Assembly (NCBI GenBank): GCA_029204225.1 | Contig: CM055106.1 | Location: 17,866,149 to 17,930,148, forward strand | Source: Diphasiastrum complanatum | Lineage: Eukaryota; Streptophyta; Lycopodiopsida; Lycopodiales; Lycopodiaceae | Direction of reading: 5' to 3' | DNA length: 64,000 nt | Shown: positions 1-64,000 of the stretch, one piece after another | How the letters are laid out: each line of letters begins with the position of its first letter | How positions within the stretch are numbered: position 1 is the stretch's first letter | Program-made: the position numbers and the translations under genes | The notes under the pieces: model-generated | Told to the model about the DNA's origin: nothing | The model's database searches: none | What the model saw: only the letters and a program-made list of their open reading frames with translations

Positions 1-558
1 GGTGAAAGGTGTTAAACAAGAGGGCAAGTGTATACTTTCATGGTGAAAGGTGTTAGGACTTTCATTATCAAAGATTTCACTAAATTTGAAGGGCACTCTA
101 AGGATTTTTTATATTAATAGAATTTCCACGGGAAAGGCTAAAATAAAATGCATTTGTATGAATGGAAAATCGGGTGTGAAGGGCTGGGAAGGCTTCAAAA
201 TGCAGGCCTGCTCACCACTTTCCTCTCTTTCTTTCCTTATGTCACTCCTACTCCCCCCATATGGCACACCTACTCTCTCTCTCTCTCACCATTCTCCTCT
301 ATTTCTCTCTCTCTCTTTGCTCCCTAGGGAGGGCATAGCGAGGGCGCGAGGGGAGGGCACGTCGGGAGAGCGCGCCAGGAGGGTGTAGGCGGGCGTGGTG
401 AGGGGGCACAGGGAGGGCAAAGGGAGCACATGCGGGGAGGACGCAAGGGTGTGCACGTGGGGAGGGCGCAAGGAGGCGTGCAAGGGAGGGGACATTGGGA
501 GGGCTCTCTCTCTCTCTCTCTCTATCTCAGACGGCGATATCACTGCCTGTTTTGAGAC
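1..558. other. Intergenic stretch, CT/GA-rich, no gene seen
   Basis: I see no protein-like open frame here. The left edge carries a direct repeat of GGTGAAAGGTGTTA (1-14 and 41-54). From about 230 to 330 the + strand is CT-rich. From about 325 to 500 it turns into G-rich GGGAGGGC-type near repeats, and a short (CT)n run sits at about 505-522. It is probably flanking or subterminal transposon sequence. Confidence 0.4.
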
Positions 559-1170
559 ATGCCTACCACCCTACGCTCCCTCATAGCCTATGAGGACCCA
601 CGATGTGTTGCTCTGTTGGTACTCGAGATGGTCATACTACGGAGAGATTTATACGGGACACCCCAGCATTTTCAGTCACAGCCACTGATCACTTCATTTT
701 TCACTAGGCAGAGATCACGTGATTTAATGCTCGAGGATGATGATTCTGACGACGATGACTCACATGCTCATAGAGATCAGAGACAGTGTACCCCCCACCA
801 TCACGCTACTACCAGGATCACCAGGCACCCTACACAGAGACGTACTATCACACATGCTCGTGCTCACAGACGACGCCGACAGGCTCCAGTGCTCCCTCAT
901 GCTGCGGCTCACATTACATCCTTTTACAACAGCAGCTCAGCGGCATCAGCAACATCAACTCCCTGAGCGAAAACACACTTACTGGGACCATCTGTGATCG
1001 TAACAGATAGGCTAGAGGTTAGTTTTGAATTTTTATCCTTGACAGAACCCAACATGGATTAATGCACCTGAACTGGACCATCCTGCACCCGAAACAGTCG
1101 ACAAACTACACAGTAATTATGCTCTTAATTAGAGCTTTCATCTGATACCCATATTGTCCATAAAAAAGAC
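559..1170 (+). other. Unassigned stretch with a low-complexity open frame
   Basis: A 135-codon frame (559-966) has an acidic run (EDDDSDDDDS) and then His/Arg/Thr-rich sequence. An alternative frame over 786-1010 is Tyr/Ser/Thr-rich. Such tails resemble the variable C-terminal ends of plant hAT transposases, but no conserved motif proves it. It could be the remnant of another element or chance. The remainder to 1,170 shows nothing recognisable. Confidence 0.2.
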
Positions 1171-1172
1171 AA

Positions 1173-1192
1173 ATATATATATATATATATAT
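1173..1192. repeat. (TA)n microsatellite at left border of hAT copy A
   Basis: This is an uninterrupted TA run. A matching TA run starts again at about 3,536, just after the right end of the element-like block. Flanking TATATATA on both sides would fit an 8-bp hAT target duplication inside a TA array, but the array makes this unprovable by eye. Confidence 0.8.
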
Positions 1193-1203
1193 AAGACATG
1201 AGG

Positions 1204-1312
1204 GTCCGGGCCAAAGTGCCTGCGTCCGACGGCCGAACCCGGGCGCGGGGTCGGACGCGTCCTTTTTTTTTAAAGGCTGGACGCGTCCGGGCCCCGGACG
1301 CGTTTTTTTAAA
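1204..1312. repeat. Subterminal GGACGCGTCC word cluster, 5' end of copy A
   Basis: The palindrome GGACGCGTCC occurs at 1,253-1,262 and 1,279-1,288, GGACGCGT at 1,296-1,303, and related GTCCGGGC, CGTCCGACGG and CCGGGCCCCGG runs lie between. The stretch is far richer in GC and CpG than its surroundings and is followed by A/T homopolymers. Related words recur at 3,490-3,530. Confidence 0.75.
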
Positions 1313-1373
1313 AAAAAAAAAAAAGCAAAAACCATCAGGCCCTGCGGACAGTCCGCAGAACCCGAGAGCAGGC

Positions 1374-1380
<7 letters not shown>

Positions 1381-1472
<92 letters not shown>

Positions 1473-1560
1473 GTTTGTGTGTGTGTGTGAGAAAATTGTG
1501 TGTGTGTGAAAATTGTGTGTTGATTTGTGTGCATTCAGTTGTGTGTGTGTGGTGATCTGT
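1381..1560. repeat. (GA)n microsatellite followed by GT-rich run
   Basis: Forty-four GA units occupy 1,381-1,469, followed by TGTG-rich sequence to about 1,560 and shorter GA/GT runs to about 1,760. Telobox-like TTTAGGG units sit at about 1,683-1,698, just before the transposase start codon. GA/CT leaders and teloboxes are common in plant 5' untranslated regions, so this is probably the element's leader. Confidence 0.85.
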
Positions 1561-1766
1561 GTGTGAGAGAGAGAGAGAGGAAGAGACAAAGAGTGTGAGG
1601 AACGTAGAGAGAGAGGATTTGTGTGTGTGCACAATGTGTGTGTGTGAGTTTAGGATTTAGGTTCAAGGGTGCTTGGGTTTGGGGTTTAGGGTTTAGGGTG
1701 GGAGAGAGCTTGGATTTCCGTGCTTCTGTGTGTGCGTGAGAGAGAGAGAGAGAGAGGGAGAGAGAG

Positions 1767-2624
1767 ATGGCTGCTCGTCCCATTTGGGATGAGGTGGAGG
1801 TCATGCCTGACAAAAAGTGGTGTTGCCCTTTTTGTCGAAAGCAATTCATAGGGAACGCCTCTCGGGTTCGAGCACATCTGGGGGGGTTGCGAGTCTGAAC
1901 CACGGGGGGACGCTACGGGATCGGCATTTGTATGGTCATCCCCGCTTCGGAGAGGGCTCGCATTATGGAAACATATTCTGAGACAGCTGCTGAGCCCGGC
2001 GAGCCGTCCACAGATGCCGTGGACTCTATTTCTACTGGTGCACCCACTGCCACCGACCCTGCCACTGGTACACCCAGCGCCACCGCCCCCACCGTCGCAT
2101 CTGCACCCGCCACCGCCTCCGCCTCCACCAGTACTCCCCATGGATCCACGACTTCCACTGTTGCACCTATGCCTCTGCCATCACCGTCAGATCTGCACGG
2201 CCCGTCCACATCCTCCGCTTCCGCACCTGCACCTATGCCACCACCTCCACATCCGCATCGTCCATCCGCATCCTCCCAGCCATCCACATCCCGAGGCACC
2301 AGACAGATGTCCATGCCGGGATCTTTCAGAGAGGGGCAGCATAGAGAGGCCACCAGGACCATAGCACAGATGTTCTATGACCTGAACCTCCCCTTCATCA
2401 TGGCATCATCCCGCATCTTTCGAGAGGCTGTCTCGAAAGTTGTTGTCTGCGGGCCTGGCTACACACCACCCACAGCCGACGCACTACGAGGCCCTTTGCT
2501 CCAAGACCAGGTTGCATCAGTCAGAGAGAGACTGGCCGCACTGCACGAGGCTTGGGATAGATACGGCTGTTCCATCATGGCTAATGGGTGGACTGATCGT
2601 CGCAGACGTCCACTCACATTTTAG
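1767..2624 (+). pseudogene. hAT-type transposase, N-terminal half (BED finger), frameshifted and truncated
   Basis: ATG at 1,767 opens MAARPIWDEVEVMPDKKWCC, followed by the zinc-finger pair CPFC and a RVRAHL helix: a BED-type DNA-binding finger. A frameshift in the G-run at 1,880-1,886 ends that frame. The continuation is readable in another frame from about 1,911 (GICMVIPASERARIMETY, then a Pro/Ser/Thr/Ala-rich linker). Residues near the end read FYDLNLPFIMASS, YGPGY-like CGPGYTPPTADALR, and YGCSIMANGWTDRRRRP, which is the entry to the DUF659/RNase H-like domain in plant hAT proteins. The frame stops there. The catalytic and hAT-C parts are missing, so this is a dead gene. Confidence 0.75.
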
Positions 2625-2765
2625 CATCATGTACAGTGGCATCAGATGAGATGTATTTATTTTTTTACAATCTATTTGTGTCATGGCTAATTTATCGTGG
2701 TTGCTTACAAATGGTTAGCTTTGTAAAGTTTGAATGGTTAGTCAACAATGGTTTGCTCCGTGCAA

Positions 2766-2862
<97 letters not shown>

Positions 2863-3415
2863 AACACATCTGCATCTCATTTAAAACATATGCATCATGT
2901 TCAACCATTTAACATAAGACCCTAAACCCGACACCCCAACAAATGGCATAGTTAACACAACACCCCAAACCCTAACAAATCACCCTAAACCCACAACCCC
3001 ACAGCCATAACCATCAAAACAAGCCACAAGCATAGTATAGCTTGTCACTCTTCTGGTGAGCGTTCACCTTTCCCCAATCCTCTGGCGAGCATTCACTTCT
3101 AAACCTTGGGGCAGTAATATGTTTGCCATACAAACCTTCACTCGAAACCACTCTCAGAATTTTCTTTGCGGCTTTTTTGGAGCTTAGTTCCCAATGAAGG
3201 TTCGTAATAATTTATGAACTGCTCACTGGCCATGGTTGTTTAGTAATACTGAGGTTATGAGAGGCATGGCCCAGTGGTTAGGTCTGTTGCGAATATTTTT
3301 GGAAATTTTTTTGGTACTGTTTTCCTATTTTTTAACAGGAGGGGGTAGGTGGGTGACAGGCACCCTCTGATAATTAATTCCGGGGGAAAAACAGGGGCCA
3401 TGAATTGTTTTTATT
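2612..3415 (+). repeat. Left arm of long inverted repeat (3' noncoding region of hAT copy A)
   Basis: Starting at the segment containing TTTAGCATCATG, this arm matches the reverse complement of 3,715-5,210 in order. It contains the same GA array (2,767-2,861), ACCCTAAACC/CCCTAAC telobox-like run, the CTCTGGCGAGCATTCAC region, and the stretch ending in a run of GGGGGAAAAACAGGGGCC. The right arm holds an additional ~0.7 kb (about 4,120-4,810) that this arm lacks. Confidence 0.85.
2767..2861. repeat. (GA)n microsatellite inside left arm
   Basis: This GA run directly follows GTGCAAGAT. The equivalent (CT)n array sits at 4,984-5,053 in the right arm next to ATCTTGCAC, which shows that the microsatellite pre-dates the duplication of the arm. 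Confidence 0.9.
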
Positions 3416-3489
3416 TTGCTTTTGGGATGGGGGGCAGTGTAGGCAGGTGCCTGTATTTTTTTTTTGGAAAAAAAAAAATCTGAAAAACA

Positions 3490-3530
3490 TTGGACGTGTC
3501 CAGACGCGCGTCCGTGTCCGCCATCCGCTT
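3490..3530. repeat. Subterminal GGACG-type word cluster, 3' end of copy A
   Basis: GGACGTGTCC (3,492-3,501), GACGCGCGTC (3,503-3,512) and GTCCGTGTCCGCC follow in close succession. The word type is the same as at the opposite end of copy A (1,204-1,312). Confidence 0.65.
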
Positions 3531-3535
3531 CCTTA

Positions 3536-3536
3536 G

Positions 3537-3569
<33 letters not shown>

Positions 3570-3663
3570 TTCTGGAATTTTTTTTAAAAATTCCAGAAAC
3601 GTGTTTCAGAACCGCGTTTTCAAACGCGATTCTGAAACGCGTTTCAGAAACGCGGTGCATCTA

Positions 3664-3712
<49 letters not shown>
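3536..3712. repeat. Two TA arrays enclosing a GAAACGCG palindrome cluster
   Basis: TA runs lie at about 3,536-3,562 and 3,666-3,712. Between them is a perfect hairpin with 15-bp arms (3,568-3,582 and 3,586-3,600, arm GTTTCTGGAATTTTT). A series of GAAACG-type words follows: CGCGTTTTCAAACGCG and CTGAAACGCGTTTCAG (3,632-3,647). This may be the 3' terminus of copy B or a separate small insertion. It uses a different word from copy A (GAAACG, not GGACG). Confidence 0.75.
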
Positions 3713-3714
<2 letters not shown>

Positions 3715-3718
<4 letters not shown>

Positions 3719-4981
3719 CAATTTATGGCCCCTGTTTTTCCCCCGAAATTAATTATCGGAGGGTGTCTGGCACCCACTTGCCCCCTCCTGTTAAAAAATA
3801 GGAAAACGGTACCCAAAAAAGTTTGCAAAAATTTTTGCAACGGACCTAACCACTGGGCCATGCGTCTCATAACTGAGATATTACTAAACAACCATGGCTA
3901 ATGAGCAGTTCATAAATTATTACGAACCTTCATTGGGAACTAGGCTCCAAAAAAGCGGCAAAGAAAGATCTGAGAGTGGTTTCGAGTGAAGATGACAGTT
4001 TGTATGGCAAACATATTACTGGTTTAGGGTTTCGGGTGCATCAGTGACTGTCTCAAAGAAGTGAGTGCTCGCCAAAGGATTGGGGAGAGGTCCATGCTCA
4101 CCAGATCCAGTGACAAGCTCTCAGGACCAGAAGTCTCTGGGGGAAATTAGGGCTCACCAGAAGAGTGACAAGTTATACACTACTCTGACTCGGTTGATGA
4201 GATCGGTTTCTTCCCGGATGAACTTCAACAGGTTGCTTATTAGTTATGGCACTACTTCAACACGCTACAATACGATGTCAAAATTTTGCGTACCAGCACG
4301 GGGGCTCCGAAACATCTCCCAGTTTTCAGGTCCCGAGCGGACAAAGTGTCCCCGTAGCCCTGTTTTGACCCTAAATTTCGGAAGGACGTACTGGGCCTGC
4401 CGTCCGTCCGTTCCTCGTCTCGTCTGCTCCCACAAGTTCCTATCGAGGTTGTCTGCTGGCCGAAACGGACGACACGTGAAACGGATCCCGTTTGGAGAAA
4501 CAGGACAGTCGAACGGATAGCTGCAAAACTAGTCCATTTCAGCTGACCTAATTGTGTTTCCAATCGTCGAACGAGCATTTTGACTGGACGATGCCCGAAT
4601 TAGGCCAGGCTTGGTCCCTTGGGTACGTACCGGCTTCACGAACCAGTGGACTGTATTCCTAGACCATTAATACATTCTACGCAGGTTCAAGTGTATGCTG
4701 CACAAGTGCAGCTTTGATGTTGAATCTGCACATACCTGTGGTGCAATGCCTACGACACAATGAGGACGTGGGTGGGGTTGATGATGTTTATGGATGTGGT
4801 TATGATGATTATGCTTGTGGCTTGTTTTGATGGTTATGGCTGTGGGGTTGTGGGTTTAGGATGATTTGTTAGGGTTTAGGGTGTTATGTTAACTGTGCCA
4901 TTTGTTGGGGTGTCGGGTTTACCATGTTATGTTAAATGGTTGAACATGATGCATATGTTATGAATGAGATGCAGATGTGCT

Positions 4982-5057
<76 letters not shown>

Positions 5058-5210
5058 CTTGCACGGTGCAAACCATTTCTGACTAACCATTAAAATTTCA
5101 CAGAGCTAACCATTTGTAAGCAACCACGATAAATTAGCCATGACACAAATATATTGTAAAAAAATATCCACATCTCATCTGATGCCACTTTACATGATGC
5201 TAAAGTGTGT
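3715..5210 (-). repeat. Right arm of long inverted repeat
   Basis: The reverse complement of this arm matches 2,612-3,415, including the (CT)n array (4,984-5,053) and TTTAGGGTTT-like runs. About 0.7 kb (4,120-4,810) is present only here. It includes a partial internal repeat (CTCACCAGA(A/T) with AGTGACAAG at 4,098-4,117 and 4,154-4,173). The extra block may be ancestral sequence deleted from the left arm or a later insertion. Confidence 0.85.
4984..5053. repeat. (CT)n microsatellite inside right arm
   Basis: This is the reverse-complement counterpart of the GA run at 2,767-2,861. It is flanked by the same ATCTTGCAC sequence and by the same GATGCAGATGTG side. Confidence 0.9.
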
Positions 5211-5367
5211 ATCGGTATCTACAAGTCCGTGCTAAAAAAATCATCCCTCTGCGTGCCAGATGCATCTGCAGGGGTGTCAAATACAAAGTCTGGTTGGGAG
5301 TCTGGAGGCATCTGGGACTCCTCTTAAGTCTAGGCCAATGCGTGCCAAGAGACAACTAGAAAACTCA

Positions 5368-7249
5368 TCAGTGCATCCCCTCTTGGCTGGCCTGCCTCTG
5401 GGTCTGCCAGAAGGAACCCTCTATGGTACACTCCTGCCTGGGGGTCTCCCTCTGCCACGGGGGGGTCTCTGAGAAGAACTGCCTGCCTGTGATGCTCCGA
5501 GTCGTCTCTGCGCTATCTGTCTCCCTCGCAAACTCTGACCAGCCATCATCTGAAAGGGGGCGTGATGCGGGGGTACTGGGTGGGGCACGTGGACCATCCC
5601 CTGCTAGGTCGACCGTCTCGTCTGAATCATATGTGGGCTCATCATCAGAGGAGGGCAATGGAACGTCAGCAGGGAGGGTGGTGGTATCATCGGCATAGGC
5701 ATCATCGTCGGGCTCACCCCACAGAGCACGCCGAGCGGCATCGTCTGGATCAACCTCTGGCTCTGGCTCATGATCTGCCGTTGCAACCAGGCACATATCG
5801 GGATTGACTTGCACAAGTCAATCATTCGTGAGAATAGCCGAAGCAACTGTGAGGGCATTAAACTGAATGTCTCAAACCAATGCGAAAGCAAAACGACAGA
5901 GCAACGAAATATACCTGCAGGAGTAGGGCGCGTGCGCATCCTACCCCCATGCTCTCCGTGATGCGTCGAACCACTCTAGCGTTGGTGTTGCAGTACACCA
6001 GGTCATTGCACCGCTCCGTCGTCAGACGGTTCCGCCTGTTCGTGTGAACAAGGCTGAACACTAACCAGTTCCGCTCGTACACGCAAGCAGAACATCCTGC
6101 ATTAATTGGCAATAAATCGAGTGAGTATCGACCTTGTAGAGAAAATGCGAAAACTGGTTGGATGAATGAGATCAGACAACATACCTGTGAAAGGACTCGG
6201 AGCGCGAGCGTCCTCAGGTCTGGCTGCCCGGCGCCGTAGCTCTCCCACCATGATACAGGCAAGAGCCTGCTCTCTCGGACACGTGCAAGGTCCTCGCTGA
6301 ACAGCCCCAGAGAGTGCCTGCAGGTGATCAGCGATGTGCGTGAGTACACTTGAGCCCGCGCAGGGAAATTGAACGAGCGACAACGTACGATAGATCAAGA
6401 GTTTACCTGTAACCGAGCCTCTGCACCTCGAGCTTGTTGCGGAACCCAGTGTCGCTGCTGAGGAGGCGGATGTATGCGAACCAGTCTGCACGCAGCTCTG
6501 CATCGTCGTACTGCCTCTCGCTCTGAAATAGCGGATGCAGTATGTGGGCCACACTCCGAATGGGCCGATGGAACTTATCCCATCGCCGCTGCCACAAGCG
6601 CCTGATAGGCTCCAACTTGTGGACCAAACCACGTGGAGGCAACAGTTACATACCATCGTGTTGCGGCAGCAAGACGAAACAGAGTGCGAAATGGAAGTAA
6701 GGATGGTGAGACGGAAAAAAGTTATACCTGGTAGGGTCCAGCTCAGAACGCTGGAGAGACTCGCCTATGCGGTCCATGAACTCGTAAATGAGGCCCATCG
6801 TGCACCCCTCGCGATCAACGAGCCTCAAAACAAAGTAGATGGGGCGCATGACGTCCATCAACTACTACATATCCACCCAGAAAGGCTCCATGAAGAGGAT
6901 CTCGTGGAAGACCAAGACCTTTGGGGTCGTGGACAAGTCCATGGCGGTGAACTCTGCCGAAGTGGCCATGCCCGCAATTCACCCTTGAGCTTGTGTAGCC
7001 GCTCAAGCATGATGAACTGGTAGGCGAAGCGGGTGCGAGCGGGCTTCTTCAAGTTGAGCCTGCATTGACAAACGGAATGAGAGGCACACATGAAATGAGC
7101 AAAAAAAAAGGAGCATCTTGAACGAGTCAAAAAATAAGTGGCAGCTTACTTGCTGAATGTGCGGAAAAGGGCCGTCATGCGGCGCTTGCGTGTGACGAAG
7201 TCCACAACCGCAAGTGCCCTCTTGAGAATGTCACTGCCCTCTAGAATCT
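5368..7249 (-). pseudogene. hAT-type transposase, middle and C-terminal exons (hAT-C dimerisation region)
   Basis: In - strand order, a probable exon starts after a CCTACAG acceptor near 7,249 and reads DILKRALAVVDFVTRKRRM, ending at a GTAAGC donor at 7,150. Further exon blocks follow: ARTRFAYQFIMLERLHKLKG (about 7,059 down), PIYFVLRLVDREGCTMGLIYEFMDRIG (about 6,840), LWQRRWDKFHRP (about 6,600), PVSWWESYGAG (about 6,250), and VYERNWLVFSLVHTNRRNRL followed by LVYCNTNARVVRR (about 6,080-5,980), the classic hAT-C dimerisation signature. The last exon (from about 5,811) is an acidic Asp/Pro/Thr-rich tail ending at 5,368. Plausible GT...AG borders separate the blocks. With no N-terminus, BED or DUF659 start, it cannot make a full transposase. 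Confidence 0.7.
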
Positions 7250-7250
7250 G

Positions 7251-7954
7251 TAGGACAAATTCTGACAGCAAGTACATATGCTTAGACTTCTGACATTACA
7301 ACACAACAGAACACAGATAGAAGATATTATCAATGCTGATGTAAGCTGAATGTAATCTCAAGCTGTGTTGAAGCTATGGGAAAATGGTCTCATTTCTCTG
7401 ATGCAAGCAATTAGTCTTCAAAGCAGTCAACGAACTAACAATAACACCTTATGTCCTATTAATACTATTTGACAGCCGCCCCTTGTTTAGGGCTCGGTCT
7501 GCCCAGTACCAATAGGGGCTGAATTATGATAACCAATTCACCCTGGAGAAGTTATTTGCAATCAACTCACATAAACTAACAGGTCCACCTAGGAACCTGC
7601 CAACTTGTTATTGGCGCCCATACAGAGGCTTATGTTGAATCCTATATTAAAAATATTTTAAGTATACCAATGAGTGAATCTTTTCATGGTAATGTTTAAG
7701 ATATAAATGATGAAGCCTTAATGGCTTAAGACTTTGTTGGTGGACGCCATAAGAATTAAATATTTGCATGTTTTGTTTATATGCTCGGGTATACTAGTTT
7801 AGCGACTTCAGCTTCTTGTAAGTTGACCTGTTACTGGATTTGCTGCCAATCAACTGTTTGTGATTTGTGACTTTCTCTGATCTGGGTATTTCTATATTGA
7901 GATGGACCTTTTACATGGCTAACATCTAGTTATGGTATCTGTGAAAGACATCAG
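7251..7954. other. Gap between hAT copy B and PPR exons, no gene seen
   Basis: I find no coding block on either strand. The stretch is ordinary AT-rich noncoding DNA, probably intron of the PPR gene plus transposon flank. Confidence 0.4.
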
Positions 7955-8441
7955 AGGCAGTGACGGTGTATGAGCACATCAAGAATGCTGGCCTGACACC
8001 AGACTCTAGAACATTCATGCTTCTAGTTGATGCACACCTTGTAAATCACGATATAAAGTCTGCTGTGGATCTACTTAACATTATGGTAAGATTTTTTTCT
8101 TCTACAAGGTATTTACTATTATAATTTGCTCATAGATGAGCGTGCTTGTTACACTAGCGTGTGCGAGTTTAAATTGTCACCCAGTGGCATGAGTTCTAAC
8201 ACCGTTCATCTTCAGATTACTAGATGGTTTGTGAAAGTATCTGGTTTTGCTGTAGGTGGGTGCTGGACAGGTACCTTCACAGCAGAGCACTTTAAAAGTT
8301 TGGAAGCGTTGCTTTCAGGAAGGTGACAAGATTGGAGGAATGAAGATTAAGGAGTTGCATAAGAAACTTGGATACCCTGTCAGTTATGGGGGTGAAAACA
8401 GGGTGCAGCTTTTGTTTGACCTTCTAAAAGTGAAAACTTAG
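7955..8441 (+). CDS. PPR (pentatricopeptide repeat) protein, last two exons
   Basis: Exon 7,955-8,085 follows an ACATCAG acceptor and ends ATG|GTAAGA. It encodes 43 residues including a PPR helix pair: VTVYEHIKNAGLTPDSRTF then MLLVDAHLVNHDIKSAVDLL. The next exon, 8,256-8,441, starts after a TGCTGTAG acceptor in the same phase and encodes VGAGQVPSQQS through ENRVQLLFDLLKVKT and a TAG stop. The tail has a KIKELHKKLGYPV segment rather than a DYW or E domain. PPR proteins bind organellar RNA and act in plastids or mitochondria. I do not recognise which member this is. No upstream exons are visible on + in 1-7,954. They lie outside the window or are lost, and the hAT complex may sit in the upstream intron. 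Confidence 0.6.
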
Positions 8442-10427
8442 CTCAATGTTGCTGAGATATCCTCTTTGTCCAGAAGTTGCTTATGAAAATGCTCTGATTG
8501 TATGCTTGAACGTCAGAGCTACTCTTTCATTCCCCAGAAAGGTATGCTCATGAGAATCAAACAGTCTCTGGATCCCTTTCCTTCTCTGTCAAATTTATAG
8601 CCAACATGGCTTACCTAAAACATGGCAATTCATTATCGTAGCAGCAGGTTTAGATGGGAGCCTGATCTTGGTTGGTATATGTATTTGAATGGAAACTGGC
8701 TTTAATTGTATTTGTGTCTAAAGCAGCAAAGGCAATTGTTTGAATAGAAGGTACAGCTGTTCAAATTTCAGTCTTGCTGAAAGGTTGCATCCAGCTGAAA
8801 ATTGAGCCGTTTGAACCCACTTAGAAAAATTGAGGCTATGAACTGGTCCTTCTCTGTAGAACAGCAATCAACCATGAGGTGTTGATGAGTCTGAGGCCTG
8901 AGGTTAGTTGTTTGTTCTCTTGAGTTAGTGCTTATTTTAGCAAATAAAAATTTCTTGTTTTATTTTTGTTTTATGCTGAAGGTCTAGTTAGAATGTCAAT
9001 TTGCCTTCTAGTAAGTGGTGTGTTTATTGGGTATGCCAACTTGCTACGACTATTTCATGAATTTTCTTAGTTTCAAACTCTGTTTTGTAGTCTCCAGCCT
9101 TGAAATATCTTCATGTACAATGCTAGGCTATACTAATTGTTACTGCCAATACGTTGTCTTTGGCAGTGTGATTTGAAATCCGTAGCTTGCATCAAGCAGT
9201 CTTTTCACTGTTCGTCCAGATAGCTTCATGTATCTGAAGCGTATTGATCAGTCTTGCACGTATTTGCTTTTTAAGATCCCATCCTAGAGCAACTTCTAAG
9301 TGATCGCCTTGATTCTTGGAGCCAGAGTGTTGTGTTTCTTGTTGGTCCTTACTTTGCAGGCAGCCAGTTCGAAGTGCTGAAATTGTAGACAGAAGTAAAG
9401 GGTAATCCCGTGACTTGCTGAACCTGAAGAAAAGTGCACCAGTGCCATCCTTTTGGTGGGAAAGCTTCAGTTACGTTGCAGAGAAGTTATGGTGAAACTC
9501 GTACTTTTGGAGTTTATCTTCAGACATTTAGTCAATATACGACCATATCGTGTTACTGAAGAGCTCAATGCAACATTGATGCAGTTTTGAGGAATGACTG
9601 GAATTTGGCAGTACTTTTTTTTGACTCGTGTACCATTTGTTGGTTTGCATGTTTGCAAGGGAGACAAAAATTACCACCTGGATATCCTTGTAGTGTTTAA
9701 GATATAAAATGGCACAATGTGCTACTTTGGAATTAAACCCCTGAAACTGTTGTGTGGCATATACTTGCCTACATGAGGTAGATTCTGTGGTACATATCTT
9801 GGTTGTATGGAAGCAATGAATTGGTCGATGAAAAGTTATTTTTTTGTAGCTCTTAGCATATTTTCAACGAGTTGTCTTCACAATCGTGCTTATTGAGGCC
9901 TTGCAATTTGTGTATCCTACTGTTTAAGTAGTCAAATATAACCTCAACTATTATTATTTGTATGAACTATTTGATTTTTTTCCTTATGTCAATTTGTCAT
10001 TGAGATGAAAAAAATGTTTAATATCTCACAAGCTTACACGTGTTGACTTATAGAATTTGCAACGTTTCAACTCGAGACTAAATATTTCGAGCTGAAATTG
10101 AAATCTAAGTTCCCATTTGAGCATTATGTTTTTATGACCAATACACAGTTTCCCTCTATCTAGTGCTAACTTATATGCTCCATTAGGTTTTTATAAGCTT
10201 GTGCTTTTAACTTCTGCTTTTCTATGTCCACATTTTCTCAAGTTCGAACAAACTATTTTTCGTATTAACATTATCATTTCCTCATAGAATGAGCTGGAGA
10301 TTCATTTGACACTTGTTATCCTTGTAATTTGTGGAAATGTGGTTGTTGCAACTACACAATGACCTTAATTTTTAAAGTTTTTTAAATTTCTGAGAATCTG
10401 GAGTCCTCTGGTTTGTACTAATAAGAT
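8442..10427. other. PPR gene 3' flank, no further gene seen
   Basis: The first part is probably the 3' untranslated region of the PPR gene. The rest is AT-rich with scattered short frames that lack protein-like composition, and I see no transposon signature. A polyadenylation site cannot be fixed by eye. Confidence 0.4.
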
Positions 10428-10579
10428 GTGTTTTCATGTTCTCAACAATATGCTTTTGTTAGGTTTGGAATGACTGGATCCTCCATACAAGTATCCCATA
10501 GAAGGCTTGTTACTAGAACTCAAGAGACATCCTTTGCTATCTCATCTCCTGGTTTTAATTTTACAAAGTTGATGGCATC

Positions 10580-11268
10580 CAGTGTTTCCTCAAAACGCGT
10601 GAAACAGGATGTACGAAACGACCCTGTTTTGAAACTCCGTTTCAGTGTTCGAAACGACTGAAAAAAAAAACCAATTTTTTTTTTTCCTGAAACCGTGCCA
10701 TAAGCTTTGTAGTATGTACTGGCAATGGGCATGAACAGATTCTCGCAACCTAGTAACCTATCCATGATAGTATCAATAATTGACTGAGGAAAGTGACCAT
10801 AGTCACCATACACAGCTTCTCTTGAAATTGCATTCTAATTTCTCTAGAGCATTCTCATGAAATTGGATGTATCTACTTGTTACTAGACTGTCTATGACAT
10901 TTGTAAACTCCAGAAACCGTGCCATAAGCTTTGTAGTATGTATTGGCAATGGGCATGAACAGATTCTCGCAACCTAATAACCTATCCATGACAGTATCAA
11001 TAATTGATTGAGGAAAGTCACCATAGTCACCATACACAACTTCTCCTCTTGAAATTGCATTCTCTAGAGCATTTTCATGAAATTGGATGTATCTACTTGT
11101 TACTAGACTTTCTATGACATATGTAAATCCCAAAAACCCTCAAAAACACATTTTCAAAAAAAAAAAAAAGCCCTAAAAAAATTTCTTGTTTTGAACCTGA
11201 ACCAGACGTTTTATACGCGTTTCAAACGCGTTTTGAAACGATGTACGAAACGCGCCCATGAAACATTG
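10580..11268. mobile_element. Non-autonomous hAT element with perfect 8-bp target duplication
   Basis: The direct repeat ATGGCATC flanks the block at 10,572-10,579 and 11,269-11,276. The ends are inverted: CAGTGTTTC at the left and, on the opposite strand, CAATGTTTC at the right. Eight-bp duplications and C-A-x-x-G termini are diagnostic of hAT elements. Both subterminal regions carry clusters of GAAACG words (10,592-10,655; 11,208-11,265) next to A/T homopolymers. The 689-bp interior holds no transposase. It carries a gene-like fragment in two tandem copies, as in Pack-type elements that carry host DNA. Confidence 0.85.
10690..11130 (-). repeat. Tandem duplication of a gene-like fragment inside the hAT element
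   Basis: Two direct copies of about 220 bp (10,690-10,905 and 10,915-11,130) differ by scattered substitutions and a small indel. On the - strand the second copy reads TSRYIQFHENALENAISRGE, then VVYGDYGDFPQSIIDTVMDR and LLGCENLFMPIANTYYKAYG. The first copy shares the central part, but a frameshift breaks its start. The composition is protein-like and it could be an exon of a captured host gene. I cannot assign a family. Confidence 0.6.
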
Positions 11269-11582
11269 ATGGCATCTAGAATATGTGGTCCTAAAATTGC
11301 TAAGGTTGCCTTTAGAGTGGTAAAATATCTCTGATAGAAGGTTTTGGAAACAACCACCCCCCAAATTTGTCTCTTGTATATAAAGTGTCTCAGATGTGGG
11401 GATACAAGGAAATATTCCACATTATGCAATAATATTCTCTATTCTTCGGCTCTAAGCAGAACATTCTAATTTACGTGTTGTCAAGCGACTCTTAACGAAT
11501 CATAGTAGGGAAATAATCAGAAAGTGAACATGTCTCTCATCAATAAAATTATCCTCACTTATAGGTCACAATAGAGTGTAAG

Positions 11583-14500
11583 ATCCATAGTTGCAGCGAA
11601 TGATGATTCGCTGGCAATCTTGATTCAGCGGATCGTGATTCGTTGCATAGAATCATTGACAGTAAAAAAAAGTTGCCCCTGTTAATAGCTCGTGACAACC
11701 CATTTCACGCACCTAGGGAAAGAGAAAAAAGTGTATAGAAGAGCAAATGATGGCGGATCATCGCGTGTGAGCATTTGGCGTCCATCTATTCGTTGCTTTG
11801 GAGGTAGTGCTCATTGGCTTTATGGGATCAAGGTTGTGTATCGAGCGAAATCGAAAAACATAGATTTTTGGTAAGTGTAGGCTTCATTTTTTCAATGTGT
11901 TTAGATTGAGGTATAGGCAACGAAATCGCTTGGTTTTTGGTTGTAAACCACCTTTCCCTATGTGCACAGTAATTCCTATCACGTCAGTTTCAGTCGTTAT
12001 GGCACGCCTAGCAACTCTAGAACGACGAACCTAATTCCATGTGTTTTTTGGCCGGTTTCATGAACTAGCCTAGAGGCATCCGATTGAGGTGATGTTTTGG
12101 CCTACATTGTGTTTCTACATGCCTACAAAGACTCCTATGAAGTCATAGAAGCTTCAGAATCCTAAATCGAAAATCCCATGTGTGTTGTGCCCTCATTATG
12201 ATCTGGTTTTGAGGCATTTGATTTTCTACACAATGATTTTTCATGCTTGTTAGAATGGTTGTGATGTTCACTATAATGAGTAGTAGGTTGTCGGATGTTT
12301 TTAATTTGATTTCAACTGTTAAACTCAAAATTTTAGAATTTTCTTTGGATGTTTTTTTCTCACAATTGTTTTTGCCAATTCAATGCAGAATAATGCATAT
12401 GCAGATGTTTAGGGTTTTGGGCATTGCGTTGAACATCTGCTCATTTGTTTCTTTTGTAGGATTGATTTCCTGCTGATACCATGTCGGTCGCTGGTAGGGG
12501 CATTGGGGCGCAGGTTGAGCTCACAGAGGGGGATGTGGCTACATTCAGAGGCTCGAGTACCCACAGATGGAGATGCCTATACTGTGACGAGATCTTCACT
12601 GGATCACTTACCAAGCTCAGAGCTCACTTGCTATGACTTAGAGGGCCAGATGGGCGGACATTGAGCTTATCTGCCTGCCCCCTGATTTTTTATGAGGATG
12701 TGCAGAGGCTCATGGACATGTACGAGCCTGATGGTACCTCCAGCTAGCTAGTCAAACTAGCAGATACCTTTGTTCGAGGGTCAGTATTAGTGGCAGGGCC
12801 TAGCACATCAATTGCAGGTGCAAGCACAGGTGTAGGAGCAGGCACATCACGGGCGGAGGTTGGTTCAAGGCCAGTACACTATTCAGGATTAGCTCCTCTA
12901 GTTCTAGCCACAACAACAGGGCCTAGTTCAGTAGCAAGCCCTTACCATTCCACATTGTCGTCAACAGCAAATGCACCATGTGCCACAACAGATTCTGCCA
13001 GAGGAGGGTGGGGGAGATCCTCCATGATTGGACACACCCATAGATTGCCCAACATCTACCATATCCACACTCGTTGCTAGACGACGAGCACCTCATGTGC
13101 AGCAGAGGGCAGTTAGAACTAGGTTACAACAAACACTGGAGCGTTTTGGGTGGCAGAGAGAGCTGCATGCCCAGTGTACTAGATAGGTCAGTCGGTTCTT
13201 CTATGAATGTGGCATTCCCTTTGCCATTGCTGACACATGGGCTTTCACAGAGTTTATGAAGTTGGTTGCATCAGTGGATGCTAGTTGGAGACCACCAATG
13301 AGGGAGACATTGACAAGGAGAGAGCATGCTCCGCCAGGAGGAGCAGACCATCATGCGAGAGCAGCTCTGGTCGCACAGGTTGGGAGAGAGATGTCTTGCA
13401 TCCTTAAACTTTTTGCATACCCTTCTTTTTGCAAGTGTTTTTTTTTCTTTTTGCATATGGCTATTTTGTGGTAGGTATGGATGCTCAATATTGAGTGATG
13501 GATGGATCGACATTTGTCGGCGATCCATCATCAATCTTTTGGTCTCTTGCTCGCTCCGCACAATTTTCATGCGTGGCATGCACAGTCGACTTCATAATGG
13601 AGGTTGTGAGGGATGTGATTTATGACATTGGAGTGGAGCACGTGGTTCAAGTTGTCACAGACAATGCCACAAATTGTAGGCAGATAGAAGAGATTCTGAC
13701 GAGAGAGCAAACCAACATTGTGTGGACACTATGTGTTGCACATTTTGTAGACTTCATCCACTACCTCTACGATCTTGCATGTATACGCCAGGTATAATTT
13801 TTTTTCACTTGCTTTGCCATCTGTCTATGCTTCACATGCTCCTAGCTCCTAACCCCTCTTGGCGTTTCCCTAAAATTTCGGTTGTCGATTTGTGTTGCAG
13901 ATCATGTTTCAAGCCATGCGCGTGGTCATCTTTGTTACCAAGAAGAAGCGCATGCTGGCCTTGTTCTGCACCTTCTCGCCGTTGCACTTGAGGAAGACAT
14001 CACCCATCCACTTTGCCTACTAATTTTTGGTCTTGGAGCGACTGTTGGCAATGAAAGACCATTTGCGGAGGATGGTTGCCAGTGACGAGTTCCAGCCCTT
14101 CAGAGGTATTAGTATAGATGCGTTGCATTTCTAGATCATCGTGTATGGTGAGAATTTTTGGAGCCAGGCAACATACTTTGTGGGGGTCTTACAACCCATT
14201 TTCTATGTGTTGTGGCTTATAGACCGTGAGGGGTGCACTCTTGGTCTGATATACGAGTTCATGGACGACCGCATCGGCGAGGCGATCCAAAGATGTGACT
14301 TGGACGATGACAAGTATGGCTCCAATATCTTGTAATTTATTTGATTCAAATTGGTTGCATTTCGAAGTTTCTTTTGTGCTGTGACACACTAACAACTGAT
14401 GATTGTAATTTATGTCACAAGCCTGGATGTAATCATGCAAATTTGGGAGAGCAGATGGGACTACTTCCACTGACCCATCCATGTCGTACTATGGTCTAGG

Positions 14501-15260
14501 CCCAAATAACCCCCACCTACCTTGGTCCTTTACACATATCTTAGTGAGTTTGTAGGATGTACTCAATGTGGACTGACACATGCCATGATTGTTTTGCCAA
14601 CAGGTTCAATGCTCAGGAATATAGGGTGACAACTGGCAACTTTTGAACGGAGCCAAGGACCGTTTGATCAAGAGCTGTGTCGATTGAGGGAGGGGATCAT
14701 GTTCCTCGTTCCAGTGCATTTCTTCTATTTCTCACTTGTGCGCCTGGTGTGTACTTTGTCCGTGACATTGTGGAGCATCCACGGGTGCAACACCGATGAC
14801 CTACAACAATTGGCCGAGAGAGTACTCTCACAACAGCGTTCAACATCCGCCTACGAGTGGAATTGGAAGACCCGGGCCTTGTACTACACGAAAAAGAGGA
14901 ACATGCTATTGATCAAGCATTGCAAGCAGTTGGTGTTTGTGAACACCAACGGACGAATGTTAAGACGCACCCGTGCAGACGATGCCGAGTTGATTGAGGT
15001 GAGTCATTGTAGTTTGATGTTGGAGCTATTTTTTGATGCATTGAACTGCTTTTGCTGTGCTTGAATTGTAAGATACTTGTCAACACTGTTTGTTTGTGGT
15101 TGCAGGTGAACCTTGACTCTTGCTTGTGGAAGCCAGCACCCACCCACTTTGCGTACTATTTTTTGGTCTTGGAGCAACTATTGGTAGTGAAAGACCATTT
15201 GTGGAGGATGGCTGCAAGTGACAAGTTCCAACCCTTCAGAGGTACTAGTGCAGATGCGTT
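11583..15260 (+). mobile_element. hAT transposon, copy C, decayed, cut at 3' end by an LTR
   Basis: A leader region with a cluster of GATTCG/CGAAT words (about 11,597-11,660) and a GTAAGT donor at about 11,871 precedes a BED finger exon at 12,481. DUF659, central and hAT-C blocks follow up to about 15,000. The 3' end is lost where a Gypsy LTR begins near 15,260. The 5' border is a guess based on the word cluster; no target duplication can be checked. Confidence 0.55.
12481..15256 (+). pseudogene. hAT-type transposase (BED, DUF659, hAT-C) with stops and a repeated central block
   Basis: ATG at 12,481 opens MSVAGRGIG..., with the BED finger WRCLYC and KLRAHLL. An in-frame TGA follows (12,636), then LSACPLIFYEDV. 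A region reading FFYECGIPFAIADTWAF sits near 13,200. DUF659 is at 13,476-13,797: YGCSILSDGWIDICRRSIIN, then VVQVVTDNATNCRQIEEIL and VWTLCVAHFVDF. Central blocks follow: FVTKKKRMLALFC (13,930) and LIDREGCTLGLIYEFMDDRI (14,216). hAT-C reads AYEWNWKTRALYYTKKRNML (14,850) and LVFVNTNGRMLRR. After a GTGAGT donor at 15,000 and a GTTGCAG acceptor at 15,105, a second copy of the central block appears (HFAYYFLVLEQLL, FQPFRGTSADAL), which elsewhere precedes hAT-C. Stops, frame changes and this duplication mark it as dead. Confidence 0.7.
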
Positions 15261-15754
15261 GTGTCATGCCCACGACTGGTCTCGGGTGGCGTGTCCACGC
15301 TAGGGATCAGTAGACCAATAGCCCGTAAGTTAATTGTGACTATAAGGGAATTGGGGCCCTTATGTGTATAAGGTCACATTTAATGGTTGTAGGCCTCTCA
15401 TAATGGTGGATTTCTATGGGTCTATCAGTGAGTCAGTGGGGAACGCCCAGATAGGCTGCAGAGGGTGTCCAGGGAGGTGTCTCAGTGCACTACTAGTGGT
15501 GCACGGCCTTGGATGGGTATAAGTATACCTATTGGGCTCTCACTAGCGTATGCTTGATTGCATTATTGGTAGCTACATTTAGCTAGAGTGATTCCTCATT
15601 CCTCATTGAGATTGATCCATAGCTTGGGGGCTAGATCCGTTCGATCTAGGTTTGGTTGGGTTGGTTTGTCCACCATCCGTTCCCTCTGTGGTTGTTTGTT
15701 TTGGCATGCTTAGATAGTATCATGTGTGTAGGACTTTATATTGGTATCAGAGCC
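15260..15754 (+). mobile_element. 5' LTR of a Ty3/Gypsy-type element with tRNA-Met primer-binding site
   Basis: The LTR starts near TGTGTCATGCCCACG (15,260), a start style common in plant Gypsy LTRs, and ends about 15,740. It is followed by TGGTATCAGAGCC (15,742-15,754), complementary to the 3' end of initiator tRNA-Met. It breaks hAT copy C, so it is younger than that element. No 3' LTR partner was recognised in the window. Confidence 0.65.
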
Positions 15755-16895
15755 ATTCTAAGCTGGTATTGCCATCGAAAGTGCTTGTGAAGAATCTTGA
15801 TGTTTTTTCGGGATTTTGGTGGAGTAAGCAACAAAGAGAAGGAATTTCAGATTGTTCTTCCCGTCGATTTCCTTTTTCAAAGTGTAATTGTTTGTGTGGT
15901 AAGTGCACTACCAGGATCACATTCGGTTCGATTTTTAAGCACTTCGGATTAGTTTTTAGGAAGCAATTCCATTTTTAATTCCATTGTTGCTGATTGCTTT
16001 ACTAATTGCATTTTTGTAGAAGCAACAGTTTCTTTTGAGGCTATGCTGGGTTTTCCCCCCTTATGGCTTCTTGGTTAATGAGATTTTGGTTGCTGTCTAT
16101 TACTTTTTGTGAAACCAGTTTTGCTTTAAAATCGGTGAGTAAGACAAGAATAGATGCAGAAATGGACTAACCACTTGCTATGAGTGTTGGTGGATTATTT
16201 ACCAGTTTTGCACGACGATTTTTTATGGAGTTGCAGGTTTTTGTTGCAATTTCCAGCAAACTAATGGTGGTTTGCAGGTTAATGTGCCAGTAAGGCCATT
16301 ATTGTGATTGTTTGGGTCATTTGGAAGCCTACTCTATGTGAAGAATGGCCAAACCTGCAAATTTTTAGTTTCAAAAGAAAAATGGGTAGCATCTACCCTG
16401 TTTCTCAGCCATAATGCAATCTAGGCATGCTAAACTGTAAACGAAGGATTGGTTATGCATTTGTGGAAACAAATTGAGAATTAAGCAAACTAAAAAACTA
16501 CCTAAAGCATTTCTTATATTGGTATAATTTTAATTGGCAATTGAGCTAAAACCAAGTTTTTAGACAATGTTATATTACAAACAATTATACTCGTAATGAA
16601 TGTAAACTGAACGTAAATTTTAAATTTTTTTGCAATTTCACTTGCAAATGGACAAGGATGATGTTCCAGTGGGGGGGGAAACGCGGGAATCCGTTTGACA
16701 TCAGCACGTAGTGATGACATTGAAATTCGTCCGACATCACCGGCAGTGATGACCCCCTATATCAAAGCAATAATACGGGAAACAATCAAATGCAAAATCA
16801 TTTTAGTCAATTATAATTCAAAACAACTTGGGCTTTTAACCGGAAATTTTTTTCGGAGATAAAAATGTCCCGAAGTTGTCGATGACTAGGTAAAC
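15755..16895 (+). other. Gypsy leader region, no gene seen
   Basis: This is noncoding sequence between the primer-binding site and gag. Around 16,690-16,755 two near-copies of a GACATCA...AGTGATGAC motif occur in a row, each close to a palindrome. Confidence 0.35.
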
Positions 16896-17354
16896 CGTCA
16901 AACAAGCTATTTTAGCTTGCACAACGTCCCAGAGGAAAAGCGGATATTGTCAGTTTTGTTGTTTCTTGACGGCAAGGCCTCCTCCTGGTGGAGGGCCCTA
17001 CTCGTGAAACCGGTGACTTAAGTTGGATTCCTACTGGAAGGCTTTAGTCACAATTGACGATTCTAATTGAAAATTTGCTTTATTAACTGCAAAACTGGCA
17101 ATCGAGAATTAGACACTTATGTGTAGGAATTTTTGGATTTTTAGGCCAAGGTGCCGCTTTTTGATAGGAAGTTGGCGTGGTGGCAGTTCATTCTTGGACT
17201 GCAAGCCGATTTCCAAAACGAGTGCAAACGATATATCCTCCAATCTTTGGAAGTACTATCCGTGTGGCCAAGGCCTATGATAGCACCATGGTTGCCTACA
17301 AAAAAAAAGCATGCACGACCAAAAAGCCTCAAAGTCTTAGATGAAAAAGACTAA
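16896..17354 (+). pseudogene. Gypsy gag remnant
   Basis: The readable pieces are LFLDGKASSWWRALLVK (about 16,960) and PLFDRKLAWWQFILGLQADF with KRYILQSLEVLSV (17,151-17,270). These match the conserved helix region of plant Ty3/Gypsy gag (AxxWW..L.., FI.GL...). Frameshifts and stops separate them. No protease or pol follows. Confidence 0.5.
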
Positions 17355-17655
17355 TAATAAAATAAAAAAGCATTTTTTTTTTATGAGCTTGAAGCTTAGG
17401 CGTACCCACACTCTACAAAAATAAGAACATGAGAAGCATGAGGTTATTTCCCCTCATTTTTTCCGAGTTGGAATTGGTACTTTGAATTGGAAAAAACATG
17501 ATGACATTTGTTTTGGGACTTTGACCTAAAAAAGAGTAATCAATTTTGGTGGTTTTTAATGGTCCTAGTTTTAGGCCAAAATCATGGATTTTTTTAATAA
17601 ATCTCTAAATTTTGTTTTTAAAAAAAGCCAAAAAATGCATATTTTAAATAAAGAA

Positions 17656-18497
17656 CTACAAGTTTTTTGTTGCAAACTTCATAAAACCATCATAATTACA
17701 AATGAAATAATAATTTAAGAGAACAAATGATTTTTGAAACTCGAAATCCCATTGAAATACAAAACAATTTAAATTATATTTGCACATTCTTTTTTTTAAC
17801 AGTACATTTTCTAAGGAATTTTCACTGATGCCTCTCAATTCAGAACTTGACATATTCTCAACACTCGTTTTCAGTTGATGAAGTGGAAGACCCGTCTTCT
17901 TCCCCTTACTTCGTAAAAAGAAGTCTGATCTTAATTCTTCAATTTCTCTAATACTCAGCTTTTGCAAACAACATGATGAGCAACAAATAATATTCTGTAC
18001 TTTTCGAATCTCAGATTTTGTAATCAACTGTTTTTGACGATTCGTTAAATCAGGTGAGGATTTCAAGTCTCTCTTGTATTTTTTTTTTGTTTGGAGTCTG
18101 ATCTATAAATTGAACCTCTGACACTAGTAGGTGCTTGCACTGGTTGAGAAGGTGTTAGAATTTCATGAGTCGGAATTCTGGCTCCAACCTCAGGATGTTC
18201 TGGACCCTCAGAAGGCTCTAAATTTTCAACGAATATAGCCCTTTTAAATTTAACACGACGAACATCACTTTGAGAAGGTCTCCTACGAACATGAGAAAAG
18301 CTTAAACGTTGCGGATCGATAGACTTACGCGGATTTGTTGATTTACTAGAATCAGTAACTGAGTGAATTGAAGCTTTTGACTCATCACTCAATGATTCAA
18401 CTTGTTCAAAAGAACAATGTTTTAATTGTGTAGAGCCTGTATCTGAAGAGGAGGACGAGGTCGAAAGATTTGACACAAGTTGAGTTACAGACGTCAT
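17656..18497 (-). pseudogene. Unidentified gene fragment with Cys-rich module, one frameshift in an A-run
   Basis: ATG at 18,497 (-) opens a 144-codon Ser/Thr-rich frame (MTSVTQLVSNLSTSSSSSDT...). This ends just after a run of about ten A bases (opposite strand of 18,079-18,088). Shifting frame at that run continues as SSPDLTNRQKQLITKSEIRK, then CCSSCCLQKLSIREIEELRS and FFLRSKGKKTG. A CC..CCL..L.(I/D)I..LR..FF block recalls the N-terminal module of an uncharacterised plant/animal transposon protein type, but this is from memory and uncertain. The 3' part decays after about 17,800. It may be an N-terminal exon set of a transposase-like gene. Confidence 0.45.
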
Positions 18498-20116
18498 TTC
18501 TTGAAAAGTACTTAATTTAAAAAACTTTTAAAATTCCAAAAAAAAAAAACTATAACTTTTGTTTTAAAAAAGCAAAAAATATTTTTTAGTTATTTTAGTG
18601 GTTGTGTATCTAATGATTTTATTTTGAATAGTATTATCATTTCATATAAGCTAATTTTAAGCTATTTATGAAAATCTATTGGCCAATTTTTTGTAGCTTG
18701 AATTATTTTTTTGCAAAATACGACATTTTTTTTAACAATACGATATATTTATTTGAAGCATTTTAAATTTGGATACTTTTTAAATTTTTTTGAAAAAAAT
18801 GGGTCTCCATGTCATTTTTTTTTTGGTCATCATGTTAAAATGAAATGCCCGAGAACTTTAATGGTACCGGTGTTTTAGTCTCAATCAATTTATGAATCAT
18901 TCATATCAATCATGATTTTTGGGACGGGATGATCAGGAAGTGGAGGGCCTTCTTGGAGGAAGAACCTGTGGTATAAGACGTAGGCGATTTCAAAATGAAG
19001 ATCTAGAATTAACTGGATCAGTGTGACCATAGTATGGCCGTAAATCTTAATAATGCCAAATACTATGGGTCGTAAAATGAGTGTTTTGTCAGAAATTTGA
19101 GATATTGGTCATGACCCCTTATGGATATCTCAAATTTACAAAATAGAAAACTCGCAAGCTATTTTTTTATATTAAAAATATATTTTTGAATTTTTTAAAC
19201 AATTATTATCACAATTTCTTGTGATTCCTTGGAAGGTAATTTTTATTGACGATGTCACAGAAATGATTAATGGATTCGTTTTCTAAATTGTTTTCCTTGT
19301 TGAATCTTCAATAAGTCCTTTTCTTATTTACAAGTCGATTCTAAGTGTTGATAACGAAGAAGATCTTTTGAAAGTCATTTACGAAAATGTGTTGGGACAT
19401 TATCAGTATTTGATTACAATGATGCAACACCTTTCTTGACTTTAAAGTTTTTCTCGGATTCCTTCTTTGAAACTTCTCCTAGGGCAAATCTAGACTGATA
19501 TGCATTCCTTGGAAACTCGTGTGGTTTCCTGTTAAGAGGGGGAGAAGTAGGAAGAAAAAAAGTTATCAAGAAGAAACACCTATCATAGATTCTAGGAGGA
19601 ATCTGATAGATGACGGATCTGTTTCTAAAATCAAGAACGATAGGATATTTTTGATATTACTGAAATCCTTTATGGATTATAGTAGATATCTTGTTAGAAG
19701 ATATAAGAGAAGAAAATTAGAAAACACTCTTGTAGTAGAAGAGTTGTTTATTACAAGTCCGATTGATTTGTGTCAAAACTAGGGAGTTCTATTGTAAGAT
19801 AGTGGTTTGTTGAAACCTATTCCGTACTTGTTGTAGTCAACTTGATCTTAGAGTGAACTTGGATCCGTAGGTTGAAGCAAAGAATTAAATTCACTTTTGT
19901 AGTATATTCTTTTGAGATAATCTCCGATTGAGATTTTGGTTGCGAAATAACCCTCTTTGAGAAATATTCTCTCTTAGAGGATAATCAAGTTACAAGATTC
20001 TCGGTTTGAAAAGTATTGTGTACAAATAAGGTGATATCGGTAGAGATATGCTATGTAGTGAATCTTTGCATGATCATAAAACCTTTTTTGTACAAAATTT
20101 TAATCTTGTGGATCTA
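18498..20116. other. AT-rich stretch, no supported gene
   Basis: The frame at 19,519-19,782 (+; MWFPVKRGRSRKKKSYQEE...) is basic but has no recognised motif. Homopolymer A/T runs dominate 18,530-18,840. Decayed retroelement sequence is likely. Confidence 0.35.
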
Positions 20117-20121
20117 CAAAG

Positions 20122-20792
20122 TGTTGAAAGTACAGTACTTGAGGACCATAAATGGATTTTTGAATGATCCACAAGGTTGATTGTGTGCTTGATTAACAAT
20201 CTATCAGATACTAGTCAACAAATCAAGATCTAGTTTAGCAGTTTGATAGAAAACAAGTAGTCACAATCAAAGCATTGATAAAAAATTGAATCCTGAGTTC
20301 ACACGTGTGAACAACAGGCTGCCGTACGGCCTGTAGACAGTAGTTTATGTGTGCCAAAGCTTGGTTTCATTGGAATCAATCATAATCACAATACATAGAG
20401 AGAAAATCCGAGTTTCCTCTTGGAGCTCCAAAAATATTCTAACTTCTCACTATGGAGAGATGAAGCTACATAGTAAACTCACTTCCTTTGCAAAGTTAGG
20501 TGAAAATCTAGCATGTACTAAGGAGGTAGACTCAACTTTCTTATCCTAAAATGAAACCCTAGCCTAGATCCTAGAGTCATGCTTGGTAGGTGCATGGTTG
20601 GTACAAATCTCATCATAAATCAAGTCTAGATCCTACAAAGTAGGAATCACTACCAAATGGACACAACCACTCCTCTTGACTCGTGCTAACCTACATTAGG
20701 TGTAGATTACCATGTGGCACTTTGGCCATACAAGTGTCAAACAAAAAATATAGACAAAATGTACAATATTCCAACATAGGCAATTTTTTACA
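20122..20792 (-). mobile_element. Solo LTR of a Copia family, with 5-bp target duplication
   Basis: On the - strand the LTR starts TGTAAAAAATTGCC and ends TTTCAACA. CAAAG flanks both sides (20,117-20,121 and 20,793-20,797), a perfect 5-bp duplication. It is homologous along its length to the LTRs at 31,277-31,967, 33,052-33,742 and 46,256-46,957. No internal sequence adjoins it, so it arose by LTR-LTR recombination. It contains the palindrome TTCACACGTGTGAA (20,298-20,311) and GCCGTACGGC (20,321-20,330). Confidence 0.9.
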
Positions 20793-20797
20793 CAAAG

Positions 20798-21229
20798 GAT
20801 TCCTTGGACTAAGTTTATATGCATGCATAAACTAGTCACTAAAACATAGGCATATTGATGAGAATTGTATAAAGACAATTTCTCACTAAATTATAGTAAT
20901 TTCTCATATAGAATTACTTATTGACCTAGAATAGATTTAGAATCAGATTAAATGTGGTGTTTTGGTACCACACCTAGACATTTAAATATTTTCTAAATCC
21001 GATACAACTAACCGAGTCAGGAGCACTACTTCTGAGTTAGTCATTGGAAATCTTTCTAGATGGAAAGGACTTTTTTGGAACAACTCATGTGTCTTTAAAT
21101 AATTGTGATGTGCTCTTATGATATGGTATGATCTTGGAAATCTGGAGAATTGTGATTGGAGACTCATAACTCAGACTCAAGGATATACCGGATCAATAAG
21201 AGAGGATATTGATCATGGTAAGATTACCT
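20798..21229. other. Noncoding, no feature recognised
   Basis: AT-rich sequence between the solo LTR and the Gypsy pol remnant. No motif or gene is seen. Confidence 0.35.
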
Positions 21230-22400
21230 CGAATGAATAAACAAGATAATGGAACTTTGGTAATGACTGGCCATCTTACCAAATCAGTTATGTTTATTCG
21301 AGTAAGGACTACCATGAAAGCATCTGATTTAGCTCAGATGTTTATTGAGCATCTGTTTAGGCTTCATGGATTAACCTAGTGACATCATGAACGATCACGA
21401 TCCAAGGTTTACTGGTCACTTTTGGTCAACTGTATTTGCTAAACTAGAGACGGCTCTGAGCCTAAGTTCTTCTTACCATTGGTTAGACAGAAAGAACAAA
21501 TCAGGTGAGGGATAAAATGCCATGAGCATATTTTTTGGTAACAATTTCGTTGGGAAGTGTATCTACCCTTGATTGAGTTGCCTATGCTAGGGTATCAGGT
21601 TCTTTTTGATGAATTATGATTGACAAATCATAGTTCAGACTCTAGCTATACTTGATTGTTTAAGAGAAGGATTACCTGCGTTATTAGAAGATCAGATGAT
21701 ATATGCACTTTGATTACAATCTCCCCAGAGAGGAAGTTATCCTTGATGGAGATTAAGCTATAATAAGAATTTGGCTACCAATTATACTCTATTCATGCTT
21801 ATATATAGTTTTTAACTAGATCACCTTTTTCAGGAGAGACTCGGATGATTAAGTTTCAAAAGGTAGCAGATTTCCTACATGATATGCAGGAAATGCTATG
21901 GATAGCACGTGAAAATGTCTAGTGTGCCCAAGATAGGGATTGGTATTACGCTAATCTGAAATAATCACCTCGAGACTTTCAAATGGGGGTTTGGGTGTAT
22001 TGAAGAATCCCGAAAGATTCTAGTGTAATGTGTACTGGCAAGCATTACACATTGTCTTCTAGATACAGAGGACCGTATTAGATCTTGTAAAAGATCAGAT
22101 TCTTAGCTTACTAGTTGGACCTCCCAGAAGGAACTCAAATGCATGCGGTTTCTCACGTAAGCTAACTCAAGAAGAGTCTACGTGAAGGAGAGCATCTTGG
22201 TTCTGGAGACCAATTGGACATGTTGGATGAATCATCAGGTGTGTCTCGGTTTGAACCCGAAATTTTTTTGGATATAAGAACTAAACGATTTAGAAATCAT
22301 ATAGTTACGAAGCATCTGGTTCAACGGAAGAGTCGCACAGATGATGAGGATTTGTGAGAATACGAAGGTGTTGAATTTTTATGCTCAGGACCAAATCCAT
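21230..22400 (+). pseudogene. Ty3/Gypsy pol remnant (integrase core to C-terminus)
   Basis: Readable segments in + order are TGHLTKSVMFIRVRTTMKAS and DLAQMFIEHLFRLHGL (21,267-21,380), typical of the Gypsy integrase core (D.LTKSAHF...L..LHGL). Next come pieces of the A.HPQT-type region, and near the end HAVSH-like sequence, GEHLGSGDQ-like and VSRFEPE, with FRNHIVTKHLVQRKSRTDDE (22,270-22,350), resembling the C-terminal integrase/chromodomain tail. Many stops and shifts are present. It runs directly into a Copia LTR fragment at about 22,430. Confidence 0.55.
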
Positions 22401-22429
22401 TCAGTAATGAGCATCCTGAGAAACCAACA

Positions 22430-23096
22430 AATCTGACCAAGCCGGCAAATTTGACTTAGCCGCATTTGATGACCTAACTGCTTAGTATAAATATTTGTTC
22501 ATATTTCTACATTTTACAATGTGTTGATCGAGAGATCAACAAGTATTGAATAGTTAGCTCTCTCTCAAGCTTGTGAGCTTGAACACTCTTGAACATTATA
22601 GCTCAATTATTTAGAGTTGATTAGAGATTACTATTGCGCTTACTGCTTATCAGTAGCTGTGCTTAATTCAGACTTATAATTTAGCCGCTCAAAGATATCT
22701 TAGAATACGCAGCTTCGATCCATAACTTGTTGTACTCATTTACATCTGTTTCGCTTTTATACTGAATCAATACTATCTTCTTATTGTGTTCAATTTTGTC
22801 TCAGAATGTATGCGTTTCTATAATTTTTTGTGACTGATTATTTGTTTGATAATTCAATGCTTTAAATGTTTAGCTACGTAATCACTGTAGTACTAATGAT
22901 TTCAAAGTTAGCTACTATAAGATCAAACATGATTTTTATTACTATTGTTTTGTTTGAAATTGATAGGCGTAGTCATGCATGAAGAGAGAGGAAGATAGTT
23001 TATTCCACTGCGAACGATAAGTTTTCTTTCTTGTCATTCGAATTCTTTTTATTCGACCTATATTTTATATACCTCTTTCCAACATGGTATCAGAGC
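22430..23096 (+). mobile_element. 5'-truncated Copia LTR (family 1, copy 1) with primer-binding site
   Basis: The sequence is homologous to the 3' part of the LTR at 38,813-40,022, including the GACCTAA(C/T)(T/)GCTTAGTATAAAT start region, ACTGCTTATCAGTAG and GGCTACGTAATCACT segments. It ends CCAACA at 23,084. TGGTATCAGAGC (23,085-23,096) is the tRNA-Met primer-binding site. The LTR start is missing. Confidence 0.75.
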
Positions 23097-23277
23097 ATTG
23101 ATTCTTCTTCAAGGTCTAATACTATATCAAAGCGCAAGCTCTTATACTTGATATCTTTTGCGATATCAAATTATTCTTCAGTTTGAATCAATTTGTTTCG
23201 GTATCAGAGAATTGATTTCCACAGCACTGTATCTTTCTCTTAACAACAATCAAATTAGCGACAGTCTAAAGTTCCAG

Positions 23278-24980
23278 ATGGATTCTCAAAGTAAACCGGT
23301 CTTATTGCAGACAAGTTGAATGGATCCAATTATCATTTATGAAAATTTAAAATGAAGACCTTGCTAATCATCGCCAACGAGTTGTGGGATGTTGTTATAG
23401 GTATCGAAGTGAAATCTGAAGACGACACATAAGACTCAAAGTGGAAATCGAAAGATGGTAAAACTTTTGCACTTATTATCCTCAATATATCAGATACTCA
23501 AATTTGCCACATAGTTGAAGCCATAACTTCGAAAGAAGTTTGGGACATCTTGAGCTCACCATCTGATGTGAGAGACGTAACTACTCATTTACATCTTCGA
23601 AGGAAATTCTTCACACTCAAGATGTCGAATAATGATTCTCTTCAGTATTAACCAGTTTAAGAATCTCTTACAACAGATGGTCGCTGTCGGATCAGTCATA
23701 GACGATCAAGACACAATTATGACATTGCTTTCAAGCCTAACCTCTACATATGAGAACTGCGTGATGATCATCATGACACACTCAGATTTAACTCTTACCA
23801 GAGTTATCACTATGTTGCTGCAAGAGGATAATATACTCTATATGTCAACAAGGGCTTGAAACGACAGAAGCAAAAAAGCTCCAAACAGTCTACATTGAAT
23901 TAGAAACAGACTCAAAGTCAAGAACAATCATCAAATCCACATTTGTCAAAGAAGAAGATGTTTTGCAGGTATTGCAAATGCAATAACCATGAGATCTAGA
24001 ATTGTTGAATTCTCAAAGTGAAGAATGCAGCCAAGCAACCTGATCAACAAGCAAATACAGTTATAGCATCTCCTGAAGTCGAAATGGACGAAGGCGCTTT
24101 TATGGTCAAAGACAAATATGTGAATCCGGATGATTCGTGGTTTTTGGATTCTAGAGCTACTCAACATATCCAATCATCGTGTGATTTTCGAATCCTATAC
24201 GTCTTACAACACAAAGAAGTATGTTCATCTTGTCAAATGGTCTTGCTGAGAGAAATAACAGGACCTTAGTCAAATCAGCAAAGTGTATGTTATCACATGC
24301 GACACTTCCGAAGTCTTTTTGGATTGAAGCTATTTTAACAGCAACCTATATTCAGAACAAATGTCCTACTAAAGGTCTCCCAGACAAAACACCATTCGAA
24401 GTTTAGACAAGTACCAAATCTTCTCTATCAAACTTATGAGTTTTTGGATGTATTGCTTATGCGCAGATTCTTTATGATCTCAAGAAGAAGCTCAACTTCC
24501 AGAGTATCAAATATATTTTCATCAGCGACACTACTTCAGATCAAGCCTATAAGTTGTTTGATCGCATCGAGTTGAAGATATTCACTAGCCAAGCTGTCAT
24601 CTTCATCGAAGATTAGTTTATCAACCTCAAAGGAAAAGGCAGTGCCCATGTAGCCGACCTGTCAGATTCTTCTGATATGTTGAACTTCTCAGTTCCTCAA
24701 TCGACTATTTCCATTGAAGGTCCAAGCTCATCTACTTTCGACGAACAACATATTAATGAAGAATTCGAAGATGATGATGTTGCAGTTCAGCAACTACAAT
24801 ATGATGAAAATGATCAACTTCCTCTATTTCCCAGAAGTTCATCAAGAGCTAGCAGACCACCTATCAGGTATATCGACGAGTCTGCAGCCTACCTTGTTCG
24901 TGAGCCGACGACTGTCGGAGAGGCACTCAGTCAACCAAATTCTGATCTATGAAAAGAAGCTATGGATAACACGTAGTTGA
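23278..24980 (+). pseudogene. Copia gag-pol, copy 1, badly deleted
   Basis: Gag starts MDSQSK and soon shifts frame. The sequence continues with GSNYHL (Trp codon lost to stop), TLLI..NELWDVV, VWDIL, LHLRRKFFT and the zinc-knuckle start MFCRYCKC. Then come WFLDS(R)ATQH of the protease/pre-integrase region, NGLAERNNRTLVKSAKCML of integrase (24,233) and RASRPPIRYIDESAAYLV. The reverse transcriptase and RNase H are absent. The closest relative is the copy at 40,334-43,462, which has different lesions. Confidence 0.75.
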
Positions 24981-25900
24981 AACATGTGACTGGACTAAAG
25001 ATTGAACAAATTTTAACTAAATTTTTTTCGATCTTGTTGTAGTTGACTCAAAGATTAATATGACGATTAGATTCAGGAATCAAATCTGAAGTGACATAGA
25101 TTTCGTAGATTTGAAATATGCTGAAAAATCCTAAACTCTGTATAAGGTGATCTGAAGATTGATAGATGAATGATAAGTTATTCTTGAGATACGCTACATG
25201 ACATCTCTTGGTCAATGGCTATTCTTGATGAACTAAAAACAAATCTAGAAAAAGAGATGCAATTAGAAGAAATTACCAAATAAAAAAAATGACAAAAAAA
25301 TAAACAAGGAAGATACCATCTTTACAGAGAGTTAAATTTGTAGAGCACTTGTCAACAAACAAAAAGTCATTCATCAACATCGACACGTCACCTAGATAGT
25401 TACAATTTTCATTGGGAGTTAAAGTAAAAAACTCTGACATGTCCTTGTCAAAAACAAGGCAGGCTTGGTAACAATAAGTCTACCATCAATGATAGTAGAT
25501 GTTGTAAGATATAGCTTGAAATTCATGGAAGGAGAAGATACTATTTCCGTAGTACTCCTATGTTTAGAAGATTCATTAAAATGAATTTCGATATAGATTT
25601 CCTATCCACATTTGGAGAGATCAAAGGATTAGATCTGTGTAAGGCCTTGGAAATCGTCTCAACATGTAGCAGACATATAGAATTAAGGTTGCAGAAAGAT
25701 AGAAAAAACTAGGAATTCCTTGGTGAGGTTGCTCTTGGATGGAAATAGTAACAGATGACAAAATATCAGTTTCACTTTCGTCTTACAAGGACTCATTTCA
25801 TATAACGTCTTTGTTTTATTTTTGAGCTGGTGAATTTCGTGGTAATGTAGAAGTTTGCAAGGAACTTCTCGACTGAGCAGCATGGTTAGCGGTAGGTTGC
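24981..25900 (-). other. Retroelement-derived noncoding or heavily decayed sequence
   Basis: No clean frame. Its position downstream (on -) of the zinc-knuckle gag suggests a lost protease/pol of that element, but I see no diagnostic motif. Confidence 0.3.
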
Positions 25901-26640
25901 TATGGTGCTCGGGTTGTGTTGTCGTAGGATCCTTTTAGGAGTCATAATTGAAGTGTCTGGCGAGTAGGATCTTAGGTGGTTGTTGTGGACAATCTTTGAA
26001 ACTGTGTTTTCTAACACAGTCAGGACACTTGGCATGGTACTTGGTCTTGACTAGACAATCAACCATGAAATGGCCGGTTTTACCACAGATGAAACATTTA
26101 TTGTTCATTGGCCCTTGCGTGATTGCATAGCCATCTTGTATGGCTAGTGGTTATGGATCTTCTCATATGTATTCGTGATAATGCAAGGAGCTTCCAGATT
26201 GAAACGGTTGTTCTTCAGATCGTTGGATGGCATGTGCTTGGATATGCTGACATGAAGGGCAAGCATTAGCAGGATGCGTAGCCCGGCAGTGTAAACACCA
26301 GATGGGTTGTTGTCTATTAGGTACTTGGGCAGTGTGTGGTTGACGAGGCATATTACATTGGATAGACGTCAATGTGTCACAAAACTCCTTAGTGAGTTTC
26401 TCCAATTGTACTTGGTGTTGCCACTTAAGCAACTCCATCAGTTGTTTCCAAAGCTGATCTCTATTATCCTTGATCGGCTTCGACTCATGGACAATAGCAC
26501 GAGGTGCTTTTCTTTTCCTGGATTCGTCAAGATATGATACTTTATCTTCCTCCCGGATGGCATCAGACATAACTAACTTGAGACTTGTGTATTCGCCATT
26601 GGATCTAAGCTCGCGTCTAATCCACATTGGGAAAAGGCTT
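25901..26640 (-). pseudogene. Gag-like protein with several zinc knuckles
   Basis: On - from about 26,627: MWIRRELRSNGEYTSLKLVM, a KRKAPR basic stretch and QLWKQLMELLKW. Then come a WCLHC...HPANACPSC cluster, and after a frame change CFICGKTGHFMVDC (a canonical CCHC knuckle, C-x2-C-x4-H-x4-C) and CPDCVRKHSFKDC. Multiple CCHC-like knuckles mark a retroelement nucleocapsid that binds RNA. A + strand relative may lie at 36,588-36,890. Confidence 0.55.
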
Positions 26641-26708
26641 GTTCATGAAGCATAGGACTTCACTTGGAGTATTATCAAAGTCTATGCTAAAACTAGTTGA
26701 AGAGGGAG

Positions 26709-27358
26709 TGTGAAAGATTCAACTAGTTTTATCACATTTTGCAATATTTCCACATTTGACATATTAAGGCCAAAACTTGTTTTAGACTTAGAGGTTGACT
26801 TTTCAAAGTTCATTAGGTTGAATTTCATTTGAATAAACACTTTTTGAAAGTGTGGAAAAGTTAGAATGCAAGTTTGAGTAGATTTAATCTGAATAGTTGG
26901 ATACATTGAATCTAGACCCAAAATTAGTAGGGTTAGCATTTTGGTGGGAAAGCCAAGTGGCCAAATAGGGTATAAAAGGATTTAACTCATGGAGAGAGCA
27001 ATCTTCTCTCTTATCTATCTCATTTCATGCTTATACATGGTTCTCTTGGATTCTACTATCCATTGGTGCCCTATCTTGGTGATTGCTTGCAATTCTATGT
27101 GTAGAATGATCTATATTTGTTATTTTTGGATCCACGCGTGAGAATGTAGTAGCTTGCTAGTTTTGTACAGACAGCAATAGTACAAAATCATTTCACTCAA
27201 GTTTGAAAAAGTTCTATTGGTGTTTGCATCTCAATTTGTGTGTAGATGCTGATTTTTCTACATTGGTGAGACTGGTAGTGTATTTCTCTTTCTAACCGAA
27301 GATCATTCAAGTAGATTGGATCTTAAGGATCTGAAATCTTTCACATGGTATCAGAGCC
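26709..27358 (+). mobile_element. LTR with polypurine tract upstream and primer-binding site downstream
   Basis: The LTR begins TGTGAAAGAT (26,709) and ends ATCTTTCACA (27,345), a perfect 10-bp inverted pair. It is preceded by the purine tract GAAGAGGGAG and followed by TGGTATCAGAGCC (27,346-27,358), the tRNA-Met site. A TATA box (GGTATAAAAGG) lies at about 26,969. It is 637 bp long. Confidence 0.8.
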
Positions 27359-27520
27359 AAGTCTTCATGAGCAAGAGCCCATTTTTATAGTGTTGAGCCT
27401 TCACAGGCCAGAACCCATCTTAATGGCGTTTTTGCTACCCACGGTGCTCATCATGAGAAAAGAACCCAAAATTGGATCTACCCAAGTACGACGGTAGTTC
27501 AGAGAACTCCAATAGGGGAG

Positions 27521-27850
27521 TTGTCTGAGGTCACAGTTTATGTGAAGGATTTCAAGTCATTCAGAATCCAATCCATCTTTGAGTATTCGTGCGACGTTTA
27601 TGGCGAAACATCTTCCGATGCTATGGTCCAACTATTTTCTATGACCATGATCACTAAAGCTCGTGACTGGTTTTTTAACCTCAATCACAAAGATAAGACT
27701 GTTTGGTTCGTATTGAAACAGTCCTTTATCAAGCATTTCAAACCCTCTCCTTTGAAGGAGAGTCCTTTTGTCAACTTGAGCAATATCAAGATGGAAAAAG
27801 AAGAACACGTGCGAAACTATATTGAACGGTTCAAGTACAAGAATAGACCA
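27521..27850 (+). pseudogene. Gypsy-type gag remnant
   Basis: The readable frame has YVKDFKSFRIQSIFEYSCDV, MTMITKARDWFFNL, VWFVLKQSFIKHFKPSP and EEHVRNYIERFK. This is the retrotransposon gag fold: (S/T)L...A..W(F/Y) then F...F...(F/Y). It breaks at about 27,850 into - strand Copia sequence. It is probably the first gene behind the LTR at 26,709. Confidence 0.6.
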
Positions 27851-27854
27851 CCGA

Positions 27855-27995
27855 ACAAATGCACATCATCTGGTTTCTTGGTGAAGATATCAGCTACACA
27901 TTCCCTTGAAGACACAAGTTGAAGCTCCACCTCCTTTGCAATGACTTGCTCCCTCACAAAATGATATTGTATCTCAATATGCTTGCTCCTAGCAT
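27855..27995 (-). pseudogene. Copia RNase H C-terminal fragment
   Basis: On -: ARSKHIEIQYHFVREQVIAK then VELQLVSSRECVADIFTK. This is the invariant end of Ty1/Copia RNase H (R.KHI.+.YHF+RE...G...+....T....AD+.TK). It is separated by about 600 bp of unrelated sequence from the reverse transcriptase part at 28,640. Confidence 0.75.
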
Positions 27996-27999
27996 AGTT

Positions 28000-28638
28000 T
28001 TTGAAATAGAACTTTGATCCATCATAAGAATGATCTTCTTCCTAAGAATAGATCTCCTTTCAATGATCATGTAATGCTCAAAATAGAAACAACCATAATT
28101 GATATAGAGAATAGTGTCCACTTGGGATGCTTCACTATTTCTTACATCAATTTTACATGTAAAAATGTGATTAAAACATGAAGAATCAAATAGAATATAA
28201 ATGAAAATGATTCCACCATGCTTCCAGCTCTGAACTCTCTGGAAAAATATAGCAAACAAACAATAAATGTGAGTGATCAACTTTTGCTTGCATGTCTCCT
28301 CCTCCTTTGTCCTTTGTTGCCATGTATCCACCATGATACTTCATGAATGAGCTTCCATCTCCATCTTGCCAAAAGATGCCATCAAGCCTTGATGACTTGG
28401 CCATGAATGACTGACATAATGAGCCTCCAATAGCTTCATTTCCATTAGCAAAACCAGCCAAGAATGCTAGTACAAACCCAACATCAAAACAATGCTCACC
28501 AATGTAGCTAGTTTTACCATATCTTGACAATTTGCACACATCGACATGAAATTGCTCAAATATGAGATAGAACAAGTAAAGTAAACTTGAACAACACTTC
28601 CTTGCTGCTCCTTTTACCTTACTTGAGTCTTCAATATG
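28000..28638 (-). other. Unrelated insertion or replaced segment within Copia
   Basis: The open frame of pol continues through this stretch, but residues no longer match reverse transcriptase (LSRYGKTSYIGEHCFDVG...). The 3' edge abuts the RNase H end at about 27,995. It may be a segment of another gene or an element captured during recombination. Confidence 0.4.
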
Positions 28639-28639
28639 C

Positions 28640-30318
28640 TGCAAAAACAGATCCATATCTCTAATTCCATCTAGATCATTACTACTCAAGATAATGTCAT
28701 CTACATACAAAACAAGAATAATGATCATGTCATCATGAAAACTTATATACAATGATGGATCATAGGCACTCATTACAAAATTGATGGATATGAGAAAAGA
28801 GTTTAGCCTAGAGTACCATGCTCTAGGTGCTTGCTTGAGCCCATAAAGTCTCTTCTTCAAAAAACACACCTTTCCTTCATGCTTTGCCTTGATGAAGCCC
28901 TCAGGTTGCCTCATGTAGATCTCTTCCTCCAAATAACCATTGAGGAATTCATTTGTGAAGTCAAGTTGAAATAGCTCCCAATTGAAGGTTGTAGCAAGAC
29001 TAATGGCCAACTTGATAGTAACAAGCTTAGCCACATGAGCAAAAGCCTCATCATAATCAATGCCTTTGGTTTGTAAAAAACCTTTGGCAACAAGCCTAGC
29101 TTTATGCTTGCTTATTGATCCATCTTGATTATACTTCAATCTAAATACCCACTTGCAATCAAGAAGTTTCTTCCCTTGAGGAAGATTCCCAAGATCCCAA
29201 GTATGATTCTCAATAAGAGCATCATACTCTACTTGCATAGCATCCATCCAACTTTTAGACTTACAAGCATCTTCATAGCATGTTGGCTCATCTAACATTG
29301 AAGTAAGAAAGGTGTAAGATGTGAAAGATGATGAGCCTTCACTTTGATCGCCTTGACCATCATAGGTGAGCCTCAATGGCTCGGATCTTGCCCTTGTAGA
29401 TCTTCTTGGAGTTCTTGGAGCTCTTGGAGTTCTTGCATCTTGAGGTGGATCCTCAAGTTCTTCTTCACTTGAAAGCTCCTCCTCCATCCTAGCATGATCT
29501 TTGGCATCAAGATGATTAGTAGCATTATCATCCAAATCACAAGCATGTCCTTCATAAAAAATAACATCCCTACTCACTATCACCTTGCTAGTGATGGGAT
29601 TGAAGACTCTATAACCTTTGCTATTCTCACCATATCCCACAAAGATGCCTTTGATGGATGTTGCATCATCCTTCCTTCTCTTATCCAAGGATTGGTGTAC
29701 ATAGCAAGTGGATCCAAAAACTTTGAGATCCTTGAGATTGGGCTTCTCTCCAAATAGAGCTTCAAATGGTGTGATTCCTCCAATGGCTTGGTTTGGCAAT
29801 CTATTGCACAAGTAGTTAGCACAAGTTATTGCTTCACCCCAAAATGGTTTGGATAGAGAAACATCTAGCCTTAAGGCCTTAGCACACTCACAAAGAGATC
29901 TATTTCTTCTCTCACTCACTCCATTTTGTTGAGGGGTGTATGGACATGACAGCTCCCTCTTTATGCCATTAGAACTACAAAAGTCAATCAACTTATTGGA
30001 GATATATTCACCTCCATTATCATCGCTTAATACCTTAATCTTGGTACTAAGTTTATTTTCTACCAAAGTTTTGAACTTTACAAAAGAATCAAACACCATT
30101 GATTTGCTAGACAAGAGGTACATCCAACAAAATCTAGAATAGTCATCAATGAAGATTACATAGTACTTGGCACCACCATTAGACTCATGTGAAAAACTAT
30201 GAACATCCGAATGGATGAGTTCAAGAGGAGAGTTTGATCTTGATGTAGATCTTGAGAAGGGTAGTTTGTGAGCCTTTGAGAGGCTACATGCTTCACATCT
30301 CTTCCCACACCTTGACAA
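28640..30318 (-). pseudogene. Copia pol: integrase and N-terminal reverse transcriptase, long intact frame
   Basis: This is a near-intact - frame. The zinc-binding tail CEACSLSKAHKLPF comes first. The integrase core then reads HSDV, FIDDYSRFCWMYLL and GGEYISN, followed by YTPQQNGVSERRNRSL, with the acidic catalytic residues in the expected order. The region then reads NRLPNQAIGGITPFEALFGE. Reverse transcriptase follows: WMDAMQVEYDAL, NHTWDL, WVFRLKYNQDGS, DYDEAFAHVAKLVTI and YGLKQAPRAWYSRLNSF, up to YVDDIILSSNDLDGIRDM. It is followed by unrelated sequence although the frame runs open to 28,186. The long frame implies a young insertion. It lacks gag, protease, the end of reverse transcriptase and RNase H. 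Confidence 0.85.
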
Positions 30319-30339
30319 ATGCTTGGGGAGTCCAACTGC

Positions 30340-30703
30340 AAGCTCCCGAGATGTATCTTAGAATCCTCTTAGCATTTTTCCAATGGATATTCAATGGTTT
30401 TTGCATGGATTGGCTCAACCTACATACACTAAAGCTAAGATCTAGTCTAGTTATAATGATCCACATTAAGGAGCCTATAAGCTGCCTAAACAAAGTGATG
30501 TCCACGAAGGATCTTTCATCATCTTCATTTGGCACTTTTACATCTTGCTTCATTGGTGTGGCAACAATTTTGCACTCTTCCATCTTAAACTTCTTCAAAA
30601 GACTTTGAGCATAGTTTACTTGACTTATAAAGATATAATCAGATCCTCTAAGTACCTCTATGCCTAAGATGAAGATATAGATTTGTTTGGACCTGAAACT
30701 CAC
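30340..30703 (-). pseudogene. Copia reverse transcriptase C-terminal/RNase H start, out of order
   Basis: On -: IFILGIEVLRGSDYIFISQV, NYAQSLLKKFKMEECK and LFRQLIGSLMWIIITRLDLS, then HWKNAKRILRYISGA. This is the part of pol that normally follows YVDD. Here it lies upstream (5' on -) of the integrase at 30,318, where gag and protease would be expected, so domain order is permuted. Confidence 0.8.
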
Positions 30704-31263
30704 AAAGGTTTCTAACTTGCAGTGTTTTACTCAAATGTTGACTTCTAATTCAACAGATGGATTTGTAATCACAGTTTTATCACTCCCTCACAAAGCTGGA
30801 ATGAAGATAAGATGAGATGAAAACTACTCTCAAGCAAATCTTGCCAATCTTGGCTATTCTTGGAACAAAACTGACTCTATCTCTCTCATTCACTTTGATG
30901 TACTTTCAAGACCTGGTTTCCACTTTAAGAAGGTCTGAAATAAGCCTAGATTAATTAGTTTTTATGAAACAAATTCAAAACTAATCAATGCCAAGTGATT
31001 TTGGTAGCTTATCCTAGGATTTGCACCAAAAATTACATCAAACTGACACCAAATGAATTTTCTATGATCCAATGAATATGGGTAATTAAATGCTGGTCCA
31101 GAGATGCCCACACGTGTGAACAATACGGATTTTGATCCTAAAAAAGTTTGGGATCGAATCCCCTCACCAAAACCTGGATACCAGCTCGCCCTTCCAATAC
31201 TAGCTTTTTGCACCAAAACTTGCTAAAACTGGATTAGATTCAGACACAGATCAATGGGTACTT
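30704..31263 (-). other. Copia 5' leader
   Basis: Noncoding sequence between the primer-binding site and the pol fragments on -. It contains CACACGTGTG at 31,109-31,118. No gag gene is visible. Confidence 0.45.
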
Positions 31264-31967
31264 GGCTCTGATACCATGTGAAAAGTACAGTACTAAGGAC
31301 CATAAATGGATCTTTGAATGATCCACAAGGTAATTGTATGCTTGTTAAACAATCTATCAGAAACTAGTCATTAGAAAACAAGATCTAGTTTAGCAGCTTG
31401 ATAGGAAACAAGTAGAGACAATCAAAACATTGATCAATTAGTGTAATCCAACTCCACACGTGTGGAAATAAGGTTGTAGTACGACCTATAGATAGTGTTT
31501 CCAAAGTGCCAAAGCTGGGTTTCATTGGAAATCAAGAGTAATCACCATACAATGAGAGGAAACTCGAGTTTCTCCTTGAGGCTCCAAAAAGTTTCTATCT
31601 TCTCACTATGGAGAATGGGAATACATAGTAAAACACACTTCCTTTGCTAAGTTAGGTGAAAATCCAGCATGTAATAAGGAATTAGACTCCACTTTCTTGC
31701 CCTAATGTGAAAACCCTAGCCTAGATCCAAGAGTCATGCTTGGTAGGTGCATGGTAGGTACAAATCTCATCATAAATCATGGTCTAGATCCTACAAAGTA
31801 GGAATCACTACCAAATGGACACAACCACTCCTCTTGACTCATGGTAACCTACTTTAGGTGTGTATGTACAAGTGGCACTTTGGCCATTCAAGTAACCAAC
31901 AAACAATATTGACAAAATGTACAATATTCTACATGGCTATATTTGCCAATGTAGGCAATTTTTCACA
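31264..31967 (-). mobile_element. Copia 5' LTR (LTR-A, 691 bp) with primer-binding site, minus orientation
   Basis: LTR-A spans 31,277-31,967 and starts, on -, TGTGAAAAATTGCC. The opposite end reads CTTTTCACA next to TGGTATCAGAGCC (complement of 31,264-31,276), the tRNA-Met site. It is the same length as LTR-B (33,052-33,742) and nearly identical, but inverted. It contains TCCACACGTGTGGA (31,453-31,466). The outer flank on its own strand is TGGCC. Confidence 0.9.
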
Positions 31968-31990
31968 GGCCAAAGTGACTGTTCACCTAG

Positions 31991-33051
31991 TTGCTAGTAA
32001 CCTTTTGTGAAAAATTTACAACTGTTTGCAAACAAGTTGATCTCAAAGTGCTTCAACTAGTCAATCTGGAAGTTGGCAATTGGGAGCTAGTCAAGAGCAT
32101 CAAAGGAGAGATGATTGGCAAAGATGTAAAAATTGCTTTAGCAAAAGAGTTTAAGATGCTAGATCTCGGCCTATTAAGCTTCATTCTTGGAATTGAGGTT
32201 ATTAGAGGATGTGATTTTAGCTTCATTTGTCAATCTAAATATGCTACATCCATCCTAGATAGATTTGGAATGAAGAATTGTAAAGGCATCGAGACACCAA
32301 TGGAGGAACATGTAAAAGCATATATTGGTTGTGACGAAGCATCCTTTGAGGACATCACATTATATAGAAGGCTTATTGGCTCATTGATTTACTTAACTAT
32401 AACTAGACCTTATCTTAGTTATAATGTTGGAAAGTTAAACCAATTCATGCAAAGTCCTCTAGTTTCACATTGGAAGATGGCCAAAAGAGTTCTTAGATAC
32501 ATTTCATCCACTAAGAATTTTGGCATTTTGTATAGAGGAACTAATCTTGGTTTAAGAGCCTATAGTGACTTGGATTTTGCAGGTGACAAAGTGGATAGAA
32601 GATCAACAAGTGCTTTGCCACCTTTCTATGTGATGGAGTAGTATCATGGCTTTCCAAAAAGCAAGATACCATCTCCCTATCTTCCACAGAATCCGAATAC
32701 AAGGCCTTGACATCAACATGCAAGGACGTCTTGTGGCTCAAAAGGCTATTGGTGGAGCTTCATGTCATGGAGGAGGAGATCCCTATCATCTATTGTGACA
32801 ACTAATCAGCCCAATCACTTGCAGCTAATCCTATATTCCATGCAAGGAGCAAACACATCGAAATTGCTCATCATTTCGTGAGGAAAAAAGTGCAAGCTAA
32901 AGAGATCAAGCTCCAACACGTGCCATCATCAAGTTTCCTGGCTGATTTGTTTACTAAACCTTTACCTAAAGATTCATTTGTCAAGCTTAGATCTTCAATT
33001 GGAGTTATTGATAAAAGCATTATGATCTCCAAGGCTAGATCTGAGGAGGAG
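31991..33051 (+). pseudogene. Copia reverse transcriptase C-terminus and RNase H
   Basis: From about 32,110: GKDVKIALAKEFKMLDLGLL, SFILGIEVIRGCDFSFICQS, LYRRLIGSLIYLTITRPYLS and HWKMAKRVLRYISSTKNFG, then the RNase H start AYSDLDFAGD. A stop at about 32,641 and frame changes follow, then RKKVQAKEIKLQHVPSSSFL and ADLFTKPLPKDSFVKLRSS. The tail ends in a purine tract (GAGGAGGAG) immediately before LTR-B. The missing N-terminal half of this pol could be the - strand frame at 28,640-30,318. Confidence 0.8.
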
Positions 33052-33742
33052 TGTGAAAAATTGCCTACATTGGCAAATCTAGCCATGTAGAATATTGTAC
33101 ATTTTGTCAATATTGTATGTTGGTTACTTGAATGGCCAAAGTGCCACTTGTACATACACACCTAAAGTAGGTTACCACGAGTCAAGAGGAGTGGTTGTGT
33201 CCATTTGGTAGTGATTCCTACTTTGTAGGATCTAGACCATGATTTACGATGAGATTTGTACCTACCATGCACCTACCAAGCATGACTCTTGGATCTAGGC
33301 TAGGGTTTTCACATTAGGGCAAGAAAGTGGAGTCTACTTCCTTATTACATGCTGGATTTTCACCTAACTTAGCAAAGGAAGTGTGTTTTACTATGTATTC
33401 CCATTCTCCATAGTGAGAAGATAGAAACTTTTTGGAGCCTCAAGGAGAAACTCAAGTTTCCTCTCATTGTATGGTGATTACTCTTGATTTCCAATGAAAC
33501 CCGGCTTTGGCACTTTGGAAACACTGTCTAGAGGTCGTAATACAGCCTTATTTCCACACATGTGGAGTTGGGTTACACTAAATGATCAATGCTTTGATTG
33601 TCTCTACTTGTTTCCTATCAAGCTGCTAAACTAGATCTTGTTTTCTGATGACTAGTTTCTGATAGATTGTTTAACAGGCATACAATCACCTTGTGGATCA
33701 TTCAAAGATCCATTTATGGTCCTTAGTACTGTACTTTTCACA
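33052..33742 (+). mobile_element. Copia 3' LTR (LTR-B, 691 bp), plus orientation
   Basis: It starts TGTGAAAAATTGCC after a GAGGAGGAG tract and ends TACTTTTCACA. It is followed by TGGCC rather than a primer-binding site, so it is a 3' LTR. It is the same length as LTR-A and inverted relative to it. The palindrome position reads TCCACACATGTGGA (33,553-33,566). Confidence 0.9.
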
Positions 33743-34300
33743 TGGCCTTCTATTTTTGATATTATTCTTCACCGACCTGACAGTAAGTACATCTGAATCA
33801 CACCTATGCACAATGCAACGGGCGAAGGTTCTTTTTCTGTATTTTCAAGTTTTTTAGTGATTTTTTGGTGTTTTCTTATGGTTTTTTTTTATGTTTCTGC
33901 CAATTTGCTGAGAATTAATTGTCGCCCTTAAATTTGAAGGATTTGTGAGTGAAACTGAAGCTTCCTACAACTCGATGAAGTTTCATGTAAGAAAAGATAA
34001 AAAGTTATCAGATCTGATGACGATTTTGTCTCCTTTTTACTCAAATCTGGTAGAAATGACCGATTGTTGTTGTTTTTCTTGGTTTCTCAGATCCAAATGG
34101 ATCTTAAGAATTGTGATTAGAATAGTTATCCTTGTTTAATAATCAGATTAGATTTCAAAAAAGAAGATCCACTCAAATCAAGCAAAAATCACTCTAAATC
34201 TAATCCTAAAATGTAATTTTAACCCTATTCATGCCAAAACAAGATGTCTAATGCAAGCTAACCATCTACCAACATGCTGCAATCTGAAAAATTGGTGTAG
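33743..34300. other. Retroelement flank/leader, no gene
   Basis: It contains CTTCACCGACCTGACAG (33,768-33,784) and GGCGAAGGTTCTTTT (33,821-33,835), both shared with 37,690-37,820. The rest, next to the Gypsy primer site, is probably leader of that element. Confidence 0.4.
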
Positions 34301-34923
34301 CTCCCCGACAATGGTGCCAAAATTGTAGTGGATTTATTTCTAACTCTATCCTCAACCCAAGATCCAAGCACTCAAGCATCAAGGAGATGAGGTTAGTTGT
34401 CATGCGTAGGTTCGATCCTGTGAGAGCGATATCATATCGCAGAATTCAGCATGTATGAAAGATCCACATCTAACTCTAACATCCATTAACACTACATCCA
34501 TTAACTCTACAATCCACAAAGAGGTAGATACTTGCTTCTCTCTCTCTCTCTCTCTCTCTCCCTTTCTCTCTCCCAAAAAGCATAAGAACATACAATCCCA
34601 ATAATATTGAGATCTAACAATTAGCAAATAAAACAAAAGCATGAGAGATGAAGAAAAGGATAGAGAGCAAGGACATTCACAAGTCCATTCAATAACAGAG
34701 CCAATCTGCTTATATTGAAATGAAGATTTGAACATGAGGAGCAACTCGAATTTGCCCCTATTTATAGTGAAGAGGAGGGCCTTGGCCTCAAAATCCTATT
34801 GGCCCATTTCTACCTCCCTAACTATTCAAATTTGAAAAGGAGTGGGAACCCATTCAAAATTGGAGGGAACCAATTTGAATTTAAAATTTGGTGGAAACCC
34901 CAACTTTATTCACTAACTTGACA
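34301..34923 (-). mobile_element. Gypsy LTR, minus orientation, with Tat/Athila-style primer-binding site
   Basis: On -, the LTR ends CCACTACA (34,324) and is followed by TTGGCACCATTGTCGGGGAG (34,301-34,320). This closely resembles the TGGCGCCGTTGTCGGGGA primer-binding site used by plant Tat/Athila Gypsy elements. The LTR start is placed at TGTCAAGTTAG (34,923), which fits insertion into a Copia gag, but this border is tentative. A short (CT)n run lies at 34,535-34,561. A fragment of the same LTR in opposite orientation is at 43,493-43,648. Confidence 0.6.
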
Positions 34924-34924
34924 T

Positions 34925-35880
34925 TTAGACCTGCGACATTAAAAGTCCCGCAACATCATTAAAGGGTAAAGAGGAGAAACTAGACATCATGAGAGATGCT
35001 TCTTCTTCACTTGCATGTGAGTCTTCTATGATAAAATTGGCTTGATCTTCTTGAGTCTTCTTCTTGAAGATAGAAGAATGAGTTGAATCATCTTCTACTC
35101 CTCCTTGGTCTTTGTCTTTTGCTTTGTCCTTTGATTTGTCCTTGGTGAAGGCTTGAGAGTATTTGTTCTTGCTCCTCCCTCTTGACTTGTCCTTGGCAAA
35201 GTGCGCTTTGCCACAACCACCATTTTTTCTTGAAAGTGTGTTGATCTTCAACAACTTGTTCTTTTGCGTGCATTCTTCAACAATAAGAACATCATGCAAA
35301 GCCTCCATAGATGGTAGCTCCTCCATGATAGCATAAGTTTGCACAACATTTGAATACTCTTTTCTAATCCATTAAGGACTACTTGAACAAGTTAACTGTT
35401 CTCTAGAGTATCACTTATGCATGCTATCTCTCTATGAAGACCTTTAACTCTCATTACAAAACTTGAAACATTTTCATCAACTCTTTGAAAACTAGAAAAG
35501 ATCTGATTTCTAAGAGTAAGTAGTCTTGATGTAATCTTTTCTTCAAAAATGTTCTTAAGGGTTTCCCAAGTCTGCTTGGCTGAGGTACATGAACTTATTT
35601 CTCCCAACGTCTCATTAGAGATGTTCAATTTGATGATATGAAGAGCAATCCTTGCTCTCTTCTTGAACCTTTGAGCTTCATCATAAGTTTCAAGTTCAAC
35701 TTCAATTCATGATACTATGTCCATTACACCATAAAGAACCAACAAAGATTCTATCCTATCCTTCCAAACTGAATAGTTGAAGGTATCTAGTCTCTCACTA
35801 GCTTCAAAGAGAAAATCTCCTACGATGCCATGAATGTGAAGACTTCTTGTAAATGGACAACAATATGTTTGAGCTTATTT
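34925..35880 (-). pseudogene. Copia gag remnant
   Basis: On - from about 35,650: LNISNETLGEISSCTSAKQT, WETLKNIFEEK, RLLTLRNQIFSSFQ, VSSFVMRVKGLHREIACISD and, after a frame change, MEELPSMEALHDVLIVEE, followed by a Lys/Asp-rich tail. This is the UBN2/Copia gag layout (AK..W..L...F, L...L..+). The zinc knuckle is missing or ruined. Confidence 0.65.
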
Positions 35881-36043
35881 CTAACAAACTAAATGTTGCT
35901 ACACTTCTCACTATAGAAATTTTTGGTGAACTACCAGATCGTATGTGAAATCTTGCAACTGTATTTTAGATAGGTCTCAAATATTCCACCAATATAATGC
36001 AAACTAGATCAACCTCTCAAAGTGAATTGGAGTATAGACAAAC

Positions 36044-36345
36044 TTGGTTCTTTCTTCTTTTTGCACGTGTGGAATGCTCAAAGACCACACTATTGACTCA
36101 AAAATACTCAAATTATTTGAAGCAGCAAAGGAGCTTGCACTCGGCCTCTCCAAGCAATTGTCAAGGTTTGGTAAGCTTTGTGAGGCTTGTAGCCTCTCAA
36201 AGGCTCATAAGCTTTCTTTCTCAAGATCTGCCACAAGAGAAAACACTTCTTTTGAAGTCATGCGTTCATATGTGCATAGCTTCTCACAAGCATCCAATGG
36301 AGGTGCAAAGTATTATGTATATTTTATATTTAATTTTCAAGATAT
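36044..36345 (+). pseudogene. Copia pre-integrase/integrase fragment
   Basis: Readable sequence: KILKLFEAAKELALGLSKQL, FGKLCEACSLSKAHKLSFSR and VHSFSQASNGGAKYYVYF. It is homologous to the N-terminal part of the integrase on - at 30,100-30,318. It stops abruptly at about 36,345. Confidence 0.7.
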
Positions 36346-36429
36346 AATGACGAATACTATTTGTCATTTGTACAACTCTACAAGTCATGAAACAGCCTTT
36401 TGCTCATGTAATCCTTGAATTATCCAGCA

Positions 36430-37388
36430 CAGGTATGCTAAGCTTCAGTATCGAGCCCCTACTTATTCAAAGGGGCTTGATGGAAAGTCTTTTAACTTTG
36501 GCCTTGGATTTTTAGAACGACTAGCTCTGCCAGCTCCAACGGAACAGAGTGCTCCTCCTGCTAATCTAATGGAACCAGAACCTCATCATGCTAATGAGCA
36601 ATGGAACTATAGCCATGATCACGAGAGTGGTCCTTCAGATGTTGCTGCACAACAACAAGCAGCTAGACAATGGACCAGAGTGCCACTTGGATGTTTTGCA
36701 TGTGGAGAAAACCAGAGTTGCTGAATGTCTGAACAAAGAAAAGTTTGTACCATTCTGTAGAGACTGTGGTTATGGACACTGTTATAAAGATTGTCTTGCA
36801 AGACCCAAACCACCTCTGGTTACTGCTCCAGTGAACATGATTACAATCAAGAAAAGACCAGTAGTTCAACCTGAGCCAACTGTACCTTAGATGATCTAAT
36901 ACATGTTATTTGTGCTTTGACTTACGATGGAGAGGCAGAACTTCCGGATGAGCAAATTCTCAATCATATGGATCCTACAAGATATGGAGTTCAAGATATT
37001 CCGGATGAGCCAACAATAAAACCGCCAAAAGCAGTTATATTGAAGGAAGACAAGATGGCAGCACCTATGACAAAGAAACAAGCTAAGCAACACTATCACA
37101 CGGTCCTGAAATGAGAAAAATCATCTCGAAAACTTGATTCTAAGAATGTACCACCCTTATTGGATAAAGGAGAAGGAAAGGTCAAGGATGATACTTCAAG
37201 TCAAAATTCTCGCAAAAAATCACCATCAAGGAAGTCGTCACCTTCAGAGAAGAGCACATCATCTAGAAGGTCATCGCCTCCAAGATCTATTCCTGTCAAG
37301 AAAACTCTTATGAAAAAGAACAATCAGAAGAAGTCCAGCACGATATGCCTGAGCATTTCAAACGCTATACTTTGGATGATGTGGTGAT
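36430..37388 (+). pseudogene. Gag-like fragment with zinc knuckles and SR-rich tail
   Basis: Pieces in different + frames read KLQYRAPTYSKGLDGKSFNF, GCFACGENQSC, CRDCGYGHCYKDC (a CCHC-like knuckle), then YDGEAELPDEQILNHMDPTR. A basic Ser/Lys/Arg-rich tail follows (SRKKSPSRKSSPSEKSTSSR). Frameshifts at about 36,720 and 36,890 and a stop at 37,112 break it. It resembles the - strand knuckle gag at 25,901-26,640 in general plan. Confidence 0.45.
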
Positions 37389-37639
37389 TATGTTACCAAA
37401 AGCTCATCGTGAACTTGATGTCAGAAATGGTGAACTCCTGCAACTTTGTTGCAGCACGAACAAGACACGAAGGTCAAACGAGAACAATTTGCGATAGTCA
37501 ACGTATCTTTGACTCGAAGCACGAACGATTCTCAAATTAATTGCGAATCGTAAATATACCTCCAAGACCACAAAGCAATTTTTGATGAAAAATGACTTAC
37601 AAAATCACTTTTTGAGTTATATTTTGTACATACAGTCTT

Positions 37640-38097
37640 AGAAACCTTCGTCGAGATTTTAGATCATACATTCACCTCAGATTTCTCTATACTGAATTGG
37701 GCGGAGGTTCTTTTCTAGAGTTGATACCTATTTTTTTGTTAGGCAAATGTTCATAAACTTATCATTTTGAGAACCTTCGTCCAACACCTTAAATTCCTTA
37801 TTAACCTTCACCGACCTGACAGATGGATTCAAAATGCCAAAATTAGATTGGGCAAAGGGCCAGATCATCAAAATTTGTATTTATTATAGTACTTGAGCGA
37901 ATGACGTCCTTAGGCGAACGATGAACCTTCGTTAGATCTTGAAAACCTTCACCGGATTGGTTCAATACCTCAGAAACCTTCGCCGAGACTTTTATAACCT
38001 ATTTTCACAATACTGAATATGCTTGTAAATTTTTGTCCAAAACTGAGTGCCAAACTAATACATTTTCTATTGGACCCTCCAAATCAGCCTATAAAAG
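37640..38097 (+). promoter_or_regulatory. AACCTTCG-type repeat cluster followed by a TATA box
   Basis: AACCTTC(G/A) words recur at 37,643, 37,772, 37,803, 37,924, 37,944 and 37,975, most followed by YCGA/CCGR. TATAAAAG lies at 38,090-38,097, about 140 bp before the next ATG (38,238). The arrangement looks like an element promoter with a repeated factor-binding site. Confidence 0.45.
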
Positions 38098-38237
38098 GGC
38101 AGAATTCGATTTCATTTCTCACTTGTGCTAGCGGAGCACTTGCAAAAATTTTCAGCGACCAAAACTTTCCAACCTTTCTATACTGCTTTCTGATTACTTT
38201 CGTGCCAATTACCTTCAATTTTTGACTTTTTGTCATC

Positions 38238-38812
38238 ATGCCTTCTACTGATACCAGTCACTCTTCGCGATATGTCATTCATCGTGATGTTCCGACCAAG
38301 ACGGACATCATAATACTCCCTAGCACAAGCATGGTGGCTCAATGGATGAACCTTGCTAAGCCTTTGCTCACCGCAATGGGGATCCACAAGCGCGTCTTTA
38401 TTGGAAAAATCAATATGGGATTCATAACCATGGCCTTTAGCACCTGGACTGAGGCCAAAGCTAAGTTCTATATCACCTACCAGACCGCTACACACAAGGT
38501 GCGTGACTGAGGCCGCCCTTGCAGCCATAGGCATAACTTCTGGCACACAGCCATCGCCAAACCATAAGCATGCTAAAACTACCATCAAATCATTCGTTGA
38601 TACCTCTGATGAACTATACTGGACAAATGATGCCTACGTGTTAGACTGCATCCGTGATCCAATTATCCATGCCACTGCACAGCTACTAAATAACTTCTTG
38701 ATGGTTGGCAACCTCAGGAAGGAGCGCATCTCTTCTCAAATTCTGCATGGCATAGTAGAATCTAATTACAAGCTTGATAGCCAACCACTAGAATCCTATA
38801 ATTGGTTCAAGA
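38238..38812 (+). pseudogene. Unidentified ORF behind the TATA box, cut by a Copia LTR
   Basis: ATG at 38,238 opens MPSTDTSHSSRYVIHRDVPT; the frame continues KTDIIILPSTSMVAQWMNLA. It stops at 38,508, and an overlapping frame (38,503 on) continues FVDTSDELYWTNDAYVLDCI, then DPIIHATAQLLNNFLMVGNL. A Copia LTR starts at 38,813 inside or just after this frame. It is probably the first ORF (gag-like) of a retroelement. I do not recognise it. Confidence 0.4.
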
Positions 38813-40034
38813 TGTTGGATTATTCTCCTTCTTACTAATCGACTAATCAGTTTTAATCCTCATCCATTGTTTATCCAGTTCTGTGGATTTTCTCGTGTCT
38901 TTACACAGTCTGCAGATTTACAAGTGTTTTTACACAGTCAGCTAAAATACACGGAGTTTGACAATAGTGTTGCATTATCTCTTACTACAATCCAGACTTT
39001 GTCGCTTGTTAGGAATCTCGTGTAAAAATGCAATGTCGCCTTTTTGGCATTTTTTGCCTATTGGAAATCTCGTGTAAAGTCGTCTTTTTTGCATTTTTCG
39101 CCTGTCAGGATTTGCGAGTAAAATTGCAAAGTCCCTTTTTTTCGCATTTTTTAAAGTGCCTCAAATGTTAAGGAAATCACTCTGGCAAATTGTGGAGCTA
39201 CCCTAATACAAAGGAAATGAGATTTAAGGACATTGTCAAGTTTTTCACAAAATGCCGACACTGTCGCCTTTTTGCGACACTGTCACTTGTGGCAGTTTTA
39301 GTTCATTTATGCAGACAGACTGTTTATGGCCAATATCCACTGCTTATCAGCAATCAATGAGAAGGAACTGGATGAATGCCAGCGGCCACCAACCAACTGG
39401 CAATCACATTTGACGACCTAATTACTTAGTATAAATCAGCTGTTCATACATCTCTTTTTATCAAGATCTGAAATGTTATTGTGAATTGTAAAGGGGCTGA
39501 GTGTCATTACACAACGCTTCCTACGCTCTTATCAAGCAGATCATTCACAATCGAAAAGTATTGTTGTTAGCTCTCTATCAAGATTTCAAGCTTGAACTCT
39601 CTTGAGCATTCTAGCTCAGTCTTTTAGAGATTTATTTTAGAGTTGCTATTGCGCTACTGCTTATCAGTAGAGCTGCTTATTATAAGACTTATTGTCAGTT
39701 ACTCATAGATAGCTTAGAGTGCGCAATTTCTATCCGCTATTGTTTTGCGCTCAGTAGCATTTGATTTTTGTTTTTTTGAATTGATACTATCTTCTTATTA
39801 CGTTCAATATATGTCAGAAAACATGCATCTCTGTATTTCTTTTGTAACTGATAGAAATTGTTTGAGATTTCAATACTTTATGTTTGGCTACGTAATCACT
39901 TGGTATCTAGTGATTTCAAAGTTAGTTGCTAAAGATTGAACGTGATTCTCATCACTACTGCTTTGTTCAATTTTTTATAAGTAGAAAATTTCCACATTAC
40001 ATTATCTATCCTATTTTTGACATGGTATCAGAGC
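38813..40034 (+). mobile_element. 5' LTR of Copia family 1, copy 2, with primer-binding site
   Basis: It starts TGTTGGATTATTCTCC (38,813) and ends TTTTTGACA (40,022), followed by TGGTATCAGAGC (40,023-40,034). It is about 1.2 kb long. The same start, TGTTGGATTATT, recurs at 43,470 after a polypurine tract. A homologous truncated LTR is at 22,430-23,084. Confidence 0.85.
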
Positions 40035-40333
40035 AATATCACTATTTCTTTATCTAATACCTACATGGTATTAGAGCTTCTATCATAGTATCAGTGCTAG
40101 ATCACTATTTCCTTTATCTAAACCGCCACGGTATCAGATCGGTGATCGCTATAAAGGCATAATAATATTTCAATATCAGAGCAAAAGTTCTAATACTTGA
40201 TATCTTTTACGATATCAAATTGATATCATATTCTTCAGTTTCTTTCATCTTTTCAGTATTAGAGAATTGATTTTTTGTTGTTGGCATTACTACATCTTAG
40301 CGTCATCGATACAATTGACAGACTAAGTTCCAG

Positions 40334-43300
40334 ATGGATTCTCAAAGTAAAGCTGGTCTTATTGCAGACAAGCTGAATGGATCCAATTATCATTTGTGGA
40401 AATTTAAGATGAAGACCTTGCTAATCGCCAACGAGTTATGGGATGTTGTTACAGGTATAGAAAGTAAAACCTGAAGACGACACAGAAGACTCAAAGTGGA
40501 AATCGAAGGATGGTAAAGCTTTTGCGCTTATTATCCTCAATGTATAAGATACACAGATTGGACACATAGCTGAAGCTAAAACATCAAAAGATGTTTGGGA
40601 CATCTTGGACTCACTATATGACGTGAGGGATATAACTACTAGGTTACATCTACGAAGGAAATTCTTCACATTCAAGATGACTAATGATGATTCTCTTCAG
40701 AGTCACATTAACCGGTTTAAGAATCTCTTGCAACAGATGGCCACTGTCGGATCAGTCATAGATGATCAAGACGCAATTATGACATTGCTTTTGAGCTTGC
40801 CCTCTACATATGAGAACTGGGTGACGATCATATCGACACACTCAGATTTAACTCTTACTAGAATTATCACTATGTTGTTGCAAGAATTCAATAGAAGAAG
40901 TCAAGACCCTTTGTCTACTTCCTCCACTTAGACTCTATATGTCAACAAAGGCTCTAAGCAACAGAAGCAGAAAAGCTCCAAGAAGGTTGCAATGAATCAG
41001 AAGCTGACTCAAAGTCAAGTACAATCATCAAATCCACAATCGAAGAAGAAGATGTTTTGCAGGTATTGCAAGCACACGAAGGCGCATTCATGGTCAAAGA
41101 TCAAATCGCATTTTTGGATGACTCATGGTTTCTGGATTCTAGAGCTACTCAACACATGACCAATCAACATGAGATTTTCAACTCCTACACGTCTTACAGC
41201 ACAAAGAAATTTGTTCATCTTGGTGACATGCAATCTCGATATTCTTGGTTCGAGTATGGAAGATAGGATTGGTCGCAATTTGTTGTGATGATTGATTATA
41301 TTGATAGGAGTAATAAGATCCTTGCACTCGGCAAGAGGCAAGCTTACTTATATAGATTGGCACATTGTTATTCTGAGTATAGGCAAATCTTAAAAACCTC
41401 TGTTCTAGTCAATAAAGCATTACTATGGCATCATTGCTTAGGACACTTGAACTATGCATCTATTTTGAACATGTCCAGACAATCTATGGTTCTTGATCTC
41501 GACTATCCTTCTAGTAAGGTCGATCTCCCTGTCTGTCATAGCTGCATCTTTGGAAAGCAGTATAGGATTCCTTTTAGATAAAACCATAGGCATGCAACAA
41601 AAGGTCTGTTGATATTGTCCATACATATATGTGTGGACCTATGCAAACTCCTTCATTGCTAGATGCAAAATATCTCATTACTTTTATTGACGAATTCTCT
41701 AGAAGAACAACTGTTTATTTCATTAAACAAAAATAAGAAGCTTTCATCAAATTCAGACGATTCAAAGAGCATGTTGAGAATCAAATGATGGAAATGATCA
41801 ACTTCCTCTATTACCCAGAAGATCTTCAAGAATTAGCAGACCAGCTAACCGGTATATCGACGAGTCTGCAGCCTACCTTGTTCAGGAACCGACGTCTGTC
41901 CAAGAGACACTCAATAGACCTGATTCAGATCTCTGGAAAGAAGATATGGATAAAGAGTATAGAACCAGACATGGATAGTTGTTGAATTACCTGCTAGCAG
42001 AAACGTAGTTGATTGCAAATGGATTTTCAAAGTCAAGTACAATGCAGATGGAAACATCAACAAGAGAAAGGCATGACTTGTTGCCAGAGGATTTTCTTAG
42101 GTATACAACATCGATTACGCTGAGACCTTCAGTCTAGTAGTCAAGCATTCTTCTATTCGACTTTTGCTATCATTTGCCACTGCAGCAGATTTGGAAATAC
42201 ATCAAATGGATGTACAGACAACATATCTCAATGGAGTTATCAAAGAAGACATTTACATGGTGCAACCCGAAGGTTATATTATCGAGGGTAAACACAATCA
42301 TGTGTGTAAACTCCATAAGGCACTTTATGGCTTGAAGCAATCTGCTCGAGCATGGTTTCAAAGGATCAATACTTTTCTTATTGATCACGGCTACACACCT
42401 AGATCTTCAGATTCAAATGTTTATTTCAAAGCAGTGCAACAGTCTTTTATCATTATCACTTTATGTGTGGATGATACATTGCTTTTCAGCAGCAGTACCA
42501 ATCTGATAAAAGAGGCCAAGACAATGCTATCTTTCGAATTCGATATGACTGATCTGGGCGAAGCTCAATTCTACCTTGGTATACAAATCCACAGAGATAG
42601 AAAACAGAAGTTTGTCTACATTACACAACAGAGGTACATCTACAACATGTTAGTCAAATATAATCTGATTAATTGCAAGTTAGCTCTCTCACCAATGGAA
42701 CCAGGTCTCAAATTGTCAAAGGACCAGTGTTTTCAAACAATTCATGAGAAGCAGTAGATGCGTGAGTATCCTTACCATTCTATTATAGGATCTCTTATGT
42801 ATGCCATGATCTGTACCAGGCTGGACATAGCTTTTGCAGTCAGCTCTCTCAGTCAGTTTATGACTAATCCTGGTGTAACACATTGGAAGGCTCTTATCAG
42901 TGTCATGAGATATCTTTGAGCTACTATGGGCTTTTGCATTTGTTATGGAGCAGTCGGCAATGACAAACTCAATTTACCCAGTGGTTACATAGATGCAAGT
43001 TGGGCAAGAGATGTAGACACTCGTAAATCCACTTCCGGATTTACATTCTTACTCAACAATGATCCAATTTTCTGGAACAGTCACAAGCAATCTTCAATAG
43101 CTCTATCTTCCACTGAATCAGAGTATATCGCAGCCTCTCAAGCTACAAAGAAAGCAATTTGGTTGAGGAACTTACTCTCAGATATCGGTCTGAATCAATA
43201 TGTTCCGACGACATTGCTTTATGATAATCAAAGTGCCATTGCTTTATCAGCCAACCCTAGATTTCATTCTAGGAGTAAGCACATTGAACTGAAGTATCAT

Positions 43301-43462
43301 TTCATCAGAAGCAAAGTTCTCAACGAAGAGGTCAGATTGCAGTACTGTAGAATGCAAGATATGACAGCATATATTTTTACCAAAGCATTAAGTTTGGAAG
43401 AACACAGACGATTCCGTGTAGAACTAAGTCTGAAGGTCAAGGCATTCAAGGATTCAGATTAA
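40334..43462 (+). pseudogene. Copia gag-pol, copy 2, with frameshifts and an internal deletion
   Basis: Gag starts MDSQSKAGLIADKLNGSNYH; after a frameshift at about 40,460 it reads LHLRRKFFTFKMTNDDSLQS. Protease/pre-integrase reads WFLDSRATQHMTN, then LLWHHCLGHLNYASIL and CHSCIFGKQYRIPFR (41,285-41,581). Most of the integrase is deleted near 41,785. Reverse transcriptase (42,000-42,757) shows FATAADLEIHQMDVQTTYLN, YGLKQSARAWFQR and CVDDTLLFSSS (canonical YVDD changed to CVDD), with LGIQIHRD. RNase H (42,926-43,462) has SSTESEYIAASQATKKAIWL, LYDNQSAIALSANP and HIELKYHFIRSK. Several stops. It is followed by the polypurine tract AAGGGGGAA. Confidence 0.85.
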
Positions 43463-43469
43463 GGGGGAA

Positions 43470-43492
43470 TGTTGGATTATTTTCCTTAGTTA
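43470..43492 (+). mobile_element. Stub of the 3' LTR of Copia copy 2
   Basis: TGTTGGATTATTTTCCTTAG follows the purine tract, matching the first bases of the 5' LTR. After about 20 bp it changes into a Gypsy LTR fragment, so the 3' LTR was replaced or deleted. Confidence 0.8.
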
Positions 43493-43648
43493 GATGTGGA
43501 TCTTCCATACATGCTGAATTCTAAGATATGCTATCGCTCTCACGGGAGTGAACCTATGCATGACAACTAACTTCATCTCCTTGATGCTTGAGTGCTTGGA
43601 TCTTGGGTTGAGGATAGGCTAGGAAATAAACCCACTACATCTTGCTTA
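43493..43648 (+). mobile_element. Fragment of the Tat-like Gypsy LTR, plus orientation
   Basis: It is the reverse-complement match of 34,324-34,490, sharing ATGTGGATCTT(C/T)CATACATG, TATCGCTCTCAC and GATGCTTGAGTGCTTGGATC. It ends CCCACTACA as that LTR does. Confidence 0.75.
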
Positions 43649-43649
43649 A

Positions 43650-43870
43650 GCAAGACCAAACCCTTTGCGACCTTTACTCATAAACCAACAAGGTAAAACA
43701 TAGCTGAAAAGCATATAGTACTCAAAAAGCAACATAAAGCAAAACCTATTTCAAGACATCCAGCTAGTACCTGCCACCATCCCACCACACAAAATTGCGC
43801 AAATTAGCATAGTGAGGAAGATAGGTGTCAACGCTGAATGTCAGTTGTTATCCATGTACAAAATAAGTAT
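43650..43870 (+). repeat. Dispersed repeat, also present at 62,325-62,545
   Basis: Both copies share, in the same orientation, CATAGCTGAAAAG(C/T)ATA, AAGCAAAACCTATTTCAAGA and CCACCATCCCACCACACAAA, then GAATGTCAGTTGTTATCCAT. The element type is unknown. Confidence 0.75.
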
Positions 43871-44233
43871 AGCAACTTAACAGCTTACAGTATTTGATAA
43901 AATAATATAGTCCAAGCATCCCTACTTAAAGTGATTAATAGAGATAGGCCGCACCATATCCTTACCGTATCAGGGAATTTCGCAATTCTTATGGTCCATA
44001 TTCTATGAAATTAAAGCATACATACTTGAAAACTAGTTGTGCTAAATAGATTGCAACGTGCAGACAGGTGATAATGTGGATTAGTACTCAAGTATGGGGG
44101 CGAATCCATGCCATACCGATACCTGAACCTATCGTATAAAATATAGGTAATGCACTGTTTTCATAACCCTTGGGATTCTTTGAAATAAATATATGAATCA
44201 AGCACACTTCTAGAGTCCTCATGCTTAGACCAC

Positions 44234-46255
44234 ATGTTGCAAAGCATGAGAAGAAGTGAGGAGAGTGCACAAGACTATGTGCTTAGAATCAAGTCTCTAA
44301 ATAAGAAGTTGGCTTCCATTGGAGAGAAGATTCATGATGGAGAGCAAATCATCCTTAATGATCTAGGAGATGATTTCACAAATTTTATCCAAAGTTTTGC
44401 CATCCAAGACACTTTGCCAACTATAGAAAAACTTCATAGTGTATTAGTGGCTGAAGAGTTTAGGATGCTCCACACCAAGGCAAGAATGAGTTCATTGTCT
44501 TTGCAAGATGGAGATGAGAAAGCCAATTTCTCATTCAAAGGCAAAAATAAGACCAATGGAAAGGAGAAACATCCAAAGAAGGCCAAAGAAGAGGATGAAG
44601 CATCAAGCTCAAAGGGCAAGAAGGACAAGTCAGAGCAAAAATGCTTCTTTTGTGGAAAGAAGGGGCATTATGCATCCGAATGTTACAAGAGGCTAAGAGC
44701 ACAAGAGCAGGAGGACAAACAAGGACACCTTGCACATGAGGAGGAGGAGGATGAAGTAGATGTATTCTTGATGGCATCTACATCCTCACCAACAAGCAAT
44801 AGCAATTCAAGAGACACTTGGTGGATTGATAGTGGGGCTAGCTCCCACATGTCTTGTGAAAAGAAATTTTTCTCAACCTTACGCATTCAATGATGCTAAA
44901 AAGTTTGTCTTTACTGCAAATGATAAACAGTGTAGGATAGATGGTGTTGGTACCATCTCTTTGTATCCAGAACCCTCAATAAGTAAGGATCTAGAAAATG
45001 TTCTTTTTGTACCATCAATCACCAAGATTATGCTAAGTGTTGGTCAACTTTTGGAAGGTGGTTTGGATGTCCACTTTAAGCATGGAGTTTGTTCCATTTT
45101 GAAGAATGATGTTTGCATTGCAAAAAGATTGTTTAAATTGGAAGCTATTATTGCTTTTGAGAATGTGAACTTGGCAAAGAAGGAGATCACTCAAGTAGAG
45201 ATATTGGCAAAGTGTGATCTTGCTAGCATTGAGGAGGGACATCAAAAGGAGGAAGATCTTGAGGATCAGCCTTAAAGCATGAGAGTACCAAGGAGTTCCT
45301 CAATGACAAAGGCCGAGTCATCAAATTGCATGCAAATTGTCCATTCAAGTGTGCATCTTGCAAGCGTGGAGAGCATTGGAGAGTCTACTATTTTTGAATA
45401 ACTTTTGGATAGTATTAGTAGACACAAAGTGGCTTGTTTCTTATCTTTAAGATTCATGGTGTTTAGTACTTTGTATGACAAGACAGTGAAATTAGATGCT
45501 TTCAAATCTACATTATTGTTGATAAAGCAATTTCATTGGATAACTATTTTTGTAATAGCTTGGATAAAGTCATAAAAGATGAAACATCATTTTTTTTGGA
45601 AATCTTTGTGTCCACATGCTTTGTGCATGATCACTTCAATGTAAGGACCAACGATTATTCTACTTCAAGGATAGGAATAATGGTAATGTTTTGCTCTTCA
45701 AGTAGAGATTGTAGAATCTACATGTTTTCCACCAAAGAAGTTATCAATGGTGGAAATGTGATCTTTCAAGAGTGGAAGATTTGTAAACTTGAAGAAGCAC
45801 CTTTGGATCAACAACTTATCCAATTCATTGATGGTTTGGAGTCAGGTCAAGTGGAGGAGCAAGCTCAAGACCCGAGGACTCCAAGAAGAACCTTGAGTAT
45901 CAAGATGGAGCCATCAAGGCTCAATCATATGGATCAAGCAAGGCAAGTTGTCTTTGGAAATATTATGTATGCACTTAATAGTTTAATTGATGTATCTTCA
46001 AGTGCACAAAATGCCTTGGAATCCATGGCTTGGCATGATGTATAGTTTTTTAAGTGTGCTACATGTATATAGACACATTTTTGGAACATCTGTAAGGGAT
46101 CCTTTAAGAGGTGGTGAAAGATCCTTCATGGACATCATTCTATATTGGAGTCTCAAAAGTTCCTTGTTTGTAGTTGGATTCTTTTAGACACTTCTAAAAA
46201 GATTCAATCATCTAGCAAAAGATTTGTAAATAGATCAAGCTAAATTTGAGGAGTG
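44234..46255 (+). pseudogene. Copia gag-pol remnant with intact gag zinc knuckle and protease motif
   Basis: The frame 44,234-44,893 has the gag helix region (EESAQDYVLRIKSLNKKLAS, LGDDFTNFIQSFAIQDTLPT), a Lys-rich linker and CFFCGKKGHYASEC (CCHC knuckle). It then has WWIDSGASSHMS, the aspartic-protease active site D-S-G. The next frame reads LENVLFVPSITKIMLSVGQL (pre-integrase). Later pieces resemble the integrase C-terminus (RTPRRTLSIKMEPSRL) and a reverse-transcriptase scrap (GERSFMDIILY). Most of pol is deleted. It ends in a purine-rich tract before the LTR at 46,256. The 5' end is missing. Confidence 0.75.
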
Positions 46256-46957
46256 TGAAGAATTGCCAAAAATTGGCAAATCTAGCTTGATTAAAAACCA
46301 TGTAGAATCATGTAAAATGTATATAAGTGGGTCCCACACGTGTGAGGCCATAGATCCACATGGTAAACCTGTCCTAGTGTAGGTTAGATCAAGTCTAAAG
46401 AGTAGGTTAAGTCAATTGGGTAGTGACTCCTAGTTTATAGGACCTAAATCCTAGATTTAAGGTTAAAATTGACCAACTAGCCACCTACTTGACATGATTC
46501 TAGGAAATAAACTAGGGTTTCATTTTAGGGAAAAAAAAAAGGCTGAGTTAACTTCCTTATTACATGCTAGAAATTCACCTAATTTTACGAAGGAAGTCAC
46601 TTTTGCTATGTATTCCATCTCTCCATAGTGAGAAGATAGATTATTTTTGGAACTCATTGGCAATCTCGAGCTAGTTCACTATGTACATTGAGTTTTTGTG
46701 ATCCAAATGAAACCAAATTGATTTCTACTTCATTCTCAGTATACAGGCCGTTCAACAGGCTGTGTCTCACACATGTGGGCTTGGATTTCAATGTTGATCA
46801 ATGCTTCTGATTGTTAATGCTTGTTGTTTGTCAAATTGCCAATCTAGATCAACTTTTTTGTGTCTAGTTTTTTTATAGATTGTTAAGCAAGCATCCAATC
46901 ACTCTTGTGGATCTTTTGTAGATCCATTTATGGTACTAAGGTACAGTACTTTCACAC
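46256..46957 (+). mobile_element. 3' LTR of the above, related to LTR-A and LTR-B
   Basis: It starts TGTGAAGAATTGCC after GAGGAG and ends CAGTACTTTCACA. It shares collinear blocks with the LTRs at 20,122, 31,277 and 33,052 but is more diverged. It carries CACACGTGTG near its 5' end (46,335-46,344) and CACACATGTG near its 3' end (46,768-46,777). Confidence 0.8.
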
Positions 46958-46999
46958 ATCTCATCATTTGCGTAATTTGAATAATCTAAAGTGAAAATT

Positions 47000-47400
47000 C
47001 AATCAAATTGATGTGAGACCCACCATATTAAATGCCAAAGTTCCTTTTTATCAAAAAATACCTTAAGACTCTCTTAGTAATGTGCCAATGTCTTACAATA
47101 GGACTTTACATGAATTGACAAAGTTTACTAATGCAAAAAGCTTCGATCATATCTAGTAATGGTTAACCACATGGGACTTCCAATTAGCTTTCTATAAATG
47201 ATGCTTCATTATCTCTTATGGCTAGCTTACAATCTGTCTCCCATGGAGTTGCAATTGACTTACAAGTATTTGTATTGAACTTTTTAAGGATAGAGTTACA
47301 ATATATTTTTTGACAAATAAACGTTATATCTTAGCCCCTATAGACCTCTATCCCTAGCACATAATGCAATAAACCAAAATCTTTCATTTCAAATTCTTGA
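47000..47400 (-). pseudogene. Very decayed Copia reverse transcriptase/RNase H
   Basis: On -, fragments such as KLCQFMxSPIVRHWHITKRV and LRYF match the Copia signature QFM..P...HW...KR+LRY+. Multiple frames are needed to read it. Confidence 0.4.
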
Positions 47401-49833
47401 TTAAATTAACATTTAATATACAAAAGGCATGCGACCTAAACTTGGTCATTATTCCTACAAAATGCGTATGTAACACACGACAATACAAATTGACTAGAAT
47501 TACCAAGAAAAAATATACATGCAAATTGAATACCCAAAGCATCCAATAAGCAATCAACCATCCTATATTAAAATTATAACTCTACCAATATGTGCCATAA
47601 AAACTTTGCTATATATGGTGATATATCATGCCACTTGGGTGGTTAAAAAATGTCACATAAATGCATTTATGAATCAAGTGAAGAACAATACAAAAATGAA
47701 ATTTTGTAGCCAAAGATTTACCATGCTATGTGTAGCTGAAGAGCACCGATTGAATGCGAAATTACATACATTTATAGTGTTAATCATATCCCAAGGCAAT
47801 TAATAGACCATGCATGGCATCTCTATAGTGAGGTGAAAGACTTGGAAGTACACCGAAAATTACCAACCAAATATTCCAAGCTTATGAAGTGACCAAGAAT
47901 GTCAAATAGCAATTGCAAAAGGTGACCTATAGAATAAAGATAAGCCAGTTATGTAGTGTACAAAGACCATTCTTATCTCTTTAACATTGACTTTCAAATA
48001 TAGGTCCAAGCTTGATGCAACCATGAGTTCAAAGTTTCCTAATCATAATGAAAATAGAGTGAATCACAACCTTTAAGGTGGCTTTACAAGCTTTAGGAGG
48101 ATGGGATCCAGACTAGTAGTGTTGTGGCGTTTTAACGCATATGCATCATGTGTAATGTGACCCCATGTTCCACAAAGATGTCGTTCTGCATACTAACATG
48201 TAAACATACACACTCCTTGTTTACCTTGCTCTATGCCATTTCACTTGCTCCACTGTAGAACCTTGCTCCATATCTTGTAAATGGAGAGCAACATTTGAAT
48301 GTGCAATTATCACCCTTAATTCGACTTCAATACTTGGACTATAAAGCCATCACTACTAACACAACAAAGAAAAATACCGTAATATGAGGGTTTTGATGCT
48401 CATCAGGAATACCTTCAACAGGTTGATAGCCCCAACTTCTGTTTTTTTTTGTATCCACCCATAGTGGGGAATCGAACCTAGTTCGGCAAGCCCAACCCAA
48501 GTACACTAAGCATAGGCAGATGCCAACTTTATAATTCTGAGTTATCAAAGGCACATGATTACGGCTATTACTGCAGCTCTAATCTTTGAAGAAAACTACA
48601 ACCCCTAACATTGGAATCTCCACAAATTTTAGAGGTTCTCATATGCATTGTGTATTAAACAACAGTGGGTAAAATAAAATTCAACCTCCTTTGTAAATGT
48701 GAAGATCCCTACACATTTACTTGCATTTCTTCAGAGAGAATTAACATTATACTATGCTTTTACACATGTCCATAATTGCAGTATCAGGAATGAACTTGCC
48801 TGTAGCTCCAAGAGGTCTTATGGAAACATTGATTATTAAGTCCTGGAAAACTACATATCGACCAGCAATATTTGTGATCACAATTGTAGTAAAAGTCATT
48901 TCCAGCCAGCATGGCTAGACACAAGGTAGTGCAACTTTCTTGACAAGTATAAGGTTGCAGCTGGGATAGTCTGCAGAGGTCAAGGCTTCTTAAGTCTTAT
49001 TGTTTCCCATCTTCTTTCACCTATTATATGCTTGTCAGTCAAACTCATCCTGCTGCACTTATTATAATATGATACCCAACGATAAAAAAAAGATATAAAT
49101 CATATGGTTTATTGACCTCGCACACAACATTCAGAGTTCAATACCATGCAAAGTAAGCTACTTCTGAATTTGTATTGGGTACTGTACTCTGCTCATAAAT
49201 AGAAAATAGTAAGCAAGCATTTTCTAGAATTTCTGGTAAACAGAAGTTGGTTGGCCTCTTAACAAGCATGGCCATTGTTAGTAGGAGAACTCCTTCAGTT
49301 CTAAAAATGAATCTGCTCACCTGTTGGTATGCAAGATCCAGAATTCATGCTCATCAGAAAAGGCTTGGAAACGCTCAATCTCACTTTTGTAAGTGAGAAT
49401 CGATCAAAAACGTTACACAGTTGTCACCATAGATAAACATTACAATGGCAATAATTGACAACCAGTGAAAGTTGTTAAAACCATGCAAAAAGCTGCAAAA
49501 CCTCTTTTATGGAAGAAATTCTCAGACTGAGGAGCATTGCAGTAATAATTGCTCGTTCATTGCTAGCCTCAATAAATAACCTCTGTCTTGTAGATACTCT
49601 TGACATGATAATGAACAGATGCTTGGAACTTGGTACAAGGTTTTATGTGCACATTTACAAGCAACACGACTTTGCAGAATGATGTTTGGATTGCATCACT
49701 GACAGATTCAGCTTAAGTGCGAAAAAGAAGCTCTCTGTGCCAAATTTCTGCTTACAGATCCTTGTGGACTATATCCCTACTGAATCAATTGAGAAAACCG
49801 GCACCAAAAGTGGTTCAATAATGTTTGTCAGAT
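47401..49833. other. Noncoding stretch 3' of STR9, no gene recognised
   Basis: Frames here (for example 47,519-47,803 +) show no motif. The part next to 49,834 is the 3' untranslated region of STR9 on -. Scattered homopolymers and retroelement-like AT-rich sequence fill the rest. Confidence 0.4.
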
Positions 49834-51174
49834 CTATTGATTGTTCCTGAAAAAGAGCTGCTCTGCTTGATCTGGGAATAAGGTCAAAAAGAGATAGGCA
49901 ACTGCAAGCAAGAAGAACGAAGTTTAATACTTGAGTCGATACGCGTACTATGACAACCCAAGATTATACCATAAAGGTAGGCCAGTTTTCAAGCAAATGG
50001 AATATGATGTACTTGGGATGTACTTACCAACAAGAACGGATCCAAGGATGGCTGAGAACTTGCCCTGTATCGTTACTAGACCAGCCTTGCCAGCATCCTC
50101 CAGTTCTTTTGGTCCCTCCTTCGGAAATGTTCCTAGTAGAAGGAGAAGAGTGTTTCAAGATATGAAATCAAACTTTTTGGCTGTATGGTGTCTAGTGAGT
50201 GGATTTCACCTCCAGAAATTGTGGTGTGGAAGCCATCAACCAGCATGTCAATTATTGTTTGACTTTATTCACTACTATCAATTATGTAGCAGTGCTTACA
50301 GACTCAACAACCTCAAATCATATCACAATTATTGAAGAACAAAATTCTCAGGCAATTTTTCCAAAATCAATGTGGTCATCCCTCATACCTGGTTTAACTG
50401 ACTGCAACCCTGAAGCGATGTAGGCTAGATTCTGAAAGCCTGCTCCTTCCAATTTTTCAGCTGCTATACCAGACCTACAAGCAATACAGGCTGACCCAAA
50501 AATCATGAATTTGCATATCCATTTATATGATTGAATCTCTTGGATTGAAAGCAATAAGGATACCTTTTACTGCAAGCTTAGTGCAACACTAGATCTTGTA
50601 GAATTTGCATATTTGAAACATACTTTGCCAAAATTCAGGACACAGTTAGCAGAGCCTGCAGAATAGATTTGCTGCACATTTTATGGGTGAATTAAGACAC
50701 CAGGTGACTCTGATTAAACTTAACATCAGATTATTGCCCAGCTACTTTAAGAATCCAAACAAGAGGCAATGTGCAACCAGCAAATTTAAGCTACTAATAT
50801 CGCAACTTTCTTTCTGTTGAAACAGATTTATTTGAAGACTTCAGCCATCTACTCATAACTTAGATCACACCTTAGGCCTTCTTGGCAGACAACAAGCAGC
50901 TTATGATCCTTGGAGAATGTTTTTTCCACCTCTGAGATAAACTTAGGGTTTGGCTTGGTAAAGGCAACTCCATAAAAAAGCCCCGAGAAGCCATTGTGCA
51001 GAGCTCTATTTATGGCAGTACCTACAATGAGCAAGACAGATCATCATTCAAATGGCTACACAATTTTAAGTATTGTACAGGCTCAACTTATAAATCGCAG
51101 CAGTAGATGCCTATTAGTGAAGCTGTGTTAAATGAGAGAATAGAACATGTGAAAGCTCAAAGATCTTTCAATTG

Positions 51175-51263
<89 letters not shown>

Positions 51264-54200
51264 ATATACATTTATTGATGTCCACGGAAGCCAATATGGC
51301 TTATGGGACAAAAATTGAGTACAATATCCATGTCTTAAAGTCCAGCAAAGTAATGCAAAATCCACTCCAAGATCATAAATCAATCTTGTTATCCAAAAAG
51401 CTACCGAGCATTACAATATCAACTTGATCAAATAAAATAAGCAATGTCACTATAGGTTCCTCGAAAAGCTTAGGAATGTCTTTCCAAAGACCTTCAAGGC
51501 TGCTGCAGTCCACTAGGTGATGATATTCTGTCTCAATACTCCAGTTCTTGCAAAAAGAGCACGTGCGCTCCTCTGAAGGTGTCCTCGGAGTGTTCCATCT
51601 TCCCGTTTTCGAATGTAATTCATGAGAATTTATCCTTAAGCATGAAATAGCTTGCTTTTTATTCACAGATATATTGGCAATAATGTCGCATTGAGTAAGA
51701 GCTCCTATTATAGGGTTGAAACATTCTTTAAAGTACTCCACTTTCCACATCAAAGGTAGCTTCCATAACCCCTCATTGAACTTAGCGTGTACAAATGATT
51801 TCAGCACCTTTTTCGGAAGGCAAACCATTGTGATGTCTAGCCACCACCCACCTTTGAGGTAGCATGCAACAATGTATAGCCACTTCACATAACATAATAT
51901 CTTCCAATTCTTTTACTCTTTCAATAAGTTGATCATTTTGATAACAGCCAACGCTTCCCAAAGAAGGACATTCGTTTCAACCAACCACCTTATTAAGAAC
52001 GGTCAAGTAAATTATAGCAGTTGGCATCAGAACCACCAATTTCCATGTTCAAGTGTGTTCCCCTGTTTTTATGGCAAATTTTTATCCCTTAGTGTTAGTC
52101 GATGCATTTGGAAAATAATGCTTGAAATTCATTGCTTTTGCTTTTAAAAGTGTAATTAAATCAGTTGCAAAAATTCTAATTTCAGTCATAATTCATAGCG
52201 CTTAAACGTATGTCAAAATGGCTTTGAACGGTCTTTTAATGGCTTACGAAGATCTGTGTTTTTCTGCAGTTCTTTGCTACATTTCCTTATGATAGCAAAC
52301 TGGCAGTAAAAGTTTTGCAGCCTCAAAATATTTTACAATATGTTGTCAACTTTTTGATGTGGCCTTTTCTTGCAAAGACTATTCCGATCTTAAGAAAACA
52401 GGGCCTGAAAATATTGAATTGCTCTAGGTTCTAACTTATAAAGCTTTAGGTGTCTAAAAGTTATAAACACCTAAAGCTTTTTTGTAATGACTAGTGTGAA
52501 AACTTTGAAACTTTAAGTTTTTTAAACTTCAAGTTTTGCAAGAAAACTCCTGAAGGCAATTTTGGAACTTGGCTCACACTGGTAGCCGTAGCAGGGTGGC
52601 GCCAGGGTTGCACCCTCTCTTTTGAAAGAACTAATGTCCTTTTTCCTTTCAAAAGGCCTCTTAAAACTTTTGCTTCAAAGGCGAAAGCAAGTAGAAAAAT
52701 TGATGTATTGGAGCTTCCCCAGGCGCAAGAACATTGGTGCCAGGCTCCGCCCTATCTGTGCCAGCAGACAACAGTAACAAAAAAATAGTTGTAGGAGTGC
52801 GTGGCACTTGCGCCTGTGAAGGTATACTTAATTCCAGCGCCCTGCAAATGCCATACATGTCCTTGAATTTGTTTTCTTTCACCCTCTTCTCTCTCCTACG
52901 TGAGAGTGTTGTGGAAACTTAGTGGTGGAAAAGTGTCAAACTCCTAAGCCACATGATGGAAGTGGGTGGTACCCCCACCACCTCCATGAGTACACCACGT
53001 GGCGACTTTTCAGTTCACCATGTGTTCACCTACTCCAGGTGGCTGTGTCATTATGACACTGACACTATTCCATGAAAGAACTTAGAATATTCCAGGCCTG
53101 ACACGTTGAGGGTGCAGTAAGGGCCTTGGGTCCCCCCCATTTCTCACTTTTCTAAATTCAAGTTTTTGTTTTTGAAGAAGAACTTTATTAAGCTTTTTAG
53201 CTTGGAAGGTTATTTTTGGGCTAGTTTTTGCTCAAAATTCCATCGTTTTACAAGACATGGTGCATGGTATAAATTTGCTTCAACAACATATTATCGATAT
53301 GAATGCCAAAAATGAACAGGCAGAGCAAGAGGTAAAGGCAATAAACCAGTCCAAGCAGGCCCTCCTGCACCCCATGTTTAGTCTAGAGTTTTTCTCAGGG
53401 GACAAAAAGGACAGACATCTAGAACTAGAGTTAGGCTGGTTTGGTGCCTGCTTTGGTGTCTGTAGGGTTTAGTTGAGACCAGCAGGCCCCTAAACAAGAG
53501 ATCAGAGACAAAAAAAAGTTTCAGCTCCTTTTCAAAAAAAAAGGGAAGGAGAAAGTCTTCGACATCGGTTCCCAATTGGCAAAGAAGAAGCACCTGAAGT
53601 TGGATAGGACTGACTTTGACAAGGATCGAGAGAGAAAGATGGAGATTAATCTTTTAAAGCTTCAGGTAATTCTTCTATCACTTGTGTTGACTTGTCCATT
53701 ATGGATGATGCAATTCACAAAAGTAGTTGTTTTAGTACATTAGTTTTTGGACCCCATGATCTCATTCAAATGAATGTTTTCATGAAGGACCAAGCTGTAA
53801 ATGTCCTATTTGACGATGGTTCACTCATAACTTTATTAATGCTAAATTGGTGCAAAAACTCAAATTGGCCACTATGCCAACTGACCATAAGTACTTCCTT
53901 TGAAATAGATATGTCGAATGAGTCGTGGAACGAGTATCAGTGCAAGAGAAAGAAATTATCAGATGTCATGATAGTCTTGGTGTTGGACACCCTAGCATAC
54001 AAAGAAACCTTGACCTGGTTAGAAGAGATTTCTATTGGCCAAAAATGAAAGGTCATGTGGAGGCATACGCCCAAAGGTATGAACAATGCCAAGTGAATAC
54101 AGTGGACAGACTCAAAGTAGCTGGTCTGATGCATTTGTTGGAGATTTCAAATAAGAAATGGGAAAGTATTTCAATGAATGATGTGACCGGTCTCCTTGGA

Positions 54201-57200
54201 CAAGGAAGGGTCACGATGCCATTTGGTAGTTGTTGACACGCTAACTTAGATGGCCCACTTTATTCCAACAAAGTCTATTGTCAAAGCTTCTGAGGTTGCT
54301 CAAGTATTTGTTGAGAAGTTGTTCAAGTTGTTTGGATTGCAAATCATATCATTGGTGATCGTGATTCCAAGGTATATGGCATATAGTGAGGAACGTAACA
54401 CAAATTTTAGACGTCAAAAAATCCACAAAAGACATGAAAGCTGGTCATGGAGGAAGAGGGTGAAGCGGGTGTCACAAGCCACGTCTTTAATGCATACCAA
54501 AAGAGAGAATTGAGCTCAACAGAGGCGATCAAATCTGATGACTTAGCATCCTCACTCAGCATCCGATCACTCAGCAAAAGTAAACACAATACTCAAATAA
54601 ATTGTTGTTAGCTCCATCAAATGAAGTACAGCATTGACACTAGGAGGCTATGTGCAATCCTTAGCCCAGCAACCTGGGTTTGTAGTACATTTAAAACATA
54701 ATTTCTTCTCCCTATCTTATCCATCTCTTCTGAACCTTAATGTAAAAGAGAAGTAGGTTGCAAAGATATCAATTGATAAGACTGTATTATGAAGAATGGG
54801 CATACTAAACTGAAGCTTAGGTTTAAACAAAAGCAGCACCAAACCAGCATACTTTTGAGTCAATGTAAAAGAAATTGACATGGCCTTCTTGATTGTGGTA
54901 GCAAAGGGAATAGTGACCAGGGAACGTGGGAACGTGGCTTTTTAGACATGCCACGTGTTCCTAACGGTGCTTTTGTTGGGAACGTGCTCGGGAACTTGAG
55001 TTTGGAAACGTGACCAGAGAACGCGTTCCCAAGGAATGGGAACGTGATTGGGAACAAGTTCCCTGGTCAGTTTCTGCAAAGACTCAAAACAAGATAAATG
55101 AAGGACGAAGCCTTGGGAACATGTTCCCTGGTCACAGTTTCTGCTAAGACTAAAAGCAAGACAGATGAAAGAGGTTTATATTATGTGTAAATTCAATATA
55201 CAAAATTCTATAAATTTCAAATTTTGATGTATATGTGTGTTTTGATTATATGTTATTATGTTGACGTGGCGTTCTTGTTCCCGTTCCCGTTCCCATTTTT
55301 GCAGGGACGTTTTCATTCCCGTTCCTCATTCTCATTCCTGGTCACCATGAAAGGGATGCAACATTGACCTTCTAGCAACTAAGCCATTCTGCAATACCAC
55401 TGTTTGTTTTTTGTATATATGATGTTTTGCTCATAACTTGGTACCAAAGCACTTTCTTCACACTTAGAGTTACTTTTCTTTGTTTCACTTCTTCTTTTTT
55501 GGGGAGAAAACCGTCACTTTGTTTTTTGGCTCTAGTTTTCTCCATGGTGATCAGGTTCTCATTCCATTTGAAGTGTTAAATTCCTTGTTGTAGGGCGTTC
55601 AAGAATATGTAAGTTGTTTGTCGTTCTACTAATGGCAAATAGGGTGCCAAAATTCAAGTTTCCATTAATTGTCAGTAGTTGTCATTTTTTTATTTGTGAA
55701 GCTATTGTGCAGGTTCTAATTGATCAGAAGACATTCCGACCCATTTTGGTCGGAACGGGCTTCTAAGCTTTAAGAAAGATTCTGCCCACAAAAAAGGCTT
55801 GCAGTCGTTTGGATCCAAGCTGTACCACAGCGATTCTGCTCACAAACCCTCCTGTCAGATAGATCGCGGCCAGCAAGTGTAATGTTTTTTTTTATTACTA
55901 TTTTTTCTTTAAAAACATTAAGACCCAGTACATTCCGGAGCGTACAGTACGTTCCGACCCAAAAGGGTTGGAACGGGTTTCTAAGATATGCTCTATGAAT
56001 CAAACAATTGGGTCCTCGCCCCATAATGTCAAATAAGCCCTCAAAATACTCTAAAAAGCCCTAAACATATTATTGGTCAACACAGGTTCCCCATGTTAGT
56101 TTTCATAGCATGAGCTTCCAGAGGCACACTTCTATGGAACACAAATGAATGAAGATTCTAATTAATCATAGAACGTCTAGATTTAAACTATTTATGGAAA
56201 ATTGATTGATCAACATACAAATGTCATTTGCCTGTGATGCTTTAGGGCATTGATTGGTATATCAAAGAAAGATCTATGATTAGTCAATGGAAAAGGCTCC
56301 CATCAAACAAAGGCTATGTTGTCCAATCGCTTTAGGAAAATGCATCAAGTAGAGAGAACCTTTTGTGATTGAGAAAAGTAACCAATTCTGAAATTGGGTA
56401 AAATATGTTACCAATATCATTGTCATTGTTATCAATGAACAGGGGTACATGGACACTGGATGGGATGTGGGCTCTATCATATTGAGAATTGTCTCGTATG
56501 TCCAATATGGTGTATCCCTCCTCCGTTGCAAGTCTTTTTGCCTCTTGTCCATCTACAAAGTTTACTTTTGCTCTTGCACCTTGGCAACGTTTACTTTTTT
56601 GCAGCAAGTAAACTTTCCTGCATCACAAGCCATTTTGTAGGTTGAGAACTGCCATATGCTATCAAAAATTAACCTAAAATAATCAATCATCCACTCTCCC
56701 TGTGGTTTTTCTCTCACCTTCTCCATGTAGAAAGCTTTTGCTCACCAATCACAGTCTCTAAGCTTCTTTAACAACTTAGGTCCGACTTATGACTTGCGAG
56801 CAACCTCAAATTCTTGTTTTCTACCCAGTCAATTGAAGCATATGCCAACTAGGATATTTTGCTAGTAGTTCAACTATTCAACATAAGTGGTGAAAAACAA
56901 TATTGAAATAGCAAAGAAGTTGAAGATTTCAAGGACCAACAACTCAAAACTTATGAGACTACATCATAAAAAAATATAGGGATGATGGATGGGATAGAGC
57001 TACTAAGGGACAGCTTCAAGTTTTTTGATTCTTGAAAAGGAGAGTTTTAAACTAGCAATAATCATTGTTTTATCATAAGGTTAAAATAAGAAAAAAATAT
57101 TCACCAAGAACTGATTAACAAAGGTAGAAAGTAGCTTTGATTCAAACCCTATCAAAGTGTAAAAGTGTTGAGCTTCAAAATCGACTGGAGCATCTTTAGC

Positions 57201-60200
57201 TGAAGTTTGATAATATGAGAAAAATATGGTATGTGGACAAGGTAAGGAGCTCATCCTTTCAAATGATTAGTGTTACAGCCATATTCAGCTAAGGATTTGG
57301 AATAGTCCTAATATGGTAGACCGGCCCTCCGGTATTTGACAAGAAAAGCGGTTTGCCATCTTTCTTTGGCTCGTTTCTCTGTTCCGAGGTCACAGAGGGA
57401 TGATTATGTGATAGGAAGCTTGGTATAATGGCTTGTGATGGTTGTATGCATGAGGATTGCATGGGATATGTGACCTATGTTTAGATGGACTGCAGGGGAG
57501 GTTGCATGGGTGCATGCACAGGCTTCCTACCCCTATGTATACGGGTATGGACATGCCCTCCTCCATTCTAAGCTTTTGGTTCTAGGTTGTCGGTTTCTCT
57601 CCTCTCCTCGGGTATTCACTTGCTATTGCTCAGGGGTGATGTGTTCGGATACATCTTAGTTGGATGGGTGGTTTGGCTCCCACTGGTCTCTTTGTGTGTT
57701 AATCTTGTCCTCATCTTAGTAGCCTTCTTGGTGGTCTTTACAATTAGCGTGGATAAGAAACTACTTTCTATAGAGAGTTTAACAATAGCAAAAAGTGAAG
57801 CAAGAGAGCCTCAAACTTCATTTTGAAAGGTTTCTCAGAATTAGAGGCTCCATCTCCAGCTTCCTTAATCTAAACTAGTCATTGGGATTGGCATTTGTGA
57901 AATATTGGCATTCCATACAACAGGCACTTGCCCTTATTCCTTAATCGCATGGATATGTCCGTTTGTCAAATAGTAGTTGGCATGATTAGCCCTTCTAAAT
58001 AAAGGTAAACCCTAAGCACTTAGTCGATCACCCTAAGTTGTATAAAGTAGAAGAAAACTATTGATAGTTCACCACTCATGAACAAATTTGAGAAAATGCA
58101 CGGTTTCTAGATAAAGAGACAGAGAAAAAGTACAAATCTTCAATACGCTCTTTTATCGGTAAGCTACTCTAAATCCACCAAAGCATCACGAATATCATGC
58201 TGCAAATTTGTCCTAGTAGAGAATCTAGATAGATCCTTGTCTGAAGCAACTCGCTTATGAGTCCAAGTAGAAGCTTGACCATCCAAATGCAAGAGTATTC
58301 ACAAAATTTTCAGCTCATTACGACCAAAAGGACCCGAATATAAAGGTTAGTATTAGTCAAAGTCTAGATCTATCCTCATAGGTAGTATTGATGCAGCTTC
58401 TATAATTAGGACGAAATGCTGCACACAAGCAACAATTGCAAAGTGGAGCCCTCCATGGACTTCCGTACTCCATAGATTACCATAGATCCAATATCTGATA
58501 ACAAAGGTTGTGTCCTCTCCTTAAAACAACCCACCTAGGCTAAAAGTTCTTCCATAGAAGGGAAAGAACTAGTGGACTCTCGTGTAGCAAGCACGATAGT
58601 GAGCAATACATTGGAGAAGGTAGTGCTCTTAAGAAGCTATACTTGATGAGGTACGATATAGAAATCACTCAATAAAAAAGGTTATACCAATTAGCTTCCA
58701 AAAAATAGGTGGGAGAAGATGATGATAGGTTTGTCTACAAACATCACTTAAAATACAGAAAGTACCAATTGAAGTATGGGGGTGATATCACACTTTTGTG
58801 CCCTACTAGATTTTCCCTACTTCCTTAGATTTGGTGCACACCAAATTGCTATCAATTCTAGATTTATGTGCACTGCTAATTTGCCTTGTATCCTTGCTAG
58901 TTTTGTGTATACCACACCTCGATATTGTTCTACAAACTGCCGTACAATGATTCTTGCAACTCCAATCACATTTGCCTTCTTGTAATGAGCAAGAACCAAG
59001 CATAGACAGCAACGCATTCCCTTTGGTCTCTAAAGTTGTGTGATATCATTGAAGATTATTTTGCACACATAATGTCACTTCCTAGGTTTTCCCATGTATT
59101 TCGCACAGACCTCAAAAAGCACAATTCGAATCACCTTTCAGATCGGAATGTTCGTCCATTTGGACTAACCGCCTGTTTGAAAGCCTTGTCCACAAAGAAT
59201 GAACCTCCTATTGGGAAGGTTAAAAAGAACGAACAAAAAACAACCTCAAAAGTAACATTACGTGGTGGAAGGGGCAAGCAGAAGGGTCCCAAAATAGGGT
59301 TCTCCCCACCTCCAATGTCACTTCCTTTATTTTCCTTTGTATGGCACACAAACTCACAAAGCGCAATATAAGGGATTTTTTCGAAGAACCTTCTGGACCG
59401 GAAAATTCATCCATTTAGACAGACCTTCCATCTGAAATGTTCATGTAAACACATATTCTCCAAAAACAAAAAATTTGAAACCTCAGAAGCGACACTGCAT
59501 AGCAGAAGGGCCCGTTCTTGCAGCCCTTCCACCCCATTGAGGGAACAAGGGCTTGGGCTACCATACACGGCCCCTTCTCCTAACCGTAAGGCCGAGTGTT
59601 TGGTTTTTCCTTTGTATTCTGATCGTGAAATGAGCATGTGAATGAATAATTCTGGATGCAGGGACGAAATGTGCATGCCAGTGAATATTTTTTGATGAAA
59701 AACACCTCACATTCTGCCATTGCTCAATGGAGGAACCTCAGACCCGGCCCTTCCACCCCACCTATGGAAGGGCCTCAAACTGTACTCTTGGCCCTGTTCT
59801 CCTGGCCAGGCCGAAGGGCCTCGGAATGGTCCCCGTCCAGAACAAAAATTGAATATGGAGTGCCACTGCAGGTTAATTTTAGCAAAATGAAAATTCCTCA
59901 CAACTAGGCATTCAAAAAAATGACAACAGATAGAGCACTGATGCTTTGAGCTCACCACTGATATGACTATTCCAGAGTGCAATGCCAATCCGAAACTAGC
60001 TATTTGGCAGACTTCCACAATACAGGTGAAATTCTACATCCGTGTGTGTGTGTGTGTGTGTGTGAGTGAAGACTTCATTATTCGGAATGCAGCAACGACA
60101 CAAGAATGTGAGTGAGAGAAGAAGCCAGGGTACCTGGATTGAAAGCAAGAAGGTGTACGAAGGCGAGAATGAGGAAGTAATAAGAGGAGTGGAGAAGACA

Positions 60201-60252
60201 AGGCCGTCGATGGAATCGAAAGGTGTCCAGATATTGCATGCCCAAGCGCCAT
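49834..60252 (-). CDS. STR9: Plastid rhodanese-like domain protein, STR9 orthologue, six exons
   Basis: Exons on -: 60,252-60,134; 56,617-56,412; 51,021-50,871; 50,474-50,389; 50,132-50,028; 49,901-49,834. All borders are GT-AG and all phases match, giving 244 codons plus TAG. The N-terminus (MALGHAISGHLSIPSTALSS) is Ser/Leu-rich with few acids, as in a chloroplast transit peptide. The rhodanese domain covers about residues 60-180: VNFVDGQEAKRLATEEGYTI, LDIRDNSQYDRAHIPSSVHV, NDNDIGTAINRALHNGFSGL and the active loop CQEGLRS with the catalytic Cys. A hydrophobic C-terminal stretch (AILGSVLVVAYLFLTLF) looks membrane-bound. Length and order match Arabidopsis At2g42220 (STR9, about 234 aa). An in-frame upstream ATG at 60,300 would add 16 Glu/Arg-rich residues encoded by a GA microsatellite, so the second ATG is preferred. 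The exact sulfur-transfer substrate of STR9 is not known to me. Confidence 0.92.
50133..50388 (-). other. STR9 intron 4
   Basis: A short ordinary intron of 256 bp. Donor CCAG|GTATG, acceptor CTACTAG|GA. It holds no element. Confidence 0.85.
51178..51261. repeat. (GA)n microsatellite in STR9 intron 2
   Basis: An uninterrupted GA run of about 40 units, 3' of the LINE fragment in gene orientation. Confidence 0.95.
51373..51888 (-). pseudogene. LINE fragment: reverse-transcriptase zinc-binding end
   Basis: On -: KFNEGLWKLPLMWKVEYFKE, LRINSHELHSKTGRWNTPRT, CSFCKNWSIETEYHHLVDCS. The pattern LR...H.L....GRW......R.C..C......E.H.+..C is the zf-RVT domain at the end of non-LTR retrotransposon ORF2. 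The rest of the LINE is absent, consistent with 5' truncation. It lies in the same strand as STR9. Confidence 0.7.
53257..54420 (+). pseudogene. Ty3/Gypsy fragment in STR9 intron 2
   Basis: Integrase zinc-binding region on +: LGVGHPSIQRNLDLVRRDFY, WPKMKGHVEAYAQRYEQCQV (the first Cys of the H2C2 pair lost to Tyr), WESISMNDVTGLL. The core then reads MAHFIPTKSIVKASEVAQVF and VEKLFKLFGLQ. A possible gag scrap lies at 53,257-53,472. There are several stops and shifts, and the orientation is opposite to STR9. Confidence 0.65.
54910..55349. mobile_element. MITE-like element with GGGAACG word clusters
   Basis: Ends are inverted: ATAGTGACCAGGGAACG at the left and, on the opposite strand, CATGGTGACCAGGAATG at the right. 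AAAGGGA flanks both sides (54,903-54,909; 55,350-55,356). The left part is dense in GGGAACGTG (for example GGGAACGTGGGAACGTGG, 54,920-54,937), and the right part in CCCGTTCCCGTTCCC. GTGACCAGGGAAC-type units also recur inside at 55,009, 55,054 and 55,123. There is no coding capacity. Confidence 0.65.
55730..55992. mobile_element. Small hairpin-ended element with GGAACGGG words
   Basis: Two near-identical hairpins lie in direct orientation: TTCCGACC/GGTCGGAA (55,734-55,741 and 55,748-55,755) and TTCCGACCC/GGGTTGGAA (55,952-55,960 and 55,965-55,973). Each is followed by CGGG(C/T)TTCTAAG. Between them is AATGTTTTT...AAAAACATT and unrelated sequence. It may be a small non-autonomous element. Borders are approximate. 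Confidence 0.45.
59130..59820. repeat. Diverged tandem repeat with GAAGGGCC word cluster
   Basis: Two diverged units (about 59,130-59,370 and 59,385-59,640) share TCGTCCATTTGG/TCATCCATTTAG, CAGAAGGG(T/C)CC and TTTTCCTTTGTAT. GAAGGGCC-type words occur about nine times on both strands. They include the perfect hairpin GGCCCTTCCA (59,746-59,755)/TGGAAGGGCC (59,765-59,774). Confidence 0.5.
60042..60063. repeat. (GT)n microsatellite in STR9 intron 1
   Basis: A run of GT units on + just inside the intron, 3' of exon 1 in gene orientation. Confidence 0.9.
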
Positions 60253-60384
60253 CTCTGTCGTCTCTCTCTCTCTCTCGTCTCTCTCTCTCTCTTTTTCCAT
60301 TTCTTTCGTTCTTTCTCTTCTCGTTACACAGAGTAGAGAGTACGTGGAGGCTAAGGCCACGTGAAGCACCACGATAGGCCACAC
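60253..60384 (-). promoter_or_regulatory. STR9 leader and proximal promoter with G-box
   Basis: A GA/CT microsatellite (about 60,258-60,292) forms most of the leader. The palindromic G-box CACGTG lies at 60,358-60,363, about 106 bp before the ATG, and a second ACGT core (TACGTGG) at 60,341-60,347. G-boxes near start sites are typical of light- and ABA-responsive plant genes bound by bZIP/bHLH factors. No convincing TATA box was seen. Confidence 0.5.
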
Positions 60385-61374
60385 AAGATAATAAGTATTT
60401 TGTTGAATGAGATAGCACTCTAGTTCGAAAAGGATTATTGAAGAATATCACAAGAGATTTAGAGCTAAACTTGGAGTCTGACTCAAACTATCATTCACAT
60501 AAAGCGATTTAATCTACGAACAATAGTCACATAAAGAATCTACGAACAATAGTCACATACAGCGATTTAATCTACGAACAATTTATATGTAGTAAGAATC
60601 AATCAAAATAGAAATAAAATAAGCATTCAACATGATGTATACGACCTAGATTACTGGAACATTGATTATTCAGTCGTGAATAGATGCAGTCTAAATGCAA
60701 ATAGAGTCACGTTCTTCCTGAAATAATACTCTGTGATAACAATTGTGATAACAGAGAGAAAGAACAAAAAAATTGCACTCTGAATGTTCAATTAATATGC
60801 TGGATGAATTATCTAGTTAACGGAGCAACTGATAAGTTGCTGAATATATATACTAGCAACCAAAATATGGAGATATGCCCTTCAAAGTGATGGCAAAATT
60901 GGTAGAATTATGTCCCAATAATGTGGAAGATAGCTGGCTCAGTATAGAAGTAAAAAATGAAAACAAATTGTGAGAATATTGATAAATGGTTTTATGGTTT
61001 CTGGCATGGTATGCGTAAATAGACTGTTGCAACTTGATAAACATGTTTAAGTTCGTAACTTGCTTGGTTACATTTCCTTTGGTTGTGTATGGCAGCTCAA
61101 CATGGCGGGTGATTCCCCTAAGTACAAAGATTCATCTCGCTTTTACATGACAAAGGGCCCGGCACCTAGCACCTTATGTGCCATATGGTGGCAACTCTAA
61201 ATAAGTCTCAAATGCGAGGGGACTTATGTTTTTCCCAATGGACCAACCCTAGGGCTCCATTTTAAAGAACAAAATTGCTAAGCATCCAATCTGAAAACCC
61301 CTGTAGCTTTCTTGTATAGTGAAGTAGAAACTAAAATAGTTAACCATGTAAAGAACCATCCATATACAAGTCAT
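60385..61374. other. Upstream of STR9, no gene seen
   Basis: AT-rich noncoding sequence. It contains three near-repeats of ATCTACGAACAATAGTCACAT (60,515-60,580). It probably holds distal STR9 promoter sequence. Confidence 0.4.
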
Positions 61375-61423
61375 TCTACGCCAACAGACCGCATGAATTT
61401 GGCACGAATTCCCAAAGACTGAC

Positions 61424-61552
61424 CACAACATGTTCCGCAGGGCCTACTTGGCTCATTGACTCTTTCATGCACAGTCTGAGTGCTTGTTGCTTCTATTGGA
61501 CTGTCAAGCTTCAAATTTTCTAAAATTGGCAAATTGAAACCACAGCATAGGT
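61424..61552 (-). CDS. Possible terminal exon of an unidentified gene
   Basis: On -, after an acceptor-like CCAATTTTAG, the frame reads NLKLDSPIEATSTQTVHERV and NEPSRPCGTCCGQSLGIRAK, then FMRSVGVE and a stop (61,372-61,374). Exact borders are uncertain. The composition is protein-like, with a C-G-T-C-C cluster, but I recognise no family. It would lie head-to-tail with STR9, about 1.1 kb upstream. Confidence 0.3.
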
Positions 61553-61863
61553 AGAGATGGCTTATTACATATTTGTATGTAGCAATCCATCGATGCATCA
61601 AAATCTTGAATGCAGATTTTAAACAGGTGTTTCAACCTTTGTCCACAACACAAAAATATACCAACAAAGCTATAGTATAGACATCATGTTGTCAAACTAC
61701 TAGACTGAATACTCACTTACCATGGTTGATGCTTGGAATCAAGCTTTCATGGATAGATCTGCTTAAAGGAAACATGGACAGATCTTTGCTTAACAACGTT
61801 TAGTAAATGTTTGCAATGACTAATTATCAAGAAACTGTTTGCTTCTCTTATTCATTTTGCAAC

Positions 61864-62050
61864 CTAGTGACGTAGAAATCTGCCATCAAGTACATCCTTG
61901 TTGTGCAAACACGTTCTTTTTTCAACGACCATCCAATAAGCTATAGTTGCTTGTTGAGACAAATAACTGGCCTCATTCTGAACACATCTTGTACATACCC
62001 CATTTTGCATTTTCAAAAAAGATTCACATAACAAATTGGAACTGTCCTCA
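61864..62050 (-). CDS. Possible internal exon of the same unidentified gene
   Basis: On -, after a GCACAG acceptor (62,051-62,050 region), the frame reads CEDSSNLLCESFLKMQNGVC, TRCVQNEASYLSQQATIAYW and MVVEKRTCLHNK, then meets a stop at 61,864 unless spliced earlier. Cys spacing (C...C.......C..C) could be zinc-binding. Unassigned. Confidence 0.3.
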
Positions 62051-62324
62051 CACTGTGCATTCACCACAAAAAATCAAGAAACATATCAATCCTTCTCTCC
62101 TCTTTTTATTGATTCCCCTTAAATGTTCTTAAATACTAGAAACAAACCTTCTAAATGCTGAAACTTTATAGCAAACAATAAATTCCTATCCTCATAAATT
62201 GAAACTACTGCATGCACAAATTGATAGCAATGTTAACTATAGTCTACTTTGATATCATGTGAATAATTAGAGCATGCATAGTGGACGAGAGAGAGATAAC
62301 AAAACAAAACTCCTCTTGACAAGT

Positions 62325-62545
62325 CAAGACCAAACCTTTTAAAAGCCTTTAGTCATAAACCAACGAGTAAACACATAGCTGAAAAGTATACAATACTCAT
62401 AAAACACCGTAAAGCAAAACCTATTTCAAGACATTCAGCTGGTACTTGCCACCATCCCACCACACAAAATTGCGCAAGTTAGCACAATGCGGAAGACATG
62501 CGTCAACGTTGAATGTCAGTTGTTATCCATGTACAAAATAAGCTG
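62325..62545 (+). repeat. Dispersed repeat, copy of 43,650-43,870
   Basis: Same order and orientation of shared blocks as the copy at 43,650 (GCAAAACCTATTTCAAGACA, CCACCATCCCACCACACAAA, GAATGTCAGTTGTTATCCAT). There is a GAC/TCATAAACCAAC start in both. Confidence 0.75.
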
Positions 62546-62682
62546 ACTGACTTGACAACATGCAATACCACTTACATTATTGTTATGTCCATGTCTTGAA
62601 CATAGGATTCAGTATAGTCCTAGACTTGGATACACGGTACTCCAGTGAATCAAGCTTATTAGTTATGCCTTATCATACTGGA

Positions 62683-63110
62683 TGTGACCCGCAATTAATT
62701 AATAATCTGGTGAGGCCCAGACACACTTATTGGAGTTAGTACAAGGTTTGGGACCGTATATGCATGTGTAGAGTATCAATAGCAGTCTATGTATAGGAAC
62801 TCCATGCATAGTGAATCTATGTATAGGGGAGTTTGGACCTTGCATTACCATATGCACAAGGGGTTCTAGGGTCCATATAAGGAGGCCAAACTCACCCTAC
62901 TACACCATCATTTGTTCGATTCATTGCCATGATTCATTGTCAGGATCTCTCTCTACTCTCATGTTTCCTATTCCTTGGCTTGGGGGTGAAGCTTCTAGAG
63001 ATGGATTGGCTGCTTCTACCTGGTTGGGTGGTTTCTCCAACAATGTGTTCTCTATTGTTTTGTCTTGTAAGCAGGATCTTGAAGATGCGACTCTTACATT
63101 GGTATTAGAG
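62683..63110 (+). mobile_element. LTR with primer-binding site (Gypsy-like)
   Basis: It starts TGTGACCCGCAATTAATT (62,683) and ends CTCTTACA (63,095), followed by TTGGTATTAGAGC (from 63,096), a tRNA-Met site with one mismatch. CCATATAAGG at about 62,874 may be its TATA box. The LTR is about 413 bp. Its internal region runs off the window. Confidence 0.6.
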
Positions 63111-64000
63111 CAGCAAGATTAGATCAATTAATGGCTATGTTTCTGTAAATTGGTTTGCATGTGCAATAGAAAGAGTTGCATGTCATGAATTTTCACTTTT
63201 TTGTGAAGACAAAACCAGAAAATAGCCAAAAATCATCATTTTTGTTTGTTGTTTTCATGAAGTTGGATAGTAGGTGGTTGCAGAACACCATGTAGAGCTT
63301 GTAAAGAGCTGAATCAAAGTCTTTAAAAGTTGTCCCTGAAGTTAGAACCAAGAATTGGGCTTGTAGAAGGTCAAAAAGGACCAAAAAATAGCTTATTTTT
63401 GTGGTTTTGGGGGGATGGATTGCTCCCAATTCATAAGGACATCATGATGGAAGTTTTTACAACATGATTAGCATTCATTTTTACCTTCCCATCAAGCTAT
63501 CAGACCTGTAAATTGATGGCCGGTGGCTTATGCTTCATCTCCATCAAGTTTGAAGCTATTTTGACTTCTACACACCAAAAAATCTTCGTTTTCAACTTAT
63601 ACTGCTTCTTAGGACCAGTATAAATGCTTCACGGAAGTCTAATAGACCATTTAAGACTGTTGGTAACATCGATTTTAGGCTAGGATGGGTGTTTACATGT
63701 TTTTACAACATGAGGCCCAAGTGCACTCTACTACAAATTTTCTGATGCTCTATTCTCACACGTGTGAAGCCTAGATGGCATGATGATGTGGCAAACATCT
63801 CAGTCACTTTGTCTCCCTCTGTACTATGCTTTACAGTGCCTAATTTATGCATTGTATCTAAAGATATGGTCGTTTGAAATTTTGGCAGTTTTGTAAGCAA
63901 AATTGGCCAAATCTATAATTGTTCTGATTGCATGCTAGTCTTTTTCCTAATTTGTGGTATTGTGCTTACATGGATCAATTTCATGTTGATTCTGAAGGTG
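63111..64000 (+). other. Retroelement leader, no gene seen
   Basis: Noncoding sequence downstream of the primer-binding site. It contains TCACACGTGTGA (63,756-63,767). No gag frame appears before the window ends. Confidence 0.4.

Follow-up and report, generated by a model that had tools for sequence, protein, structure and literature searches.

The main blocks of clustered short words in the window (the whole 64,000-nucleotide stretch of Diphasiastrum complanatum DNA analyzed here) are the termini of hAT transposons, which move by cut and paste and belong to the plant DUF659 type. We assign them to hAT, as a sequence-only reading of this DNA had done, because of their 8-bp target duplications (TSDs), their CA..G tips, and transposases with DUF659 and hAT dimerization domains. 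We consider it a good deal better than even that each family has an end word of its own, matched between the two ends, held in register, and read by the finger of its own transposase; the end word probably shows each family's enzyme which elements are its own to move. A standing question is how the specificity of a transposase can shift while it keeps recognizing its own ends; it is usually studied by comparing distant elements singly. In this one genome, at least seven word families coexist, with a constant tip, a changing word, a fixed register, more than 2,000 such ends, and apparent intermediates. With all of these side by side, the question can be put to the test through sequence analysis and binding assays. 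The word families could also serve to train models of how BED fingers recognize DNA, for which, to our knowledge, no code yet exists.

Word clusters and elements in the window

Words were counted on both strands, and significance was taken as the number of 2000 shuffles of the same stretch that reached the observed count; the block limits had been set by the earlier reader after looking, and some were widened by a few bases before counting. An unbiased scan for at least four copies of one CG-containing 6-mer per 120 bp found six merged clusters, whereas 100 block shuffles averaged 0.02 and never exceeded 1. Four of the six were on the earlier reader's list (1,222-1,301; 3,596-3,654; 11,217-11,253; 54,921-55,046), one (2,050-2,115) is a coding repeat within a transposase open reading frame (ORF), and one (4,407-4,517; AACGGA) had been missed. 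When the six were checked for tandem arrays, only 3,594-3,654 scored, as a weak period-13 array.

The first main block is element A of the GACGCG word family (1193..3536, forward strand), an internally deleted copy with (AT)n on both flanks, tip AAGACATGAGGGTCC, and opposite end CTTCCTTAG. Its left cluster (1204..1312) holds five GACGCG (0/2000 shuffles), and its right cluster (3490..3536) holds two (16/2000). The TSD of the window copy is indistinguishable from the flanking AT repeats; sister copies have exact 8-bp TSDs, TACTATTT (L075 and L033) and GTTCATAT (L077 and L036). Within the family, a TSD was found in two of three fetched left ends, the third sitting within AT repeats, and the tips CAGACATG and CTAAGGAA match each other poorly. 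Pairing the TSDs of GACGCG copies was unsuccessful from the 3' loci alone and required the 5' ends. The end stretch 3410-3536 has 40 scored matching places in the genome, the window's own included. The transposase N terminus of A (1767..2624, forward strand) is frameshifted and truncated by the internal deletion; it contains a BED-like finger (CPFCRKQFIGNASRVRAH, at 1824) and the start of DUF659 (5.9e-10 in the domain search, with zf-BED at 15.1 bits, below the cut-off of 20.6).

Next to A lies a single hAT end with GAAACG words (3564..3665, reverse strand; tip CATAGATGCACC at 3665), flanked by two AT repeats, with four GAAACG in the cluster at 3,596-3,660 (0/2000). Tail to tail with A is copy B (3712..7260, reverse strand; upper limit placed by eye), the remnant of a second, related hAT without its N-terminal part. 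Copy B is 89% identical to A over A positions 2615-3034 and 83% over 3039-3414, and its ORF at 5861-6394 matches the hAT dimerization domain (8.1e-05; 22.8 bits versus a cut-off of 21.4). A stretch of B absent from A contains an AAACGG/AACGGA cluster (4401..4517) with three AAACGG (0/2000). AAACGG, the word of Ac, is not that of the three main elements, and within the window AAACGG was seen to be dense only at 4,401-4,517.

The second main block is a MITE of the GAAACG word family (10580..11268, forward strand) with tips CAGTGTTTC and CAATGTTTC; we take this element to be similar in its tip to Tag1 of Arabidopsis (CAATGTTT). The exact 8-bp TSD ATGGCATC occupies 10572-10579 and 11269-11276, and GAAACG occurs three times at 10,592-10,660 (11/2000) and three times at 11,208-11,268 (0/2000). 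Such tips with exact TSDs were present in 14 of 20 fetched loci, the window copy included, corresponding to 11 distinct insertions. At 11586..11660 (forward strand) lies a single end of the GAATCG/GATTCG family, with tip CATAGTTGCAGCGAAT and a perfect CATAGTTGCA head at 11,586. The GATTCG count at 11,597-11,660 is weak on its own (two copies, 51/2000); the family is attested by L071:314-1188, with TSD AGATAGAG.

The third main block is a MITE of the GGAACG word family (54910..55349, forward strand) with an imperfect TSD (CAAAGGGA/GAAAGGGA), five GGAACG at 54,920-55,135 (0/2000), and three at 55,270-55,335 (2/2000). It has 40 scored places in the genome, 22 of which start at query position 11 (= 54,910), and exact TSDs were found in four of eight fetched loci, representing two distinct insertions. 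Further along, two copies of a GGAACG palindrome (55731..55985) are direct rather than inverted and are common to L066:1004-1039 and L010; GGAACG was counted three times in 55,734-55,990 (0/2000). A GAAGGG-rich stretch (59264..59820; eight copies of GAAGGG, the word counted; 0/2000) showed no known tip, no convincing TSD pair, and no match among the fetched loci. TSD/TIR scans of 11,400-12,600, 55,600-56,200, and 59,100-60,000 gave no convincing pair.

The three main blocks, with counts above the shuffles and TSDs, bear out the description first made from the letters, namely, a word cluster at both ends and a different word in each. The further members proposed at that time fared unequally: the clusters at 3,600 and 11,597 are real element ends, and those at 55,734 and 59,264 are candidates at most. 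Treating all the listed clusters as two-ended elements was rejected, the clusters at 3,600 and 11,597 being single ends.

Matched ends and register behind a constant tip

In seven word families (GACGCG, GAAACG, CAAACG, GAACCG, GGAACG, GAATCG, and GTACCG), the word found past the TIR at one end recurs at the other. Words at true ends were more alike than in shuffled pairs: with one element per family and ends compared beyond their first 20 bp, own-end similarity averaged 0.49, versus 0.045 across families. The true pairing of the seven families was the best among 5,040 pairings, and a permutation test of end pairing with all 11 elements gave 2/100,000. Exact 8-bp target duplications flank elements of the GAAACG, GGAACG, and GACGCG families. 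A TSD/TIR scan returned 35 pairings, 28 of them with at least 8 of 11 TIR bases matching, versus 6 of any score in reversed sequence; the short TIR with a YANNG tip was present, that form being required by the scan. Coding copies with exact TSDs were found for CAAACG (L052, L053, L054, and L063) and GAACCG (L060). The other end of L064 has few CAAACG words, and L061 carries two words, GAACCG and GGCGCC, at different places.

The 10-bp tip CATAGTTGCA is constant, and GNNNCG words occupy positions 13-18 behind it (CATAGTTGCANNGNNNCG). This arrangement occurs at 2,259 places (9 in the reversed-pattern control). Moving the word a single base inward leaves 17 places (control, 5), and moving it a single base outward leaves 272 (control, 44). 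Since 2,740 places (control, 119) have any base at position 13, G occupies that position in 82%. In the first 100 places, the words were GAATCG (73), GAAACG (16), GAACCG (6), GACCCG (3), and GAGTCG (2), and position 14 was A in all 100, although the pattern left it free. The first word copy lies at 13-18 from the tip in 13 of the 22 ends of the examined families. The remaining nine show no forward word starting at 13 even when one mismatch is allowed, and four of these have a reversed word at 12, 14, or 17. GTACCG is reversed at 12 and forward at 15 in the L065 end, the GACGCG family has its word at 19 or absent from the first 24 positions, and the L066:3956 end has none.

Directly after the word, at 19-24, its reverse complement often appears. 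Behind CATAGTTGCA, such pairs number 736 for GAATCG and 172 for GAAACG, with 0 and 0 in the control; a palindromic pair beside the TIR was seen with CATAGTTGCA and some other tips and not in the GACGCG family. A clean word-partner rule, expected beforehand, was rejected: GAATCG or GAAACG precedes one of the two partners at 1,224 ends, and at 316 of these the partner belongs to the other word. The word-partner association had a p of 0.067 in a sample of 55 such ends, and neither partner is present in exact form at 34 of the 89 ends sampled. Hybrid GAATCG/GAAACG ends occur in one subfamily.

Transposase fingers and competing explanations

Coding copies of five word families encode DUF659/hAT transposases with a BED-like finger that differs with the word, although only five finger lineages (11 core strings) were seen. 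A first genome-wide look gave 10,620 candidate DUF659 elements. The C-terminal domain was searched in L052 and copy B, and the hAT dimerization domain of L052 matched at 7.6e-13. The 12 aligned fingers have the form C-x2-C-x13-H, and all fingers found have Arg four residues before the zinc His, form and Arg both being required by the search. The residue seven before the His is Ser with GTACCG (L065 and L027) and Thr with GA words (GATCCG mix, GAACCG, and GAATCG). Pfam zf-BED matches 7 of the 12 at E up to 1 (best, 0.024, below the cut-off), zf-WIZ, another zinc finger, matches 4 (best, 0.00059), and a profile built from the fingers retrieves other zinc fingers, at a best E of 0.022. Searched against structures, the profile gave no Hermes among the 48 matches listed, and the PDB yielded no hAT structure to either the profile or single transposase sequences.

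Between words, transposases mostly share just 29 to 51% identity (aligned parts only), which fits a genome in which several hAT lineages, each old and with an ancient word of its own, coexist without recent turnover. We hold this to be possible though doubtful, given that one 10-bp tip is followed by five different words, that one subfamily has hybrid ends, and that L058 and L065, with 87.6% identical transposases, have GTACCG and GATCCG exchanged at homologous end sites. L052 and L064 (64% identical) both have CAAACG, the word being kept while the proteins diverge. Turnover of the word between families while both ends stay matched, as first claimed from the letters, is well supported by the words behind the constant tip and by closely related coding elements.

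Each family's ends hold several copies of one short word, mostly GNNNCG, and we propose that the transposase's N-terminal BED-like finger would bind it, two fingers sitting on the palindrome beside the TIR as in Hermes. Because the finger would bind its own word, a family would move only ends with that word, and finger and word would change together as families split. From sequence comparison, we infer both this binding and the co-evolution of protein and ends. More speculatively, and less likely than not, the fingers could form a natural recognition-code experiment in which the contacts to G and CG are fixed, through the Arg four residues before the zinc His, and neighboring residues set the middle bases. 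Mixed ends (GAATCG then CGTTTC; GTACCG/GATCCG) would then be intermediates that let the word change while the family stays movable.

Host proteins might instead read the words, or the words might mark CG methylation sites that control the transposon, the transposase reading mainly the tip; on this reading, it is the family and not the finger that the words would follow as they drift. All seven words do contain CG (the scans sought CG words), binding by the transposase is a prediction here, and PMC3260210 lists a reference on maize nuclear proteins that bind Ac subterminal regions. We nevertheless judge this unlikely, as the exact register beside the TIR and the pair of word and reverse complement suit a transpososome protein, and it is the transposase that binds such words in both Hermes and Herves (PMC10368747 and PMC3143072, in excerpt). 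That the clusters are functionless GC-rich simple-sequence or hairpin expansions, as most blocks being palindrome-prone and the weak tandem score of 3,594-3,654 might suggest, is scarcely credible and was rejected, being contradicted by the register and the target duplications as well as by matched ends, non-tandem spacing, and high copy number.

Comparison with known systems

Our preferred reading, a family-specific word read by the family's own finger, can be set beside known hATs. Hermes, from the housefly, similarly has short subterminal words concentrated toward both tips, and the first two of these words form a quasi-palindrome immediately internal to the TIR (LE 11-27, LE-STR1/STR2), which two BED fingers bind cooperatively (PMC10368747). 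We liken the finger here to its CCHC finger, whose recognition helix directly precedes the His; the second Cys and the His are 13 residues apart here versus 16 in Hermes, and by this numbering the residue seven before the His is a base-contacting position in Hermes (PMC10368747). Hermes has the word AAGT (PMC10368747), whereas most words here are of the form GNNNCG and they change from family to family. The mosquito element Herves (CG/AATTCAT) has one word, repeated, conserved at both ends, and bound by the transposase, and its CGATTC is close to our GATTCG; it is one element with one word, whereas several words occur here within one genome (PMC3143072).

Among plant hATs, maize Ac/Ds also has several short subterminal words, often retained in non-autonomous copies, but differs in the word (AAACGG) (PMC3260210), and the two ends of Arabidopsis Tag1 differ in word (AAACCC/TGACCC) (PMC3143072). 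Since Ac and Tol2 motifs differ between left and right ends (PMC3143072), matched ends are not a general rule among hATs. The newness once ascribed to word turnover between hATs was overstated, because differing hAT binding motifs are already given: the sequence that a hAT transposase binds in its own element differs from one hAT to another (PMC3143072), and within a single genome, related hAT-derived BED proteins recognize distinct motifs, most of them containing CGG or CGC; for four hAT proteins, the motif matches the subterminal regions of the element (PMC8097297). The latter proteins are animal or fungal, mostly domesticated host genes measured by microarray, and the excerpted text is without end anatomy or register (PMC8097297). 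Among the titles and abstract openings of the best-ranked open-access literature matches (the best 1 to 20 of up to 1,772 hits), we saw none reporting a single plant genome with multiple word families held in a fixed register. Family-specific hAT end words were known before; what is new here is the parallel radiation, the register, and the apparent intermediate.

hAT elements in the window and their relatives

The window (C15:17,866,149-17,930,148 of the 1.7447-Gb assembly) is plant-like in sequence and contains copia-type and hAT open reading frames (ORFs), with an inverted pair of 694-bp repeats (31,274-31,967 and 33,052-33,745, 97.4% identical) beside the copia-type ORFs. The sequence-only reading had proposed that hAT-like elements carry clusters of short words at both ends, and its words for the three main end pairs were present above shuffled-sequence counts. 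A cluster scan blind to its list returned six merged clusters: four that it had reported, one in a coding repeat and a new one (4,407-4,517).

The target duplications expected around such elements were found, exact and 8 bp long, in three families. The GAAACG MITE (10,580-11,268), with tips CAGTGTTTC and CAATGTTTC, is flanked by the exact duplication ATGGCATC. Such tips with an exact duplication occurred in 14 of 20 fetched loci, window copy counted, corresponding to 11 distinct insertions; no duplication was found in L003, L010, L014, and L020, and the pairings in L007 and L009 were spurious only. The interior of this MITE contains a tandem duplication (10,685-10,918 and 10,909-11,138, 90%), and the double match recurs in many other copies. 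For the GGAACG element (54,910-55,349), the duplication of the window copy is imperfect, and sister copies with tips CATAGTGACCA have exact duplications in 4/8 loci (AATTGTAG in L068, L072, and L073, which are one insertion, and TTTTGTAT in L071).

Element A, of the GACGCG family (1,193-3,536), has AT repeats on its flanks. We fetched the left ends of three relatives whose right ends were already in hand and found exact duplications in two (TACTATTT and GTTCATAT), the third sitting in AT repeats. Element A kept the N-terminal part of the transposase and lost the middle, and the related copy B (3,712-7,260, minus strand), tail to tail with A, carries the C-terminal part. A stretch of copy B absent from A (4,179-4,809) holds an AAACGG/AACGGA cluster (4,401-4,517), AAACGG being the Ac word; no ends were found for this stretch. 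Downstream of copy B, 7,930-8,440 looks coding and by eye resembles the end of a SAP-type host gene. With four duplicates and L047 excluded, L021-L050 provided 25 distinct flanks of GACGCG right ends, L029 and L030 being almost the same. An AT repeat opens 10 of these flanks; in 15, a second CG-word cluster lies no more than 200 bp away and is often the tip of another hAT. Ends of hATs accumulate at AT microsatellites or next to one another.

Of the additional candidate clusters, 3,596-3,660 (minus strand, tip at 3,665) is a single end, and 11,597-11,660 goes with a perfect CATAGTTGCA tip at 11,586, no partner for which was found within the window. At 59,264-59,820, neither a known tip nor a convincing pair of target duplications was found. 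At 55,734-55,990 lies a palindrome in two direct copies, seen also in L066 and L010.

Matched words at both ends

In a scan of the window and the fetched loci, exact 8-bp duplications flanking YANNG tips formed 35 pairings. At least 8 of 11 terminal inverted repeat (TIR) bases matched in 28 of these, and the reversed sequences yielded 6 pairings at any score. We then compared the ends of 11 elements bounded by target duplications, except for the GTACCG copy L065 and element A (1,193-3,535), bounded by AT repeats, and the 54,910-55,351 copy, bounded by its tips. To keep TIR homology out of the comparison, we trimmed the outermost 20 bp from every end and used the CG-containing 6-mers within the 200 bp that follow. 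Over seven word families, mean similarity was 0.49 between an element's own ends versus 0.045 across families, and none of the other pairings among the 5,040 equalled the true one. With all 11 elements, 2 of 100,000 permutations matched the true pairing. Two members were weak: L064, with few words at one of its ends, and L066:729-3956, with few at the 3' end.

Register of the word behind the tip

The tip CATAGTTGCA followed by two bases and GNNNCG was found at 2,259 genome places (reversed control, 9). Shifting GNNNCG one base inwards left 17 places (control, 5) and one base outwards 272 (control, 44); dropping the G requirement at position 13 gave 2,740 (control, 119). The first 100 listed places, every one on contig C1, had GAATCG (73), GAAACG (16), GAACCG (6), GACCCG (3), or GAGTCG (2). 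Other tips agree: CATAGTGACCAG[GGAACG], CATGGTTGCATT[CAAACG], CAGTGTTTCCTC[GAAACG], and CATAGAATCAAT[GAACCG]. A forward word at 13 with at most one mismatch was present in 13 of 22 tabulated ends (exact in 7); in four of the other nine it lies in reverse orientation at 12, 14, or 17, and the 3' end at L066:3956 has none. In L065, the word (GTACCG) is found forward at 15 and reversed at 12, and the GACGCG family has its word at 19 at one end and none in the first 24 positions of the other.

In several families, positions 13 to 24 hold the word and directly after it the reverse complement (genome counts: GAATCG, 736; GAAACG, 172; controls, 0). A further 316 ends have, instead of the word's own partner, that of the other of these two words. 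Among 89 ends sampled on C1, the partner was matched in 35, that of the other word in 20, and neither exactly in 34. Seventeen of the 20 mixed ends belong to a CA-spacer subfamily; in the GC-spacer subfamily, 23 GAATCG ends had an exact partner, and in all of them it was the matched one. We interpret the mixed-partner ends as belonging to a hybrid subfamily. The two-by-two word-partner association in this sample of non-independent copies was not significant (p 0.067).

Transposase fingers and comparison with known hAT elements

A genome search for DUF659 gave 10,620 first-look candidates, and all 150 scored ones exceeded the cut-off. Sixteen were fetched: target duplications bound seven (L052, L053, L054, L060, L063, L064, and L066:729-3956), AT repeats bound L065, and one or both ends of the other eight were not located within the fetched stretch. 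The N-terminal finger cores were CRYCEHHYQGGPQRIVSH (two one-residue variants) and CKFCDHVFQGGLQRVVSH for CAAACG; CRFCHARFVSTLTRLKGH (one variant) for GAACCG; CRYCLVEFAASLTRLKGH (L065) and CRYCLVEFTASLTRLKGH (L027) for GTACCG; CRYCLTEFVATLTRLKGH (L058, L045) for a GATCCG/GTACCG mix; CPFCQSDYSITLTRVRAH (L066) for GAATCG; and CPFCRKQFIGNASRVRAH (window) for GACGCG, L027, L045, and L058 being represented by their left ends. In L066 and in the window, the transposase gene is disrupted. All 12 aligned fingers share Cys, Cys, Arg, and His, these four residues having been demanded by the finger search itself. Judged by sequence, the finger appears BED-like and no more, zf-BED matches falling below the cut-off and zf-WIZ scoring better in some members. 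L054 carries the CAAACG finger three times (1761, 1928, and 2097, ∼168 bp apart), a duplication of the finger.

Transposases with different words share 29 to 51% identity over aligned parts, and L052 and L064, both CAAACG, share 64%. The L058/L065 pair is 87.6% identical with GTACCG and GATCCG swapped at aligned end sites, which supports the proposal that the word differs between otherwise similar elements.

Element-specific subterminal words of hATs are already known, AAACGG in Ac (PMC3260210) and CG/AATTCAT in Herves (PMC3143072) being examples. In the latter report, binding regions are said to vary among hATs, and left and right motifs to be unlike in Ac and Tol2; divergent motifs are likewise described for hAT BED proteins (PMC8097297). 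Among the literature matches listed, a minority of all matches, no title concerned several word families and their register in one genome. We found no earlier description of this many word families within a single genome, of a strict register behind an unvarying tip, of the GNNNCG form, or of words exchanged between near relatives. In Hermes (PMC10368747), BED fingers cooperatively bind a left-end quasi-palindrome at positions 11 to 27 and read bases through residues just before the zinc His. The arrangement here is Hermes-like, with a word pair at 13 to 24 and matched words at both ends. We infer that the finger binds the word and that finger and word change jointly.
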